From positions 3,129,501 through 3,193,500 of the forward strand of contig NC_012796.1 of assembly GCF_000010665.1 (NCBI RefSeq): a DNA stretch of 64,000 nt, in the 5' to 3' direction. The translations under genes were made by a program, and so were the position numbers. Below the pieces are notes generated by a model. That model worked only from the letters and a program-made list of their open reading frames with translations, was not told where the DNA came from and ran no database searches. This stretch comes from Solidesulfovibrio magneticus RS-1 (GTDB lineage Bacteria; Desulfobacterota; Desulfovibrionia; Desulfovibrionales; Desulfovibrionaceae). Position 1 is the stretch's first letter. Each line of letters starts with the position of its first letter. Positions 1-64,000 of this stretch are shown piece by piece.

Positions 1-291
1 CCACAGAAACGTGGCCACGATGGCGAAGATGAGCGAGAGGCCGTCCACGGCGAAGGTGATGGAGACGCCGGGGAAGAAGGTGACGAGGTGGTAGGTCCAG
101 ATGACGCCGTCCAGGACGCCCGGAACCATGGACAGGACCGAGAAAAAAGCCAGGGCGGCGGCGGCAAAGGAGACGCCTTCCCGGAGGTTGATGTTTTTAC
201 GCAGTCGCCACAGGGCGAGTGGAGCCAGGAACGTGATGACCAGGGGCACAAGCACCCGGGCGCTCTCAACGGTATGCACGCTGGCGGCCAT
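1..291 (-). CDS. NuoL/NuoM-type proton-translocating subunit, N-terminal part (runs off window)
   Basis: This is the first 97 codons of a complex I antiporter-like membrane subunit, read leftwards and cut by the window edge. It starts at an ATG (MAASVHTVESARVLVPLVIT), three bases after the nuoK stop, so it is part of the same transcript. The visible part has hydrophobic helices, then the segment SITFAVDGLSLIFAIVATFL, which resembles the start of the proton-conducting transporter domain (typically FxxDGLSxxF) in NuoL, NuoM and Mrp antiporter subunits. By position after nuoK the gene is most likely nuoL or an Mrp-D-like subunit. Only the N-terminus is visible, so I cannot choose between L, M and Mrp-type, and no symbol is given. 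Confidence 0.75.
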   Translation of the reverse strand, partial: MAASVHTVESARVLVPLVITFLAPLALWRLRKNINLREGVSFAAAALAFFSVLSMVPGVLDGVIWTYHLVTFFPGVSITFAVDGLSLIFAIVATFLW

Positions 292-294
292 GGA

Positions 295-603
295 CTACCC
301 CTTGAGTTCGCTGGGGGCGTCCGCCGAGGCGTCCCCGAACCGTTTGGAAACAACCAAGACAATGGCCAGGACCAGCGTCGCCTCGGCGGCGGCCAGCCCC
401 ATGACCAGAAGCGCTCCGAGCTGTCCGAGCACGGCGTCGGCCGAGGTCAGCTGGGCGGCGGCCACGATGGACAGGCCCGCGCCGTTTAACATCAGCTCCA
501 CGCCGATGAGCATGCCGACCAGCGTGCGCCGGGCGACCAGGGCGTAGAGGCCAAGGCCGAGCAGGAGCAGGGCCACGGTCTGGTAGAAGACAAGCGGATT
601 CAT
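295..603 (-). CDS. nuoK: NADH-quinone oxidoreductase subunit K
   Basis: A 102-residue membrane protein with three predicted helices, the usual NuoK length. It keeps the two buried glutamates needed for proton transfer: E36 in GVELMLNG (helix 2) and E74 in AAAEATLVLA (helix 3). It sits in the membrane arm of complex I between NuoJ and the antiporter-like subunits. Its ATG overlaps the nuoJ stop by four bases (ATGA), and the next gene begins three bases after its stop, so nuoJ, nuoK and the NuoL/M-like gene are translationally linked. The C-terminal tail after the last helix is short and charged. Confidence 0.93.
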   Translation of the reverse strand: MNPLVFYQTVALLLLGLGLYALVARRTLVGMLIGVELMLNGAGLSIVAAAQLTSADAVLGQLGALLVMGLAAAEATLVLAIVLVVSKRFGDASADAPSELKG

Positions 604-1118
604 TTGGCGGCTCCTCGCTTTTCAAAGGCCAGCAGCACCGCGCCGGCCATGGCGGCCAGGAGCACCACCGAAATGAGCTCGAAGGCCATGGTGTAGGGAC
701 CGAGCAGTCCGGCGCCGAGTTCGGCCGGGCTGACGTTTTTGGGGGTGGGGAATCCGGCCACGCCGTAGACGGCCAGGCAGGGCACGAGGATGCCGGCCGG
801 GAGCAGCGCCCCGAACACCCCGCGCAGGCTGCCGCGAAGCCCCGGCCCCTGGCCCTCGCCGCCGTCGGCCGAAGCCCGGGTGAGCATGATGGCGAAGAAG
901 ATGAGCACGGTGACGGCCCCGACGTAAATCAGGATCTGCATGAGGGCGACGAAGTCGGCCAGGAGCAGCAGATAGAGTCCGGCAACGCCGAAAAGGGAAA
1001 CGACCAAGCCAAGCATGGCCCGAACGAGGCTTGCCGCGGACACGGCGAGGACGCCGCCGGCAAGGGCGATCAGGCTATAGAAGGCAAAGGCGGTCTGTCC
1101 AAGGTACATTTCATTCAT
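600..1118 (-). CDS. nuoJ: NADH-quinone oxidoreductase subunit J
   Basis: A 172-residue protein with five predicted membrane helices. The signature helix LMQILIYVGAVTVLIFFAIM (about residues 59-78) contains the pi-bulge region typical of NuoJ helix 3. It is a core membrane-arm subunit of complex I and carries no cofactor. It is the first gene of the visible nuo run. Instead of nuoI or another hydrophilic-arm gene, about 1.3 kb without a convincing gene lies upstream. The start ATGAATGAAATG follows a purine-rich CGAGGAGAAC about 14 bases upstream, and the second in-frame ATG is a possible alternative start. Any other complex I genes must lie elsewhere or to the left of the window. Confidence 0.93.
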   Translation of the reverse strand: MNEMYLGQTAFAFYSLIALAGGVLAVSAASLVRAMLGLVVSLFGVAGLYLLLLADFVALMQILIYVGAVTVLIFFAIMLTRASADGGEGQGPGLRGSLRGVFGALLPAGILVPCLAVYGVAGFPTPKNVSPAELGAGLLGPYTMAFELISVVLLAAMAGAVLLAFEKRGAAK

Positions 1119-2428
1119 AAGCGCCCCGCTGTTCTCCTCGTAAGGCTTATTGACTTCTTCAAACTGACCATACCGAGCACCCCCCAGTCAACGTTGCGAA
1201 TTCTAACTTATGTTACGGCAAAATATTCACATACAAAATAGAATTTAAAAAATCAAACACGGCTTTAAACACGATCATATGATGCTATGTTATTTTTACA
1301 GACAAATTTGTTTTGTTTAATTTGTATAAAATATGAATACTATCCGATTTTAATAAAATTCATTCAGTAAAATATTCGTTCAAACGCTACAAAAAACATC
1401 GTGGCATGTGATTATTTTTCACACTGCATTGCTATATATAAATTTCACAAGCTAATTACAACAATTTCGGAATAGACTATCAGCCAAAGCGTGAATTTAA
1501 TAACAAGTAAACCTTAAAACTGCTGTCTGGCTTTGTATCACACGCTATTTCAAGAACAGCTAACCGTGCATGACGTGCGAAGCTTTCAAAGAACGGTAAC
1601 ACGCGAGGCGGGTTGCTTATATCGTTGAACTTCGGGCGTCGTCAAGAGACAATAATTTGTCATAATCGTAGCAGATACTTCCGGCGCACGCCAGTACGAG
1701 CCCGGGAAAAAGTTCCCTACTCACGGCTTTTTAGCCAAAGGCACAGAATTAAAGATTTGAATTAATTTAGATAATTAAAAATTGACGCAATCGCCCCCAG
1801 AGAGAGGCCCGGGGCGGATTCAGGAATTGCTTCACGTTGCGATGCAACAGGGCGACGCCAAAAAGTTTGCCTTATGATAATTCCTTCACAATCAAACGTA
1901 GCGACACGGTCGAAAATACCCGACGCCTTGCCCGCCTCCAGAACTTTCCCTGGCTGCTCCAGAAATCCCCCCCACCACGGCCGCACCCCGAAAACCGCGT
2001 CATGACACCGCCCCATCCCCACCTGAAGAAGGCCTCCACGGCTATAATCGACGGCTCCACCAAAAAAACGTCTGACGACAAGCGCGAAAGGCCCCAACAC
2101 CTCATTGCCAGAAGGCCTGTCCTAACGGTATAGGGGCGCTTCGGCGGAATCCCGGCCCGGCCGTGCGCCCGGCCCAACCACCGGGACCATTGCCCCGGTC
2201 CGGGACAAGGCCCCGGCGCTTCGGCGCACCCGCCAGGCGCGTGGCGTTATTGCTGTTGCCCTTCCCCTGGGCGGGAAGTCGGCGGCAGTGCGTCCGTCGG
2301 CGTGGATTGAAATAAAAAAGCGTCTTGCTGCGGCAGGGTATAACGCCCGGGACGAGACGCCATGGACCAAGCCCCTTCCCAAGGAAGGACAGGCACTATC
2401 GCCTCCACCCGCAACCTTCGGAGCCCCT
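1119..2428. other. Long gene-free region, AT-rich between about 1130 and 1800
   Basis: No open frame here looks like a real protein. The candidates on both strands between 1762 and 2177 have no recognisable domain, overlap one another and give low-complexity translations. From about 1190 to 1780 the base composition drops sharply to AT-rich, with runs such as TTTTTATAAAAT-like stretches, unlike the rest of the window. From 1800 to 2428 the composition rises again to normal. The region must contain the promoter for nuoJ (leftwards) and for the nitronate monooxygenase-like gene (rightwards). I see no tRNA, known riboswitch core or IS end. It could be a long regulatory leader, a decayed foreign insert or an unannotated small RNA locus. 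Confidence 0.6.
1616..1645 (-). promoter_or_regulatory. Candidate sigma-70 promoter reading toward nuoJ
   Basis: On the minus strand TTGACG is followed after 18 bases by TATAAG. If used, it would give a leader of nearly 500 bases, mostly AT-rich, before the nuoJ start at 1118. This is the best -35/-10 pair I noticed in the region, but AT-rich DNA yields chance matches. Confidence 0.35.
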
Positions 2429-3520
2429 TTGTCGTTTCCTTCCTTAACCATCGGTGACCTTACCATCCCCAGGGCCATCATCCAGGGCGGGATGGGCGTA
2501 GGCATCTCCCTTTCCGGTTTGGCTTCGGCCGTGGCCGCGGCCGGGGGCTTCGGCGTCATCTCGGCGGCCGGCATCGGCATGAACGAGCCGGATTTCGGCT
2601 CCAACTACATCGAAGCCAACAACCGGGTGCTGGCCAGGGAAATCCGGGCCGCCAAGGAAGCCGCCCCAGGCGGCGCCATCGGCGTCAACATCATGATGGC
2701 CATGGCCAACTTCGCGGAGCTGGTCAAAACCGCCATCTGCGAAAACGTGGACGCCATCTTTTCCGGGGCCGGCCTGCCGCTGGACCTGCCGGGACACCTG
2801 CCCGAAGGCGCGCGCACCAAGCTCGTGCCCATCGTGTCCTCGGCCCGGGCCGCCGTGATCTTATGCAAAAAATGGCTGTCGCGCTTCGGCCGCACCCCCG
2901 ACGCCTTCGTGGTCGAGGGCCCCATGGCCGGCGGACATCTGGGATTTAAGGCCGAGCAGATCGACGATCCAGACTTTGTGCTGGAAAAGCTCGTCAGCGA
3001 AGTGGTGGCCGGGGTCGCCCCCTACACCGCCCCCAACGGCGCGCCCATTCCGGTCATCGCCGCCGGCGGCGTCTACACCGGCGCCGACATCCGCCGCTTC
3101 ATCGAGCTTGGCGCGGCCGGCGTCCAGATGGGCACCCGGTTTGTCGCCACAAACGAATGCGACGCCGACGACCGCTTCAAGCAAAGCTACGTCGAAGCCA
3201 CGGAAAAAGACGTGGTCATCATTAAGAGCCCCGTGGGAATGCCCGGCCGGGCCATCCACAACGAGTTCCTCGACCTTGCCGCCGAGGGCTCCAAGACGCC
3301 AGCCCGCTGCCCTTACCGCTGCATCCATACCTGCGACTACACCAAGGCCCCCTACTGCATCACCCTGGCCCTGGCCAACGCCAAGAAAGGCCGGCTGCGC
3401 CACGGCTTTGCCTTTGCCGGCCAGAACGCTTGGCGGGTGGACCGCATCATGTCGGTGGCGGATCTCTTCAAGGAATTGGTCGAAGGCTACGAAGCGGCCG
3501 AGGCCGCCTCGCCGGCCTAA
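2429..3520 (+). CDS. NAD(P)H-dependent flavin oxidoreductase, nitronate monooxygenase family
   Basis: An FMN-dependent TIM-barrel enzyme of the nitronate monooxygenase/2-nitropropane dioxygenase family. Visible motifs are the N-terminal IIQGGMGVGIS loop, the catalytic-histidine segment GPMAGGHLG, and the FMN phosphate-binding GAAGVQMGTRF. The C-terminal part has a cysteine cluster, CPYRCIHTCDYTKAPYC (C-x3-C-x3-C-x7-C), not needed for the core fold. I chose a TTG start because GGAG lies five bases upstream and the resulting 363 residues begin MSFPSLTIGDLTIP, like family members. The frame stays open to a GTG at 2288 (410 residues), but that extension is low-complexity. It faces the btaAB operon across a shared terminator. 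The natural substrate is not deducible; annotations such as enoyl-ACP reductase FabK are related alternatives. Confidence 0.85.
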   Translation: MSFPSLTIGDLTIPRAIIQGGMGVGISLSGLASAVAAAGGFGVISAAGIGMNEPDFGSNYIEANNRVLAREIRAAKEAAPGGAIGVNIMMAMANFAELVKTAICENVDAIFSGAGLPLDLPGHLPEGARTKLVPIVSSARAAVILCKKWLSRFGRTPDAFVVEGPMAGGHLGFKAEQIDDPDFVLEKLVSEVVAGVAPYTAPNGAPIPVIAAGGVYTGADIRRFIELGAAGVQMGTRFVATNECDADDRFKQSYVEATEKDVVIIKSPVGMPGRAIHNEFLDLAAEGSKTPARCPYRCIHTCDYTKAPYCITLALANAKKGRLRHGFAFAGQNAWRVDRIMSVADLFKELVEGYEAAEAASPA

Positions 3521-3544
3521 GCCCCCTTCCTCCCTGGCAACGCC

Positions 3545-3585
3545 AAAAGGCGCGGCGGACCGGACACCCGGCCGCCGCGCCTTTT
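3545..3585. terminator. Bidirectional rho-independent terminator
   Basis: A perfect 14-bp stem, AAAAGGCGCGGCGG pairing with CCGCCGCGCCTTTT, encloses a 13-base loop. The A-run on the left and T-run on the right allow termination in both directions. It serves the convergent genes ending at 3520 (plus) and 3584 (minus); the btaB stop codon lies at its edge. Confidence 0.85.
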
Positions 3586-4213
3586 ACTTGCGCCCCAGAA
3601 ACAGAAAATATCGCCACAAGCCGCCGTAAGCCGGCCGCGCCTCATGACGGCAGGGCTGGAAACGGGACTGCAGTTCGGGGACGAGATGGCCGTCAAGCCG
3701 CACGTGGTTGACCCCCATCCAGGCCCGGAACCAGCCGGCCGGCGTATTGTGGAAATCGACCACGGCAAGAATCCCACCCGGAGCCAAATGCTCCCGGGCC
3801 GCTTCCAGGGCCGTGTCCCAGCCGGGATTGAACATGGTCAGGGCATAGGAAAAGATGATGAGTTCCAGGGAACCCGGCGCGAACGTGTCGGGGCCGTAGG
3901 CCGCGCAACGCAAGGTCGCCGCACAGGCCGTGCGGGATACGGTCCGTCCAGCGCGCTCCAGCATGGGCCGGCACAGGTCCACGCCGGTGAGCGACGCCCC
4001 GGGCAGCGCCCGGGACAAGGCCAGGAGATTGCGTCCGGTGCCGCAGCCGACCTCGGCCGCCCGAACCGGCCGCTCCAAGCCGTCCCGGGCCACGGCTTCG
4101 GCGGCCAGACGCACCAGCCGGTCGCGGCCGAACAGAAAACTCCAGCGCGTGGCGTCGTAGATGCGGGCGTGGAACCGGTAGTAGCCGGGCAGGGGCGAAG
4201 CCTCAGCCGCCAT
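3584..4213 (-). CDS. btaB: BtaB-like SAM-dependent N-methyltransferase (betaine lipid synthesis)
   Basis: A 209-residue class I methyltransferase. The SAM-binding motif I AEVGCGTGRNLL is at about residues 53-64, with the acidic residue of motif II in LTGVDL. Its ATG shares one base with the stop of btaA (TGATG), so the two are translationally coupled. In known bacteria BtaB methylates diacylglyceryl-homoserine three times to make the betaine lipid DGTS, at the membrane surface. The assignment rests on the tight pairing with BtaA plus the methyltransferase fold. A longer open frame extends through btaA in another phase and is not used. Confidence 0.82.
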   Translation of the reverse strand: MAAEASPLPGYYRFHARIYDATRWSFLFGRDRLVRLAAEAVARDGLERPVRAAEVGCGTGRNLLALSRALPGASLTGVDLCRPMLERAGRTVSRTACAATLRCAAYGPDTFAPGSLELIIFSYALTMFNPGWDTALEAAREHLAPGGILAVVDFHNTPAGWFRAWMGVNHVRLDGHLVPELQSRFQPCRHEARPAYGGLWRYFLFLGRK

Positions 4214-5376
4214 CAGGCCACCACCGCCAAATGCTGGCTGCCATAGGTGCCGACCCGGTCGGCGGCGTGCAGCGCCTCGGTCACTTCCGGGAAAAAGGTC
4301 AACCGCCGACGGGCCGCCTCGGGCAGAAACGAGACGTCCAATCCGGCCGAACGCATGAGCACCCTGGCCCCGGGCGCGGCAACGGCGAATATGCGCTCCC
4401 ACTCCTCGGCCAGGGCGGCCGGATCGTGGTTGGCCAGCCAGTCCTGATGGTCCAGCAGCACGAAATGGCTGTAGGGGCCAGGATGACCGGCCAAAAAGCC
4501 GCTGAGCGAGTCCGTATGGGTCGTCAGCCGGCCAAGGCGCTCTCGGATCGTCTCGAAATGCTGTTCCTTCAAATACTCCGGGCAACACTCCGGGGCGTAG
4601 CGACCGGTGAGATAGACCCGCCAGAAATAGTTCTCGGCCATGGCGGTTTCGGTGAACACCCGGCGCACCTTCTCGCGCACGAAGCCCTCCAACCCGCCCG
4701 GATGGGAATCGCGGATGAGCGCGATCTGGGGGCGCGGCACGCCAAGAAGGGCCATGAGCGCCGGCCGGGCCACCAGCCAGCGGCTCAGCCGATCCCAGAA
4801 TATCGGCTCCACCGCCGTAAACGCCCGGCGCTGCTCCTCGGCGTCGCGGGCGGCCAGCAGACGCGGCAGCTCGCGCCGCAGCCCGGGCTTGAGCAGCCCC
4901 AAAAGCCGCGTGAACAAAAAGGCCGCCGCCCCGGACGCGCCGTGGTGGTAAAAGGAACGCGACAACCGGCCGCCCTTGAAATACGCGATGTTCTTGTCCC
5001 AATAGGCCGCCGTGTAGGCCGGGAGATGCCCCCGCAGCCGGGCGTAGGTCGCGGCGCAGGACGGCCCGCCGCCCTGGCCGAAAAAGGTGAAGAGTTCCTT
5101 GAAGGATGCCCGGCAGAAAAGCGCCCGCTTGAGTTCCAGCAAGGCGTTCTGGCGGAAGTTGAGGTCCACGCAGGCGACCTCGGTCGGATCGTCCAGCAAA
5201 TAGTCCAACGCATTGTCGCCGGCAGAAGTGATGACCACCACCCGCGAATCGGACCCAAGCGCCAACAGACGCCGATCCAGACGCGGGTCTTCCCAGCAGG
5301 TGTTGTAGACAAGGCGGTTGCCATGGACAAAACGGAAAAAAGCGTCGCCCAGACGCCGTGACACAGTAAGGTTCAT
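4213..5376 (-). CDS. btaA: BtaA-like S-adenosylmethionine:diacylglycerol 3-amino-3-carboxypropyltransferase
   Basis: A 387-residue protein of the DUF3419/BtaA family. It begins MNLTVSRRLGDAFFRFVHGN, then has the family segments LVYNTCWEDPRLD and VVVITSAGDNALDYLL (SAM-binding region) followed by DLNFRQNALLELKR. The C-terminal half has MAENYFWRVYLTGRY and SHFVLLDHQDWL. BtaA transfers the 3-amino-3-carboxypropyl group from SAM to diacylglycerol, the first step to the phosphorus-free lipid DGTS. Coupling to a methyltransferase gene at its 3' end supports this role. Known bacterial btaAB genes are induced by phosphate starvation; I do not see a clear tandem Pho box here, but an inverted repeat lies about 50-80 bases upstream of the start. 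Confidence 0.88.
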   Translation of the reverse strand: MNLTVSRRLGDAFFRFVHGNRLVYNTCWEDPRLDRRLLALGSDSRVVVITSAGDNALDYLLDDPTEVACVDLNFRQNALLELKRALFCRASFKELFTFFGQGGGPSCAATYARLRGHLPAYTAAYWDKNIAYFKGGRLSRSFYHHGASGAAAFLFTRLLGLLKPGLRRELPRLLAARDAEEQRRAFTAVEPIFWDRLSRWLVARPALMALLGVPRPQIALIRDSHPGGLEGFVREKVRRVFTETAMAENYFWRVYLTGRYAPECCPEYLKEQHFETIRERLGRLTTHTDSLSGFLAGHPGPYSHFVLLDHQDWLANHDPAALAEEWERIFAVAAPGARVLMRSAGLDVSFLPEAARRRLTFFPEVTEALHAADRVGTYGSQHLAVVA

Positions 5377-5428
5377 GTCCGCCGTCTACCGCCGCCGCCG
5401 CGCCCCGACAAACGACGTTTACGTGACG

Positions 5429-5457
5429 CATTGTCGCGTTATTGCCATGTGACAATG
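5429..5457. promoter_or_regulatory. Inverted repeat upstream of btaA, possible operator
   Basis: CATTGTC and GACAATG are perfect inverted copies separated by 15 bases, about 53-81 bases upstream of the btaA start. The placement suits a dimeric regulator or the promoter itself. No regulator can be named from this alone. Confidence 0.4.
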
Positions 5458-5463
5458 AAGAAT

Positions 5464-5512
5464 AAAGAGGCCTCCGGCGGCCGGGGGCCTGAGGTCCCCG
5501 GACCCCCCATCT
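5464..5512 (+). repeat. Dispersed GCCTCCGGCGGC-box hairpin repeat, copy 1
   Basis: The conserved box GGCCTCCGGCGGC is followed by a hairpin (CCGGGGGCC, TGA, GGTCCCCGG, one mismatch) and then GACCCCCC. An A/G-rich lead (AATAAAGA) precedes the box. The same architecture occurs five more times in this window (5642, 13321, 18111, 19097, 39706). This copy lies upstream of btaA on the opposite strand to that gene. Confidence 0.8.
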
Positions 5513-5580
5513 GGAAGAAAAAGGGGGGGCGGCTTCGCCGGAGAGTCATTAACGATCTTGCTTGCTCTTCCTGGAATCTT

Positions 5581-5641
5581 CCTGTTTGGGGGCGCGGTTT
5601 CCGCCAAGTTCCTCCTGACGGAAACCGCGCCCCCAATCAGG
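5581..5641. repeat. Long perfect inverted repeat between two opposed repeat copies
   Basis: An 18-bp perfect stem (TTGGGGGCGCGGTTTCCG and its complement) encloses a 15-base loop and is extended by CCTG/CAGG outside one mismatch. It sits midway between copies 1 and 2 of the dispersed repeat, which point toward each other. There is no T-run, so it is not a standard terminator. Confidence 0.75.
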
Positions 5642-5695
5642 GAGGGTCCGGGAGGGAGTAACCCCCTCCCGGCCGCCGGAGGCATCTTCCCCTCT
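5642..5695 (-). repeat. Dispersed GCCTCCGGCGGC-box hairpin repeat, copy 2 (inverted)
   Basis: Read on the minus strand: GGGGAAGAT, then GCCTCCGGCGGC, then a hairpin CCGGGAGGG..CCCTCCCGG with loop GGTTACT, then GACCCTCCC. It begins a few bases after the stop of the MFS gene at 5701, in the sense orientation of that transcript. Confidence 0.8.
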
Positions 5696-5700
5696 TTTTC

Positions 5701-7152
5701 TTATTTTCCCTTCATCTTACGCCTGTCTTCAATCTTCCAGGCCCATACGGCCATGGCGATGGCCACGCAGAGCAGCCCGGCCAGGGCATGGAACACCCCG
5801 GCGATACCAGCGGCCAGGGCGGCCGGCGGAGCGCTGGCGAAGTCGGCATGATCAGCGATAGAGCCGGTGGCGTGGACGATGCCGGAGAAAATCGTGGCCA
5901 CCAGCGGCAGGCCGGTGGATTGCCCGAACACCCGGGCGTAGTTGGCCAGCCCCGAACCGACGCCCAGGCGATGGGGCGGCATCTGCCCCATGATGGTCGT
6001 GTTGTTGGGGGCCTGGAAGATGCCTATGCCAAGCCCCACCGGCATGGTGCGCAGCAGATAGCCCCACCACGGCGTGTGTTCGGTGAGCGTGCCCAGGGCC
6101 AGACAGCCGCCGGTCAGGACCACCATCCCCAGCAGGCTCATGCCCCGGGCTCCGTAGCGGTCGGCCAGGCTGCCGGACACCGGAGCGGTCACGGCCATGG
6201 AAGCCGGCAGGATCATGAGCAAAAGCCCCACCTGGGTGACGCTGTAGCCTTGGCCGGCTTGCAGGAAAAACGGCATGATAAAGCCGCTGGCTCCGGTGAC
6301 GAAGACCAGGGTGGCCATGGCCAGGGGCAGGGAAATAAGCGGGTTGGCGAAAAGGCTCAGGTCGAGCATGGGGGCCGGGCTTTGGCGCTCCACCTTGATG
6401 AAGACGGCCAACCCCAGGGCGCTGGCCGCCAGGAGAATCAAGGCCGTGGCGTCGGTGGGGCCGTGGCGCTGCATGAAGGTCATGCCCAGGCAGTAACAGG
6501 CCAGGGTCAGGCAGGCGATGGCCGCGCCGGGCAGGTCGAAGCGTTCGCCCCGGCGTTGGGGCGGCAGGGCCGGCATGAAGCGGACGACGGCGAAAAGGGC
6601 CAGCAGACCCAAGGGGATGTTGAGGAGAAACAGTGCGCGCCAGCCCAGCAGGCCAATGAGCACGCCGCCCAGGGGCGGGCCGAGCATGAGGCCCATGGCC
6701 ACGGTGGCCCCGATGAATCCCAAGGCCCGGCCGCGACTGGAGGGCGGGGCGAGCTGGGTGACGATGGCCATGCCCAGCGCCTGGCTCATGGCCGCGCCAA
6801 TGCCCTGCATGGCCCGAAAACCGATGAGCCAGGACACCGACGGCGCCAGGCCGCAGCACAGCGAGGCCAGGAGAAACAGCACAAGGCCCGAGCCGAAGAT
6901 CCGCTTTTTGTCGTACATGTCGCCCAGGCGCGACACCAGAAGCAGCAGGCTGGCGATGACCAGGACGTAGCTTAAAATGACCCACTGGATGGTGGCGAAG
7001 TCCGTGGCCAGACTTTCCGTCAGGGTGGGCAGGGCCACGTTGACGATGCTCATGTCCAGCGTCGCCATGAACACCATGAGATTGACGCCGATCATGGCCA
7101 GGGCCGGGCGCGGGGTCGGGACATGGCCGGCTGGGGCGGTATGGTCTTGCAT
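5701..7152 (-). CDS. MFS drug efflux transporter, DHA2 (EmrB/QacA) family
   Basis: A 483-residue inner-membrane protein with about 14 predicted helices, as in the proton-driven DHA2 exporters. Motif D1 is seen near the start (MVFMATLDMSIVNVALPTL), motif A in loop 2-3 (SRLGDMYDKKRIFG), and a motif C-like segment in helix 5 (GATVAMGLMLGPPLGGVLIG). No membrane-fusion partner gene adjoins it, so it probably exports across the inner membrane alone. It follows the methyltransferase gene by 66 bases on the same strand and may be the last gene of that transcript. The substrate cannot be inferred. Copy 2 of the dispersed repeat lies just past its stop. Confidence 0.9.
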   Translation of the reverse strand: MQDHTAPAGHVPTPRPALAMIGVNLMVFMATLDMSIVNVALPTLTESLATDFATIQWVILSYVLVIASLLLLVSRLGDMYDKKRIFGSGLVLFLLASLCCGLAPSVSWLIGFRAMQGIGAAMSQALGMAIVTQLAPPSSRGRALGFIGATVAMGLMLGPPLGGVLIGLLGWRALFLLNIPLGLLALFAVVRFMPALPPQRRGERFDLPGAAIACLTLACYCLGMTFMQRHGPTDATALILLAASALGLAVFIKVERQSPAPMLDLSLFANPLISLPLAMATLVFVTGASGFIMPFFLQAGQGYSVTQVGLLLMILPASMAVTAPVSGSLADRYGARGMSLLGMVVLTGGCLALGTLTEHTPWWGYLLRTMPVGLGIGIFQAPNNTTIMGQMPPHRLGVGSGLANYARVFGQSTGLPLVATIFSGIVHATGSIADHADFASAPPAALAAGIAGVFHALAGLLCVAIAMAVWAWKIEDRRKMKGK

Positions 7153-7218
7153 GAAAACGGACTTCCTTGGCTGGTCGATGCCGCCGTGTACCCCAACGGG
7201 CGGCGGCGGGGAAGCGGA

Positions 7219-8901
7219 TTATCCGGCGGTCGGCAGGCGATGGTCGAGGGAACCGTTGGTAACGGCGGCAAAGAGCCAATGGGTGAAGCGGGCCAGACTG
7301 TCCGGGTCGCAGCCCCGGGACAGGGGATGGCGGGCGAGCAAGCGGTCCATGGCCGGCGGCAGGGCGGCCGGCCCCGCCTCGCCCGGCTGGCGGGCATGGG
7401 CGGCGAGCTTTTGCCCGACGAGATTGACGCCCCGGTCCAGGAGCAGTTGGAGCGGCATGGGGCAGGCCAGCTGCCATTCGAGGTCAATAAAACGCACGTC
7501 GCCTGTGGCCGGATGGCGCAGGACATTGCCGGGATGGGCGTCGAGCAGGCTGCCGGGCAGCCACGGTCCGGCCATAGAACCAGTATAGAGCTCCCGGCCC
7601 AGCTGGGCGCGGCAAAAGGCGACAAAGGCCTCGGCCGCCCCGGGCATGGCCGGTCTGGCCCGGGAGGCAGTCAGCTCCATCCACTCGGTGACCAAGCGGC
7701 CGGCCCCGACCGGATCGCCGTCTTCCACGGCGTCAAGCACCAGCTCCAGATAGCTGGCGTAGCCCAGGCGATACGACTCGGACGGCTTGACGCTCTGGCG
7801 GCCGGCGGCAAAGACGGCCGGCGGCAGGCCGTGGAGGTTTCGCCGGGTGACGGTGACGCCGCCCGCGCCGTCATCGACGAACCGCGTCATGGTCTGGAAA
7901 TGCGGTGGACAGGAGTCGGCGTTGACGGCCACGGCCAGGGTCGCCGCGTTGGCGGCCAGCAGGGGCGCGTCGGGGCTGGGCGCGGCCAGGACGAGAAAGG
8001 AATTCATGAAATGGCCGGCCACGCCGCCGGCCAGGGCCGAGCGCATAAAGGCCCGTTCGGTGAAAGCCGGTGCGGCCCGGCCGCCGGGATCGGCCGTGGG
8101 CAGCTCCAGCAGGGGCAAGGCGGCAAAGCCGGGCAGGCCAAGCGCCCGCTCGGACAGGACGCTGTCGGGCATCTTGTAATCCGGGGACGGAAAGTGCCAG
8201 CTTGTGGCGGCAAACCCGGCCCGGGCCAGCATGGCGGCCAGGGTTGGCCGGTCGAAGGTGCGCACGCCCGGGTTGCCGGGGTAGCCGTTTAGGCCGTCGT
8301 AGGGCCGGCCGGTATGGTCCTCGGGCAGGCCGGCCAGGTATTTGTGGCCCATGCGGTTTTCGATGGCCAGCACCAGGCAGCCGCTTGGGGCGAGATAGCG
8401 CCGGGCCTCGGTGAGAAGCTTGTGGTAGGGCTCGGGACCGTCCACGAAGGCCCCGGCGTATTCTAGAACACCCACCAGGGTGACCACGTCGAAGCAGCCG
8501 TTATAGGACAGCCCCACGGCGTTGGCCGTGACCACGTCCAGATTGGCGGCGTCCGGCAGGCGGGCCTTGATGACGGCGGCCCGGTCAGGCGAACCTTCCA
8601 CGGCGGTGACCGCGTGGGGCAGGCTGGTCAAGTGGGCGGTCAGCGCGCCGCAGCCGGCCCCGAGTTCCAGGATGCGCCCGGTGGGGCCGAAATCCAGCCA
8701 GGACAGCAAGGTCTTGCGGCGCGGCGAGAGATGGTAGCGCACGGCCCAGGGCGCGTCCTTGGGGTAGAGCTCGTATTCGTTGACCCTGCGGTCGCGAAAA
8801 AAACGCAACAGCCAGGCTTCCGAACCGTCGCTGTAGGCCACGGGCCGCCTGTCATCCGAAGCGTTTGGCTGGTCCTGGGATTCTTTTTCGTCGTCGGCCA
8901 C
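7219..8901 (-). CDS. Class I SAM-dependent methyltransferase with long C-terminal region
   Basis: A 560-residue cytoplasmic protein. The methyltransferase domain lies at about residues 60-260: motif I ILELGAGCGALTAHL, an acidic motif II in AVEGSPDRA, and FDVVTLVGVLEY as motif IV. The segment GHKYLAGLPEDHTGRPYDG is of a kind often found in surface-polysaccharide methyltransferases. The C-terminal half (from about residue 280) has no domain I can name, although the stretch DAHPGNVLRHPATGDVRFID looks like the ATP-site loop of aminoglycoside-phosphotransferase-like kinases (HPGN...FID). It starts 19 bases after the aminotransferase stop, suggesting co-transcription. Target unknown. Confidence 0.8.
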   Translation of the reverse strand: MADDEKESQDQPNASDDRRPVAYSDGSEAWLLRFFRDRRVNEYELYPKDAPWAVRYHLSPRRKTLLSWLDFGPTGRILELGAGCGALTAHLTSLPHAVTAVEGSPDRAAVIKARLPDAANLDVVTANAVGLSYNGCFDVVTLVGVLEYAGAFVDGPEPYHKLLTEARRYLAPSGCLVLAIENRMGHKYLAGLPEDHTGRPYDGLNGYPGNPGVRTFDRPTLAAMLARAGFAATSWHFPSPDYKMPDSVLSERALGLPGFAALPLLELPTADPGGRAAPAFTERAFMRSALAGGVAGHFMNSFLVLAAPSPDAPLLAANAATLAVAVNADSCPPHFQTMTRFVDDGAGGVTVTRRNLHGLPPAVFAAGRQSVKPSESYRLGYASYLELVLDAVEDGDPVGAGRLVTEWMELTASRARPAMPGAAEAFVAFCRAQLGRELYTGSMAGPWLPGSLLDAHPGNVLRHPATGDVRFIDLEWQLACPMPLQLLLDRGVNLVGQKLAAHARQPGEAGPAALPPAMDRLLARHPLSRGCDPDSLARFTHWLFAAVTNGSLDHRLPTAG

Positions 8902-8920
8902 GGGTCCGTCCTAGTTTCGG

Positions 8921-10090
8921 CTATTGCCGGGCGAACCATTCGGCCAGGCGGTCGCAGGCGGTGTCGATCTCGGCCGGCTCGGCTCCGTAGGACAGGCGAA
9001 GGCTTCCCTCGCCGCCCGGCCCGAAGCTGTCGCCCGGGATGGTAATGACCCGGGCTTCGCGAATGAGCCGCGTGGCCACGTCCATGGGCGCGCCCGGGAC
9101 CGGATAGCGGGCCATGATGTAAAAGGCTCCGGCCGGCGCGTTGTAGGCCAGGCCGTCAATGGCGTCGAGGCGGGCCATGATGCGCGCCCGGCGCTCCCGC
9201 AGGGCGTCGATGAAGCCGGCGTAGACCGCCTGGGGGCCGGTGAGCGAGGCCAGGGCGGCGATCTGGGAAGGGGTCGGGGCGCAGATAGCCGTACAGTCGT
9301 GGACCTTGAGCATCTGCCCCATGATCGGCTCCGGGGCAAAGGCAAAGCCCACGCGCCAGCCGGTCAGGGCGAAGCGTTTGGAAAAGCTGCCCACGGCCAC
9401 GAGGTTGTCGCGCAGCTCCGGCAGGCTGGCCAGGGAAAAGGCCGGCTCGTCATAGGCCAGGGCGTCGTAGGTGTCGTCGCAGATGATGGTCAGTCCGTGG
9501 GTCAAGGCGACCTCGGCCACGGCCAGCAGGTCGTCTTTGGCAAAGACCGCGCCCGTGGGGTTGTGGGGCGAATTGATGATAATCGCCCGGGTGCGATCCG
9601 TCACGGCGGCGGCCACGGCCTCGGCGTCCAAGCTCCAGTCCTGGCGGCGCAGGGGCACAAGGACGGGCTGGGCTTCGGCCAGGAGCACCTGTTCCACGTG
9701 GGAGGGATAGAACGGCTCGGGCACGATGACTTCGTCGCCGCGCTCGCACAGGCACAAAACGGCGCACAACAGCGCCTCCATGCCGCCCACGGTGATGGCG
9801 ATTTCCCGGTCCGGATCGGCGATGAGGCGTTTTTCGGCGGCCAGCAGATCGGCCACGGCCCGGCGCAGCTCGGGCATGCCGGGCTGGAGCGAGTACTTGC
9901 CGGCCGAGGGCTGGTCGGCCAAGGCCCGGCAGACGGCCTCGGCCACGTGGGGCGGGGTGGCGAACGACGGCACGCCCTGGCCCAGGGAGGCGCAGCCGCC
10001 GACCTCGCTGGCCAGCATGGGCATGAGCTTGGTGGCGGAAATCTTGATGTTCTTGGCGCGCTGGCTGAAGCGGTGGGAAAGACTTGTCAC
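8921..10090 (-). CDS. PLP-dependent aminotransferase, class I/II fold type I
   Basis: A 389-residue aminotransferase of the AspC/AAT fold. The PLP-binding lysine is K238 in GSFSKRFALTGWRVGF. The cofactor-contacting segment NSPHNPTG is at 174-181 and the aspartate that pairs with the pyridine nitrogen is in ICDDTYDALAY. R246 of GWRVG matches the usual fold-type-I pattern. Length and motifs are complete. The substrate could be aspartate, an aromatic or another amino acid, and the sequence does not decide. The methyltransferase gene follows after 19 bases. Confidence 0.9.
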   Translation of the reverse strand: MTSLSHRFSQRAKNIKISATKLMPMLASEVGGCASLGQGVPSFATPPHVAEAVCRALADQPSAGKYSLQPGMPELRRAVADLLAAEKRLIADPDREIAITVGGMEALLCAVLCLCERGDEVIVPEPFYPSHVEQVLLAEAQPVLVPLRRQDWSLDAEAVAAAVTDRTRAIIINSPHNPTGAVFAKDDLLAVAEVALTHGLTIICDDTYDALAYDEPAFSLASLPELRDNLVAVGSFSKRFALTGWRVGFAFAPEPIMGQMLKVHDCTAICAPTPSQIAALASLTGPQAVYAGFIDALRERRARIMARLDAIDGLAYNAPAGAFYIMARYPVPGAPMDVATRLIREARVITIPGDSFGPGGEGSLRLSYGAEPAEIDTACDRLAEWFARQ

Positions 10091-10255
10091 GACGGCTCCC
10101 TACGACATGCCCGGGCTTGTCGGCGGCCCGGGGAAAAAACGGCGCTGGCCGGGGCGGCAACAACGGCGGATGCCGTCGTTGCCAAGGGAAACGGGCAATC
10201 CGCCAAGACCACCCGGCGGCGAATACACAGCCCGTGCTGGGCGGCCGGGGCCGCT

Positions 10256-10633
10256 CTACTGCGGCACGGCAATCTTGGGATGGGACGAGGCCGGGGCCGG
10301 AGCCAGGGGCGGCGCGGCCAGGGCCTTTTCAAATTCGGCCACGGAATAGCCGGAAACGGCCCGGCCGTTGATCATGACCAGGGGCACGCCGCGGCCGCCG
10401 TAGCGTTTGAAGCGCATGTTGGCGGTGGCGTCCTTGTCGATGTCATACATCGTATAGGGAATGCCCTTGCCGTCGAAATAGGCCTTGGCCTTGGTGCAGT
10501 AGGGGCACCAGCTCGTAACGTACAGTTCGACGGTCGGGCCGGCGGCGCGGGCCGGGGCGGTGGCCGCAAGGACGGCCAGGACGAGGCAGGCGGCGGCAAA
10601 TCGGCCAAGGGCCGGGAAAACAATGCGGGGCAT
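10256..10633 (-). CDS. Exported glutaredoxin-like thiol protein
   Basis: A 125-residue protein with a cleavable signal peptide (ending near ATAPARA) followed by a glutaredoxin domain. The redox motif is CPYC at 43-46 in YVTSWCPYCTKAK, and the glutathione-site cis-proline is in RGVPLVMING. Export of a glutaredoxin-type domain suggests a periplasmic thiol-disulfide role, although glutathione itself may be absent. I start at ATG 10633, with GGAAG about seven bases upstream, rather than the TTG at 10660. The C-terminal tail is proline/alanine rich. It precedes the aminotransferase on the same strand with a 165-base gap. Confidence 0.85.
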   Translation of the reverse strand: MPRIVFPALGRFAAACLVLAVLAATAPARAAGPTVELYVTSWCPYCTKAKAYFDGKGIPYTMYDIDKDATANMRFKRYGGRGVPLVMINGRAVSGYSVAEFEKALAAPPLAPAPASSHPKIAVPQ

Positions 10634-10756
10634 GGCGTGCTTCCGGTTGGGGGTTGGCAATCACTGGTGGTAGCCGGGGGGAGCGGGCTGCGTCAAGCCG
10701 GGCGTGCTCACGGCGGCGGTTGCCGGGGCGGCACGGGAGGTGCTAGGGAGGCGCCC

Positions 10757-11206
10757 ATGCCGGGGTACAAGACGCATATCGTGGGCGCGGCGGCGGTGAC
10801 CGGCGGGGCGCTGGCCGCCACGTCGTGGCTGGGGGTCTATCGGCCCGGGTTCGAGACCATGGTCTGCCTGGGGCTTTTTTCCGTGTTGGGCGGGCTTTTC
10901 CCGGACGTGGACACCGATTCCAAGGGGCGGCGCATTTTTTACGGCGCGGCCCTGGTGGTGGACGCCTTTCTCATTTTCCGGGAGCAATACCGCTATGCGG
11001 CAGTGCTGGGCTTTTGCGCCCTGCTGCCGGCCATCGGCTCTCATCGCGGCTGGACCCACTCGTGGTGGGCGGCCTTGCTTATCCCAAGCTCCGTGCTGCT
11101 CGCGCCCATGCTGCTTCTCGGCCTGCCGTGGAAGCCCTTCCTGCCGTATTACGCGGCCACGGTGCTGGGCTATTTCTCCCACCTGCTGCTGGACCGCAAA
11201 TTCTAG
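10757..11206 (+). CDS. YdjM-like membrane-bound metal-dependent hydrolase
   Basis: A 149-residue integral membrane protein of the YdjM/DUF457 family, labelled as metal-dependent hydrolase. Conserved polar segments are an N-terminal H in YKTHIVGAA, the acidic GLFPDVDTDSKGRR, the histidine pair of GSHRGWTHSWWAA and the final SHLLLD. These His/Asp residues probably bind a metal at the membrane face. The ATG has GGGAG six bases upstream. A much longer frame is open through this region but upstream of 10757 it is only antisense to other genes. Substrate unknown. Confidence 0.85.
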   Translation: MPGYKTHIVGAAAVTGGALAATSWLGVYRPGFETMVCLGLFSVLGGLFPDVDTDSKGRRIFYGAALVVDAFLIFREQYRYAAVLGFCALLPAIGSHRGWTHSWWAALLIPSSVLLAPMLLLGLPWKPFLPYYAATVLGYFSHLLLDRKF

Positions 11207-11335
11207 CGTCGCGCCCCTTAAAAAAGACGAGATTTTTTCAGAAAAATCCGTGGCTTGGGTTTGTTACCCACGAAACGCCCTAGAGGCGCTTTCCGTGGAC
11301 GCGGCACGAGCGTCGTATCTCCCACGTCTTCATCC

Positions 11336-12178
11336 TTACGGCGTCAGGTGCAGGCCATCGACAAGGCCCTGGTACTGCGGCGTGGCGCGAAAGCTTTCAA
11401 TGGCGGCGTCGAGACGAGCCATTTCCCCGGGGCTGACGCCCAGGCCGCACATGATGTGGCGTCGTCCACCCAGGGGGGAATCGGCCAGACGCACGATCCG
11501 TACGTGCTTGCGCAAGGCGGGCTTGGAGGCAAATATCCAAGCCAGCTCCTCGGGTTCGACCAGCATGGCGTCCAGCCGGTCCTTGGCCAGCAGTTCGACC
11601 ATATGGGCCGTGTCGGCAAAACGCTTGGTCGCCGGATACGCAGCCAGGAGCTGGTCGTATTCAGCGCCATAGGAAAAGCCTTCGCGCAGGCCCCAGTGCC
11701 AGCCTGCGGCGAGCAGATCGGCCAGAAAGGGGCTGCAGGTCTCGGGCACGGACAACGTGGCGCGCACGGCCACGGCGGTGGGCTGGTTGCGGTAGAGGGG
11801 TTCGCTGAAGCGGGCAAAGGCCTCGCGTTCCGCGGTCTTGTACCAGCCCACGGCACAGGCCCGGCTCGGGCCATCCTTGAGCATGGCCACGACGCGGCCC
11901 GGCGGCATTTCGCGCACCGTCACGGGGATACCGGCCTGGGCAAAGACGGTCAGAGCCGTGGTGAGCAGAAAACCGCCCGAAGGCTGGCCATGTTGCAGTT
12001 GATAATAGGGAGGGCGGTCAAAGACGAGCAGCGACAAAGGCTCCTGGCTCTGTCCCGCTGTTGGCGTCAGAGCCGGGACCAGAAGAGCCAGCGCCGCCAA
12101 AACGGCACGCAACAGACGTCGCGGCTTGGTTTTTTTCGGGAATAACCGCGTTACAGTCCTTGGCGGCAGAGATTCCAT
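11336..12178 (-). CDS. Periplasmic solute-binding protein, family 3 type (SBP_bac_3)
   Basis: About 280 residues with an N-terminal signal peptide (RRLLRAVLAALALLVPAL...GQSQE) and a periplasmic type II binding fold. Segments such as LSLLVFDRPPYYQLQHGQPSGGF at the mature start and MVELLAKDRLDAMLVEPEEL near the C-terminus are typical of family 3 binding proteins. No permease or ATPase gene adjoins it, so it may be an orphan sensor or receptor-like protein rather than part of an ABC importer. I use ATG 12178 rather than the TTG at 12214; the choice is uncertain because the ribosome site (AAAAGGG) is close to the ATG. Confidence 0.75.
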   Translation of the reverse strand: MESLPPRTVTRLFPKKTKPRRLLRAVLAALALLVPALTPTAGQSQEPLSLLVFDRPPYYQLQHGQPSGGFLLTTALTVFAQAGIPVTVREMPPGRVVAMLKDGPSRACAVGWYKTAEREAFARFSEPLYRNQPTAVAVRATLSVPETCSPFLADLLAAGWHWGLREGFSYGAEYDQLLAAYPATKRFADTAHMVELLAKDRLDAMLVEPEELAWIFASKPALRKHVRIVRLADSPLGGRRHIMCGLGVSPGEMARLDAAIESFRATPQYQGLVDGLHLTP

Positions 12179-12331
12179 ATACCCTTTTGTTGCGAAAAAG
12201 GTGGCCAATGTCAAAGGGCGATTCTCCGTCGATACATGCTTGCATTTTGTCAGACCTAGTGCATAGATAAACAGTCAAGCCACTTTCCCGTCTCCACGAC
12301 GGCCCGCCGCGCTTAGGGGAGCGACGCCAGC

Positions 12332-13312
12332 ATGAGCAATACCAACATCCTCCTGGAATCCGGCACCAACGAACTTGAAATCGTTGAATTTTATTTGGAG
12401 GAACCCACCCCGTCCGGCAAGACCTACACCGGTTACTACGGGGTCAACGTGGCCAAGGTGCTGGAGATCATCCGCCTCCCCAAAGTCACGGAGATGCCGC
12501 AAACGCCACACCCCTGCGTGCTTGGCACCTTCAACCTGCGCGACAAGGTCGTGCCGCTGGTGGACCTCAGTCTGTGGCTCGGCAAGGACCGCTCCCGCAA
12601 CGCTTCCGACAAGGTGGTGGTCACGGAGTTCAACCGGGTGGTCAGCGCCTTTCGCGTCTCCGGCGTCACCCGCATCCATCGCCTCAGCTGGGAACAGATC
12701 GAACCGCCAAGCATCCAGGTGCAGACCTATTCCGGCAACTCGGTCACCGGCGTGGTCCAGCTCGACACCCGCGTAGTCTTCATCCTCGACATGGAAAAGA
12801 TCGTGGCCGACCTCAACCCGGAACTGGCCCTCAAGGAACTCGACGAGGTCGTCTTCGTCGAGCGCCAGAAGGAACTGCCGGACAAGGACATGATCTTCAA
12901 GGCGCTTATCGCCGACGATTCCACCACCATCCGCCGCATGATCGGCACCTCGCTGGAAAAAGCCGGCTTCGAGGTCACCCGCACCATCAACGGCCGCATC
13001 GCCTGGGACCAGCTCGTGGAATGGAAGGATGCCGCGACGAAGGAAAATCGGCCCATCACCGATTTCTGCCATATCCTCGTGTCCGACATTGAAATGCCGG
13101 CCATGGACGGCCATAGCCTCACCCGCAAGGTCAAGGAGGACCCGGTCCTCAAACGCCTGCCGGTGATCCTTTTTTCCTCGCTCATCACCGACAGCCTGCG
13201 CCACAAAGGCGAAGCCGTCGGGGCCGACGACCAAGTGTCCAAGCCCGAAATGCTCCAGCTCGCGGAAAAAGCCCGCGCCCTGGCCTGGGACCGCCTGGCC
13301 CACGGCGAATAG
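12332..13312 (+). CDS. cheV: Chemotaxis protein CheV (CheW domain fused to receiver domain)
   Basis: A 326-residue soluble protein. The CheW-like coupling domain occupies about residues 15-170, with VNVAKVLEIIRLP and LGTFNLRDKVVPLVDL as typical segments. A receiver domain follows from about 190: acidic pair in LIADDSTT, phospho-acceptor aspartate in LVSDIEMPAMDG, Thr/Ser in ILFSSLI and lysine in QVSKPE. CheV couples chemoreceptors to CheA, and phosphorylation of the receiver tunes the array. No other chemotaxis genes are nearby, so it is a stand-alone locus. A repeat of the dispersed hairpin family begins a few bases after the stop. Confidence 0.93.
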   Translation: MSNTNILLESGTNELEIVEFYLEEPTPSGKTYTGYYGVNVAKVLEIIRLPKVTEMPQTPHPCVLGTFNLRDKVVPLVDLSLWLGKDRSRNASDKVVVTEFNRVVSAFRVSGVTRIHRLSWEQIEPPSIQVQTYSGNSVTGVVQLDTRVVFILDMEKIVADLNPELALKELDEVVFVERQKELPDKDMIFKALIADDSTTIRRMIGTSLEKAGFEVTRTINGRIAWDQLVEWKDAATKENRPITDFCHILVSDIEMPAMDGHSLTRKVKEDPVLKRLPVILFSSLITDSLRHKGEAVGADDQVSKPEMLQLAEKARALAWDRLAHGE

Positions 13313-13320
13313 CAGAAATC

Positions 13321-13370
13321 AAGATGCCTCCGGCGGCGAGGACCTTACGCCCCCGGCCCCCGAAAGCGGT
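13321..13370 (+). repeat. Dispersed GCCTCCGGCGGC-box repeat, copy 3 (degenerate)
   Basis: AAGAT then GCCTCCGGCGGC is followed by a C-rich stretch, but the hairpin arms no longer pair well. It lies between the convergent cheV and antiporter genes, sense to cheV, nine bases after its stop. Confidence 0.65.
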
Positions 13371-13380
13371 AAAAGGGATG

Positions 13381-15111
13381 TCAGGCCGGGGCTGCTTCGG
13401 TCGTCTGGCCGGCCGACTCGAACAATTCCCGCCGCACCCGGTCGCGTTCACGGTCAATCTGCTCGGCGCTGGCCCCCAGTTCACGCAGGAGATACGTGGA
13501 CATAGCCAACGCCACCTCGCCCTCGCCGGAAAAAACCGCTTTCGCCCCTTCCTGGCGCAGCGCCTGGGCCTCGCGCAAGTAGCCGGCCCGGCTGACGATG
13601 CGTATCTCCGGCCGCAACTCCAGGGCGGCCTCCACAATCTCGCGCGCCGGCAAACCCGAGGCCGTGATAAAAAGGCTGGCCGCCGTCTCGACGCCGGCGT
13701 GGAGCAGAATCTCCCGGCTGGCCGCGTCGCCGTGCACCACCCGCTTGCCGGACGCGGCCAGGGCGCGCACGGTGTCGATGTTCATCTCCACCACCACCGG
13801 CTCAATGCCGTTATCGGCCAGAATACGGCACAGCGTGCTGCCAACCGGCCCATAGCCGACCACGATGGCGGACAAGCTGCCGCCGGCCGCCTCGGCCGCG
13901 TCTTCGGCCGTGGGCCGTACTGTCCGGCCCCGTCCCCGAGTCAGCCGCGCGGCCAGAGGGGCTACGCCCTGATACAGCCAGGGATTGACGAGGATGGAGA
14001 CCACCGAGGCGGCTACTAAAGCCGTGCCCGCTTCCTTGGGCAGGATGCCCAGGCTCGTGGCCAACGTGGCCAGGATAAACGAGAATTCGCCGATCTGGGC
14101 CAGGGCCGCCGAAACCGACAAGGCCACCGCCAGGGGCCGGCCCAGGGCCAGCACCACGATGAGAGCGGCTAGCGGCTTGCCCACAAGCACGATGGCCAGC
14201 GTCGCCAAGGCCAGGGGCCACTGGGCCGCCAACGCGGCCGGGTCAAGCAACATGCCCACGGACACGAAAAAGAGCACCGCAAAGGCGTCACGCATGGGCA
14301 TGGCGTCCGAGGCCGCCCTGGCCCCGAATTCCGATTGCCCGACGATCATACCTGCCAAGAAGGCTCCCAGGGCCATGGACGCCCCGAAAAAGACCGCTGC
14401 GCCGACAGCCAGCCCCAAGGCCGAGGCCAGCACAGCCAGGGTGAACAGTTCGCGCGACCCCGTGCGGGCGATGTGTCCGAAAAAGCGCGGCAACACGTAG
14501 CGCCCGGCCACGGCCGCCACGGCCACCAGGGCGAAAAGCTTGCCGCCGGCCACGGCCAGGGTCCGGCCCAGGCCGGCCTCCCCCGCCCCCGGGCCGTAAA
14601 GCGTGGGCAAAAGAACCAGCACCACGATGGTGAACAGATCCTCGACTATGAGCCAGCCCACGGCAATGTGGCCGGTCGGGGTGTGCAGGGCCTTGTTGTC
14701 GGCCAAGACGCGGGTCAGCACCACCGTGCTGGCCACGGAGATGGCCGTGCCGAAGACCGCCCCGGCCGTCCAGGACCAGCCCAGGGCGTGGGTGACCACC
14801 GTCCCCAGGACCGCCGAGGCCGCGATCTGAGCCACGGCCCCGGGCACGGCCACGCCGCGCACGGCCACCAGGTCTTTCAAATGAAAATGCAGTCCCACCC
14901 CGAACATGAGCAGGATGACGCCGAGCTCGGCGAACTGGTTGGCGATGGAGCCGTCGGCCACAAATCCCGGAGAAAACGGGCCGATGCAGTAGCCGGCCAC
15001 GAGATAGCCGACGATGGGCGACAGCGCCAGGCGCTTGGCCACAAGCCCCAGGGCCAGGGCAGCCACCAGACCGGCGGCCAGGGTCACGATCAGGTCCATG
15101 TCGTGCGGCAT
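13381..15111 (-). CDS. Monovalent cation:proton antiporter, CPA2/Kef type with RCK N domain
   Basis: A 576-residue membrane protein. About twelve helices form a Na+/H+ exchanger fold (SPIVGYLVAGYCIGPFSPGF; AELGVILLMFGVGLHF; EFGARAASDAMPMRDAFAVLFF). A TrkA-N/RCK nucleotide-binding domain follows (IVVGYGPVGSTLCRIL, a Rossmann G-x-G-x-x-G, and GDAASREILLHAG). This layout matches YbaL/KefB-type K+ efflux systems gated by ligand binding to RCK. I start at ATG 15111 because AAGGAGG lies just upstream; the open frame continues to a TTG at 15162. It is the divergent counterpart of another CPA2 antiporter at 16134 and is not a close copy of it. Confidence 0.9.
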   Translation of the reverse strand: MPHDMDLIVTLAAGLVAALALGLVAKRLALSPIVGYLVAGYCIGPFSPGFVADGSIANQFAELGVILLMFGVGLHFHLKDLVAVRGVAVPGAVAQIAASAVLGTVVTHALGWSWTAGAVFGTAISVASTVVLTRVLADNKALHTPTGHIAVGWLIVEDLFTIVVLVLLPTLYGPGAGEAGLGRTLAVAGGKLFALVAVAAVAGRYVLPRFFGHIARTGSRELFTLAVLASALGLAVGAAVFFGASMALGAFLAGMIVGQSEFGARAASDAMPMRDAFAVLFFVSVGMLLDPAALAAQWPLALATLAIVLVGKPLAALIVVLALGRPLAVALSVSAALAQIGEFSFILATLATSLGILPKEAGTALVAASVVSILVNPWLYQGVAPLAARLTRGRGRTVRPTAEDAAEAAGGSLSAIVVGYGPVGSTLCRILADNGIEPVVVEMNIDTVRALAASGKRVVHGDAASREILLHAGVETAASLFITASGLPAREIVEAALELRPEIRIVSRAGYLREAQALRQEGAKAVFSGEGEVALAMSTYLLRELGASAEQIDRERDRVRRELFESAGQTTEAAPA

Positions 15112-15219
15112 CAAGCCTCCTTGCCGCAACACGGAGAGCCGCCGCCGGATTGGGCGGCGCAAACGTCATGCTGCAGGGCGTTCAGCGGGCCGGGCCTGCC
15201 CGTCCCGCCAGGTTATCGA

Positions 15220-15417
15220 TCAGAGTTGCAGGAATTCCTTGCTGCCGCACAGCGGACAGCAGCTCCCGCCCGGATGTTTCGTGCCGCAGGAGGCGCAGGC
15301 CACTTCCACATCCCCGCCTTCGGGATGTTTTTCGCCGCACAACCGGCAATGGGTGAAATCCGGATCGTTTTCGGCCTGGCACTTGGGGCAGGTCCACGGG
15401 GCGCGCGGTTCGGACAT
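15220..15417 (-). CDS. Small double zinc-ribbon protein
   Basis: A 65-residue protein with two zinc-ribbon halves: CPKCQAENDPDFTHCRLCG and CASCGTKHPGGSCCPLCG, eight conserved cysteines in CxxC pairs. Such proteins bind structural zinc and may act as nucleic-acid or protein adaptors; no function can be named. The start at ATG 15417 gives MSEPRAPWTCPKC. It reads toward the antiporter gene, 108 bases upstream of its start, and could share its transcript. Confidence 0.8.
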   Translation of the reverse strand: MSEPRAPWTCPKCQAENDPDFTHCRLCGEKHPEGGDVEVACASCGTKHPGGSCCPLCGSKEFLQL

Positions 15418-15563
15418 GGCTGGCCTCCTGCGTGTTGCGCGGCGCTGCAAGGCCCGCGTTGGAGCCACCCTACCTGAAATTGTCGCCAAAAGCCAAGACG
15501 CCGCCATGTTTGCCGCGCACCGGCGCATTGACACCCCAGCCCGGCCTCCGGTAGGCCCTAACC

Positions 15564-16046
15564 ATGTACGACGCGCCGCCCTCCTCCGAGGCTGAACTCG
15601 CCGCTGGGCAGGCCAAACGCCTGCAAGAGGCGGTGGAGAGCCTTTTTGCCTGCTGTCAGACCCGCATTGCCCTGCAAAGCGAACGGTTCGGCCTGCCGCC
15701 GGCCGCCATGCGGGCGCTCATTGCCCTGGGCGAAACCCGCTATCTGGCCCCCGGCGAACTCGGCCGGCGTCTTGGCGTCACCAAAAGCCGCGTCACGGCG
15801 CTCACCGCCGACCTCACCCGCCGGGGCCTCATCGAACGCCGCCCCGACCCGGGTGACGCCCGGGTGACGCTTTTAAGCCTCACCCCGGCCGGCAAGCGCG
15901 TGCGCGAGGAAGTCCGGGAATTCCTGGCCGGCCTGTTCGCCGGCATGCTGGGCCATGTGGCCCCGGCCCAGCGCGAAGCCCTGCTCGCTTCCCTGGACAT
16001 GCTGCGTCGCTGCATGGACGCCGTACGCGCCGACATCGCCGGCTAA
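15564..16046 (+). CDS. MarR-family winged-helix transcriptional regulator
   Basis: A 160-residue dimeric DNA-binding protein. The winged helix-turn-helix lies at about 55-100 (LAPGELGRRLGVTKSRVTALTADL, then the wing RRPDPGDARVTLLSLTPAG). Flanking helices form the dimer interface. It reads in the same direction as the CPA2 antiporter starting 87 bases downstream, so antiporter control is the simplest guess, and divergent regulation of the zinc-ribbon gene is also possible. One early cysteine pair (FACCQ) might sense redox state, but this is speculative. Confidence 0.88.
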   Translation: MYDAPPSSEAELAAGQAKRLQEAVESLFACCQTRIALQSERFGLPPAAMRALIALGETRYLAPGELGRRLGVTKSRVTALTADLTRRGLIERRPDPGDARVTLLSLTPAGKRVREEVREFLAGLFAGMLGHVAPAQREALLASLDMLRRCMDAVRADIAG

Positions 16047-16133
16047 ACGCCGCCCCGCCCACCCTTTTCCCTTTAGGCCCCGCCCCCGACGAGGCACTTC
16101 ACAGCATTGCCCCTTTGGTTCATAGTGCCGTCC

Positions 16134-18101
16134 ATGGAAATCCCCGTTCTGCCCGACGTCACCGTTGTTTTCGGCCTGGCCGTAGTGGTCATCCTGGTCT
16201 GCCACCGCATGAAGGTGCCGGCCATCGTCGGCATGTTGCTGACCGGAATGCTCTGCGGCCCTCACGGACTGGGACTGGTCCGCTCGGCCCACGATGTCGA
16301 AATCCTCTCGGAAATCGGCGTCATCATGCTGCTTTTCACCATCGGTCTGGAACTTTCCCTGGCCGACCTGTCGCGCCTCAAACGCCCGGTCTTCATCGGC
16401 GGTTCGGCCCAGATGGCGCTCACCTGGGCCGTTTTTTTCGCCGTGCCCTACTATCTGCTGGATTTCTCCGGCGGCTCCTCGGTGCTCATCGGCATGTTGG
16501 CCGCCCTGTCCAGCACGGCCATCGTGCTCAAAACTCTGCAAGAGTGCTCCCAGATGGAGGCTCCCCACGGCCGGGTCAGCCTGGGCATCCTCATCTTCCA
16601 GGATTTGCTGGCCGTGCCCATGATGCTTGCCGTGCCGCTGCTGGCCGGGAGCACCTTCGGCTTCACCAGTTCCATCATCTACACCGTGGGCAAGGGCGCG
16701 CTCATCTTGGTTCTGCTGGTCTTTTTCGCCAAAAAGATCATGCCCGGGCTGCTCCTTTCCATTGTCCGCACCCGCAGCCGCGAACTGTTCCTCATGACCG
16801 CCCTGGCCATCTGCATGGCCGTCAGCCTGCTCACCGCCTCCATCGGCCTGTCCCTGTCCCTGGGGGCCTTCCTGGCCGGGTTGCTCCTGTCCGGCTCGGA
16901 CTACCGCGAAAATCTCCACGAAGCCGTGCTACCCTTCAAGGACGTCTTCACGTCGTTGTTTTTCATTTCCATCGGCATGTTGCTCAATGTCGGGTCGGCC
17001 TCGGCCCATCTCGGCGAAGTGATCCTGGCGGCTCTCCTGCTGCTTGTCACCAAGGCCGCCCTGGCCGGCACGGCGGCCCGCATCCTGGGCTACCCGACCC
17101 GCACCGCCGTGCTGGTCGGCATGGCCCTGTGCCAGGTCGGCGAATTCTCCTTCATCCTGGCCAAGACCGGCTTCGACAAGGACGTCATCTCCGAACATTT
17201 CTACCAGAAATTCCTGGCCGCCAGCATCCTGACCATGGTGCTGGCCCCGTTTTGCATTACCCTCGCCCCGCGCATCGCCGCCCTGGTCTGCCGCTGGCTG
17301 CGGGTGTGCGACGCGCCAGACGAATTGCCCGCCGCCCACTACAGCAACCACCTCATCATCCTGGGCTTCGGGGCCGGCGGCCGCCAACTGGCCCGGGCGG
17401 CCAAAAACGCCGAAATCCCCTACGTCATTCTGGAAATGAACCCGGACACGGTGCGAAACGAAGCGAAAAAAGGCGAACCCATCCTGTTTGGCGACGCCTC
17501 CAAGCCCGGGGTGCTGTCCCACATCTGCGTCCAGGAGGCCAAGGCCCTGGCCGTGGTCATCTCCGACGCGGCCGCCTCGCGCCGGGCCGTGGAGATCGCC
17601 CGCCAGGAAAACCCGGCCCTCTACATCGTGGCCCGCACGCGGTTCAACACCGAAATCACCGCCCTACTCGACCTCGGAGCCAACGACGTCATCGCCGAGG
17701 AATTCGAAGCTTCGCTTGGCGTCTTCACCCGGGTCATGGACAAGTTCATGATCCCCCACGACGACATAGAGCGCATGGTGGCCGACATCCGGCGCGAGGG
17801 CTACAAATCCATGCTGCCGGGCAGCTTCAACGAGCTAGCCGTCCATGTGCCGGACAAGTCCCTGGCCGGGCTGCACGTTGCGGTGTTCACGGTGGATACG
17901 GCCTCGCCCCTGGCCGGCCGGTCGCTCATGGACGTGCATCTGCGGCGCGAACACGACCTGACCGTGGCCGCCGCCCGGCGCGGCGAAGAGTTCGTGCCCA
18001 ACCCCGATGGACCCTTCGTGCTGTCTGCCGGCGACCGGCTCTACGTCATGGGCACGGCTGAGGCCTTGAAGAAAGGGGCGGGGCTGTTTCGGGGAGCTTG
18101 A
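16134..18101 (+). CDS. Cation:proton antiporter, CPA2/Kef type with RCK N and C domains
   Basis: A 655-residue protein with about twelve helices of the Na+/H+ exchanger fold (VPAIVGMLLTGMLCGPHGLG; EIGVIMLLFTIGLELS; SLGAFLAGLLLSGSDY), followed by a TrkA-N domain (LIILGFGAGGRQLARAAKNAE; LFGDASKPGVL) and a TrkA-C domain at the end (SLAGLHVAVFTVDTASPLAG...GDRLYVMG). It probably exports K+ or Na+ in exchange for protons under control of a nucleotide-bound RCK. I start at the ATG at 16134, giving MEIPVLPDVTVVFGLAV; the frame is open to TTG 16107. The upstream MarR gene is co-oriented. Confidence 0.92.
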   Translation: MEIPVLPDVTVVFGLAVVVILVCHRMKVPAIVGMLLTGMLCGPHGLGLVRSAHDVEILSEIGVIMLLFTIGLELSLADLSRLKRPVFIGGSAQMALTWAVFFAVPYYLLDFSGGSSVLIGMLAALSSTAIVLKTLQECSQMEAPHGRVSLGILIFQDLLAVPMMLAVPLLAGSTFGFTSSIIYTVGKGALILVLLVFFAKKIMPGLLLSIVRTRSRELFLMTALAICMAVSLLTASIGLSLSLGAFLAGLLLSGSDYRENLHEAVLPFKDVFTSLFFISIGMLLNVGSASAHLGEVILAALLLLVTKAALAGTAARILGYPTRTAVLVGMALCQVGEFSFILAKTGFDKDVISEHFYQKFLAASILTMVLAPFCITLAPRIAALVCRWLRVCDAPDELPAAHYSNHLIILGFGAGGRQLARAAKNAEIPYVILEMNPDTVRNEAKKGEPILFGDASKPGVLSHICVQEAKALAVVISDAAASRRAVEIARQENPALYIVARTRFNTEITALLDLGANDVIAEEFEASLGVFTRVMDKFMIPHDDIERMVADIRREGYKSMLPGSFNELAVHVPDKSLAGLHVAVFTVDTASPLAGRSLMDVHLRREHDLTVAAARRGEEFVPNPDGPFVLSAGDRLYVMGTAEALKKGAGLFRGA

Positions 18102-18110
18102 GAGGAGAGA

Positions 18111-18167
18111 AGAAGAGGCCTCCGGCGGCCAAAGGGGCTGAGCCCCTTTGGAAACCCCACCTGGGGA
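18111..18167 (+). repeat. Dispersed GCCTCCGGCGGC-box hairpin repeat, copy 4
   Basis: AGAAGAG, then GCCTCCGGCGGC, then a near-perfect hairpin CAAAGGGGCTGAGCCCCTTTG and GAAACCCC. It starts about ten bases after the antiporter stop, sense to that gene, and ends before the convergent gene at 18176. Confidence 0.8.
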
Positions 18168-18175
18168 GGGCCGGG

Positions 18176-19093
18176 TCAGCGCCGGGTCTTGAAGGCTTGG
18201 CGGGCCGCCGCCAGATCAAACAGCGCGTGGCCTACGCTCTTAAAAACGATTGGCCCTGCCGGGCGCGGCGGCGCGTCGTCAAGCACGTTCTCCACGGGCG
18301 TCACCCGCCCCCAATCCACGCCGGCCCGCAGATAATCCCCGGCCTCGACCTTGGCCGAAGCAAGATCATCCACAAAAAGCGACGCCCGCTCCACCAGCGA
18401 GGCCGGCAGCTCGGCGGCTTGGGGCGTAAACGATCCCACCGCCGCGACAAACGCCCCGTCCCGCACGTTGTCCACAAGGACCGGCTCGGAACTCGTCGTC
18501 GCCGTGACAATGAGCCCGGCCCGGGCCGTCAGCCGGTCGCGCTCGGCTTCATCGGCCGTGACGGCCACCGTGACGCCCATGGCCGCCAGTTCCCTGGCCG
18601 CTGCCTCAAGCAGCACCGGGTCGCGGCCGCACAACACGATTTCCTGCACCCCAAGGCCCTGCCAAAAGGCCGCCGCGTGCCCCCGCGCCTGCACCCCGTT
18701 GCCGATGATGACCAGCGGCCCGCCCGGTTCCCTGGCCAACCGCCGCGCGGCAAGCAGCGTCACCGCCGCCGTACGCCGGGCCGTGACCGTGGGGCCGTCC
18801 AGGCTTCCCAACCGCTCGCCCGTGGCCGCGTCCAGCACCGTCACCTCGCCCTGGATCACCGGCCGCTCCCGGTTGCCGGGATGCACGGTGATGGTCTTGA
18901 CCACGGCCATGGCCCCGTCCGCCGCCGGCATGCACAAAAGCACCCCGCCAGGCACAGGCACGGCCAGACGCTCGGGCGCGAAAGCCTCGCCGGCCTTCCT
19001 GGCCCGCAACACGTCGGCCACGGCGTCGGAGAGGGCCAGATAGTCGAAAAGGCCGACAACGGGGGGTGTGGCGGTGGTTGTGGCTGTGGACAT
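18176..19093 (-). CDS. Ornithine cyclodeaminase/mu-crystallin family protein
   Basis: A 305-residue NAD(P)-dependent enzyme. The Rossmann motif is at about 127-135 (LVIIGNGVQARGH; family usual GxGxQA), preceded by the substrate loop GPTVTARRTAAVTLLAARRL and followed by the acidic VDDLASAKVEAGDYL. Family members include ornithine cyclodeaminase, delta-1-pyrroline-2-carboxylate reductase and alanine dehydrogenase. The context does not say which reaction applies, so I leave the symbol empty. It is transcribed alone, with dispersed repeat copies on both sides. Confidence 0.85.
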   Translation of the reverse strand: MSTATTTATPPVVGLFDYLALSDAVADVLRARKAGEAFAPERLAVPVPGGVLLCMPAADGAMAVVKTITVHPGNRERPVIQGEVTVLDAATGERLGSLDGPTVTARRTAAVTLLAARRLAREPGGPLVIIGNGVQARGHAAAFWQGLGVQEIVLCGRDPVLLEAAARELAAMGVTVAVTADEAERDRLTARAGLIVTATTSSEPVLVDNVRDGAFVAAVGSFTPQAAELPASLVERASLFVDDLASAKVEAGDYLRAGVDWGRVTPVENVLDDAPPRPAGPIVFKSVGHALFDLAAARQAFKTRR

Positions 19094-19096
19094 GGG

Positions 19097-19141
19097 GGAG
19101 GCCTCCGGCGGCCGGGGGGATGATCCCCCCGGACCCCTGCA
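19097..19141 (+). repeat. Dispersed GCCTCCGGCGGC-box hairpin repeat, copy 5
   Basis: GGAGGCCTCCGGCGGC is followed by a perfect hairpin CCGGGGGGA-TGA-TCCCCCCGG and then ACCCC. It lies immediately upstream of the gene that starts at 19093 on the opposite strand. Confidence 0.8.
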
Positions 19142-19315
19142 ACGGGAAACAATTTATGGGGCCAGGAACGCGCTGTTTCAAGGTCGCAAAGAATAAAAGG
19201 GAGCCATTGAAGCTTGCCAACCGACGCAGTTCCGGCGGCCAAGCGATCCACGCTCCGTCACCCTACCGCCGCTTGACACGGATGGCAAACCGCCCGCCAA
19301 AGCGCCGCATCCAAC

Positions 19316-19349
19316 AAAAAGGCCGGAGCGCCATCGACGCTCCGGCCTT
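19316..19349 (-). terminator. Rho-independent terminator of the RND efflux operon
   Basis: A 12-bp perfect stem (AAGGCCGGAGCG and complement) with a seven-base loop. On the minus strand it is followed by TTTTTG, as expected downstream of the RND permease stop at 19443. Confidence 0.85.
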
Positions 19350-19442
19350 GGATAAGCCAATCCCATTTGCCGCGCGTTGTCGTCCGCGCCGCCAGCCGGC
19401 ATCAAGCCGGCCAGATTCCCCGAGGAAACTCGGGCTCGCCGC

Positions 19443-22400
19443 CTAGGCCTCGTCCTTCTCGGCCCTGTGTCCCACCAGCCAGGTCTGCAGCTCGTCCATG
19501 TAGGTGTAGAAACATGGCGTGAGATAGAGCGTCACCATCTGGGAGATGACCAAGCCGCCGGCGACCACGAGGCCCAAAGGCTGGCGGGCGTCGCCGCCGG
19601 CCCCCATGCCCAGCGCGATGGGGAAGATGCCGGCGATGGCCGCCACCGTGGTCATCATGATGGGGCGGAAACGCACGATGCAGCCCTCGAACACGGCGTC
19701 AAAGGGCGACTTGCCCTCTTTCTCGGCCTCGATGGCGAAGTCGATGACCATGATCGAGTTCTTCTTGACGATGCCGATGAGCATGATGATGCCGATGAAG
19801 CCGTAGAGGTCGAGCTGTCGGCCGAAAACCAGCAAGGTGATCAAGCCGCCCAGCGCCGCCGAAGGCAGACCGGACAGAATGGTGATGGGGTGGATGAAGC
19901 TCTCGTAGAGGATGCCGAGAATGATGTAGATGATCATGATGGCCAAGAACAGCAGGAACGGCACGCTGGCCAGGGATTCCTTGAAGGCCGTGGCCTGGCC
20001 TTCGAAGATGTAGCTGATGTTGGTCGGCAGCTCCTGCTTGGACAAGGCTTCGATGGCCGTGACGGCCTCGCCGATGGAATAGTTGCCGGCGGTGTTAAAC
20101 GAGATGGTGACCGAAGTAAGCTGGCCGGTGTGGTTGACGACCAGCGGCCCGGTGTCCTCGGTCATCTTCACCAGGCCGTTTAAGGGCACCAGCACCGGCG
20201 TGCCGTCGGAATTGGTCTGGTTGGTGCGCACGTAGAGCTTGTTCAAAAGATCCGGCCGGCGCTGGTACTCGGGCTGCACTTCCACGATGACCTTGTAGGT
20301 GTCGGTGGAGCCGTAGAGGTTGGTGAGCTGGCGGGCGGCGTAGGCGGTCATGAGCGCCGTCTCGATGGACGAGGCCGTGACCCCAAGGGCTTGCGCCTTG
20401 TCGCGGTCGATGTCGATGCGCACCTGGGGACCGTCGATCTGCATGTCGGTGTTGACGTCGGTGATTTCCTTGAGCTTGCGCATGGACATGGCCATCTTGC
20501 GGGCCACGGGATAGAGCTCGCCGGGATCGGGCGAGAGCAGCGTGTACTGGTAGAGCGCCTTGGTCTGCTTGCCGCCGATCTGGATGGAGGGCGGGTTGTA
20601 CATGAAGACGAAGAGATCGGGCACCTCGGCCATCTTCGGGCGCAGGTCGTCGATGATCTGCTGGGCGCTGCGCTTGCGGTGCTCCATGGGGGCCAGAAGC
20701 GGGAACATGGCGGCGTTGTTCATGGAGGTGTTGGGACCGCCCACGCCCACGACGCCGATGAACTTGAACACGTCCGGATCGGCCATGAACACGCGCCCGA
20801 CCTTGAGTACCCGGTCCTTCATGGTCTCGAACGAGGCCGACTGCTCGGCCATGCCGAAGGCGTAGAAGATGCCGGAGTCGGTGGCCGGAATAAAGCCCGT
20901 GGGCACCACGGTGAACAGCCAGAAGGTCAGCCCCAGGATGGCCATGGACAGGATCATGACGAAAAAGCGGAACCGCAGGGCCAGATGCAGCGTCTTCTCG
21001 TAGCCGTGCTCGATCCATTTGAAGATCTTGCCGGACTCGGAGATTTTGCCCGACAAAAACCGGCTGCACATCATGGGTGTGAGCGACAACGTGACGAAGC
21101 CGGACACGAGGATGCACAGCGTGATGGTGATGGCCATTTCGTTGAGCACGCGCCCGAGGATGCCGGCCATGAACATGATGGGAATAAAGACCACGGCCAG
21201 GGACAGGGTCATGGAGATGATGGTGAAGCCGATCTGGCGCGCCCCGTCCAGGGAGGCCTGCATGATCTTTTTGCCCATCTCGGTGTGGCGCACGATGTTT
21301 TCGATCATGACGATGGCGTCGTCCACGACGAACCCGACGGCCAGGATGATGGCCATGGCCGAGAGGTTGTCGATGGAAAACCCGAAAAAGACCATGAGCG
21401 AGAGCGTGCCGATAAGGGCCGTGGGCAAGGCCAGACTGGCGATGATGGTGGCCGGCAGGTTGTTGAGGAACAAGTAGACCACGATGACGACCAGAGAGAT
21501 GGACAAAAGCAGGGTGAACTGGACGTCGTCGATGGCTTCCTTGATGGACTTGGAGCGGTCGTAAAGGAATTCGAGCTTGACCGAGGGCGGCAGCGTGGCC
21601 TCAATGCTGGGGATCATGGCCCGGATGGCGTCCACCAGCTGGATGGTGTTGGTGCCGGCGGCGCGTTTGACGGCGATGACGATGCCTTGCTGCTGGTCGA
21701 AAAAGGCGGCGTTTTTGTCGTTTATCGTGGAGTCGATGGTCTGACCCACGTCTTGGAGCCGCACCGGGTTGCCGTTGCGGTAGGCGATGATCTGGCGGTT
21801 GTAGGCCGTGGCGCTGGTCAACTGGCCCTGAGCCTTGATGGTGAACAGGCGATCGATGCCGTAGAGGGAGCCGGTGGGCTGCAGCACGGTTTCGTTGTTG
21901 AACGCGTTGGCCACTTCGTCGATGCCAATCGACAGGGCGGCCAGCTTGTCCGGGTTGACCTGGACCCGCGGCGAATAGGTCTGGTCGCCGTAAACGGCCA
22001 CCTGGGCCACGCCGTTGATCATGGAGATGCGCTGGGCGATGTAGACCTTGGCGTAGTTGGTGACGCGGAAAAGCGGCATGGTGTCGCTAGAGACGCGGAT
22101 GTAGATGATGGGCATGTCGGCCGGATTGACCTTCTGGAAGGTCGGCGGACTCGGCATGTTGGTGGGCAGGCTGCCCTGGGCGGCGTTGATGTAGGTGAGC
22201 ACGTCGGTGCCCGCGCCGTCGATGTTGCGCGACAGGTCGAACTGCAGCGTGATGGTGGTGGTGCCCAGCGAGTTGGCCGAGCTCATGGATTGCAGGCCCG
22301 AGATCGAGGTGAACTGGCGCTCCAGCGGCGTGGCCACGGCCGAGGCCATGGTTTCGGGGTCGGCGCCGGGCAACGAGGCCGTCACCTGGATGGTGGGGAA

Positions 22401-22517
22401 GTCGATGCTCGGCATTTCGCTGATGGGCAGCGAAAAATAGGAGACAATGCCGAAGAAGACCAGCGCGGCCATCAGCAGCGTTGTCGCCACCGGCCGCTTA
22501 ATGAAAAGATCGGTCAT
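19443..22517 (-). CDS. RND efflux permease, hydrophobe/amphiphile (AcrB/MdtB) type
   Basis: A complete 1024-residue inner-membrane pump. It starts MTDLFIKRPVATTLLMAALVFFGIVSYFSLP, as in HAE1 family members (TM1). The proton-relay acidic pair sits in TM4 (VGFVVDDAIVMIENIVRH) and the relay lysine in TM10-11 (GIVKKNSIMVIDFAIEAEKEG). Two large periplasmic loops carry the porter domains, including the usual LPGADPETMASAVATPLE segment. With the adaptor gene 11 bases upstream it should form a tripartite pump with an outer-membrane TolC-like protein, whose gene is not next to it. Substrates are likely drugs, dyes or detergents. A terminator closes the operon. Confidence 0.95.
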   Translation of the reverse strand: MTDLFIKRPVATTLLMAALVFFGIVSYFSLPISEMPSIDFPTIQVTASLPGADPETMASAVATPLERQFTSISGLQSMSSANSLGTTTITLQFDLSRNIDGAGTDVLTYINAAQGSLPTNMPSPPTFQKVNPADMPIIYIRVSSDTMPLFRVTNYAKVYIAQRISMINGVAQVAVYGDQTYSPRVQVNPDKLAALSIGIDEVANAFNNETVLQPTGSLYGIDRLFTIKAQGQLTSATAYNRQIIAYRNGNPVRLQDVGQTIDSTINDKNAAFFDQQQGIVIAVKRAAGTNTIQLVDAIRAMIPSIEATLPPSVKLEFLYDRSKSIKEAIDDVQFTLLLSISLVVIVVYLFLNNLPATIIASLALPTALIGTLSLMVFFGFSIDNLSAMAIILAVGFVVDDAIVMIENIVRHTEMGKKIMQASLDGARQIGFTIISMTLSLAVVFIPIMFMAGILGRVLNEMAITITLCILVSGFVTLSLTPMMCSRFLSGKISESGKIFKWIEHGYEKTLHLALRFRFFVMILSMAILGLTFWLFTVVPTGFIPATDSGIFYAFGMAEQSASFETMKDRVLKVGRVFMADPDVFKFIGVVGVGGPNTSMNNAAMFPLLAPMEHRKRSAQQIIDDLRPKMAEVPDLFVFMYNPPSIQIGGKQTKALYQYTLLSPDPGELYPVARKMAMSMRKLKEITDVNTDMQIDGPQVRIDIDRDKAQALGVTASSIETALMTAYAARQLTNLYGSTDTYKVIVEVQPEYQRRPDLLNKLYVRTNQTNSDGTPVLVPLNGLVKMTEDTGPLVVNHTGQLTSVTISFNTAGNYSIGEAVTAIEALSKQELPTNISYIFEGQATAFKESLASVPFLLFLAIMIIYIILGILYESFIHPITILSGLPSAALGGLITLLVFGRQLDLYGFIGIIMLIGIVKKNSIMVIDFAIEAEKEGKSPFDAVFEGCIVRFRPIMMTTVAAIAGIFPIALGMGAGGDARQPLGLVVAGGLVISQMVTLYLTPCFYTYMDELQTWLVGHRAEKDEA

Positions 22518-22528
22518 GACTGGTTCCC

Positions 22529-23737
22529 CTACTCGGCCCCGGCAGCGGCATCAGACTTCTTGACCTTGTCCGCCACTGCCTGGGGGGAAACCGGCCCTTC
22601 CTTGTAGGTCGTGCCATCCACGATCTTGATGGGCACGCCCGGGAACAGCTTGATCTGGCCCGAGGTGATGACCTTTTCCCCGACGGCCAGCCCCTTTTCG
22701 ATGACGGTCTGGTCCACGATCTTGCGACCGGCCGTCACCGGGCGGATTTCCACGGTATTGTCGGGCTTGGCAATGAAAAGCGAAGCCCCGGACTGGGTGG
22801 CGACCACGGCGCTGGACGGCACGAGCAACGTGTCGGCGGTCTGGGCCAGGACCACCGAGGCGTCCACGAACTGGCCGGGCCACAGGGCCCGGTCGGTGTT
22901 GGGAAACACGCCCTGGAGGGTGATGGTGCCGGTGGAGGTGTCCACGGTGTTGTTGATGACGTTGAGCACGCCCTTGGCGGCCACTTCCTGGCGGCCGGGA
23001 TAGCGGACGTCCACGGCGAGCTGCTCCTTGGCGGCGTAGGCGCGGATGTCGGGCAGATATTTTTCGGCCACGGCGAACTGGACGTTGATGGGTTCGATCT
23101 GGTTGAGGGTGATGATGACGTCCTTGTTGGCCTCGATGAGGTTGCCGGTCTTGTACTGCTGCAAGCCGACCACGCCGGTGCAGGGCGCGTAGATGTAGCA
23201 GTAATCGAGATTGACCTTGGCGTTGACCACGGACGCCTCGTCCACCTTCACCTGTTCGTCGGCCTGTTGCCAGGCGGTGCGCTTTTGTTCGTAGTCTTCC
23301 TGGCTGACCACGGCCTGGGCCACGAGATCGCGGAAACGCAGCCAGTCGCGTTTGGCCTGCAGCGCCGTGGCCCGGTCCCGGGCCAGGGTGCTCTTGGCCT
23401 CGTCAAGCTTGGCCTTGTAGGAATCGGGATCAATGACGAGGAGCAGCTGGCCTTCCTTGACCACGTCGCCTTCGGCAAAAAGGGTCTTTTGCAGCACGCC
23501 CGTGACTTGGGAGCGCACGCTCACCGTGCGCACGGCATAGACATGGCCGATGCCGTCCACGGCCAGGGGGGCGGTGGTGGCCTTGGCCTCCATGACCGTG
23601 ACCTCGACCGGGGTCGGTTTTTCGGCCTGGGGCTTTTTCTTTTCGCATCCGGCCAGCAGCGCCGAGAGGACAAACGCCAGCAAAACGGCGGCACAGGCGC
23701 TGGACCGGGCGGCCGAGCGGGAAATCGTGACAGGCAT
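22529..23737 (-). CDS. RND efflux periplasmic adaptor (membrane fusion protein), lipoprotein
   Basis: A 402-residue adaptor. The N-terminus is a signal peptide with a lipobox (LSALLAGC), so it is probably anchored to the inner membrane by lipid at that cysteine. The order of parts is typical: first lipoyl half (GHVYAVRTVSVRSQVTGVL), helical hairpin (about 110-190, LDEAKSTLARDRATALQAKR), second lipoyl half (CYIYAPCTGVVGLQQYKTGN), beta-barrel and membrane-proximal domains. I start at ATG 23737, with GAGGAGA about eight bases upstream, instead of the longer open frame to 23854. It is paired with the permease gene 11 bases downstream. Confidence 0.93.
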   Translation of the reverse strand: MPVTISRSAARSSACAAVLLAFVLSALLAGCEKKKPQAEKPTPVEVTVMEAKATTAPLAVDGIGHVYAVRTVSVRSQVTGVLQKTLFAEGDVVKEGQLLLVIDPDSYKAKLDEAKSTLARDRATALQAKRDWLRFRDLVAQAVVSQEDYEQKRTAWQQADEQVKVDEASVVNAKVNLDYCYIYAPCTGVVGLQQYKTGNLIEANKDVIITLNQIEPINVQFAVAEKYLPDIRAYAAKEQLAVDVRYPGRQEVAAKGVLNVINNTVDTSTGTITLQGVFPNTDRALWPGQFVDASVVLAQTADTLLVPSSAVVATQSGASLFIAKPDNTVEIRPVTAGRKIVDQTVIEKGLAVGEKVITSGQIKLFPGVPIKIVDGTTYKEGPVSPQAVADKVKKSDAAAGAE

Positions 23738-23905
23738 GGATGCGGTCTCCTCTCGTTGGCGTCGCGGCGCGACGTACCAGGCCCAAGGGGCGGACGCTAC
23801 GCGACACAGCCCGACAAATGCCATCCCTCTCCCGCACATGCCTGCGAAAGTCAAGGGATTAACCAGAGTTGTAACGTGCCGACGCCGGATCGGCCAATAC
23901 TTCGC

Positions 23906-25021
23906 TTATTGGATGGCCTGCTTGCCCAGATACGGCCCGTAGAGTTGGGCTCGGTATTCGGTGTCGACCAGCCGGCGCAGCAAGGCCACGTTGACGGACT
24001 TGCGCAACAGCGAACCGCGCGGAAAGGCAAAACCGTAGAGCTGCGGATCGAAAAAGCCCGGCAAAATCCGCACGTCGCCGGTAAAATCCCGGTGCTGGTA
24101 GTAATGTAAAATGGGCTGGTCGTGGACAAAGGCGTCGAGATCACCGTCCACCAGGGCGGTGAGGCCCGCGTCCACCGTCTGATACCGGCGCACGCCGATA
24201 TGGCCGGCCACCAGCTCTTCCTCGGCGGCGCTGTCCTGCAACACGCCTACCCGCACCTTGGGCAGATCGTCCGGGCCATGCACCCGGCCGGTCAAGGTGT
24301 CCACGGTCAGCGACGAGGTGATTCCGGCGGTGAAGGTGGCCAAAAGCGCCACCGAAGCGAACATCCAGACCATGGCCAGAGCGCGCCCCATGAAGGTTTT
24401 GGGCGTGGCGTCGCCGTAGCCCACCGAGGTCATGGTCACGGCCGACCACCACATGCCGTCGCCTATGCCCTTGCCGCCGGGCCGGAAATGCTCGGGATTG
24501 CGCCGCCGCTCCAGCAGCCAGACCCCAATGCCGACCAGCAGCAGCAGGGCCAGCAGGGAGCCGACGTAAAAGAGCACCTGGGAAGAAAATATGGCGTCCA
24601 CGACGCGCTCGACGGCGCTTTCCGCCACGGCCGGCACGGCAATGCCCAGGCCCGAATAGTAAAACGGCTGGGAGAAATCCATCTGCGCCTCGCGCTCGGG
24701 GGTCAGGGACAAGGCCGAAACGCCCACGTCCACCTCGCCCCCGCGCACGGCGGCGAGCAATGCCTCCAGGCCGTATTCCCGGGTGGTGAAGCGCAGGCCC
24801 AAATCCTGGGCCACGTCCTCCCACAGATCGTAGGCCACGCCGACGTAGTTGCCGTTGGGGTCTTTTTCCACAAACGGCGGGGCAATGACCACGCCAACGG
24901 TCAGGGTGCGGCCGGCAAAGGACGGATCCACCGGTTCGAGCTTGGACTCGCAGGCCCCCTGCCCGGCCACGGCCAGCACCAACGCCGCGCATCCCAGGGC
25001 GGCCAGAAGAAGACGGCGCAT
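23906..25021 (-). CDS. GluR0-like ligand-gated potassium channel
   Basis: A 371-residue protein combining a periplasmic binding protein (family 3) with a K+ channel pore, the architecture of prokaryotic ionotropic glutamate receptors. Order: signal peptide (1-24); binding lobe S1 (about 40-140, LTVGVVIAPPFVEKDPNGNY); TM1 (about 149-169); pore loop with the K+ filter TSVGYGD at 198-204; TM2 (about 212-238); binding lobe S2 (about 255-365, VRVGVLQDSAAEEELV; AFVHDQPIL). In GluR0 an amino acid binding outside opens a K+ pore. The ligand here is unknown. Its ATG shares one base with the stop of the upstream MscS gene (TAATG), so the two are translationally coupled. Confidence 0.88.
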   Translation of the reverse strand: MRRLLLAALGCAALVLAVAGQGACESKLEPVDPSFAGRTLTVGVVIAPPFVEKDPNGNYVGVAYDLWEDVAQDLGLRFTTREYGLEALLAAVRGGEVDVGVSALSLTPEREAQMDFSQPFYYSGLGIAVPAVAESAVERVVDAIFSSQVLFYVGSLLALLLLVGIGVWLLERRRNPEHFRPGGKGIGDGMWWSAVTMTSVGYGDATPKTFMGRALAMVWMFASVALLATFTAGITSSLTVDTLTGRVHGPDDLPKVRVGVLQDSAAEEELVAGHIGVRRYQTVDAGLTALVDGDLDAFVHDQPILHYYQHRDFTGDVRILPGFFDPQLYGFAFPRGSLLRKSVNVALLRRLVDTEYRAQLYGPYLGKQAIQ

Positions 25022-27384
25022 TATTCCTCGCCTCCCGTCGTCGGCGTCGGAGCCGGCCAGCGCCGCCGGGCATGGACCCGCCGCAGCAAACGCACCTTGC
25101 CAAACACCTTGCCGCGCTTTTGCCGCAGCTCCTCGCGCTGGGCTTCGAGCTGCATGGCCTCGGTGCCCTTGGGCTTGTACTTCACCTTCACTCCCTGGAA
25201 CGGCACGAGAATCTTGTTGTCCTGGAACACCTGGTCAATGGTCGTGGACAGTTCGGACTGCACGTCGAACTTCTTGATGAAATTGTCGATCCACACTTGC
25301 AGGTCGAACTCCAGACCGAGCCGGCCAAACGTGCGCAGCAGCACATCGGGTGGCGGATTTTTGAGCACGTCTTTGTGCTCCTTGGCGATGCCGAGCAGGA
25401 GCTTGCGGACCTTCTTGATCTTGGTGCCCGGGGCCACGGTGACCGGGATGGTCAGACGCAGGGTGGTCCCCTGGTAGGAGAGATTGACGATCTCGCCGCG
25501 CAGGAAACTCGAATTGGGGATAATGACCGTGGTGTTGTCCAGGGTGCGCACGATGGTGTTTCGCACCGAAAGGTCCACCACCTCCCCGAGGTTTTTACCT
25601 TGCTGGATGATGTCGCCCTTTTTAACCGTGCCGCCGAACATGATGATCAGTCCGCTGATGAAGTTGTTAACGATGTCCTTGAGGCCAAAGCCGATGCCAA
25701 CGGACAGGCCGCTGGCGATCCAGGTCAGCGCGCCCAGGGGCACGGCGAACAGATGCAGGGAGAAGAGAATAAAAAGCGTCCAGGTGATGTAGGAAAAGGC
25801 CGCGCCCACGGTATGGGCCAGCCCCGGGTCCATGGGCTTGCCCCGGAAATTGATGAAGGTAAGGGACTCTTGGAACCAAGCCTGGACGAGACGCAACAGA
25901 AAAAAGCTGATGACCAGACCCGAGACGGCGTCCAGGGAAACCGTGGCCTTGCCCACGGAAAAGGTCATGGCGAAAACGTATTCCATAAGCCCCGGGCCGC
26001 CCATGAAGATCAGCACCCAGGCGATATAGAGCGCCGCCAGCACCGTGACGGCCAGGGGCTGGGCCAAGTGGGCGATGGAGCGCGTCCGGTCGGCCGCCAT
26101 GGCCCCGAGCCAACGCTGGACCGCCCCCGAGACGTAGACGGCCAGATAGAGCATGAACACGGCCTGCACCAACATGATGGCCTGGGGACCGAAGCCGACC
26201 AGGGCCGCCACGCCCGAGACCAAAAGCAGCCACACCACGGGGCAGCGCCAGCCCAGGCCCCGCGTCAGCCGCCAGACGCCCAGGCCCGAAACCACCGGCC
26301 ACACGGCGCAGGCCGCCGAGGCCGGCAGATTGAAGATGTCCAGACTGACCCCGGCCAAGAAACAGCCGTAGAGCACCACCAGCACCTTGCCGCCGCCGGA
26401 CAGGCGGTAGAGGCCGTAGGCCAGAAAGACGACCCAGACCAGGGAGGTGAACTGGTTGCCGACATAGAGCAGCGAATGGCGGGCCAGGAAAAAGCCCAGG
26501 CCCACGGCCAGGCAGGCCAAACCGGCCCGGCGCGACGGCCAAGTCTCCGGGCGGCGCAAGGCCAGAAAACGCACGGCCAAAAAGGCCAGGGCGGCATAGA
26601 CCGTGCCCAGCAGGAAAAAGGGTCCCCAGGGCGTGAAGCGCAGGATCGGCCCCCAGAACCGCGGCGAGGCGTCGGCCCATTCGACGACATCGTCCAAAAG
26701 ACCCATCACATTGGCTGGATGCAGCAGGGAACCGGCGGATTGGAGATAGGTCTGTCCGAAGACGGCGATGAACCGGTCGGTCTCATCGTTGCGTGCAGCG
26801 GCGATGTCGGCGGCCAGGGCGTCGGCCTGGGCCAGGGCGGCGTCGACGTCCTCCTTGACCGCGTCCACGGTGTGCTTGAGTTCCTTGAATTCCCGGCCCG
26901 GACCGGCCAGCTCTTCGTTTATGAGATCGGCGTATTCCCGGCTGGCGTTCTGGGTCCTGATCTGGCGCAGGGTGGCGTATTCCTGTTTGGTGCGGGCCAG
27001 GGTGTCGCGGATATCCTCCAGGGGGCCGCGAGCCTCGTTGACCGCCTTGTCGAGTTCGGCCAGCTCCATGAGCAGGGTACGCGAGGCCCAGGGTGTGTCG
27101 CCGGCCACGCCGCGCAGCAGCAGGAGTTGGTCCAGCCGGCTGCTGACTTGGGACAGGTCCGTTCCCAGAGCATTCTTGATACCCGGCAAATCTCGGTGCA
27201 ACCGGTCGAGTTCCTGGCGCTTGAGCACAACGTTTTGCGACAACCCGTCGGCAATGGACCGCCACAGCTGTTCCTCGTCCGTCGCCGAGGCCCAGGCGGC
27301 CTGCCAAAGAAGAGTCGTCAGCAGCAGGCCGATGATCCCGACCGCCGCTTGGATTCCAGCGTTATTCCAGCCCCGACGCCCCAT
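25021..27384 (-). CDS. Large mechanosensitive channel of the MscS family (MscK-like)
   Basis: A 787-residue inner-membrane protein. It has an N-terminal signal-like segment, a periplasmic helical/coiled-coil region (about 40-230, rich in E, R, L and A), a group of about ten membrane helices, then the MscS core. The pore helix and exit are recognisable in GIGFGLKDIVNNFISGLIIM and the beta domain in VKKGDIIQQGKNLGEVVDLS and VRTLDNTTVIIPNSSF. Such channels release ions on hypo-osmotic shock. The extended N-terminus resembles MscK/YbiO/MscM-type members more than short MscS. Coupling to a ligand-gated K+ channel suggests joint control of membrane potential or ion leak. Confidence 0.9.
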   Translation of the reverse strand: MGRRGWNNAGIQAAVGIIGLLLTTLLWQAAWASATDEEQLWRSIADGLSQNVVLKRQELDRLHRDLPGIKNALGTDLSQVSSRLDQLLLLRGVAGDTPWASRTLLMELAELDKAVNEARGPLEDIRDTLARTKQEYATLRQIRTQNASREYADLINEELAGPGREFKELKHTVDAVKEDVDAALAQADALAADIAAARNDETDRFIAVFGQTYLQSAGSLLHPANVMGLLDDVVEWADASPRFWGPILRFTPWGPFFLLGTVYAALAFLAVRFLALRRPETWPSRRAGLACLAVGLGFFLARHSLLYVGNQFTSLVWVVFLAYGLYRLSGGGKVLVVLYGCFLAGVSLDIFNLPASAACAVWPVVSGLGVWRLTRGLGWRCPVVWLLLVSGVAALVGFGPQAIMLVQAVFMLYLAVYVSGAVQRWLGAMAADRTRSIAHLAQPLAVTVLAALYIAWVLIFMGGPGLMEYVFAMTFSVGKATVSLDAVSGLVISFFLLRLVQAWFQESLTFINFRGKPMDPGLAHTVGAAFSYITWTLFILFSLHLFAVPLGALTWIASGLSVGIGFGLKDIVNNFISGLIIMFGGTVKKGDIIQQGKNLGEVVDLSVRNTIVRTLDNTTVIIPNSSFLRGEIVNLSYQGTTLRLTIPVTVAPGTKIKKVRKLLLGIAKEHKDVLKNPPPDVLLRTFGRLGLEFDLQVWIDNFIKKFDVQSELSTTIDQVFQDNKILVPFQGVKVKYKPKGTEAMQLEAQREELRQKRGKVFGKVRLLRRVHARRRWPAPTPTTGGEE

Positions 27385-27558
27385 GGCCCACCCCTTATGT
27401 CGTATCGGATTTCCCGCATGGAAAGTATCGCGCCTGGCCGGTCTAGCGCAAGGCCGACGTTGACAACCGGCCCTGGCCGCCGGCCAGGGCGGCCGGCCCA
27501 GGCTTGCGCTGCCAGGACCGGGCCGGTATGAAGCGGGCTGCCAACGGGAGAGGATACC

Positions 27559-28857
27559 ATGAAACGACTTGTTTTCGGCGTGATTCTGATTCTGGCCCTG
27601 GCTGGCGGTGTAGCCGGCTACCTGTTCCTGGTCGACAGGGCCAAGCCGGAGATCGCGCTTTCGCCGGATGCCGCCGTGGCCGCGCCCAAGCGCGAGTTTA
27701 CCCTGACGCTACGCGACGCCGGCTCGGGACTCAAAAGCGCCAAGGTGGTGGTGCGCCAGGAGGACAAGCAGATCACCCTGCTCGACGCCGCTTATGCCAC
27801 CCCCGTGCGCGAGGCCGTGGAGAAATTCACCCTGGAGCCAGCCGGCCTTCGCGACGGCCCCTTTACTTTGACCATCACCGCTTCCGACCGCTCCATCGCC
27901 AATTTCGGCGCGGGCAACGTGGCCACCGTCGACCGGCAGTTCACCCTGGACACCATCCCGCCCCGGGTGGACGTGACGAGCCTGGCCCACAACGTGCGCC
28001 AGGGCGGCGTCGGGGCCGTGTCCTTTGGCGTCAGCGAACCGGTGGAAAGCGCCGGCGTGGTGGTCGGCGACGACTTCTACCCGGCCTACAAGCTCGACAA
28101 CGGCAAGTACTTCTGTCTCTACGTCTTCCCCTTCAACATGGACCCGAAAAACTTCGTGCCCAAGGTCAAGGTCACGGACCAGGCCGGCAATGTGGGCATG
28201 GGGGCGTTTCGCTTCCAGGCCATCCCGCGCAAGTTCCGCGACGACAAGATCAACATCTCCGACGCGTTTCTTGAGTCGAAGATGCCCCAGTACTACAACA
28301 TCATCCCCGACACCCGGGACAATCTGCAAATCTACCTCAAGGTCAACAACGACGTCCGCAAGCAGAACGCGGTGTTTTTAAAGGAACTGGCCCAGAAAAG
28401 CGCCCCGGCCATGCTGTGGGACAAAAAAGCCTTCCTGCGCCTGCCCAACGCCGCCCCCCGGGCCGGTTTCGGCGACCACCGGACCTATTTCTACCAAGGC
28501 AAGGAGATCGACCAGCAGACCCACATGGGCGTGGATCTGGCTTCCCTGGAAGGCGCGGCCGTGCCGGCGGCCAACAGCGGCAAGGTGGTCTTCACCGGTT
28601 TTCTAGGCATCTACGGCGAAACCGTCATCATTGACCACGGCCTGGGGCTGCAAACGCTCTATTCCCATCTGCGCCAGATCGACGCCAAGGTCGGCCAGGA
28701 CGTGAAAAAGGGCGACCTCATCGGCAAGACCGGCGTCACCGGCCTGGCCGTCGGCGACCATCTGCACTTCGGCGTGTTGGTCGGCGGCCGCGAGGCCTCG
28801 CCCATCGAATGGTGGGATCAGCACTGGATCGACGACAATATCCTGAGCAAGTTGTGA
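27559..28857 (+). CDS. M23-family metallopeptidase (LytM-type endopeptidase), active residues intact
   Basis: A 432-residue exported, membrane-anchored protein (single N-terminal helix, residues 5-24). Residues 30-230 look like beta-rich, Ig-like or Big domains (repeated VKVTDQAGN-type segments). The C-terminal M23 domain keeps the zinc and catalytic residues: H322 and D326 in QTHMGVDLAS, H370 in LYSHL, and H401/H403 in GDHLHFGV. M23 enzymes cleave peptide cross-links in peptidoglycan in the periplasm. Upstream it is divergent from the MscS gene. A paralogue at 52499 shares the layout but has lost most of these residues. The start ATG has GGGAGAGG about seven bases upstream. Confidence 0.93.
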   Translation: MKRLVFGVILILALAGGVAGYLFLVDRAKPEIALSPDAAVAAPKREFTLTLRDAGSGLKSAKVVVRQEDKQITLLDAAYATPVREAVEKFTLEPAGLRDGPFTLTITASDRSIANFGAGNVATVDRQFTLDTIPPRVDVTSLAHNVRQGGVGAVSFGVSEPVESAGVVVGDDFYPAYKLDNGKYFCLYVFPFNMDPKNFVPKVKVTDQAGNVGMGAFRFQAIPRKFRDDKINISDAFLESKMPQYYNIIPDTRDNLQIYLKVNNDVRKQNAVFLKELAQKSAPAMLWDKKAFLRLPNAAPRAGFGDHRTYFYQGKEIDQQTHMGVDLASLEGAAVPAANSGKVVFTGFLGIYGETVIIDHGLGLQTLYSHLRQIDAKVGQDVKKGDLIGKTGVTGLAVGDHLHFGVLVGGREASPIEWWDQHWIDDNILSKL

Positions 28858-28878
28858 AGCTCCTCGTGCAATAGGTTC

Positions 28879-28913
28879 AAGGCCGTCCGGACATAAGTCT
28901 GGACGGCCTTTTT
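28879..28913 (+). terminator. Rho-independent terminator after the M23 gene
   Basis: A 10-bp stem AAGGCCGTCC/GGACGGCCTT (extended inward with a G-T pair) is followed by TTTTT. It begins about 20 bases after the stop. Confidence 0.85.
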
Positions 28914-29061
28914 GTCGGTTCGGAACAGTTGCCGTCGTCCCTGGCCCGGGCAAGGCGACGCGCCCTGGCCGCGCGGCCAACAGCGCTCCCGACCCGGCTT
29001 GCGGCCAAGCAGAATGTTTCCGCCCCAGGCCGCAACCCCGGCCTGCCGGGCACGCCAGCAC

Positions 29062-29096
29062 GAAAAAGCGGCCTCCGACAATGTCGGAGGCCGCTT
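29062..29096 (-). terminator. Rho-independent terminator after PEP synthase
   Basis: A 14-bp perfect stem (AAGCGGCCTCCGAC and complement) with a three-base loop; on the minus strand it ends in TTTTTC. It lies 39 bases past the PEP synthase stop. Confidence 0.85.
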
Positions 29097-29134
29097 GCTT
29101 GCGTTGTTTGCCGCCGGCGGCGAGGCCTGCCCGG

Positions 29135-32100
29135 CTACCAGCTCTTCTGACGCTGGGCGGCCAGGGCCACGGCCTGCTCGTCGTAGTTCTCGAAACCGGC
29201 CTGGCGCAGGGCGTCGAACACCGTGCCCGGCCAGTCCCAGGTGGCGTAGAGCACCGGCTTGTGGAACAGCTTGCGGAAGGTCTCCATCTCCTGACGGTAG
29301 AAGGCGGCCTTGGGGCTTTCCAGGTTCTCGCGCAACTGCTCGCCAAGACGGGTCAGTTCGCCGTCGTACCAATCCTTGATGTCGGCGGCGGTGTCGTACT
29401 TCTTGGCGATGTGCTCGTACTTGTTTTGCTGAAGCACGGTCTTCAGGCGCGCCAGATGCTGCTCGCCAAGCCACGTGCCCAGGCCCGAAGCCGGGATGTT
29501 CTCGTCCTCGACATGGGCCATGTCGAACTTGGTCTGGTAGTAGGTGTCGGGCACAACCGATGCGCACACGATGCCGGCGATGGCGACCAGGCCCCGCAGG
29601 ATCACGCTGTTGGATACGCCCTGGCCGCAGAAGCCCACCTTTTTGCCGTACTTCTGGCCGGCGAAGATGGTGACCAGAAGCGCCCAGACCACGGCCGGGT
29701 CCTCTTCGTCGTAAATGTGGCGCAGTGCCGGATTGTCGCGGTCGGTGCCGAGCACCATTTGGGTCATGTCGTTGGAGCCGATGGAGAAACCGTCGAACTC
29801 CTGGATGAACTGCTTGGCCAGGATGGCGTTGCTGGGGATCTCGGACATGATGAACATCTTGAGTCCATCGTCGCCCGATTGGAGCTTGTGCACCCGTTCG
29901 AGGTAGCGCTTCATGGAAACGGCTTCTTCCACGGTGCGCACAAAGGGCAGCATGATGTTCAGGTTCTTGCCGCCGTAGATGCCGCGCGCCAGCTTGAACG
30001 ACTCGATTTCCCAGTCGTGGATGTTGCGCGACACGCCACGGTAGCCGAGCATGGGGTTGTCCTCCAGGGCCTCGAAGAGGTTGCCGCCAAGGAGGTTTCG
30101 GTACTCATTGGATTTGAAATCCGTGGTGCGGTAGAGAATGGGCTTGCCGTGGAAGGCCATGGCGAAAAGCCCCAGGCCCTGGGACAGGGTCTGGACGTAG
30201 AGCTCCTTGCCGCTGCGGAAGCCGCGCGAGGTGAGCTGCTTGCGGATCTTGCCCAAAAGCGCGTTGAGATCATCGCTTTGGGACTTGATGCCGACCTGCC
30301 GGGCCACTTCCTGGCGCATGGCGGCGATCTTGGCCAGCACGTCCTTGACCAGCGGCTCGTCGGCCACGGCGGCCATGCGGTCCTCGATCTGGGCCTTGAT
30401 CTCGTAGCGCCGCTTGACGTCGTCGGGTTCCACGGCCTTGGTCTGGAGCTCGTCCCAGTAACCGAGAATGATGGCCACATGGGTAAACAGATCAGCCGAA
30501 GTCTTGAGCATGTCCAGACGACGGGTGGTCGCTTCGAGATAGTGGTCGAGCTTTTTTTCCAGGTCGCGGATGCGGCGGTGCACGGCCATGACTTCGTCGG
30601 TGCCGCGCGCGCCGGAGTGGTCGGCCAGGTTGTCCAGCTCGGCGGTCAGGCCCGTGATGAGGCCGACGTAGCCGCGCAGCTTGATCTGGACGTTAATGAA
30701 GCCGGCGGCCATCTGCTCGCGCACGACCTTGGCCAGCTTGGCGTCGAGTTCCTTGACCTTGGATTCAATGAGACTCGGCAAGGTGCCGTTGTCGTAAGCT
30801 TCCAGGGCCTGGGGGTGGACGCCGATGTTGCCGAGCATGAATTCGGCGCGCAGCAGGCCCACCTCGAAGTCGGGGACATTGCGCAGGCGCGACAGGAACA
30901 GCGCCTGGCCCACGTCGGCCAGGATCAGGCCGACCTTGGTCTTGGTGACCGGCAGCTTGGACAGGTCCATCTCGCCGCCCACTTCGACCAGGGGCAAAAG
31001 GCCCCGGTAGACGCAGCCGCGCGAGCCGTCCACGGTGACATACTGGCCGTCCAGGGAGCGCAGGGTCTCGGCCCGCTGGATGCCGATGATGGCCGGAATG
31101 CCGAGTTCGCGGGAGGTGATGGCGGCGTGGCTGGTGTCGCCGCCGGCGTCGGCCAGGATGGCCGAGGCCACGCGCATGCCCGGCACCATGTCCGGGTCGG
31201 TGCGTTCGGCGGCCAGGACGTCGCCTTTCTGGATCTTGTTGAGTTCCAGGGCAGAGCGCAAAAAGCGCACCATGCCCTGGCCGGCCCCGCGCGAGGCGCC
31301 GTTGCCCTCAAGGATCACTTCGGCCGAAGCGGCGGCCCGTTTTTCAACCTCCATGCGGCGCATGAAAATGGTGTCGGGATGCAGCTCCAGCTCGTCGTTC
31401 CAACGGGTCTCGGGCCGGGCCTGGACGAACCACAGGCGGTCGGACTCGTCGATGCAAAATTCCGTGTCCATGATGCAGCCGCCGTAGGCGGCCGAGATGG
31501 CGCGAACGCCCCGGGCCACTTCCTCGGCCTGGGCCAGGGACAAAGCCCAGCGGTAGGCGATCTCGTCGGGCACCTTGACGAGCTTGGTGCCGCCCTCCTC
31601 GTCGTCATAGACGATCTTTTTGTCCTTGTAGCCCATGTTGCGGATGACGACCTCGGGGCCTTCGTCGCGCTGGAAGACAAAAAGCTTGTCCGGGGTCACC
31701 ATGCCGCCGACCACGGCTTCGCCGAGGCCATAGCTGGCGTCGATGGAGACAAGGTCGTTGCGGGCGGTGCCGCGGCAGCCGGTGGCGGTGTCGGCGGCAA
31801 AGGCGGTGCCGGAGATCACGGGGTTGATCATGCGCATGATGCACACGGACAGCGACGTGTTCTCGATGGCCCATTCCTGCTTGGCGACTTCGGCGATGGA
31901 ATCGTCGCCGGTGCGCTCGGCCAGGGCCACGGCGTCGAGGATGGCCTCGCGGCGGTAGGTCATGGAGCGCAAGTTGTAGGCCGAGGCGCAGTCCCACTGG
32001 TAGGCGCGCACGCACTGGGCCGCGCCGACGATGTTGAGATAGGTGTCCTGCAGGCCGGCGAAAGCTTTCTTGCGGCTGTCCTCGCCGGCGGCCGAGGAGC

Positions 32101-32722
32101 GCACGGCCACGGGCACGTCTTCCAGGCCGGCTTCGCGGCAAATGTCGTTGTAGGCGCTGGCCACGGCCTCGCGCACACCGGCCGGCATGTCCACGGACAG
32201 GATGGCGGCCTGAACGAGGACGGAACGCTTGCGCAACTGGTCGATGCCTTCGGGGGAGGTGGCGAAGCCCTCGACCACGTTGTTGATGAACGTGCGCAGC
32301 TTGATGGAGGAACCCGGGGCGTCGGCGGTCTTGAGACGAGCCTCCTCGGCCAGATTACGCACGAGATTTTTCATGTATTCCGGGTCACTGTTGACTTCCT
32401 CGTCATTCCAGTCGACCCGGCGGTAGCCGTCGTTGACCACTTCACGGATCAGCGCGGCGTTGACCTTGGTTTCGTCAAGGACCCGATGGAAAGCCACGGA
32501 GGACACGGCCCGGAATTGCGGGGCGCGGATGCCCTGGATCTGGCTGATAAGCGCGGTGTTATAGTTTTTCCCACCGACCAGAATCTCGGCTTCCTCGCCG
32601 ATGCCGACGATGTCGGCTCCGGTGAGAATAAGCGTGGCGGCGGTATCGAGAGCCGCGCCGGTCTCATTGGTGGACGGGTTTTCGTCCTGGCGCGGTTTGT
32701 CATTGGACTGGTTCTTGGCCAT
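29135..32722 (-). CDS. ppsA: Phosphoenolpyruvate synthase with helical insertion and C-terminal extension
   Basis: A 1195-residue enzyme converting pyruvate, ATP and water to PEP, AMP and phosphate. The N-terminal ATP-grasp-like domain (about 60-440, SSAAGEDSRKKAFAGLQDTY) is followed by the swivelling phosphohistidine domain with catalytic H532 in GGDTSHAAITSRELGIP, then a PEP/pyruvate barrel with NEYRNLLGG, ENPMLGYRG-like EDNPMLGYRG, FSIGSNDMTQ and catalytic C1032 in GFCGQG. Classical PEP synthase is about 800 residues. Here roughly residues 655-838 form a charged helical insertion inside the barrel, and 1065-1195 are a C-terminal extension. The start is ATG 32722 with AAGGAGG upstream; the frame is open to 32797. 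It is downstream of pyruvate carboxylase. Confidence 0.9.
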   Translation of the reverse strand: MAKNQSNDKPRQDENPSTNETGAALDTAATLILTGADIVGIGEEAEILVGGKNYNTALISQIQGIRAPQFRAVSSVAFHRVLDETKVNAALIREVVNDGYRRVDWNDEEVNSDPEYMKNLVRNLAEEARLKTADAPGSSIKLRTFINNVVEGFATSPEGIDQLRKRSVLVQAAILSVDMPAGVREAVASAYNDICREAGLEDVPVAVRSSAAGEDSRKKAFAGLQDTYLNIVGAAQCVRAYQWDCASAYNLRSMTYRREAILDAVALAERTGDDSIAEVAKQEWAIENTSLSVCIMRMINPVISGTAFAADTATGCRGTARNDLVSIDASYGLGEAVVGGMVTPDKLFVFQRDEGPEVVIRNMGYKDKKIVYDDEEGGTKLVKVPDEIAYRWALSLAQAEEVARGVRAISAAYGGCIMDTEFCIDESDRLWFVQARPETRWNDELELHPDTIFMRRMEVEKRAAASAEVILEGNGASRGAGQGMVRFLRSALELNKIQKGDVLAAERTDPDMVPGMRVASAILADAGGDTSHAAITSRELGIPAIIGIQRAETLRSLDGQYVTVDGSRGCVYRGLLPLVEVGGEMDLSKLPVTKTKVGLILADVGQALFLSRLRNVPDFEVGLLRAEFMLGNIGVHPQALEAYDNGTLPSLIESKVKELDAKLAKVVREQMAAGFINVQIKLRGYVGLITGLTAELDNLADHSGARGTDEVMAVHRRIRDLEKKLDHYLEATTRRLDMLKTSADLFTHVAIILGYWDELQTKAVEPDDVKRRYEIKAQIEDRMAAVADEPLVKDVLAKIAAMRQEVARQVGIKSQSDDLNALLGKIRKQLTSRGFRSGKELYVQTLSQGLGLFAMAFHGKPILYRTTDFKSNEYRNLLGGNLFEALEDNPMLGYRGVSRNIHDWEIESFKLARGIYGGKNLNIMLPFVRTVEEAVSMKRYLERVHKLQSGDDGLKMFIMSEIPSNAILAKQFIQEFDGFSIGSNDMTQMVLGTDRDNPALRHIYDEEDPAVVWALLVTIFAGQKYGKKVGFCGQGVSNSVILRGLVAIAGIVCASVVPDTYYQTKFDMAHVEDENIPASGLGTWLGEQHLARLKTVLQQNKYEHIAKKYDTAADIKDWYDGELTRLGEQLRENLESPKAAFYRQEMETFRKLFHKPVLYATWDWPGTVFDALRQAGFENYDEQAVALAAQRQKSW

Positions 32723-32805
32723 GCTCCCCTCCTTGTCTCTCCAGACTCGATGGGCCGGCGTCTTACCGCCGGCCCCACTATGACACGTTCGCGGCAAAAG
32801 TTACA

Positions 32806-35800
32806 TTACATCTGCTGGCCGCAATTCGGACAGAATTTGAAGCCGTCGTCGCCCAAGGGCTGGCGGCACCCCGGGCAATCCTTGGAAACCGGGGCCAGTT
32901 CGACCAGGAGCTCCCCTTCCTTGACCGGCACCATCTTGCGGTCGTTGGCGTAATCGGCGTTTTTGAGCACTCGTTTGACCGTGGCGTCAAGGGGAGCGGC
33001 CACGGTTTTTTCCTGCTTCATGACGGAGATGTTGAACAATTCCTCGCCGGTCTTGATGTAGTCGTTGGGCGAGACGTGCATGACCCACAGGTCGCCGGAG
33101 ACCGGCGCGCCCACGTGGTAGGGGTTATTGGGGTCGGCCATCTCGACCTGGCTGGCCGGCCCGTTCTGGGCGGCGGCCACCTGGACCTGATAGCTCAGGA
33201 TTTCCGAATCCAGGACATAGCGGACGGTGGCCATGCCGCTGTTGTCCGGGCGCGAGATGTCGAGCAGGGACAGGTGGTGGGGCTTGCCCTGGCTGTCGGC
33301 GAAGGTCAGCTCCTCGCCCGGCTCCAGACCCTCGAACCACACGTCCAGGGGAAGGTTGTTGGGATCGCCGAATTTCTTTCGAAATTCCATGGTCTTGAGC
33401 GCGTCGCCGGGGTGGTTCAAGTAGAGCACGAACTCTTCGTTGGACGGCTCGCGGCCCAACTGCTTGGTCAGGGCGGCCATCTCGGCTTCCATGTCCACCT
33501 CGCCCAGGGCGTCCAGGGGCGAATCCTCGGTGCGCGAGGCAATGGCTTCCTTCCACTCCGAGCCAAAGGCGCTCTCGTAGACCCAGTCGGGCGGGAACCC
33601 GAGCGGCATCTTGCCGAACTTGCCCAAAAGCAGGTTGCGGAAGGCGTCGTTGCAGTTGGCGTACAGCAGCAGCCGGTCGTGCTTGGCCGCCGGGGTCAGG
33701 CACTCGTCGCAGTTCTCGGACACGGCCTCAAGCACTTCGAGCATGTCCTTGACGGCCCGTTCGCCGCCGACCTTGTAGGCGCTGGTGACGGCCAGAAACG
33801 CCGTGTTCCAGGTGATCTGGGACCCCGGGGTGACGTCGTGGTAGCGCACGATCTTGCGGGTGCCGGCCAGGAACTTGAGCATGTAGGGCAGCAGGTGGAT
33901 GTAGCCCTGCTTCATGGCCCCTTCCTGGGAGGAGCTGGTGGCCCCGCCGGGCATGGCGTGTTCCACCACGTCGTAGTCGATGCCCTGGAAATAGGGCGCG
34001 GTGTAGCGGTCGTAGTAGGGCATGACCTGCTTGAGCACGAAGTTGGCGGCCCGGATCATGTCCTTGTTCGCCTTGGTCAGAGCCACGGGCACGCCCAGGT
34101 CCTCTTCGATATAGGCCGCCGTGGACAGCACCTCGCCCTGGCCGTACCAGCGCACGGAAGCGCCGATGGCGGTGTCGACGATGTGGCAGCCGGCTTCGGC
34201 GGCGGCGCCCACGGCCGGGACGAACAGCCCGTCCGTGTAGTGGCGGTGGTAGTCGACGACCAGATCGGGGTAGGCCTTGCGGATGGCGGTAATCAGCTCG
34301 CGCACGAAACGCGGCGGACACATGCCGGCCATATCCTTCAGGCACAAGATGATGCTCTTGGCCGCCTTGGCCTTGGTCATGCCGCCGGCCTTGGCGGTCT
34401 GGTCGAGAATGGCCTCCAGCACGCCGAGGTAATGGGGCACGTCGAAGCCCCGGGCGTAGGACAGGGAGATGGCCGGCTCGAAGATGATGCCCGGCCGCGA
34501 CAGGGCGACCTCGGCAAATGGATACATATTGTCAATATGATTGAGAAAATCAAAACAGCGAATGATGTCGTAGTGCTCGCAGATCATCTCGCCCGTCAGC
34601 CGCATGAGGTTGCGCGGTTGGGGCTTGTAGCCCAGCACGTTGGTGGAGCGGATGAGCAGCTGCTTCATGGTCTTGGGCGCGAACTCGTTCCACTTGGCCG
34701 CCTCGGAGAAGGGGTAGGTCATGTTGGCCATCATGGCCACGTGGAAGTGCGCGCCGCCGCCGTTTTCCAGGGAGAAGAAGCCGCAGTTGTCGAGATACGG
34801 CCCGACCAGCTCATCCTCGGCCAGCCGGAAGCGGTTGCCGCTGTTGGACTGGGTGATGTCGCGGGTGGTGGTGTCCACGAAATGGACCTTGCCGGAGTCG
34901 CGCACCATGTCCAGGACGGCCTGACGGTCGCCGCGCGGATAGGGGCTTTCCGGCGAACGCAGATCAGCCTCGGGCATGTGGGGCGTGAAGCGCCCCAGGC
35001 GGTAGTCCTCGCGGCCCCGGTACTTGCCGAGCTGGACATGGGGGTTGTAGCCCCGGGCCGAGACCTCGGCCACCAGCCAGGCCAGGCGCATGGCCTCTGA
35101 CTCCTCGTCCTGGTAGTTGAGCAGATAGGGGTTCTGGGTGATGAACTTGGTGTCGAAATCCCCTTTCATGAACTCCGGATGGCGCAGAATCTGGCGGTGG
35201 AACGGGATCGTGGTCTTGAGCCCGCCGATGATGTACTCGCGCAGCGCCCGTTCCATGACGGCCACGACCTTGGGCCAGTTGCGGCCGTAGGAAATAAGCA
35301 GCGCCCCGGCCGAGTCGTACTGGGTGGGGAATTCGTAGCCGGCCGTCAGGCAGGAATCCAGCCGGATGCCCTGGCCGCCCGGGGACAGGTAGCGGGTGAC
35401 CGAACCAGCGTTGGGGGCGAAGTTCTGCTTGGGGTCCTCGCAGTTGATGCGCAGCTGCATGGCGTGGAGGAACGGCCGGGTGTCCACGCAGTTAAAACGC
35501 AGCTTGCCGCCGAAAGCGATGTTGATCTGCTCTTCGACCAAATCCACGCCGTAGCGGCATTCGGTGATGCCGTGCTCGACCTGCAGCCGGGTGTTGACCT
35601 CGATGAGGTACGGCTCGCCGTTGGCGTCGACCAGAAATTCGACCGTCGCCAGCGAATAATAGCCGGTCTCGCGCACCAGCCGCTCGCCGTAGTCCTTGAG
35701 GCGCTGGCGCAGCTCGTCGGTCATGCCGCGCCAGGGCGACGGCGTGATTTCCACGAGCTTTTGGTGGTTGCGCTGCACCGAGCAGTCGCGTTCGTCAAAG

Positions 35801-36501
35801 GCGAACACGTTGCCGAAGCGGTCGCCGGCCACCTGGATTTCGATGTGGCGCACGCTGGTCAAGAGCTTTTCAACGAAAAGATGCGGGTTGCCAAACGAGG
35901 CCTGGGCCATGGCCGAAGCCTTGGAAAAGGCGGATTCGAGCTGGGCTTCGGAATAAATTTCGTAGATGCCCCGGCCGCCGCCGCCGCCCTCGGCCTTGAG
36001 CATGATGGGGAAGCCGATTTTTTTGGCGATTTCCCGGGCCTCGGGGATGGTGACCGAGCCTTCGGAACCGGGCACCACCGGGATGCCCAGGCTCATGGCC
36101 AGCCGGCGCACTTCGACCTTGTTGCCCAGGCTTTTCATGGCGTCGGCCGAGGAGCCGATGAAGATGATGCCGGCCTCGGCGCATTTGCGGGGAAATTCGC
36201 AGTCTTCGGAGGCAAATCCCCAGCCCGGATGGATGGCGACCACGCCCCGGGCCTTGGCTTTCTTGATGATGCCGTCGATGTCGAGATAGGCCCGGGGATC
36301 GGGGCCCAGGGTGATGAGTTCATGGGCGCCGGCGGTGGCCGGGGACGCCATGTCCACATCGGTTACGGTGAGCACGGGAATGGCGCGCAGGCGTTCGCGG
36401 ATGGAACGCAGCACCCGGCGGGCGGAAATGCCCCGGTTGGCGACAAGAATCTTCTTTCCTTCAACCTCGGAAAGCACTTCCTGAAACGTCTTGGCGATCA
36501 T
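32806..36501 (-). CDS. pyc: Pyruvate carboxylase with C-terminal zinc ribbon
   Basis: A 1231-residue biotin enzyme converting pyruvate and bicarbonate to oxaloacetate. The biotin carboxylase domain is N-terminal (about 15-470): glycine-rich AEGGGGGRGIYEI, EVNTRLQVEHG. The carboxyltransferase barrel follows (about 550-850): DTTTRDITQSNSG, LENGGGAHFHVAM, DMAGMCPPRFV, DYHRHYTDG. The biotinyl domain is near the C-terminus, with the acceptor lysine in SVMKQE rather than the usual AMKM. After it come 40 residues ending CPGC...CPNCG, a zinc ribbon not usual in pyruvate carboxylase. The biotin ligase gene precedes it by 69 bases and PEP synthase follows, making an anaplerotic and gluconeogenic operon. 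Confidence 0.92.
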   Translation of the reverse strand: MIAKTFQEVLSEVEGKKILVANRGISARRVLRSIRERLRAIPVLTVTDVDMASPATAGAHELITLGPDPRAYLDIDGIIKKAKARGVVAIHPGWGFASEDCEFPRKCAEAGIIFIGSSADAMKSLGNKVEVRRLAMSLGIPVVPGSEGSVTIPEAREIAKKIGFPIMLKAEGGGGGRGIYEIYSEAQLESAFSKASAMAQASFGNPHLFVEKLLTSVRHIEIQVAGDRFGNVFAFDERDCSVQRNHQKLVEITPSPWRGMTDELRQRLKDYGERLVRETGYYSLATVEFLVDANGEPYLIEVNTRLQVEHGITECRYGVDLVEEQINIAFGGKLRFNCVDTRPFLHAMQLRINCEDPKQNFAPNAGSVTRYLSPGGQGIRLDSCLTAGYEFPTQYDSAGALLISYGRNWPKVVAVMERALREYIIGGLKTTIPFHRQILRHPEFMKGDFDTKFITQNPYLLNYQDEESEAMRLAWLVAEVSARGYNPHVQLGKYRGREDYRLGRFTPHMPEADLRSPESPYPRGDRQAVLDMVRDSGKVHFVDTTTRDITQSNSGNRFRLAEDELVGPYLDNCGFFSLENGGGAHFHVAMMANMTYPFSEAAKWNEFAPKTMKQLLIRSTNVLGYKPQPRNLMRLTGEMICEHYDIIRCFDFLNHIDNMYPFAEVALSRPGIIFEPAISLSYARGFDVPHYLGVLEAILDQTAKAGGMTKAKAAKSIILCLKDMAGMCPPRFVRELITAIRKAYPDLVVDYHRHYTDGLFVPAVGAAAEAGCHIVDTAIGASVRWYGQGEVLSTAAYIEEDLGVPVALTKANKDMIRAANFVLKQVMPYYDRYTAPYFQGIDYDVVEHAMPGGATSSSQEGAMKQGYIHLLPYMLKFLAGTRKIVRYHDVTPGSQITWNTAFLAVTSAYKVGGERAVKDMLEVLEAVSENCDECLTPAAKHDRLLLYANCNDAFRNLLLGKFGKMPLGFPPDWVYESAFGSEWKEAIASRTEDSPLDALGEVDMEAEMAALTKQLGREPSNEEFVLYLNHPGDALKTMEFRKKFGDPNNLPLDVWFEGLEPGEELTFADSQGKPHHLSLLDISRPDNSGMATVRYVLDSEILSYQVQVAAAQNGPASQVEMADPNNPYHVGAPVSGDLWVMHVSPNDYIKTGEELFNISVMKQEKTVAAPLDATVKRVLKNADYANDRKMVPVKEGELLVELAPVSKDCPGCRQPLGDDGFKFCPNCGQQM

Positions 36502-36570
36502 GCTGTCCTCTGACCCCTGAGGGCGACCTGTCCATTCTCTTTTAGAGTGACGATCCGGCGGGGGCCGGCA

Positions 36571-37584
36571 TCAAAGGAGGGATATACTCCCGCAATGAAG
36601 CGTCAAATCCTGCCCTGGCCCGGATTCGCCACGCAGCAGCCGAAGTCCCCCGTCCTCGGCCAACCCGACGATCCGTGCCCGAAACCCGTCCGATCCGCTC
36701 TCGCGCACGAAGACTTCCCGGCCAAGCCAAGCCAGACGACGCTCGACAAAACGGGACAATGCACTCGAGTCCGATAGCGCAACGCACTGGAAGTAGCAGG
36801 TTTGCCCAAACTTCACAAGTTCGCCCCACAACGTAACCGCGCCCGGCACTTCGCCAAAGTCGGCCAACGCGGCGGCCGGGGCGGCGTGATCCCGACGAAG
36901 CGACGCCGCATCCGGGGCCTCGGCGCAGTTTATGCCGACGCCGGCCACAATACGGCCATGTCGTTCTTCAAGGAGGATTCCCGCGACCTTGCGCCCCTCG
37001 ATCAGAAGATCGTTGGGCCATTTGACCGTGGCGGCGAATCCCCGGGCATAGAGCGCATCGGCCAGACAGGCCCCGACCACCACCGGGGCCATGGCGGCAA
37101 GCGCCCCCTCCCCGGCCGGCCAGGACAGGGCGGCGTAGATGTTGCCCGGCGGCGAAATCCATTCCCGACGCATCTGGCCCCGGCCGCTGGTCTGGGACAC
37201 GGCGACAACCGAGGCAAAAGGCGGCAGCAGGCCGGCCTCGGCAAAGGCCCAGGCCGCGTCCAGGCTCGTGGCGCACGGGCCGACGACCAGGATGGCCGGA
37301 GCGCCGGCCAGGGCCGGGCCTTCGCCGCGCAGCCAGCGCCCGGCCGCCGGCCCATATTCGGCCCCCAGCTCTACCGTCCGCCACGGCCCGAGCCGGGCCA
37401 TGTCGGCGGCCCACAAGGGGTGCCCGGCGGCCAGAAATCCCGGTGAAACCGGCCCGGCCAGACCCGGCCCGCCCGATTCCCACAGCCACACGCCGCCGCT
37501 TTCGAAGGGGTTTTGCGACAAGGGGCGGCTGGCCCCTGGATTTTTGACGGCATTTGGGACAATGTCCGCGCCGGAGTCATGCAT
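36571..37584 (-). CDS. birA: Biotin--[carboxylase] protein ligase (BirA class I)
   Basis: About 338 residues. The catalytic biotin/lipoyl-ligase domain is clear from about residue 100: SQTSGRGQMRREWISPPGN (biotinyl-AMP loop), KWPNDLLI and KVAGILLEE, and a C-terminal beta domain. There is no DNA-binding helix-turn-helix; instead about 80-90 N-terminal residues of unknown role precede the core. It biotinylates acceptor lysines such as that of the pyruvate carboxylase encoded next. The ATG at 37584 overlaps the start of cca on the other strand by two bases. A start inside the N-terminal region is possible and would remove this overlap. Confidence 0.88.
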   Translation of the reverse strand: MHDSGADIVPNAVKNPGASRPLSQNPFESGGVWLWESGGPGLAGPVSPGFLAAGHPLWAADMARLGPWRTVELGAEYGPAAGRWLRGEGPALAGAPAILVVGPCATSLDAAWAFAEAGLLPPFASVVAVSQTSGRGQMRREWISPPGNIYAALSWPAGEGALAAMAPVVVGACLADALYARGFAATVKWPNDLLIEGRKVAGILLEERHGRIVAGVGINCAEAPDAASLRRDHAAPAAALADFGEVPGAVTLWGELVKFGQTCYFQCVALSDSSALSRFVERRLAWLGREVFVRESGSDGFRARIVGLAEDGGLRLLRGESGPGQDLTLHCGSISLL

Positions 37585-38758
37585 GAAACGGTATCTCGTA
37601 GGCGGCGCGGTCCGCGACATATTGCTCGGCCGGCCGGTTGTGGATCAGGATTATCTCATTGTCGACGCCACGCCCGAGGCGTTCGTGAGACGGTATCGAA
37701 GGGCTCGGCAGGTCGGCAAGACCTTTCCGGTCTTCATGCTGGGCAGCGCCCAGTACGCCTGGCCGCGCGGCGACAGCGTGGCCGAGGATCTGCTGGCCCG
37801 GGACCTGACGATAAACGCCATGGCCATGGGCGATTCCCGGGAGATCGCCGGGCGGCTGCATTTCCACCCCCTGGCCCTGTCCGACCTGCGCGACCGGTGG
37901 CTGCGCCCGTGCGGCGAGATGTCCATGTTCGACGATCCGCTGCGGGTCTACCGGGCAGCCCGGTTCGCCGCCTCGTTGCCGGATTTTTCGCCCCACCCCG
38001 AGCTTGTGGCCCAGATGCGGGCCGTGGCCGCCTGCGGCGTGCTCGGCGACGTCTTTGCCGAGCGGGTGGCCCAGGAAGTGCGCAAGGCCCTGGGCACGAC
38101 CAAGCCGTCACGCTTTTTCCAGCTCCTGGCCGACACCGGCTGTTTGCTGCCCTGGCTGCCCGAACTCGAAGCCGCCCGCCACGTGCCGGCCGGCCCGCCC
38201 GAGCACCACGACGGCAGCGTGTTTGACCACATGCTCGACATGGTCGACATCCTGGCCGGCGACGCCCTGGCCGGCTGGATGGCCGTGTGCCATGACCTGG
38301 GCAAGATTGCCACGCCCGAATGCGAATGGCCGCGCCACCACGGCCACGACGACCGTGGCGAAGGCGTGGCCGGGGAACTCGGCCGGCGGCTGAAGCTTCC
38401 CAACCGGGTGCGCGAGGCCGGCGAGGCCGCGGCCAAGCTCCACATGAAAGCCGCCCGCTATCACGAACTGCGGGCCGGCACGCGGGTGGACATGCTCACC
38501 TGGCTGCACAAGCACGACATGGTGGAACCGCTTTTCGAGGTGGTGCGCGCCGACAGCGGGGCCAGCGTCCTGCCGCAAGCCAAGCGCGACCTCAAGGTGA
38601 TGCTCTCGGTGCATCTGCCCGGCAAGCAGCGCCAGCGCGGTCCGCTTTCGGGCGAGCGGCTGCGCAACCTGCGCTGCCAGAAGCTGGCCGAGCACGACAA
38701 AGCCCAGGGCCGCGCCCCCGAAGGCGTGGACGGCGAACAAGGGCAGGCCCAGGGATAG
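37583..38758 (+). CDS. cca: CCA-adding tRNA nucleotidyltransferase with HD domain
   Basis: A 391-residue class II nucleotidyltransferase. The N-terminus is MKRYLVGGAVRDILLGRP, followed by the metal-binding D-x-D (VVDQDYLIVD), RDLTINAMAM and the R-x-x-R-x-x-R-type DPLRVYRAARFAASL segment. An HD phosphohydrolase domain follows: FDHMLDMVD and CHDLGKIATPE, as in E. coli-type CCA enzymes with phosphatase activity. It completes or repairs the 3' CCA of tRNA. GGAG stands about eight bases before the ATG. The start lies head-to-head with birA on the opposite strand. Confidence 0.92.
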   Translation: MKRYLVGGAVRDILLGRPVVDQDYLIVDATPEAFVRRYRRARQVGKTFPVFMLGSAQYAWPRGDSVAEDLLARDLTINAMAMGDSREIAGRLHFHPLALSDLRDRWLRPCGEMSMFDDPLRVYRAARFAASLPDFSPHPELVAQMRAVAACGVLGDVFAERVAQEVRKALGTTKPSRFFQLLADTGCLLPWLPELEAARHVPAGPPEHHDGSVFDHMLDMVDILAGDALAGWMAVCHDLGKIATPECEWPRHHGHDDRGEGVAGELGRRLKLPNRVREAGEAAAKLHMKAARYHELRAGTRVDMLTWLHKHDMVEPLFEVVRADSGASVLPQAKRDLKVMLSVHLPGKQRQRGPLSGERLRNLRCQKLAEHDKAQGRAPEGVDGEQGQAQG

Positions 38759-38819
38759 GCCTGGGCTGGCCCGCGGCCCGACCTGACCAGCCGGCCGCTA
38801 CGGCGGCAAGGAGAAGCCC

Positions 38820-39239
38820 ATGGCCCTCGACCTGACCAGCCTGACCAAGGCCATCGACGCCCTGGATCGGTCGCTGGCCGCCACGGCCGACGGACTTCCA
38901 GCCATCCCCCCGAACCTGCGCGACACGGTGCGGGCCGGCATCATCCAGCATTTCGTAGTGGCTTACGATCTGTGCTGGAAATTTCTCCAACGCTGGCTGC
39001 GGGAGAACGTCTCCCCGACCGATGCCGACTTCCCGCGCACCCACAAGGATCTTTTTCGCCAGGCGGCCCGGGCCGGCCTGCTCGACGACCCCACACCCTG
39101 GTTCGGTTTCGGCGATGCCCGCAACCTGACCTCCCACACCTATGACGGCGAAACCACCCTGGACGTCTGCGAGGCGGCTCGGCGCTTCCTGCCCCAGGCC
39201 AAGGAACTGCTGGCCCGGCTGGCCGACCGCAATGATTGA
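38820..39239 (+). CDS. HepT-like HEPN toxin (nucleotidyltransferase substrate-binding family)
   Basis: A 139-residue helical protein of the HEPN/HI0074 family. The ribonuclease motif R-x4-H-x-Y is intact: R101, H106 and Y108 in RNLTSHTY. In characterised MntA-HepT pairs HepT is the RNase toxin, and MntA inactivates it by attaching AMP to the motif tyrosine. The next gene, overlapping by eight bases, encodes the matching nucleotidyltransferase. GGAGAAG precedes the ATG. It follows the cca gene by 61 bases. Family proteins are often plainly called nucleotidyltransferase substrate-binding proteins; the toxin role here is inferred from the intact motif pair. Confidence 0.85.
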   Translation: MALDLTSLTKAIDALDRSLAATADGLPAIPPNLRDTVRAGIIQHFVVAYDLCWKFLQRWLRENVSPTDADFPRTHKDLFRQAARAGLLDDPTPWFGFGDARNLTSHTYDGETTLDVCEAARRFLPQAKELLARLADRND

Positions 39240-39525
39240 CCTCGCCCCGGACCAGCTCGACACCGTGCGGGCCATCCTGGCCGCCCACCTGCCCGAGGCC
39301 ACGGTTTTCGTCTTTGGTTCGCGGGCGCGCGGCACGGCACGGCCCCACTCCGACCTCGATCTGGCCGTGGCGGCCGACGCGCCCCTGCCCCTGGGCCGGC
39401 TTGAAGCCCTGCGTGACGCCTTTGCCGCCTCCAACCTGCCCATGCAGGTCGACGTGGTGGATTACCGGGCCGTCTCGACCGCGTTTCGGCGGATCATCGA
39501 CGCCACCAAAGCCCCCTTCGAATAG
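39232..39525 (+). CDS. MntA-like minimal nucleotidyltransferase antitoxin
   Basis: A 97-residue protein with the signature G-S-x10-D-x-D: GS at 29-30 and D41/D43 in GSRARGTARPHSDLDLAV. Such minimal nucleotidyltransferases adenylylate the partner HEPN toxin. The start ATG at 39232 lies inside the 3' end of the HepT gene, with an eight-base overlap that ensures coupled translation. A longer frame is open upstream but only because of overlap with the toxin gene. Downstream is a bidirectional-type hairpin, so the pair ends the transcript that includes cca. Confidence 0.85.
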   Translation: MIDLAPDQLDTVRAILAAHLPEATVFVFGSRARGTARPHSDLDLAVAADAPLPLGRLEALRDAFAASNLPMQVDVVDYRAVSTAFRRIIDATKAPFE

Positions 39526-39600
39526 CCTCAACAGGCCGGCGGGAGCATCCATCGACCGCCCTGCCCGCCTCTTGAAACAGACGCACCACGTATCGCCGAT

Positions 39601-39640
39601 AAAAAAACGCCGGGACGGCGACCGTCCCGGCGTTTCAATA
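39601..39640. terminator. Hairpin terminator, bidirectional type
   Basis: A 14-bp perfect stem (AAACGCCGGGACGG and complement) with loop CGA. The A-run on its left gives a T-run on the minus strand, so it probably ends lon transcripts and possibly the mntA transcript from the other side. Confidence 0.7.
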
Positions 39641-39705
39641 GCATCTTCAGGCGAAGCCTGGCCTCATAGCAGCCAGCGTTGCCGGCCGACTCCTCCCCCT
39701 TTACC

Positions 39706-39770
39706 CTTTTTCCCATTCGGGGGGTCTGGGGGCCTCAGGCCCCCAGCCGCCGGAGGCACTCTTCCCTTCT
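39706..39770 (-). repeat. Dispersed GCCTCCGGCGGC-box hairpin repeat, copy 6 (inverted)
   Basis: On the minus strand AAGAGT is followed by GCCTCCGGCGGC, then a perfect hairpin CTGGGGGCCTGAGGCCCCCAG, GACCCCCCG and ATGGGAAAAAGGG. It lies about 40 bases past the lon stop, sense to lon. Confidence 0.8.
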
Positions 39771-39806
39771 CTTTTCGTCTCGTCTCGTTGCTTATCGCGT
39801 CCGTTC

Positions 39807-42266
39807 CTAATGCCGCTGTTCCAGGCGATATTCTTCCTTGAGCAGCGAATCGGACAGGGGCGCGGCATTGGCGTCGCGGCCGCAGAACAGGCGCGCCTGG
39901 TCCTCGCAGGCCAGGGCCTTGGACAGCACCTCGTCCATGCTTTCGACCTTGATCACTTCCATGTCCTTGAGGATAGCCTCGGGCACGTCCTTCAAGTCTT
40001 TTTCGTTTTCCGCCGGGATGATGACCGTGCGGATAAGGCCCCGGTGGGCGGCGAGCAGCTTCTCGCGCAGGCCGCCGATGGGCAGCACCCGGCCGCGCAG
40101 GGTGATCTCGCCGGTCATGGCGATGTCGTTGCGCACCGGGAGGTTTAAAAGCGCCGAGATCATGGTGGTGGCCAGGGTGATGCCGGCCGACGGGCCGTCT
40201 TTCGGGATAGCGCCCTCGGGCACGTGGATATGGATGTCGATTTCCTTGTGGAAATCAGGCTTGAGGCCATAGAGCCCCGAGCGGGAGCGCAGGTAGGACA
40301 GGGCCGCCCGGGCCGACTCCTGCATGACGTCGCCGAGCTTGCCGGTGATTTCGACCTTGCCCGAGCCGGGCATGATGGCCACTTCGACCATGAGCAGCTC
40401 GCCGCCGACCTCGGTGTAGGCCATGCCGGTGCACAGCCCGACCTTGGGCGCGGGCTCCATCTCGCCGTGGCGGTGCTTGGGCACGCCGAGGTAGCCTTCG
40501 AGATCGGCCGTGTCCACGACAAAGCCGCCTTCGGGTTCCTTGCCCTCCACGAGCTTGCGGGCGGCCTTGCGGCACACGCTGGCGATCTCGCGTTCGAGAT
40601 TGCGCACGCCGGCTTCCCGGGTGTAGCGGCGGATGATGGTCAGCATGGCCTCGTCGGTGAGCTGGATATTTTCCGGAGTCAGGCCGTGCTGCTCGATATT
40701 CTTGGGCAACAGGAACCGGCCGCCGATCTGCGCCTTTTCGGTTTCCAGGTAGCCGGGGATGCGGATGATCTCCATGCGGTCCTGGAGCGGCAGCGGGATC
40801 GAGTGCAGGGAGTTGGCCGTGGTGATGAAGAAGATCTTGGACAGGTCGTAGTCCAGATCAAGATAGTGGTCGCTGTAGGCGTAGTTCTGCTCGGGATCAA
40901 GGACTTCGAGCAGGGCCGAGGACGGATCGCCCCGGAAATCCGTGCTCATCTTGTCCACTTCGTCGAGGCAAAAGACCGGGTTGTTGAATTTGACCCGCTT
41001 GAGCGACTGGATGATCTTGCCCGGCAACGCCCCGACATAGGTGCGGCGATGGCCGCGAATCTCGGCCTCGTCACGCACGCCGCCCAGGGACAGGCGCACG
41101 AATTCCCGTCCCATGGCCCGGGCGATGGATTTGGCCAGGGACGTCTTGCCGACGCCCGGAGGGCCGACCAGACACAGGATAGGACCCTTGATGCGGTCCA
41201 CCAGCTTCTGCACGGCCAGATATTCCAAAATGCGTTCCTTGGGCTTTTCCAGGCCGTAGTGGTCGGTGTTGAGGATTTCCTCGGCGGCCAGGATGTCGAG
41301 ATCGGTGTCCTGATAGACCTGCCAGGGCAGATCCAGGATCCATTCGACATAGTTGCGCACCACCGTGTACTCGGCCGAGGACGGCGGGGTCTGGCGCAGC
41401 TTTTTGATCTCGCGCAGGGTCTTTTCCCGGGCTTCCTCGGGCATGTTCTTTTCTTCGAGGCGCTTTTCGAATTCGGCCGCCTCGGCCCCGGGATCGTCCT
41501 CGCGGCCCATCTCTTTGTTGATGGCCTTGATCTGCTCGTTTAAATAGTACTCTTTCTGGTTCTTCTCCATCTGCTGCTTGACGCGGTTTTTAATCCGCTT
41601 CTCGATGGAGGAAATTTCGATCTCGCCCTGCAGAAACGCGTAGGTTTCTTCCAGGCGGCGCATGGGCTCCAGCTCTTCCAGCACGCCCTGCTTCTTGATG
41701 TAGTCCACCTTGAGGTGGGGCATGACGGCGTCGGCCAGGCGCCCCGGCGAGGTGATGGAATTAATCGCCAGGATGGTTTCCGGGGCCAACTTCTTGTTGA
41801 TGCGGCCGTAGTGCTCCAGGGATTCCTGGGTGGCGCGGATCAACGCGTCGGATTCCGGCCCGTGGGTTTCTTCCTCGGGCACGCGGCGCACGGTGACCAT
41901 GGGATAGTTGGCGTCCTCGCCCATGGTCATGGTCTCGGATTCCCACTCGGCCCGGTAAAGCCCTTCGAAGAGCACCTTGATGGTGCCGTCGGGCAGGCGA
42001 AGCATCTGGAGAATCTTGCTCACCGTGCCCATCTCGAAGAGGTCCTCGGAGGTGGGTTTTTCGGTCTCTGGCGAGCGCTGGGCGACCAGGAAGATCTTCT
42101 TGTCGTGGGCGGCCACGGCCTGTTCGATGGCCTTGATGGAGGCTTCGCGGCCGACAAAAAGGGGAGCTATGGAGCGCGGGAACATCACCACTTCCCGCAG
42201 ACTCATCATGGGAAGACGTATGGTCTCGGCGGCGAACCGGTTGGAATCGAAGGTAAATCCAGACAT
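39807..42266 (-). CDS. lon: ATP-dependent Lon protease
   Basis: An 819-residue cytoplasmic AAA+ protease. Order: N-terminal substrate domain (about 20-220, [20 protein letters not shown]), helical/coiled linker, AAA+ domain with Walker [16 protein letters not shown] and Walker B FCLDEVDK, then the S16 protease domain with the Ser of [14 protein letters not shown]. It degrades damaged and regulatory proteins. I start at ATG 42266, with GGGAGG five bases upstream; the open frame reaches 42377. It is the last gene of the tig-clpP-clpX-lon run but has a possible promoter of its own at 42350-42377. The transcript ends at the hairpin near 39601. Confidence 0.95.
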
Positions 42267-42349
42267 GCAACCTCCCGCTGCGGGGTTAGTTTCCAGGCCC
42301 GCCTCCGGACCGGGCTTGAACCCGATCCGAAGGCCTGGCGGCAGGTTGT

Positions 42350-42377
42350 GAGGTAAGGCCGGAAAACCCGTTGTCAA
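42350..42377 (-). promoter_or_regulatory. Candidate promoter upstream of lon
   Basis: On the minus strand TTGACA is followed after 16 bases by TACCTC, about 84 bases before the lon start. The -35 is perfect but the -10 is weak. Confidence 0.3.
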
Positions 42378-42396
42378 TCCGGGCGCGACAAGGGCT

Positions 42397-43650
42397 TCAG
42401 GCCGATTTCACTTCCTGATGATAAAACAGCAACGGTTCGATGCCCTTTTCCACCACGGCTTTGTTGATCACGCACTCCTTGACGCCGGTCAGCGACGGCA
42501 GCTTGTACATGATGTCGAGCATGATGGATTCCATGACGTTTCGCAGGCCACGCGCGCCGGTCTTGCGTTCGATGGCCTTCTGGGCGATGGCGTCCAGGGC
42601 GTTTTTGGAGAAGCGCAGCCGTACCTTGTCCAGCTCGAAAAGCTTCTGGTACTGCTTGACCAGGGCGTTTTTCGGCTCGGTGAGGATGCGCACCAGATCG
42701 GTCTGGGTCAGCTCCTCAAGGCTCGTGAGGATGGGGATACGGCCGACGAACTCGGGGATCAGGCCGAACTTGATGAGGTCGGCCGGATGGGCCTGGGTCA
42801 GCAGCTTGGACAGGTCGTCGTCGCTCTTGGCCTCCACCTTGGCCCCGAAACCCATGGCCGAACCGCGCTGGCGCTGGCCTACGATCTTGTCCAGGCCGAT
42901 GAACGCGCCGCCCACGATAAAGAGGATATTGGCCGTGTTGAGCCGGATAAACTCCTGCTGCGGGTGCTTGCGGCCGCCCTTGGGCGGGATGTTGGCCTCG
43001 GTGCCTTCGATGATCTTGAGCAGGGCCTGCTGCACGCCCTCGCCCGACACGTCGCGGGTGATGGACGGGCTGTCGCCCTTGCGCGCGATCTTGTCGATCT
43101 CGTCAATGTAGATGATGCCCTTGCTGGCCGACTCGATGTCGTAGTCGGCGTTTTGCAGCAGCTGGACGAGGATGTTTTCCACGTCCTCGCCCACGTAACC
43201 GGCTTCGGTCAGCGTGGTGGCGTCGGCGATGGCAAAGGGCACGTTTAAGATTCTCGCCAGGGTCTGGGCCAGCAGCGTCTTGCCCGAACCGGTGGGGCCG
43301 ATGAGCAGGATGTTGCTCTTGTCGATCTCCACGTCGTCGGCGCCGGCGGAACCGGCGTAGTAGACGCGCTTGTAGTGGTTGTGCACGGCCACGGCCAGGA
43401 TCTTCTTGGCCTGTTCCTGACCGATGACGTATTCGTCAAGCAGCCGCTTGATTTCGGCCGGGGGCAGCAGCTTGCCGCCCTCGGTCTCCTCGGTGACGGA
43501 CTCCTGGGCGATGATTTCGTTGCAAAGCGCCACGCACTCGTCGCAGATGTAGACGTCCGGGCCGGCGATGAGCCGCTGCACTTCGTCCTGGTTCTTGCCG
43601 CAAAACGAGCAACACAGCTCGCCCGACACGCTTCCTTTCTTCCTCGTCAT
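42397..43650 (-). CDS. clpX: ATP-dependent Clp protease ATP-binding subunit ClpX
   Basis: A 417-residue AAA+ unfoldase. The N-terminal zinc-binding domain is [11 protein letters not shown]...[10 protein letters not shown] (four cysteines, about 13-40). The AAA+ core has Walker [19 protein letters not shown], the GYVG pore loop in [12 protein letters not shown], Walker [12 protein letters not shown] and an intact sensor region. An IGF-type loop (about 275-285, [11 protein letters not shown]) contacts ClpP. Start at the ATG at 43650. It sits between clpP and lon, as in many deltaproteobacteria. Confidence 0.96.
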
Positions 43651-43753
43651 ACCGGAAATCCCACCCTGCCCGGCGTACCGGGCCTTTTTGACCGCGTCGC
43701 GGCCCTCGTGCGGCGTCCTATAAGCAAATCAGAGGGATCTGGTGAACAATCAC

Positions 43754-43800
43754 CCTGAAAAATGGCCTTTTCCTGAAACAAACCTGACCAATTTTTCAGG
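43754..43800. repeat. Inverted repeat between clpP and clpX
   Basis: CCTGAAAAAT and ATTTTTCAGG pair perfectly over ten bases across a 27-base loop that contains further CCTGA copies. It lies between the clpP stop and the clpX start and could be an mRNA structure or regulator site. Confidence 0.45.
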
Positions 43801-43815
43801 AACAGGCCCCAAGGG

Positions 43816-44424
43816 CTATTCAGCGTCCTTTTTCTCAAGCCGTTCCCGGGAGGTCAACACCTTGTCGATGAGGCCGTAGGCCACGGCTTCCTCGGCGCTC
43901 ATGAAATTGTCGCGCTCGGTGTCCACCTGGATGCGCTCCATGCTCTGGCCGGTGTGCTTGGCCATGATTTCATTGAGGGTTTCCCGGGTGCGCCGGGTCT
44001 CCTTGGCGTGGATCTCGATGTCCGTGGCCTGGCCCTGGTAGCCGCCGGAGGGCTGGTGGATCATGATGCGGCTGTGCGGCAGGGCGTAGCGCATGCCGGT
44101 GGCGCCGGCGCACAGGAGCAGCGCGCCCATGCTGGCGGCCTGTCCCAGGCACAGGGTGGAGACCGGCGGCATGACGTACTGCATGGTGTCGTAGATGGCC
44201 AGCCCGGCCGAAACGACGCCGCCGGGCGAATTGATGTACATGAAAATTTCTTTCTCGGGGTCTTCGGACTCGAGAAACAGAAGCTGGGCGCAGATCAAGT
44301 TGGCGACGTAGTCGTCCACGGCGCTGCCAAGCAGGATGATACGGTCGCGCAGCAACCGCGAATAGATGTCATAGGCGCGTTCGGTGCGACCGGTCGTCTC
44401 GATGACAATGGGTATCGTGGCCAT
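43816..44424 (-). CDS. clpP: ATP-dependent Clp protease proteolytic subunit ClpP
   Basis: A 202-residue serine peptidase. The nucleophile serine is in [14 protein letters not shown] and the histidine in [14 protein letters not shown], with an oxyanion loop [11 protein letters not shown]. The third member of the triad is the aspartate in the [10 protein letters not shown] segment near the C-terminus. It forms the 14-mer barrel that ClpX feeds. I use ATG 44424, giving [20 protein letters not shown]; the frame is open to 44493 without a ribosome site. A strong hairpin separates it from tig upstream. Confidence 0.96.
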
Positions 44425-44512
44425 CTGCTTCCCTTTTGTAGGCCGGAGGCGACGTTTTGCGACGTTTTTGTCGTCAAATCGGGACCGCCACATCCTTCCG
44501 GCTTCGGTTGCC

Positions 44513-44548
44513 GGACAAAGCGGCCGCTGCGACGCGGCCGCTTTGTCC
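44513..44548. other. Strong hairpin between tig and clpP
   Basis: A perfect 15-bp stem (GGACAAAGCGGCCGC and complement) with a six-base loop lies between the tig stop and clpP start. No T-run follows on the minus strand, so it may be an RNA-processing or stability element rather than a terminator. Confidence 0.6.
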
Positions 44549-44586
44549 TGGTTTCATTTTCAATGCAAGAAGCGGTCCCGCTCCGT

Positions 44587-45909
44587 CTAGTCCTGGGCTT
44601 CCTCGCCGGCCGGCTTTTCGACCGGGGCGACCTTGGTCACCAGGGCGTTGGCGTAGATCAGGTCCGCCGCCTTGTCGCACAGCAGCTTGTCGCGCACCAT
44701 GATCATGAGGCCGTTGTCCTCATAGTAGCGCTTGAGCATGATGACGTCCTGGCCGGCCTGGGTCGAGAGGCGGTAGAAGAACGCGTCCATCTCCTGGGGA
44801 GTGACGGTCAATTCTTCCTTCAGGGCCACGGCGGAGAGGAAGATCTGGGTCTTGACCAGTTCCTCGGCGCGCGGGCGCATCTCGCCCTGGATGTCGGCCA
44901 GGGTCTTGCCGGTGGACTCCAGGCTCTTGCCCCGGCGCTCCAGCTGCCCCACGAATTCCTCGACCATCTGTCCGAGCTGCTGCTCCACAACGGCGGGCGG
45001 CAGCGGGAAGTCCAGGGTGGCCAGCAGGCTGTCCAGCAGCTTCTTCTGGGCCGAGGACCGGTGCAGGTCCTCGCGGGACTTCTTGTAGGACATGGTAATG
45101 GCTTCGCGCATCTTGTCCAGGTTTTCGAAGTTGCCGGCCTTCTTGGCCAGCTCGTCGTCCACCGGCGGCAGGGTGCGTTCCTTGATGACGTGGACGGCCA
45201 CCTTCATGGTGACGGTGCGGCCGGCCAGCTCGGTATTGATGAAGTCGGCCGGGAAGGTGACATCCCCTTCCCCTTCATTGCCCGAGGCGATGGTCTTGAC
45301 CAACTCTTCAAAGGCCGGCAGGGCCTGGCCTTCGCCCAGGGTCAATTCGAAATTCTCGGCCCGAACGCCGGGGATGGCCTTGCCGTCCTCGAAGGCCTCG
45401 AAGGTGACGGACACGATTTCCCCGTCCTTGGCCGGACGATTGTCGCTCAGCGGCTTCACTTCGGCCAGATTCTTGCGCACCCGCTCGATGACGGATTCGA
45501 TGTCGGCCTCGGAGACGACGACGTCTTCCTCTTCCACGGCCTGGCCCTTGTATTCGGGCAGATCGAAGGCCGGGGCGTGCTCGAAGCTGAAGGTATATTC
45601 CAGGGGCTCGCCCTTGGTCAGGGCCGCTTCGCTCACGTCCAGGCCGGAGAGCGGCGACAGCTTGAGTTCGCCCATGATCTCGTTGATGTGCACGTTGATG
45701 AGGTCGGTGGTGGCTTCGCTGACGATCTCTTTCTTGAAGCGCTGCTCGACGACGCTGGACGGCACCTTGCCCTTGCGGAAACCCTTGAGGTCGGTCCGGG
45801 AGCGGAACATGGCCACGGCGGAAGCCAGGGCGGCGTTGGCCTCTTCGGCCGGCACGGACACGGTGACCTGCGTTTTGACAGGCGAAAGCTGATTAACGGT
45901 ATATTCCAA
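44587..45909 (-). CDS. tig: Trigger factor, ribosome-associated chaperone (TTG start)
   Basis: A 440-residue peptidyl-prolyl isomerase chaperone. The N-terminal ribosome-binding domain has the signature FRKGKVPSSVVEQRF (usually GFRxGKxP). The FKBP-type domain lies at about 150-235 and the C-terminal chaperone domain after that. The family's initial residues (MEYxVxxxSPVK) appear here as LEYTVNQLSPVK, and the first codon is TTG at 45909 with GGAGG about six bases upstream, so TTG is the likely start. Longer frames to 45984 have no homology. First gene of the tig-clpP-clpX-lon cluster; a heat-shock-like promoter candidate lies upstream. Confidence 0.92.
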   Translation of the reverse strand: MEYTVNQLSPVKTQVTVSVPAEEANAALASAVAMFRSRTDLKGFRKGKVPSSVVEQRFKKEIVSEATTDLINVHINEIMGELKLSPLSGLDVSEAALTKGEPLEYTFSFEHAPAFDLPEYKGQAVEEEDVVVSEADIESVIERVRKNLAEVKPLSDNRPAKDGEIVSVTFEAFEDGKAIPGVRAENFELTLGEGQALPAFEELVKTIASGNEGEGDVTFPADFINTELAGRTVTMKVAVHVIKERTLPPVDDELAKKAGNFENLDKMREAITMSYKKSREDLHRSSAQKKLLDSLLATLDFPLPPAVVEQQLGQMVEEFVGQLERRGKSLESTGKTLADIQGEMRPRAEELVKTQIFLSAVALKEELTVTPQEMDAFFYRLSTQAGQDVIMLKRYYEDNGLMIMVRDKLLCDKAADLIYANALVTKVAPVEKPAGEEAQD

Positions 45910-46073
45910 GGCATCCTCCAAGATGTTCGCTGGCGGGCGGGCCGTCGCAGCGGATTTTCGGTCGTATTCTGGAAAAAATCGCAAGCGAATACAAAATGGG
46001 TCATGCTACAGGAAGCACCCCCAAATGAAAAGGGCAAAATGCCCCGCCACCGGCGGCGGCGGACCGCGCCGGA

Positions 46074-46102
46074 ACATGGGGGCATAGGCGAGGCGGCGTC
46101 AA
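46074..46102 (-). promoter_or_regulatory. Candidate heat-shock (sigma-32-like) promoter upstream of tig
   Basis: On the minus strand TTGACG is followed after 15 bases by CCCCATGT, matching the sigma-32 pattern of a TTGAA-type -35 and CCCCATnT -10. It lies about 165 bases before the tig start, just past the hyuB stop. Chaperone and protease genes are expected targets. Confidence 0.4.
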
Positions 46103-46109
46103 AAGGCAA

Positions 46110-47675
46110 TCAGGAAGACGCGCCCCAGCCGCCGCCGCCCGGCGTCTGGATGCACAGCCTGTCCCCGGCCCGCAGCCGCACATGGAACTTGCCCGGCATG
46201 GCCATGCCGCCGGTACTGCGCGTCACCACATTGACGCCGGCCGCCCCTTCCCCGCCGCCGCAAAGGCCCCAGGGGCCGCGCAGCCGCCGGTCGGAGAGGA
46301 CCGTGGCCTCCATGGGACCCAGGGCCTCGATCTCGCGCACCAGCCCCTCGCCGCCCACATGCCGCCCCGGACCGCCGGAACCCTGACGCAGGGCATAGCG
46401 CGTCACGCGGATGGGGTAGGCGTATTCCAGGGCCTCCACCGGAGTGTTGAGGGTGTTGGTCATGTGGGAGTGGACGGCCGATTGTCCCGGGCCGGCCGCA
46501 TCGGCTCCGGCCCCGCCGGCCAACGTCTCGTAGTAGGTGAAGGGTTTGCCGCTTCGCGGATCGACGCCGCCCATGGCCAGATTGTTCATGGTGCCCTGGG
46601 AGGCGGCCGGTATGCGGTCGGGCAGGGCCCGGGACAGGGCCAGCAGGATGACGTCCACCAGACGCTGGGAGGTCTCGACGTTGCCGCCGGCCACGGCGGC
46701 CGGGAAACGGGCGTCGACGAGGGTTCCGGCCTTGGTCGTGACGTCGATGGGCCGCAGGCAGCCGGCGTTGGCCGGCACGGCCTGGCCGGCCAGGGCGCGG
46801 AACACATAGAGCGCGGCGGACACGACAATGGCCCGCACGGCGTTTATGCAGCCGGGCGTTTGCGGATCGCTGCGGGAAAAATCGAGTTCGGCCCGGCCGC
46901 CTTCGACGGTAAGCGTCAGGCGCAGGGTCGGTTCGTTGGTTCCGGCCCCGTCGTTGTCCAGGCTGTCGGCCGCTTCATAGGTTCCGTCGGGGATGGCCTC
47001 GATGGCGGCTTGCATGAGGCGTTCGGCGTAATCGAGCAGCGCGGTACCCATGGCGGCCAGCCGTTCGCGGCCGTAAGCGGCGGCCAGCGCGGTCAGCCGG
47101 GCGATGCCGGTGCGGTTGGCCATGATCTGGGCGGCGAAGTCGCCCTGGCGCTCCTGGGGCGTGCGCACGTTGGCCAAAAACAGGTCCATGACGCCCTGGA
47201 CGATCTCGCCTTCGGCCACGATCTTGACCGGCGGTATGACGAGGCCTTCCTGAAAGATGGAGGTGGACAGCGGCATGGAGCCGGCGGCCATGCCGCCGAC
47301 GTCGGCGTGGTGGGCGCGGCAGGCCACGTAAAATAAGGGTGAGTCGCCGCCGGCATGGACGGGCGCGACCAGGGTGATGTCGGGCAGATGGGTGCCGCCC
47401 CGGAAGGGATCGTTGAGCATGACCATGTCGCCCGGCCCGAGGTCGATGGCGTCGATGGCGGCGCGCACGGACAGCGGCATGGAGCCGAGGTGCACGGGGA
47501 TATGGGCGGCCTGGGCGATCATGTCGCCGCCGGAATCGAACACGGCGCAGGAGAAGTCGCGGCGTTCCTTGATATTCGGCGAATAGGCGGTCCGGGTCAG
47601 GGCGACGCCCATTTCCTCGGCCACGGAAGCGAATTTGTTCTTGAAGACTTCGAGGGTGATCGGGGTGATGTTCAT
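46110..47675 (-). CDS. Hydantoinase B/oxoprolinase family protein (HyuB-like)
   Basis: A 521-residue enzyme subunit. Family segments are the N-terminal VFKNKFASVAEEMGVALTRTAYSPN, HLGSMPLSVRAAI, DMVMLNDPFRGGTHLPDIT and the C-terminal GGEGLVREIEALGPMEATVLSDRRLRGPWG-like region ending in a GGGG(W)G-type tail. With the HyuA-type subunit (at 48434) these form ATP-dependent hydantoinases, 5-oxoprolinases or acetone/acetophenone carboxylases. The exact substrate is undecided, so no symbol is given. The gene is separated from hyuA by a glycosyltransferase gene. Confidence 0.88.
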   Translation of the reverse strand: MNITPITLEVFKNKFASVAEEMGVALTRTAYSPNIKERRDFSCAVFDSGGDMIAQAAHIPVHLGSMPLSVRAAIDAIDLGPGDMVMLNDPFRGGTHLPDITLVAPVHAGGDSPLFYVACRAHHADVGGMAAGSMPLSTSIFQEGLVIPPVKIVAEGEIVQGVMDLFLANVRTPQERQGDFAAQIMANRTGIARLTALAAAYGRERLAAMGTALLDYAERLMQAAIEAIPDGTYEAADSLDNDGAGTNEPTLRLTLTVEGGRAELDFSRSDPQTPGCINAVRAIVVSAALYVFRALAGQAVPANAGCLRPIDVTTKAGTLVDARFPAAVAGGNVETSQRLVDVILLALSRALPDRIPAASQGTMNNLAMGGVDPRSGKPFTYYETLAGGAGADAAGPGQSAVHSHMTNTLNTPVEALEYAYPIRVTRYALRQGSGGPGRHVGGEGLVREIEALGPMEATVLSDRRLRGPWGLCGGGEGAAGVNVVTRSTGGMAMPGKFHVRLRAGDRLCIQTPGGGGWGASS

Positions 47676-47690
47676 GGCTGCTCCGTCCCG

Positions 47691-48433
47691 TCAACCGTTG
47701 CGGCGCGCGCCCTGGCGCGCCAGATAGGCCGAAAAATCCCCACTATACGCCCTACTCCCCACATGGGTGAGCTTGCCCGCCACGCTCACATGGACTTTCC
47801 CGCCGATGTCGCACCAGCGTTTGCAAAACGCATAATCCTCGGGAAGATAGTTGCGCGTCTCGGGGTCGATCATGGTGTCGAAAAACGCGAAATTGTCCGC
47901 CGCCGGTTCGTTGGTGCAGGCAAAGCCGTAGTGCAGTTCCGGGTAGGCCGCCGCCAACTTTACCAGCACTTCGCGCCTTATCAGCATGAACCCCGTGGCC
48001 GCGTACTCCACTTCCAGAAACCCTTGCCCGTCCACCTGGCAACCGGGTTTGAGCTTCACGGCATAATCCAGGCTGGCCGCCTCGGCCGCGGCCGGCGGCG
48101 TGCCGGCCGGCTGGGCCATGACCCGGTCTAGGGCGAGTCCCTTGACCGGATAGACGCCGCAGACCACGTCCTTGCCCGAACCGAGCAGATGCGGCACGAG
48201 CAGCGGCTCGAAGGCGATGTCGGCGTCGATAAACAGCAGATGCGTGGCCGATTCGTCGCGCAACACGGCACTCGCGATGGAGTTTCGCGCCCGGGTGATG
48301 AGGCTCTCGTGGCAGGGGGTGAGCAGCCGAAACGGCGTCCTGGCCCGGTTGAGCACGTCCTTTACGCCCATCATGGCGAGCATGTACGGCACCGTGACCA
48401 TGCCGCCGAAGCACGGCGTGCCGATGACGAGCG

Positions 48434-48437
<4 letters not shown>
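47691..48437 (-). CDS. Glycosyltransferase-like protein lodged between hyuA and hyuB
   Basis: A 248-residue protein. The segments CHESLITRARNSIASAVLRD, LLFIDADIAFEP (a D-x-D metal/sugar-nucleotide motif) and ATGFMLIRREVL are typical of family 2-like glycosyltransferases and of phage-type anp1-like transferases. The GTG start at 48437 overlaps the TGA of hyuA by four bases (GTGA), so translation is coupled. A longer frame upstream only overlaps hyuA. It lies between two hydantoinase-type subunits, where no transferase is expected; it may have been inserted, or act on a shared substrate. Acceptor and donor are unknown. Confidence 0.75.
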
Positions 48438-50422
<1,985 letters not shown>

Positions 50423-50610
50423 CGCGCCCCCTTTTTCCCTTTTTGCAAGGGATGGCAGCTACCTGGTTGACGAAAATGCAATGCGTCCCACGCCACGAGG
50501 CGTGGACCAGGGAGGCGCGCTGGCAAAAAAAATCGCGCGCCGTTCCCGGGCGGCTGGGCCATCCCGGGCCGGGCGGAACCACTATTGCGGATTTCCGATT
50601 TTTTTCAAGG

Positions 50611-50649
50611 GGCAACGCCGCCGCGTCACGACGACGTGACGGCGTTGCC
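50611..50649. other. Bulged hairpin past the icd stop
   Basis: GGCAACGCC pairs with GGCGTTGCC and an inner GTCACG with CGTGAC, with a five-base bulge on one side. It lies just downstream of the isocitrate dehydrogenase stop. No T-run follows on the minus strand, so its role as a terminator is uncertain. Confidence 0.45.
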
Positions 50650-50668
50650 ATGGAATCGAAAGGAAGAA

Positions 50669-51820
<1,152 letters not shown>

Positions 51821-51878
51821 GCGCCTGGGCTCCTCTTGGGAAAATTTAAACAAAAAAGGAAAATAGAAAGGGAGCCGG

Positions 51879-52307
51879 TCATTTGTCAACCGGCCGCCCG
51901 GCCGCCGGCGGCCCCGGCGGCCCGGGGTCCAGAAAATGGGCCGCGAACTGCCGGGCCACTCGCCGTTGCCGGTGTTCGGGCATGGTCCAAAACTCGGCGT
52001 CGGCCCCACACAGGGCCAGGAGCTGGACTAGTGCCGCCTCGCGGCCATCGCGGTCAAGGGTTGGCCAGTCGGGCCGGGCCATGCGCCGGGCGGCCTCGCC
52101 GCGGCAGGCGTCGACGTAACGCTTGGGAATGGGGGCCTCGGCCGGAGCGCGCAGGTCCGGGCCGCCCACAGCCCGGGGATCGGTCCGGCCGCCCTGGCGC
52201 ATGTTGCCCAAAAGCGGAAAATGCGGCGACGGGACAACCTCCCGCAACACGAAAAGCAGACCGGCGAACAGGAAAAAGGCCAGCGGAACCAGCGGTTTTC
52301 GATCCAT
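51879..52307 (-). CDS. Small membrane-anchored protein of unknown function
   Basis: A 142-residue protein with one N-terminal hydrophobic helix (LVPLAFFLFAGLLFVLREVV, about 6-25), then a polar, proline- and arginine-rich region (with two cysteines, one each in DACRGEA and LALCGADAEFW). It is likely an inner-membrane or lipid-free exported protein facing the periplasm. I recognise no family. A longer frame runs to 52577, but the ATG at 52307 with GGGGAC upstream is better placed. It is on the same strand as icd, 58 bases upstream of it, so they may be co-transcribed. Confidence 0.55.
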   Translation of the reverse strand: MDRKPLVPLAFFLFAGLLFVLREVVPSPHFPLLGNMRQGGRTDPRAVGGPDLRAPAEAPIPKRYVDACRGEAARRMARPDWPTLDRDGREAALVQLLALCGADAEFWTMPEHRQRRVARQFAAHFLDPGPPGPPAAGRPVDK

Positions 52308-52498
52308 GACGGACGTCCCCGGCCGGTCGGCGGCGGATGCGTCCGTCACCGTTGCCCGCACCCTGCCCCAGTCCCGTCCCCGACGGCTCGGGAACGGTCC
52401 AAGGGGGCAAGCGGACTCGACGATCGCTCCCGGCGCTTCCCGGCGGCCGCCCCCAGCCGGAAAACCGGCCCGGCGCGGGTTGGGAGACATCCCGCCCG

Positions 52499-53875
52499 TT
52501 ACGGCTGCGGGGTCTCGGCGGCGTAGCGCCGCAGTTTGGCGGTCACGTTGTCCTCGATCCAATGCCCGTCCCACCATTCGATGGGAATGACGGGCTGGCC
52601 CGAGAGGTAGACCGCAAAATGCACCTGATCGCCCGGGGTCAGGCCCGTGGTTCCGGTCGTGCCCACGAGTTCGCCCTTTTTGAGCACGTCGCCGACCTTG
52701 ACGGCGATGGAGCCGAGGTTGGCGTAGACCGTCAGAAGGCTCAGGCCGTGGTCCATGACCACGGTGTTGCCGTAGACGCCCAGAGGCCCGGCAAAGACCA
52801 CGTCCCCGGCGTTGGCGGCCGGGACTTGCGCTCCCGGAACCGACGCCAGGCCGATGCCGTCGCTTAATTCACGGCCGATCTCCTGGCCCTTGTAGGTATA
52901 GATGCGGTCGGCCCCGAAGGACCCGCGCACCACGGACCGGGGCAGGTAGATGAAGCCGCCGTCCCACAAGGGCTCGGGGCCGGACTTGGCCGACAGCGAC
53001 CCGATGAAAGCGGCGTTTTGCCGGCGCAACTCGGTGTTTAACTTTTTAAATCGTTCCACCGGATCGCGCTCCTGGGGAAACAGTCCGGCGAAGGCCGGCA
53101 GCCGGGCGGCCAGGAAATCGTCGGTGATCTCCACCCGCTCCTCGCGAAACCGCCGTTTGATGGCCATATTGACGAAAAATCCGGTTTTTTCGTTGCCGGC
53201 GGCGTCCTCCACAAAGAGCCTGGGCTTGTAGGCCTCGGCATCGAGGTCGCTGGGGAAGGCGAACAGGCAGGCATATTGGCCGCTTTTTTGCTTGTAGCCC
53301 GGAAAGAACCGATCCCCCACCATCACGCCGCTGCGCGCCACGTCTTTATTTACTTCATAGACGACCAGCCCGGCTCCGCCCTGGCGCATGTAGTGCGCCG
53401 GGGTCAAGGCCTTGATGGTGGGCGGCACGGGGTCAAGCAGCATCCGCTTGTTGACCCGGGCGGCGTTGCCGGCCCCGAGGTTGGCGTGGGAGCCGTCGTG
53501 GGCGGCGATCTGGATTTCGAAGGCCCCGCCGCGCAGTTCCGAATGCTCCAGGCTGAAGCGTTCGCTGACCTGGTCGCGGGGCGGATCGTAGACCCGGCGC
53601 AGCACGTCGGCCCGGCGCTGGCCCTGGGCCACGGTGACGGTGAGCGACCGGATGCCGGACTGGTCGTCGGAGGCGGTGACCACGAAGGGACGCTTGAGCG
53701 AGGCGGCCTCGGCCTGGGGCGAAAGCGTCACTTGCGGCTTTTCGGCGTCCTTGAGGAACAGCTGATAGCCGGCGAACCCGGCGACGACGACCGGCGAGGC
53801 CAGGAGTCCCAAGGCCAGGAGCCAGAAGGCCGGCCCCGTTTTTCCGCTTTTTTTAAACGGCTTTAAAATGCGCAT
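52499..53875 (-). CDS. M23-fold paralogue lacking most catalytic residues (pseudo-peptidase)
   Basis: A 458-residue membrane-anchored protein with the same layout as the M23 enzyme at 27559: an N-terminal helix (about 17-39), Ig-like region and C-terminal LytM domain. Aligning the two, H322 becomes S338 and D326 becomes G342 (QEIGRELSDGIGLAS), H370 becomes N386 (YANL), and H401 becomes Q417 (GDQVHFAV); only H419 remains. A zinc site cannot form normally. Such degenerate LytM proteins (EnvC or NlpD type) activate amidases or build complexes instead of cutting peptidoglycan. The start at ATG 53875 gives MRILKPFKKSGK; it is divergent to the 3D-domain gene with a 89-base gap. Confidence 0.9.
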   Translation of the reverse strand: MRILKPFKKSGKTGPAFWLLALGLLASPVVVAGFAGYQLFLKDAEKPQVTLSPQAEAASLKRPFVVTASDDQSGIRSLTVTVAQGQRRADVLRRVYDPPRDQVSERFSLEHSELRGGAFEIQIAAHDGSHANLGAGNAARVNKRMLLDPVPPTIKALTPAHYMRQGGAGLVVYEVNKDVARSGVMVGDRFFPGYKQKSGQYACLFAFPSDLDAEAYKPRLFVEDAAGNEKTGFFVNMAIKRRFREERVEITDDFLAARLPAFAGLFPQERDPVERFKKLNTELRRQNAAFIGSLSAKSGPEPLWDGGFIYLPRSVVRGSFGADRIYTYKGQEIGRELSDGIGLASVPGAQVPAANAGDVVFAGPLGVYGNTVVMDHGLSLLTVYANLGSIAVKVGDVLKKGELVGTTGTTGLTPGDQVHFAVYLSGQPVIPIEWWDGHWIEDNVTAKLRRYAAETPQP

Positions 53876-53964
53876 GGTGCAAGTATCCCCTGTCGCCGCA
53901 GTGGCGACACTATAGGCGAGGCCGGCCGGCCGGGCAAGCCGCCCGGCGGCGAAACGGAGTTTGC

Positions 53965-54492
53965 ATGGCTGACGACGAAAAAACGACCACCGCAACGCCG
54001 CCCATCAAGGGGGGCCTTTGCATGGCGGCGGCCACGGCCGCCCTGGCCGTGTCGGCCCTGGCGCTCACCCAGGCCGGCGACTGGCTGCGCCGGGCCACGG
54101 GCGAGCTGCGCCACGAAACCGTGCTCATGGCCCAGGACGCGGCCATGGCCCGGTCCGAGGCGGCCATGGCCGCCGGACTTTTCGCCATCGATCCCGAGGA
54201 GCGCCGCCGGCTGCGCCTGACGGCCACGGCCTACTGCCCGGAATGCCTCGACGACGACGGGCCGCAGCTTTCGGCCTCGGGCGCGCCGGTGCGGGCCGGG
54301 CGCACGGTCGCCGTCTCCCGCGACCTGCGTCGGCTCCTGGGTCGCAAGGTCTATATCGAAGGCGTGGGCGTGCGGGTGGTGGAAGACCTCATGCACCCCC
54401 GCCATGCCGGCCGGTTGGATCTGTGCCTGCCCAACAAACGCCAGGCCGTGGATTTCGGCGTGCAAACCCTCGAAGTGGTGATCCTCGACTGA
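53965..54492 (+). CDS. Exported 3D-domain (MltA/YabE-type) protein
   Basis: A 175-residue protein with one N-terminal transmembrane or signal segment (about 19-37). The C-terminal half has a 3D domain: LRLTATAYCPECLDD, then GRTVAVSRDLRRLLG and GVRVVEDLMH...RLDLCLPNKRQAVDFG, with the three conserved aspartates that name the domain. This fold is shared with lytic transglycosylases and resuscitation-type factors acting on peptidoglycan. The cell-wall context (LytM-like gene across the divergent start, glycosylphosphotransferase nearby) supports an envelope role. The reaction is not established. Confidence 0.82.
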   Translation: MADDEKTTTATPPIKGGLCMAAATAALAVSALALTQAGDWLRRATGELRHETVLMAQDAAMARSEAAMAAGLFAIDPEERRRLRLTATAYCPECLDDDGPQLSASGAPVRAGRTVAVSRDLRRLLGRKVYIEGVGVRVVEDLMHPRHAGRLDLCLPNKRQAVDFGVQTLEVVILD

Positions 54493-54495
54493 AGC

Positions 54496-54524
54496 CGGCC
54501 GCCCTGCCCTCTCCCGGGCGGCCG
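54496..54524. terminator. Possible terminator hairpin between convergent genes
   Basis: CGGCCGCCC and GGGCGGCCG pair over nine bases with an 11-base loop. It stands between the 3D gene and the convergent glycosyltransferase gene, without a clear T-run. Confidence 0.35.
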
Positions 54525-54565
54525 TCCCGGCTCCCACATCTGCCTGGGCCGGCCCGTCCCCGCCC

Positions 54566-56002
54566 TCAGTAGGCCCCACGCATGCTGCACACCACCGGAA
54601 TGGTGCGCAGCAAAATCTTGAGGTCCAAGGCCACCGACCAGGTGTCCACGTACTCGATGTCCAGCTCCATCATGCGCTCGAAGCTCGTGGCATTGCGCCC
54701 GCTGATCTGCCACAGGCAGGTGATGCCGGGCTTGACGCCAAAGCGCCGGCGCGGCCAGGTCTTTTCGATGCGCTCCACGTCGCGAAGGGGCAGCGGCCGG
54801 GGGCCGACCAGGCTCATGTCACCGCGAAGGACGTTTATGAGCTGGGGCAGTTCGTCGATGCTTGTGCGCCGCAGCAGCCGGCCCAGAGGCGTGACGCGCG
54901 GGTCATTTTTGATTTTGAACAGCGCCCCGTCCATCTCGTTTTGGGCCTCAAGCGCCTCCTGCATGTCCGGGGCGTTCTCCACCATGGTGCGGAACTTGTA
55001 GAACATGAACCGCCGCTTTCCCAGCCCCACCCGCTCCTGGGCGAAAATGGCCGGACCAGGCGAAGTCAGCCGCACCAAAGCCCAGGTCAGGGCCAGAAGC
55101 GGCGACAGGGCGACCAGGGCGGTCAGCGACACGGACACGTCCAGGAAACGCTTGAGAATGCGCTCGCGTTCGTCGGCCAGGCTGCTCGACAAGGTGGCCA
55201 CCACCTCGCCGCCATGGCTGCCCGGCCGGCTGCCGGGGTTGTTGAGGTCAAAAAGCCTCGCCACCACCGTGGCCGTGACGCCCTGGGCCTCGCAGGCCGT
55301 GACCAGCCCCGTGCCCAGGCGGCTTAACTGCGCAAGCGGCAGGCAGATCACCACCTCGTCCACCACATGCTCGCGCAAATAATCAGCCAGATCGTCGAAG
55401 CGGCAGACCAAATGCGCCGCCTCGGGCTGGGAGCCGGCTGGAGCTACTTCCCAGCCGTCGGCCACGAAGCCCATGAAGCGCCGGCCCTGTTCGGGATGGG
55501 CCAGCATCTCCCGGGCGATCTCCTGGGCCCGCTCCCCGGTTCCAGCCACCAGCACCCGACGGCGCAACAGCCCCTGGGCCTCGCCCATAAACAGCAGCCG
55601 GCGCAGAGCCAGGCGCGACGCCACGCAGCCCAGCGCCGCCATCAGCCAAAAAGCGGCCAGGAAAACCGGCGTGGCCAGGGGCGGACGCAGGGCGGCCGCG
55701 CCTAAAAGCAAGGCCATGACCACGCCGGTGACGGACTTGACCACCTGTTTGACGGCCAGGCGGCGGTCATACAGGGCGGTCTCGGTATAGACGCCGAAAA
55801 ACGGAAAAATGACCAACGTGGCGGCCAGGACGCCAAGCAGCAGGCCAAGGCTTCCCGGGTCCAGGTGCAGATGGGCGGCGCTGGCCGTTTCCGGGGAAAA
55901 GGCCGTGGAGACCGCCGCCGCGACAACAAGCGACAGCGCGGCCAGGGCCAGGTCAAGGGCGCGAAGCCAGGTGATGGCTCCCTGTCTTGAGGCGAAGGGC
56001 AA
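54566..56002 (-). CDS. Undecaprenyl-phosphate glycosylphosphotransferase (exopolysaccharide initiation)
   Basis: A 478-residue membrane protein of the polyprenyl glycosylphosphotransferase family. Four N-terminal helices (about 10-130) are followed by a CoA-binding-like Rossmann segment (LVAGTGERAQEIAREML) and then a fifth helix with the catalytic bacterial sugar-transferase domain: KRFLDVSVSLTAL...SPLLALTWALVRLTSPGP, FYKFRTM, LRRTSIDELPQLINVLRGDM and VGPRPL. It transfers a sugar phosphate to undecaprenyl phosphate to start a polysaccharide chain. No glycosyltransferase cluster adjoins it in this window. Confidence 0.92.
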   Translation of the reverse strand: MPFASRQGAITWLRALDLALAALSLVVAAAVSTAFSPETASAAHLHLDPGSLGLLLGVLAATLVIFPFFGVYTETALYDRRLAVKQVVKSVTGVVMALLLGAAALRPPLATPVFLAAFWLMAALGCVASRLALRRLLFMGEAQGLLRRRVLVAGTGERAQEIAREMLAHPEQGRRFMGFVADGWEVAPAGSQPEAAHLVCRFDDLADYLREHVVDEVVICLPLAQLSRLGTGLVTACEAQGVTATVVARLFDLNNPGSRPGSHGGEVVATLSSSLADERERILKRFLDVSVSLTALVALSPLLALTWALVRLTSPGPAIFAQERVGLGKRRFMFYKFRTMVENAPDMQEALEAQNEMDGALFKIKNDPRVTPLGRLLRRTSIDELPQLINVLRGDMSLVGPRPLPLRDVERIEKTWPRRRFGVKPGITCLWQISGRNATSFERMMELDIEYVDTWSVALDLKILLRTIPVVCSMRGAY

Positions 56003-56185
56003 AGGGTTCCCCCAGCGGTTGCGGCTCGGCCACGGCGGCCGGGCCAGTCGTGACGCGCGGTCCCAAAACGGCCCGGCCCCGCGCAGTCACAAAGGCTACT
56101 CCATCCGCAAGGGGATTTGCAACCTCCGCGCCATTTTCACGTCTCGACCGCGATAACGTCAAAGGCGCGTTTCGAGGACACGGCC

Positions 56186-57544
56186 CTAGGGCACCAGCAA
56201 CACCTTGACGTCGCAGACGTTGGTGTTGGTGGGGCCGGTCTTGAGCAGCCGGCCCACGGCCTCGAAATAGTGGTAGGCGTCGTTGGCCGCCAGATAGGCC
56301 CGGGCATCAAGACCCAGGTTCTGGCCTTCGCGCAGGATGGCCAGGCTGGCGAAGGCCCCGGTGGCGTCGGTGGGGCCGTCGGAACCGTCGGTGGAGGCGG
56401 CCAGGAACACGGCCTCCTCGGCGTTGCGGGGTTCCCCGGCCAGCCCGGCCAGAAAGGCCAGGGCCATTTCCTGGTTGCGCCCGCCCTTGCCCGGGCCGCG
56501 CAGGGTCACGGTGGTCTCGCCGCCGGCAATGAGGCAGGCCGGCCGGGGCAGCGGTATGGCGTATTCGGCGATGTCCTTGGCCACGCCGAGAAACAGGTTG
56601 GCCATCTCGCGCGATTCGCCGGCCAGATGCGAGGTCAGGACCAGGGTGGCGTAGCCCAGGGCGGCGGCCTTGTCCCGGGCGGCCAGCAAGGCCTGGTAAT
56701 TGGTGCCGATAAGCACCGTGCGCACATGCTCGAACACCGGGTCCCCGGCCTTGGGCGTTTCCGGGGCGCGTCCGTCGGCCACGGCCGAGAGCACGGCCAG
56801 GACGTTTTTCCCGATTCTCTCCCCCACGCCGTAGCGCTCGACCACGGCCAGGGCGTCGGCCCCGCAGGTGGAATCCGGCACGGTCGGGCCGCTGGCGATG
56901 ACGTCGAGGTCGTCGCCGACCACGTCGGATAAAAGCAGCCCCAGGCAGTCGGCCGGGGCGATGGCCGCGGCCAGCCGCCCGCCTTTGACGGCCGAAAGCT
57001 TTTTGCGCACGCAGTTGATTTCGTGGATGGACGCGCCGCAGGCCAAAAGCGCCCGGGTGGCGGCCTGCTTGTCGGCCAGCGTCAGGGGCAGGCCGGGCAG
57101 GTCCAGGGGGGCGGCGAGAATGGCCGAACCGCCGCCCGAGACCAAAACGATGACCAGATCGTCCGGGCCGGCTTCCCGCGCCATGGCCAGGACTTCCCGG
57201 GCCGCCGCCTCGCCCCGGGCGTCGGGCACGGGATGGGCCGCCTCCAGGAGCCGGATGCGCGAGAGCGTTTCCAGGTAGCCTTCCTTGACGGCCACCACCC
57301 CGGCCGTAATCCGCTCGCCGAGCAGGCGCTCCAGCCCAAGGGCCATGCGGCCCGAGGCCTTGCCCATGCCCAGAACGTAGATGCGCCGGTAGCGGGCCAG
57401 GTCGTAGACGTGGCACTCGGTTTCGGTGGTCACGCGCAGGGTGTCGCCCGTGAGCGTCAACACACGCTGCATCATGGCCAGGGGATCGACCCGGTCGAGT
57501 CCGGCCCGAAAGATGGCTTCGGCGTCGGCAAGGGGATTTCGCAT
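56186..57544 (-). CDS. Glycerate 2-kinase (GckA/MOFRL family)
   Basis: A 452-residue enzyme of the DUF4147/MOFRL family. N-terminal segments are YVLGMGKASGRMA (about 55-67) and AGVVAVKEGY; VLVSGGGSAILAAP and the C-terminal MOFRL stretch AASTDGSDGPTDATGAF are clear. It phosphorylates D-glycerate to 2-phosphoglycerate, linking glycerate or serine pathways to glycolysis. It could alternatively be a tartronate-related kinase. The ATG has GGAG upstream. It is divergent from the nudC-like gene. Confidence 0.9.
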   Translation of the reverse strand: MRNPLADAEAIFRAGLDRVDPLAMMQRVLTLTGDTLRVTTETECHVYDLARYRRIYVLGMGKASGRMALGLERLLGERITAGVVAVKEGYLETLSRIRLLEAAHPVPDARGEAAAREVLAMAREAGPDDLVIVLVSGGGSAILAAPLDLPGLPLTLADKQAATRALLACGASIHEINCVRKKLSAVKGGRLAAAIAPADCLGLLLSDVVGDDLDVIASGPTVPDSTCGADALAVVERYGVGERIGKNVLAVLSAVADGRAPETPKAGDPVFEHVRTVLIGTNYQALLAARDKAAALGYATLVLTSHLAGESREMANLFLGVAKDIAEYAIPLPRPACLIAGGETTVTLRGPGKGGRNQEMALAFLAGLAGEPRNAEEAVFLAASTDGSDGPTDATGAFASLAILREGQNLGLDARAYLAANDAYHYFEAVGRLLKTGPTNTNVCDVKVLLVP

Positions 57545-57752
57545 GAGGGGGCTCCTTCGCGCCGGCAGGGCGCAGGGTCATGCCCGGGAGTGCCAGGGCC
57601 GGCCGGGGCGCGTCAAGCCATGGCGAAGCGAGAGCATGGGGTCTGGCCGGGCGGCAAAAGCCGGCCGGGGATAGCCAAACGCCCCGGCCCGGCGTATCGT
57701 GGCCGGCAACGTCGACGCCAGGACTGCCGCCGGCCAAACCCGCGAGACGCCC

Positions 57753-58631
57753 ATGCCCAAGCCCGACCTGAACCTGCTCCCCTTTTCCCGGGCCGCCCTG
57801 AGTCCCGAATTCGCCCCGGGTTCGCCCGACCAGGACCGGCCGGGCGAACCCGGTTGCTGGATCGTGCTGCGCGAAAACGCCCTGGTGCTGACCGAGGGCA
57901 GTTTGGCCCTGCCCGACGGCCTGTTGCCGGTCCCCGGCCCCTTTGCCGTGCCGCCGGTGCTGGTCGGCTTCTTAAACGGCCGCCCCCTGCGGGCCGCCCG
58001 TCTGGAACCCGAAGCGGCCCTGCCGGCCGGCTTGGCTCCCATCACCGCCTCCTACCGCTCGCCGCTGCTCGACGAGCGACTTCTCACCCTGGCCGGCCTG
58101 GCCCGGCAGGTGCTCCACTGGCGCGACCGCAGCCGCATCTGCCCGGCCTGCGGAGGCGCCCCGGCCGGCATCCCCGGCGGATTCGGGGCGCGCTGCACGG
58201 CCTGCGCCCGGGAATACTATCCGCGCATCCATCCGGCCGTCATTGTCCTGATTTCGCGCGGCGACGACTATCTGCTGGTGCGCAAGGCCGGCTGGCCGGC
58301 CGGCCAGTACGGATTGGTGGCCGGGTTCGTGGAATTCTCCGAATCCTTCGAGGAGTGCGTGGTCAGGGAAGTGGCCGAGGAAACCGGGCTGGCCGTGGCC
58401 GGCATCCGCTACCTCGGCAGCCAGAACTGGCCCTTCCCCAGCCAGATCATGGCCGCGTTCGCGGCGGACTGCGTCGGCGGCGAACTCGTGGTCGACCGCA
58501 CCGAGCTTGAGGACGCGGGCTGGTTTTCCGCCCGCCGCCCGCCGGCCGTGCTGCCGCCCAAGGCCAGCATCGCCCGATGGATGCTCGACCGCCACGCCCC
58601 GGACCTGGTCCGCGCCGCCGGCGGCGCGTAA
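57753..58631 (+). CDS. nudC: NAD+ diphosphatase (NudC-like Nudix hydrolase)
   Basis: A 292-residue protein with an N-terminal NudC-like region, a four-cysteine zinc ribbon (CPACGG...CTACARE, about 128-150) and a Nudix box around residues 190-212 (G-x5-E-x7-R-E-x-x-E-E-x-G). The downstream NudC motif, usually SQPWPFPxS, reads SQNWPFPSQ. The enzyme splits NAD(H) and NAD-capped RNA to nicotinamide mononucleotide and AMP. Start at ATG 57753; the frame is open to 57699. Replacement of the proline and serine may tune specificity. Confidence 0.9.
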   Translation: MPKPDLNLLPFSRAALSPEFAPGSPDQDRPGEPGCWIVLRENALVLTEGSLALPDGLLPVPGPFAVPPVLVGFLNGRPLRAARLEPEAALPAGLAPITASYRSPLLDERLLTLAGLARQVLHWRDRSRICPACGGAPAGIPGGFGARCTACAREYYPRIHPAVIVLISRGDDYLLVRKAGWPAGQYGLVAGFVEFSESFEECVVREVAEETGLAVAGIRYLGSQNWPFPSQIMAAFAADCVGGELVVDRTELEDAGWFSARRPPAVLPPKASIARWMLDRHAPDLVRAAGGA

Positions 58632-58659
58632 AAAGTCCTCCAGATCGGCGGGTTATTCG

Positions 58660-58688
58660 TTGACAGGGCGGGCGGGCTTTTATATAGG
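58660..58688 (+). promoter_or_regulatory. Promoter for the Rrf2-cydAB region
   Basis: TTGACA is followed after 17 bases by TATAGG, about 38 bases before the regulator gene. It overlaps the dyad at 58687-58710 at its -10 end. Confidence 0.7.
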
Positions 58689-58710
58689 ATCAATCAGCTC
58701 CGATTAATCC
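58687..58710 (+). promoter_or_regulatory. Probable Rrf2 operator
   Basis: GGATCAATC and GATTAATCC form a nine-base imperfect inverted repeat with a six-base spacer (eight of nine match). It overlaps the -10 and start region, as expected for autoregulation by the encoded regulator. Confidence 0.6.
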
Positions 58711-58726
58711 ACAAGAGAGGCGTTTC

Positions 58727-59182
58727 ATGCGTTTGACCCGAGCCGGCGAGTACGCCATCCGCTGTGTCCTGTACCTGGCCATGCACCAGGACCGGACGCT
58801 CATTGGGCGCAAGGAAATCGCCGAGGCCATGGACATTCCGGCCCAGTTCCTGGGCAAGGTCGCCCAGCAATTGGCCAAGGCCGGGGTCATCAGCATCCGC
58901 CAGGGTTCTCTGGGAGGCTACGAACTGGCCCGCCGGCCCCAGGACATCACCCTGCTGGCCGTCATCGAGGCCATCGACGGCGAGATCTTTTTAAATGATT
59001 GCATCCAGCGGCCCGGCAGCTGCGACAGGCAGGCCATCTGTTCCGTGCATAACGTGTGGGATACGGCGCGGCGGCAATTGCGCGACACCCTGGGCAGCAC
59101 CACCCTGGCCGAGTTGGCGGCCTTGGAAAAGTGCGCTTGCCGGGGGCAGTCGTGTGAGGGGCCGCGCGCTTCGAATGGTTGA
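58727..59182 (+). CDS. Rrf2-family iron-sulfur transcriptional regulator
   Basis: A 151-residue winged-helix regulator. It starts MRLTRAGEYAIRCVLYLAMH, and the recognition region is IPAQFLGKVAQQLAKAGVI with the wing QGSLGGYELARRP. Three cysteines of the cluster-binding loop are in NDCIQRPGSCDRQAICSV (about 91-106), as in IscR, RsrR and NsrR-type proteins that sense oxygen, NO or redox through a 2Fe-2S cluster. It likely controls its own promoter and the cydAB genes 135 bases downstream. Further cysteines (CACRGQSC) lie at the C-terminus, possibly additional ligands. Confidence 0.92.
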   Translation: MRLTRAGEYAIRCVLYLAMHQDRTLIGRKEIAEAMDIPAQFLGKVAQQLAKAGVISIRQGSLGGYELARRPQDITLLAVIEAIDGEIFLNDCIQRPGSCDRQAICSVHNVWDTARRQLRDTLGSTTLAELAALEKCACRGQSCEGPRASNG

Positions 59183-59201
59183 GTTTTTTTGACGGGGGTT
59201 G

Positions 59202-59272
59202 GTGCATTTTTCCCGGGGCGGTGCTAGGTGGAAATCGACCGCCGGCTTGCCGCGCCTTGCGGCCGGGAAAAT
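59202..59272. promoter_or_regulatory. Dyad between the regulator gene and cydA
   Basis: GCATTTTTCCCGG and CCGGGAAAATGC are inverted copies (one-base bulge) separated by about 46 bases. It could be an mRNA structure or bind a regulator of cydA. Confidence 0.4.
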
Positions 59273-59317
59273 GCGAAACGGGTTTGACGGTCAACACGGA
59301 GGAAAAGGAGACAGATC

Positions 59318-60619
59318 ATGGACACCTTGATGCTTTCCCGACTGCAGTTCGCCTTTGCGACATTTATCCACTTCATCTTCGTCCCGCTCACCCTTGGGCT
59401 TTCCATCATCGTGGCCATGATGGAAACCAAGTACGTGCGCACCGGGGACGAAACCTACAAACGCATGGCCAAGTTCTGGGGCAAACTGTTTCTGATCAAC
59501 TTCGCCCTGGGCGTGGTCACCGGCATCACCCTGGAGTTCCAGTTCGGTACCAACTGGTCGCGCTATTCGACCTTTGTCGGCGATATTTTCGGGTCGCTTT
59601 TAGCCATCGAAGCCACGGCGGCCTTTTTCTTGGAATCCACCTTTCTTGGCGTGTGGATCTTCGGTTGGAACCGGCTTTCGCCCAAACTCCACTGCACGTC
59701 CATCTGGCTGGTGGCCTGCGCCGCCAACTTCTCGGCCCTGTGGATCATCCTGGCCAACGGCTTCATGCAGCACCCCGTGGGCTACGTTATCCGCAACGGC
59801 CGGGCCGAACTGTCGAGCTTTCTTGAGGTCATCACCAACCCCTACGGCTGGAACGCCTTTCTCCACACCGTCACCGGCTCCTGGGCCCTGGCCGGCTTTT
59901 TCGTGATCGGCGTGTCCGCCTGGCATCTGCTGCGCAAGCAGCATGTGGACTTCTTCACCAAGTCCTTCCGCATCGCCGCCGGCTTCGCCCTGGTTTCCAC
60001 CCTGCTCGTGGCCGCCGTGGGCCACCGCCAGGGCAACATCGTGGCCGAAGTCCAGCCGGCCAAGCTGGCGGCCATGGAATCCCATTGGGAGACCCAGAAA
60101 AACGCCCCCATGTACCTCTTTGCCGTGCCCGATCCGGACAATGAGAAAAACAGCATCGAGATCGGCGGCATCCCGAGCTTACTGAGCCTCATGGCCTTCA
60201 ACGACCCCGCCGCCGAAGTGAAGGGCCTCAAGGACTTCCCGGCCGAAGACCGTCCGCCCGTCACGCTCACCTTCTCCGCCTTCCGCATCATGGTGGGCCT
60301 GGGAACGGCCATGCTGATCCTGGCCGTGCTGGCCTTTATTGCCCGCCACCATCCCGAGGAAGCCTCCCATAAGCTCTTGAAGGTTTTCCTGTGGACCATC
60401 CCCCTGCCCTACATCGCGCTCCAGGCCGGCTGGGCCGTGGCCGAGGTCGGCCGCCAGCCCTGGATCGTCTACGGCATCATGCGGACCAAGGACGCCGTCT
60501 CCCCCATTGCCGCCCATCAGGTCGGCATCAGCCTGGCCGCCTTCTTCGTGGTCTACATCCTGCTGGCGTCGCTGGATATCTATCTGCTGGCCAAGTACGC
60601 CCGCTCCGAACCGCACTAG
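59318..60619 (+). CDS. cydA: Cytochrome bd ubiquinol oxidase subunit I
   Basis: A 433-residue membrane protein with about nine helices. The axial histidine H18 is in FIHFIFVPLTLGLS, the Q-loop start GWNAFLHTVTGSWALAGFF contains the second heme histidine region, and the C-terminal GWAVAEVGRQPWIVYG is the family signature. The Q-loop is of the short type. It reduces oxygen to water with electrons from quinol and is common in anaerobes for oxygen defence. AAGGAGA lies about ten bases before the ATG. cydB follows after 77 bases. Confidence 0.95.
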   Translation: MDTLMLSRLQFAFATFIHFIFVPLTLGLSIIVAMMETKYVRTGDETYKRMAKFWGKLFLINFALGVVTGITLEFQFGTNWSRYSTFVGDIFGSLLAIEATAAFFLESTFLGVWIFGWNRLSPKLHCTSIWLVACAANFSALWIILANGFMQHPVGYVIRNGRAELSSFLEVITNPYGWNAFLHTVTGSWALAGFFVIGVSAWHLLRKQHVDFFTKSFRIAAGFALVSTLLVAAVGHRQGNIVAEVQPAKLAAMESHWETQKNAPMYLFAVPDPDNEKNSIEIGGIPSLLSLMAFNDPAAEVKGLKDFPAEDRPPVTLTFSAFRIMVGLGTAMLILAVLAFIARHHPEEASHKLLKVFLWTIPLPYIALQAGWAVAEVGRQPWIVYGIMRTKDAVSPIAAHQVGISLAAFFVVYILLASLDIYLLAKYARSEPH

Positions 60620-60696
60620 GCCCGGACACCACCGCGTCATGGCAATGCGACTGACTCAACCCGGCCCGGCCGGTTGCTAATCGAAGGAGACAGACC

Positions 60697-61725
60697 ATGG
60701 ATCTCGGAACCATCTGGTTTATCCTGTGGGGCGTGCTTTGGGCCGTCTATTTCATCCTGGACGGATTCGACCTCGGCATCGGCAGCATCATGCCGTTTTT
60801 CGCCAAGTCCAACGAAGAAAAACGCATCATGTACAACGCCATGGGTCCCTTCTGGGACGGCAACGAAGTGTGGCTCATCACCGCCGGCGGCGTGACCTTC
60901 GCCGCTTTCCCCAAGACCTACGCCGTCATGTTCTCGGCGCTCTACACGCCGCTGATGCTGCTGCTGTTCGCGCTCATTTTGCGAGGCGTGTCCTTTGAAT
61001 TCCGCTCCAAGATCGACAGCCCGGGCTGGCGCAAGCTCTGGGACACCTGCAACTTCCTGGGCAGCTTCCTGCCGGCCTTGCTCCTTGGCGTGGCCTTTGC
61101 CAACATCTTCAAGGGCATCCCCATCGACCAGGACGGCATCCTGCACGGCAACCTCTTAACGCTCCTTAACCCCTACGGTCTGGCCGGCGGCCTGCTCTTC
61201 GTCGCCCTGTTCGCCCACCACGGCGCGCTGTGGCTGGCGTTCAAGTCCGAAGGCGACATCCATGACCGGGCCGTGGCCCTGGCCGGCAAGCTCTGGCCGG
61301 TGGTGGCCGGGCTGGTGGTGCTGTTCCTGGTCATGAGCCTTATGATGACCCAGCTCTTCGCCAACTACCTGGTCAATCCGCTGCTGTTTATCATCCTGCT
61401 GGTGGCCGTGGCCGGACTGGTCCTGACCATGACCTACCGCAAGGCCGGCCGCATCCTGGCTTCCTGGGGCGCTTCGGCCGTGCTCATCGGCTCGGCCGCC
61501 CTTTTCGGCGTGGTCGGCATCTTCCCGGCCCTGCTGCCGTCGAGCCTCAATCCGGCCTATTCCCTGACCATCCAGAACTCCTCGTCCACGCCCATGACGC
61601 TGGCCATCATGCTCGGCGTGGCCCTGGTCTTCGTGCCCATCGTCATCGCCTACCAGATCTGGACCATGCGCACCTTCAGCCACCCCGTGACCAAGGCCGA
61701 CCTGGACTACGAAGAAGCTTACTAA
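60697..61725 (+). CDS. cydB: Cytochrome bd ubiquinol oxidase subunit II
   Basis: A 342-residue membrane protein with eight predicted helices. The N-terminus MDLGTIWFILWGVLWAVYFI LDGFDLGIGS-type region (DGFDLG) and GPFWDGNEVWLITAGGVTFAAFP are family signatures. It supports the heme subunit CydA. A strong terminator 20 bases downstream ends the operon; no cydX or cydDC genes are present nearby. The start ATG is preceded by AAGGAGA. Confidence 0.95.
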   Translation: MDLGTIWFILWGVLWAVYFILDGFDLGIGSIMPFFAKSNEEKRIMYNAMGPFWDGNEVWLITAGGVTFAAFPKTYAVMFSALYTPLMLLLFALILRGVSFEFRSKIDSPGWRKLWDTCNFLGSFLPALLLGVAFANIFKGIPIDQDGILHGNLLTLLNPYGLAGGLLFVALFAHHGALWLAFKSEGDIHDRAVALAGKLWPVVAGLVVLFLVMSLMMTQLFANYLVNPLLFIILLVAVAGLVLTMTYRKAGRILASWGASAVLIGSAALFGVVGIFPALLPSSLNPAYSLTIQNSSSTPMTLAIMLGVALVFVPIVIAYQIWTMRTFSHPVTKADLDYEEAY

Positions 61726-61745
61726 GATACTAATTTTCAATACCA

Positions 61746-61780
61746 AATGCCGGCGAAGCGCGCTTCGCCGGCATTTTTTT
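61746..61780 (+). terminator. Rho-independent terminator of cydAB
   Basis: A 13-bp stem AATGCCGGCGAAG/CTTCGCCGGCATT with a four-base loop CGCG is followed by eight T's. Confidence 0.93.
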
Positions 61781-61827
61781 TCGCCTTGGCCAAATCGGTG
61801 AAACAGCGGAAACACTGTTTTTATTTA

Positions 61828-61856
61828 TTGACAACGAGAATCAACATCAGTACCAC
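61828..61856 (+). promoter_or_regulatory. Candidate promoter with overlapping Fur-box-like site
   Basis: TTGACA then, after 17 bases, TACCAC could be a promoter for the next genes. GACAACGAGAATCAACATC at 61830-61848 matches the 19-base Fur consensus at 14 positions and covers most of the promoter. Iron- or metal-dependent repression of the downstream ATPase is therefore plausible. Confidence 0.45.
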
Positions 61857-61954
61857 TACTTTTCGGCTTGCGATTGTTACCGAATTGTCACATTGCGGGA
61901 TAGGAACGGAGATGCCGTCCACAACGCAACCCACTTAAGGAAGGAGACGCACCC

Positions 61955-62215
61955 ATGAACGATTATCTGAAAAACGGACTGTTCCTGGCCGCTGGAGTCG
62001 CCATCGGCGCCCTGGGCGCGGTGGCCCTTGGCAAAGGCAAATTCTCGATCCGTCCGGCCATGGCCGACCTGCTGTCCCACGGCATGGACCTCAAGGAAAA
62101 GACCGCCACGGTTCTGGAGCGGGCCAAGGAAAACCTCGACGACCTCATGGCCGAAGCCAAACACGCCAAGGAATCCCGGGAGGGCAAATCCGTGGCCGAA
62201 GGCGAAACGGCCTAA
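61955..62215 (+). CDS. Small membrane-anchored helical protein before the metal ATPase
   Basis: An 86-residue protein with one N-terminal helix (GLFLAAGVAIGALGAVALG, about 8-26) and then a long charged amphipathic helix rich in Lys, Glu and Ala. It ends without a histidine or cysteine cluster. The arrangement (short transmembrane anchor plus soluble helix, just before a P-type metal ATPase) resembles the PacL/DUF1490 partners of mycobacterial CtpC-type pumps, though I claim no sequence homology. A role as ATPase partner or membrane scaffold is inferred. AAGGAGA precedes the ATG. Confidence 0.72.
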   Translation: MNDYLKNGLFLAAGVAIGALGAVALGKGKFSIRPAMADLLSHGMDLKEKTATVLERAKENLDDLMAEAKHAKESREGKSVAEGETA

Positions 62216-62245
62216 AGACCCCCTTGCCGGGTGGAGTTTCAACGC

Positions 62246-64000
62246 ATGACGCACTGCGCCATTGTCCACGATATACCGGGTCGGATGCGGCTGCGGTTCG
62301 CCTGCGCCGAAGCCTTTTCGGCGCAGGCTCCGGCCCTGGCCGCCGCCGCCGTATCTTTGTCCGGCGTGGCCGAGGTGATCCCCTCGCCTCGGACCCTCGG
62401 CCTGCTGGTTCTTTACAGCGGAGACCCGGTGCGGCTGGCCCTTTTGGCCATGACCAAAAACGGCGACTCGGCCAAATCGGCCATGCTCACCCCCGCGCCC
62501 CGACGCCGGGGCAAGGCGGTCCGGGCCGTACGGCTCGGCAAGGTCGCCCTGGCCAAGGCCGGCGACAAACTCGCCAAGGCCGTCAACCTCCCGGCCGAGG
62601 CCGGGGACAATCCCCCCTCGCCCTTGCAGGCCATGGCCCGCGAGGCCGGGATGTTCCTGCTACGCGCCGCGTTGCCGCCGGCCTTTCGGCCGCTGTTTCT
62701 TATCAAGCGCGTCTGGCCCTTCATCAAGCGCGGCCTGGGGGCGCTTGTGCGCGGCAAGCTCAACGTCGAGGTCCTCGACGCCCTGGCCATCGGCGTGTCC
62801 ATTGCCCGCAAGGACTACCGGGCCGCCACCGGCATCGCCCTGCTGCTGGGGCTTGGCGAGGTGCTCGAAAGCTACACCCGCAAGCGCTCCCGTGAGAGCC
62901 TGGCCGAAACCCTGGCCGCCTCCTTCGACGCCGTCTGGGTGCGCCGCCAGGACGGCCCGGTGCGCGTGGCCGCCTCGGAAGTCGTGCCCGGCGATCTGGC
63001 CATCGTCACCATGGGCAACGCCATTCCCGTGGACGGCGTGGTGGCCGAGGGCGAGGCCATGGTGAACCAGGCCTCCATGACCGGCGAACCCCTGCCCGCC
63101 CACAAGCGCGTGGGGCATACGGTCTTTGCCGGCACGGTGGTCGAGGAAGGCGAGATCGTCGTACGGGTGGAAAAATCCGGCGGCGAGACCCGCATCCAAA
63201 AAATGGTGGAAGTCATCGAGGAATCGGAGAACTACAAGGCCAAGGCCCAGGATCTGGCCGAACGCTTCGCCGACGCCGTGGTGCCCTGGACCCTGCTCGG
63301 CGCGGCCGTGGTCTTCGCGATCACCCGCAACCCGCGCCTGGCCTCGGCCGTGCTGCTGGTGGACTTCTCCTGCGCCATAAAGCTCTCGGCCCCCCTGGCC
63401 GTGCTGGCCGCCATGCGCGAGGCCGCTGCCGGCGGCGTGCTGGTCAAGGGCGGCAAGTTCCTGGAAGGCGTGTCCTCGGCCGACGCCTTTGTCTTCGACA
63501 AGACCGGCACGCTGACCCAGGCCCGCCCCCGGGTGGCCGCCGTGGAACCCTTAAACGGCTACACCCGCCACGATGTCCTCAAGCTCGCCGCCTGCCTGGA
63601 GGAGCACTTCCCCCACCCGGTGGCCCGGGCCGTGGTGCGCCAGGCCGAGAAGGAAGGCATCGTCCACCAGGAGTTCCACGCCGAGGTGGACTACATCCTG
63701 GCCCACGGCCTGTCCTCCATGGTCGGCACGGACCGGGTGCGCCTGGGCAGCCGCCACTTCATCGGCGAGGACGAAGGCATCGACATCGCCGCCGCCGACG
63801 CGGCCATCGAAGCCCGGGGCCTGGCCGGCCTGTCCACCCTTTATCTGGCCATCGGCGACGAAGTGGCCGGCGTGCTGGCCATCGAGGACCCGCTCGTTCC
63901 CGAAGCCCCGCGCGTGCTGCGCGAACTGACCGACCGGGGGGTTACGCGTCTGGTCATACTCACCGGCGACGCCGCCGCCCCGGCCGCCATCGCGGCCCGG
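62246..64000 (+). CDS. P1B-like heavy-metal-translocating P-type ATPase, N-terminal part
   Basis: The first 585 codons of a metal-pumping ATPase; the window ends before the hinge motif GDGxND. The start is ATG 62246. An N-terminal ferredoxin-like domain (IVHDIPGRMRLRFAC) lacks the usual CxxC pair. The actuator has TGEP in ASMTGEPLPAHK, the phosphorylation site is FDKTGTLT (about 417-424) and the nucleotide domain has HPVARAVV. In the transport helix where CPC, SPC or TPC is normal, the sequence is DFSCAIKLSAP, so the conserved proline is absent. This suggests an atypical substrate group (iron, manganese or other divalent metals are guesses). It is co-oriented with the small protein 30 bases upstream, behind a Fur-like site. 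Confidence 0.88.
   Translation, partial: MTHCAIVHDIPGRMRLRFACAEAFSAQAPALAAAAVSLSGVAEVIPSPRTLGLLVLYSGDPVRLALLAMTKNGDSAKSAMLTPAPRRRGKAVRAVRLGKVALAKAGDKLAKAVNLPAEAGDNPPSPLQAMAREAGMFLLRAALPPAFRPLFLIKRVWPFIKRGLGALVRGKLNVEVLDALAIGVSIARKDYRAATGIALLLGLGEVLESYTRKRSRESLAETLAASFDAVWVRRQDGPVRVAASEVVPGDLAIVTMGNAIPVDGVVAEGEAMVNQASMTGEPLPAHKRVGHTVFAGTVVEEGEIVVRVEKSGGETRIQKMVEVIEESENYKAKAQDLAERFADAVVPWTLLGAAVVFAITRNPRLASAVLLVDFSCAIKLSAPLAVLAAMREAAAGGVLVKGGKFLEGVSSADAFVFDKTGTLTQARPRVAAVEPLNGYTRHDVLKLAACLEEHFPHPVARAVVRQAEKEGIVHQEFHAEVDYILAHGLSSMVGTDRVRLGSRHFIGEDEGIDIAAADAAIEARGLAGLSTLYLAIGDEVAGVLAIEDPLVPEAPRVLRELTDRGVTRLVILTGDAAAPAAIAAR

Follow-up and report, generated by a model that had tools for sequence, protein, structure and literature searches.

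A dispersed non-coding element, in which an invariant box is followed by a hairpin with a covarying stem and by a tail mirroring that hairpin's 3' arm, recurs just behind the stop codons of genes in the genome from which this stretch of DNA comes (hereafter the source genome) and in genomes of other phyla. The best explanation, to which we give a probability of roughly 40%, is that it may act as a stem-loop at the 3' end of transcripts. The nascent RNA would fold a GC-rich hairpin directly past the coding region and, once the transcript had been released by Rho or cleaved at a point beyond, this hairpin would set the mRNA 3' end or shield it from 3'-to-5' decay. A comparable role is commonly ascribed to REP stem-loops of E. 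coli.

Six exact copies of the box GCCTCCGGCGGC are found in the window, the whole 64-kb stretch that was analysed, at 5470-5481(+), 5672-5683(-), 13326-13337(+), 18118-18129(+), 19101-19112(+) and 39746-39757(-), and confirm the six-copy dispersed repeat of the original prediction. With up to one mismatch there were 19 matches against a shuffle mean of 3.3 (at least 19 in 0/100 shuffles), 8 of the 19 being four palindromic places each counted on both strands. A covariance model built from 60 copies, four window copies included, scored five of the window copies at 49.9-57.5 bits and a decayed one at 23.3 bits; a weak match at 62368 (18.4 bits) was set aside because it has no box. The first copy (5468-5513, + strand, 49.9 bits) has the hairpin CCGGGGGCC-TGA-GGTCCCCGG with one G-T pair and the tail ACCCCCC, and forms an inverted pair with the second (5636-5685, - strand, 55.6 bits), whose hairpin has a GGGAGGG arm and whose tail ACCCTCCC mirrors the 3' arm. 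Between the two lies a long palindrome (5586-5636, assigned to neither strand; arms TTGGGGGCGCGGTTTCCG and CGGAAACCGCGCCCCCAA), and the whole makes up a module of ~220 bp that is found again elsewhere in the source genome (G000:C2) at 3018995 (85%) and 5213865 (75%). The decayed copy (13324-13366, + strand) keeps an intact box and has lost its stem; at the matching place in L125 a 7-bp stem is kept and the box is changed. The copy at 18116-18163 (+ strand, 57.5 bits), between convergent genes, has a CCAAAGGGGC arm and the tail AAACCCC, and a purine-rich leader (18102-18117, + strand) runs from the stop codon to its box; the CCAAAGGGGC stem type is present too in Oscillibacter, D16-76, Novosphingobium and SAR324 genomes. 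The remaining two copies are conserved in place in the sister species G008: one at 19099-19144 (+ strand, 56.2 bits) with a CCGGGGGGA arm, and one at 39714-39759 (- strand, 57.3 bits) with the hairpin CTGGGGGCC-TGA-GGCCCCCAG and the tail ACCCCCC. The stem is perfect or near-perfect (the latter at 5470) in five of the six, as had been claimed.

The covariation proposed for the stem was borne out, with all nine pairs varying at both positions, 143 cells showing a double change (39 in shuffles) and 98.5% of 520 stem cells paired against 73.4% shuffled, figures biased by rows having been chosen for having a stem. A GACCCC-like tail does exist as one form, but the tail is not fixed and varies with the arm, being the parallel complement of the 5' arm, i.e. 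the mirror of the 3' arm. The score for tail following arm was 5.11, against 3.76 (sd 0.11) when tails were swapped among the 57 arms, and 0/300 swaps scored as high. In these short copies the mirror relation was better than a direct repeat for 24 arms, poorer for 8 and tied for 25 (one-sided sign p 0.0035). The direct-repeat score was also above its own swapped control (4.72 against 3.75) because many arms cannot tell mirror from direct, and the tail as a direct repeat of the 3' arm was rejected as the poorer fit, though those 8 arms favour it. Pairing of the tail with downstream G-runs or with the leader was likewise rejected: the longest tail-downstream helix was about as long as in swapped controls, at 4.56 against 4.55 in the source genome and 3.58/3.60, 3.78/3.76 and 4.12/4.03 (observed/swapped) in three other groups, so the tail is not accounted for by such pairing. 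Whole copies had an RNA folding energy ordinary for their composition (z -0.58, -0.89 and -1.14 for the three usable folding windows).

The mirror relation extends further in long palindromes, where it reaches up to 27 letters. A mirror score of at least 12 (arm C neutral) was found for 14 of 1434 sides, compared with none for swapped tails and none for a direct repeat at the same threshold. The letter code from arm to tail in these units is A to T, G to C, T to A and C to C; the C-to-C code scored higher in 12 of the 14, tied in one (L198) and gave way to C-to-G in one with a pyrimidine arm (L217). Across 11 units, two of them apparently spurious, an interior arm C faced C 27 times, G 4, A 2 and T 2, in a comparison whose swapped control was also high (up to 17.0 against 21.8) because the units resemble each other.

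Placement is strict. A stop codon lies in sense within 80 nt 5' of the box for 47/57 sampled copies of the source genome against 17% of random positions, where the stop had to close a frame of at least 100 codons, and the median distance from stop to element is 18 nt. By side, 30 of the 57 have a stop in sense only, 4 antisense only, 17 both and 6 neither. The same test gave 70/86 for other Desulfovibrionales loci (fetched with one stem pattern), 8/8 for Novosphingobium, 12/18 for Oscillibacter and 7/14 for D16-76; 38 copies near locus edges were not counted. Within the window the four copies said to follow gene ends in sense do so, by crude gene calls, at 17 nt (5683), 13 nt (13326), 16 nt (18118) and 49 nt (39757). 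The suggested 3'-end role is supported by position, as seen in the stop-codon test. Box matches per gap of at least 60 nt were 19/75 for convergent, 29/212 (20 in sense) for codirectional and 3/70 for divergent genes, based on crude gene calls (78% coding) to which the stop-codon test is the cleaner complement; 21/73 box matches fell inside called ORFs, some being real copies in false ORFs. The A/G-rich lead was verified as 86% A+G at -15 to -6 in the 57 copies, and such a leader is typical of source-genome and other Desulfovibrionales copies and missing from the Oscillibacter/D16-76 group. No clear replication-strand bias was seen (5+/15- in one half, 19+/18- in the other). There are also copies immediately before called start codons, e.g. 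that at 19101, which is antisense to the gene at 18176-19093(-) and lies 7 nt upstream of its called start. Copies are present at only some genes.

Searching the whole source genome returned 355 exact copies of the box and 5 of the reversed box. Box, hairpin and tail together are also found in amplified numbers in isolated genomes that belong to other phyla, such as Oscillibacter and Novosphingobium; this spread and the arm-tail relation go beyond the original prediction. Genome G059 has 601 copies (control 13), the other 60 genomes of its family sample having at most 51 each, and the outliers of a 79-genome sample are G061 (237), G429 (472) and G446 (45). A further genome, G166, has 92 box copies against 15 reversed; no copy was present in the five stretches of it that were read (about 88 kb) or in two small contigs of G446, and the copies of both genomes are known from box counts. 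So scattered a pattern of amplification, in isolated genomes, is more suggestive of a selfish repeat than of a needed signal. RAYT genes (PF01797, E <=0.001) are present in 18 of 30 chosen genomes and absent from G059, G068, G010, G012, G069, G022 and G004, each with 130-601 copies, two of which (G059 and G069) are metagenome-assembled. The source genome has RAYT fragments only, and no box occurs within the 3.2-kb loci around them. RAYT mobilisation was therefore rejected, copy number not tracking RAYT genes, and spread was probably brought about by some agent other than a resident RAYT. In one relative two copies are the targets of a DDE-type insertion sequence. There was no BLAST match at 1e-5 in plasmid records for two copies or in phage records for one, queries of 46-48 nt being near the limit of that threshold. 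In IMG/VR seven stretches had the box and a purine arm, and three (L293, L295 and L297) show, by eye, element-like hairpins and tails, though they may be host flanks.

Comparison with G008, covering all nine intergenic box copies of the aligned stretch in this one species pair, gave changes per base of.012 for the tail,.044 for the hairpin,.071 for the box,.107-.117 for the leader and.124-.172 downstream. These rates supersede those from six perfect-stem copies alone (hairpin.017, tail.019, box.030), which excluded 5470, 13326 and one near the alignment end. With the aligned stretch as a whole diverged by about 5-6%, the hairpin rate is close to this background; half of the 8 hairpin changes are in the decayed 13326 copy, and of the nine copies four have a box, and three a hairpin, that is different in G008. 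Change in the tail is slowed; change in the hairpin is slowed too, less clearly. Of the copies compared, most have the same type at the same place in both species, and the site orthologous to the 18118 copy carries different hairpin types or none in genus mates.

A tentative but quite possible alternative is that the element is selfish and REP-like, mobilised so as to land preferentially behind stop codons and having little function, its conservation reflecting recent copying and gene conversion. The isolated amplifications (G059, G061, G429 and G446), the state of the 18118 site among genus mates, the inverted pairs and recurring module, and the modest constraint on box and hairpin all point that way, the first two also lending the suggestion of REP-like mobility partial support. 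Against it, RAYT genes are missing from seven copy-rich genomes. Moreover the stems differ between copies with compensation instead of being identical copies, and most copies hold their type in place. Ordinary intrinsic termination is not supported, TTTT within 19 nt past the hairpin being present in 0/57 source-genome copies (0/9 in Novosphingobium, 3/33 in Oscillibacter/D16-76 and 4/101 in other copies). A terminator of an unusual kind without a U-tract, in which the hairpin drives pausing or release, would agree with the position and orientation and with the excess of box matches between convergent over divergent genes, but is unlikely; against it stand the rarity of TTTT and, by crude calls, a next codirectional gene 30-45 nt after the box for some copies.

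The mirror tail could lie back against the hairpin to form a third strand, and the long-unit code would fit canonical triplex triads on the G-rich strand. One possibility, on balance doubtful, is that this is a gene-end element of distant phyla that needs a three-stranded fold, with the third strand kept in register by selection via a Hoogsteen code (on the G-rich strand G over G:C, A over A:T, T over T:A and G over C:G), run lengths co-changing in all three strands; it would have spread between phyla and been amplified in isolated lineages. A reading confined to DNA appears unlikely. Here the single G-rich antisense (template) strand would fold an intrastrand triplex of hairpin and 5' third strand, which might stall polymerase or be the form recognised when the repeat is copied. 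On that strand the long-unit code becomes G.G:C, A.A:T, T.A:T and G.G:C, which by general triplex chemistry are canonical triads without protonated C, and the mirror scores and arm-C counts of the long units favour it. Against this, the triads of most short copies are too few to satisfy the published definition, the swapped control of the 11-unit comparison is high, placement follows transcription and not replication, and the E. coli motif was reported (PMC4666352) not to be seen folded in vivo and to have no promoter or terminator activity. The transcript 3' stem-loop has counter-points of its own in the Oscillibacter/D16-76 copies without a purine leader, the ordinary folding energy, the copies upstream of starts, the restriction of copies to some genes, the hairpin rate near background divergence, the sporadic amplification and a long-unit code whose C-to-C and T-to-A steps suit antisense DNA better than the transcript.

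To our knowledge, bacterial genomes have for years been surveyed for potential intrastrand triplexes with no clear role emerging. For the triplex motif of E. coli, PMC4666352 reported no orientation, no rule of position and neither a promoter nor a terminator effect. The present family has a strict address, in sense and just past stop codons, in genomes belonging to three phyla. Its tail is the slowest-changing part in one species pair, and its many natural variants show joint changes of arm and tail. Two questions are thereby opened to direct test, namely whether sequences of the triplex type have an action at gene ends, and to which strand and chemistry selection responds. If true, the three-stranded fold would offer a natural example of triplex selection in the genomes of bacteria that can be tested by comparison, and if the role is RNA protection only there would still be a large unannotated 3'-UTR element and cross-phylum repeat.

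The absence of a named family, as originally stated, held for Rfam (0 matches above the gathering threshold in the window) and for the literature searched. Like an intrinsic (Rho-independent) terminator the element places a GC hairpin just behind a stop codon, but there is no U-tract directly after the hairpin and there are a conserved 5' box and a mirror tail. With REP/RAYT systems it shares a short extragenic palindrome, a conserved tag by the stem, hundreds of copies, inverted pairs and insertion sequences inside copies. REP tags are GTAG or CGTC, and a cognate RAYT (Y1_Tnp) gene is found in the genome, usually beside copies; here the tag is GCCTCCGGCGG, the tail is tied to the stem, high-copy genomes lack a RAYT gene in several cases, and no box lies near the RAYT fragments of the source genome. 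Among known kinds the intrastrand-triplex repeat BoxC/PIT comes closest. The ITxF definition asks for three mirror-related stems of 6-15 nt, loops of 1-6 nt and at most one mismatched triad (PMC4666352). A class III test of our own on that rule passed 16/57 source-genome copies, 4/101 of other Desulfovibrionales, 0/33 of Oscillibacter/D16-76 and 0/9 of Novosphingobium, so most copies, falling below its stem length, are not members by that definition, while the third stretch does fit the mirror of the 3' arm better than a direct repeat. TM_ECO (BoxC/PIT; Holder et al. 2015, PMC4666352) has the consensus CCCTCNCCC N3-6 GGGNGAGGG N3 GGGNGAGGG and is described there as a class II purine motif whose sequence is almost constant, free of strand bias and of any typical gene distance, commoner upstream of ORFs. 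Both are dispersed intergenic repeats of ~35-45 nt with a hairpin and then a mirror-related third stretch, both form inverted pairs and are numerous in some genomes but absent from relatives, and plasmid or phage matches are absent for both, here for the copies tested. The sequences differ, and the present element is set apart by its invariant box, its many covarying stem types, its strong sense bias just behind stop codons and its class, which is III on the sense strand and I on the antisense.

The element is a gene-end repeat found across phyla, a box-headed hairpin followed by a mirror tail. Six exact copies of the box GCCTCCGGCGGC occur in the window, all where the original prediction had placed a dispersed repeat, and with one mismatch allowed there were 19 matches against 3.3 expected, a number reached in none of 100 shuffles. 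The whole genome holds 173 + 182 exact copies (backward pattern 5), and the predicted repeat is confirmed. Each of the 14 Solidesulfovibrio genomes searched contained 130-388 copies (reversed control <=11) and the remaining 45 genomes of this search 0-153. Neither box nor element was described in the literature searched, and Rfam gave no match in the window; as subscription papers mostly lay outside that literature, 'unnamed' applies to these two sources only. Among papers printing the string CCTCCGGCGG, no description was noticed in titles and the start of abstracts, and a term search of PMC3733652 gave no matches.

Anatomy was established from 57 own-genome copies having perfect stems of 6 bp or longer, box matches without such a stem being left out, drawn from 40 stretches of 20 kb plus the window (864 kb) and 6 further stretches. 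A leader rich in purines (86% A+G at -15 to -6) precedes the box, which is followed by the hairpin and then the tail. Stems were 6-11 bp long in 56 copies and 21 bp in one, and the loop was TGA, TAA, TCA or TTA in 42. Stem types within this single genome include CCGGGGGCC, CTGGGGGCC, CCGGGAGGGGG, CCAGGAGGGGC, CCAGGAGAGGC, CCAAAGGGGC, CCAGGGC and CCGGGGGGA. The covariation expected from arms that differ yet stay complementary was found in an alignment of 60 copies hand-picked from 111 distinct ones: 98.5% of 520 stem cells were paired, both sides varied in 9/9 stem pairs, and double changes numbered 143 versus 39 in shuffles, counts that lean towards a stem because the rows were selected for having one. 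A covariance model gave at least 150 own-genome matches (150 of 13,475 candidates scored). Some genomes carry chained units (hairpin-tail-hairpin-tail). A module of ~220 bp, two inverted copies around a long palindrome (window 5464-5685), recurs at 3018995 and 5213865 of the RS-1 genome (G000:C2) and resembles a BIME.

Copies sit at gene ends. A stop codon ending an open frame of 100 codons or more, in sense and no more than 80 nt before the box, preceded 47 of the 57 own copies (median 18 nt), compared with 17% of random positions. The same held for 70/86 copies at other Desulfovibrionales loci, a set from the one-stem-type scan minus 13 belonging to other groups, and for 8/8 in Novosphingobium, 12/18 in Oscillibacter and 7/14 in strain D16-76, with 38 locus-edge copies not counted. 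TTTT followed none of the 57 own-genome hairpins, and copy strand had no clear relation to replication. A role at transcript 3' ends is the best single guess, with a probability of roughly 40%. At 19099-19112 the box complement GCCGCCGGAGGC contains GGAGG directly ahead of the called start of the antisense gene 18176-19093(-), to which this copy may therefore lend a ribosome-binding site.

Comparison with a sister species (G008; 151 kb aligned, segments of 93-97% identity) covered every intergenic box copy within the aligned region, nine in all. Per-base change was.012 in the tail,.044 in the hairpin,.071 in the box,.107-.117 in the leader and.124-.172 downstream; boxes were altered in 4/9 and hairpins in 3/9, the decayed copy at 13326 having changed most. 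Nine copies are few, the hairpin rate is close to whole-stretch divergence, and gene conversion may have acted; a stricter six-copy set gave lower hairpin and box rates. At the site of the 18118 copy the same type is kept in G006 and, with one box change, in the sister species; G007 has one pair fewer and a shorter tail, and G012 (contig end) and G013 have other types. The element is absent from short gaps in G005, G009, G010, G002 and G003 and G001 has a long gap with no box, while G004 has a different long hairpin without a box; G011 was not readable. Elsewhere in G010 an insertion sequence, IS481-like by eye, starts at the identical point inside the hairpin of two copies (L310:2499 and L311:10075), the one at the latter carrying a transposase with an integrase core (PF00665/PF13683). 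In one S. magneticus assembly several contigs terminate in copies (loci L078, L113, L128, L139 and others of ALAO), which fits the behaviour of repeats that break assembly.

A scan of one stem type across GTDB genomes returned 111 stretches from Solidesulfovibrio, other Desulfovibrionales (Thermodesulfobacteriota), Oscillibacter (Bacillota), Novosphingobium (Pseudomonadota), strain D16-76 (unclassified Bacteria), SAR324 and two vaguely labelled metagenome bins. Box copies (reversed control in brackets) numbered 601 (13) in Oscillibacter G059, 237 (6) and 220 (4) in Novosphingobium G061 and G068, 79 (5) in D16-76 (G064) and 88 (12) in SAR324 (G066). Relatives of box-rich genomes were mostly close to background: among 61 genomes of the Oscillibacter family none but G059 exceeded 51 copies, and among 79 of the G061 family the outliers were G061, G429 (472, control 3) and G446 (45, control 5). 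Within the 297 genomes of its own phylum the box occurs chiefly in its own family and in G166 (92, control 15). Copy number was not tracked by genes for REP-associated transposases (RAYT, PF01797). G429, the richest in its family sample, has another stem, GCAGGCC, with tail ACC, in an inverted pair (L302:14568, 14787).

The tail approximates the complement of the 5' arm in the same reading direction and so mirrors the 3' arm. The tail is ACCTCTCC for arm AGGAGAGG, ACCCTCCC for GGGAGGG, and ACTCCC, ATTCTCC and AATCCCC for AGAGGG, AAGGAGG and AAAGGGG; the first one or two tail letters are usually A, independent of the arm. The local mirror score averaged 5.11 across 57 distinct arms versus 3.76 (sd 0.11) with tails swapped, 0/300 swaps being as high. 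The rival model, in which the tail directly repeats the 3' arm, also scored above its swapped tails (4.72 versus 3.75), and arm by arm the mirror was better in 24, worse in 8 and tied in 25. Independently of the box, among 1434 sides of 717 palindromes (stem >=9) in 2.86 Mb of loci, mirror scores with arm C neutral reached 10 in 19 and 12 in 14 (none with swapped tails), against 6 (swapped 3) and 0 for the direct repeat. These long units are not all independent events, since related units recur at different loci; in the best, at locus L126, the tail matches arm and loop over 27 letters with one gap. With AAAG(n) arms the tail C-run follows the arm G-run (9:1 versus 25:51, Fisher p 0.0008; 11/97 rows lacking a readable C-run >=3 excluded), to which kinship may contribute because 7 of the 9 are from Novosphingobium.

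In long G-rich units the mirror follows a letter code in which arm A, G and T give tail T, C and A, and C gives C, not G. C-to-C was better in 12 of the 14 units scoring at least 12, tied in one and worse in one, an Oscillibacter unit with pyrimidine arms; C-to-G likewise fitted better in two pyrimidine-arm units of lower score (L217:4612, L216:15126). Oscillibacter G059 (L216, L217, L157) has a second unit class with the same box, pyrimidine arms (e.g. GTTACTTTTTCT with tail CAAAAAGAGC) and the C-to-G code. Read on the antisense strand, the code of the G-rich units would give G.G:C, A.A:T (third strand antiparallel), T.A:T, G.G:C (parallel). All of these triads are canonical, and none requires cytosine to be protonated. 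Letters and triplex chemistry together would favour the G-rich DNA strand over RNA. Against the triad reading counts that few copies pass the search rule for intrastrand-triplex motifs (BoxC/PIT/TM_ECO), as taken from Holder et al. 2015 (PMC4666352): 16/57 own copies and 4/101, 0/33 and 0/9 of the others. Most copies fall outside that published family; the long units strongly resemble it.
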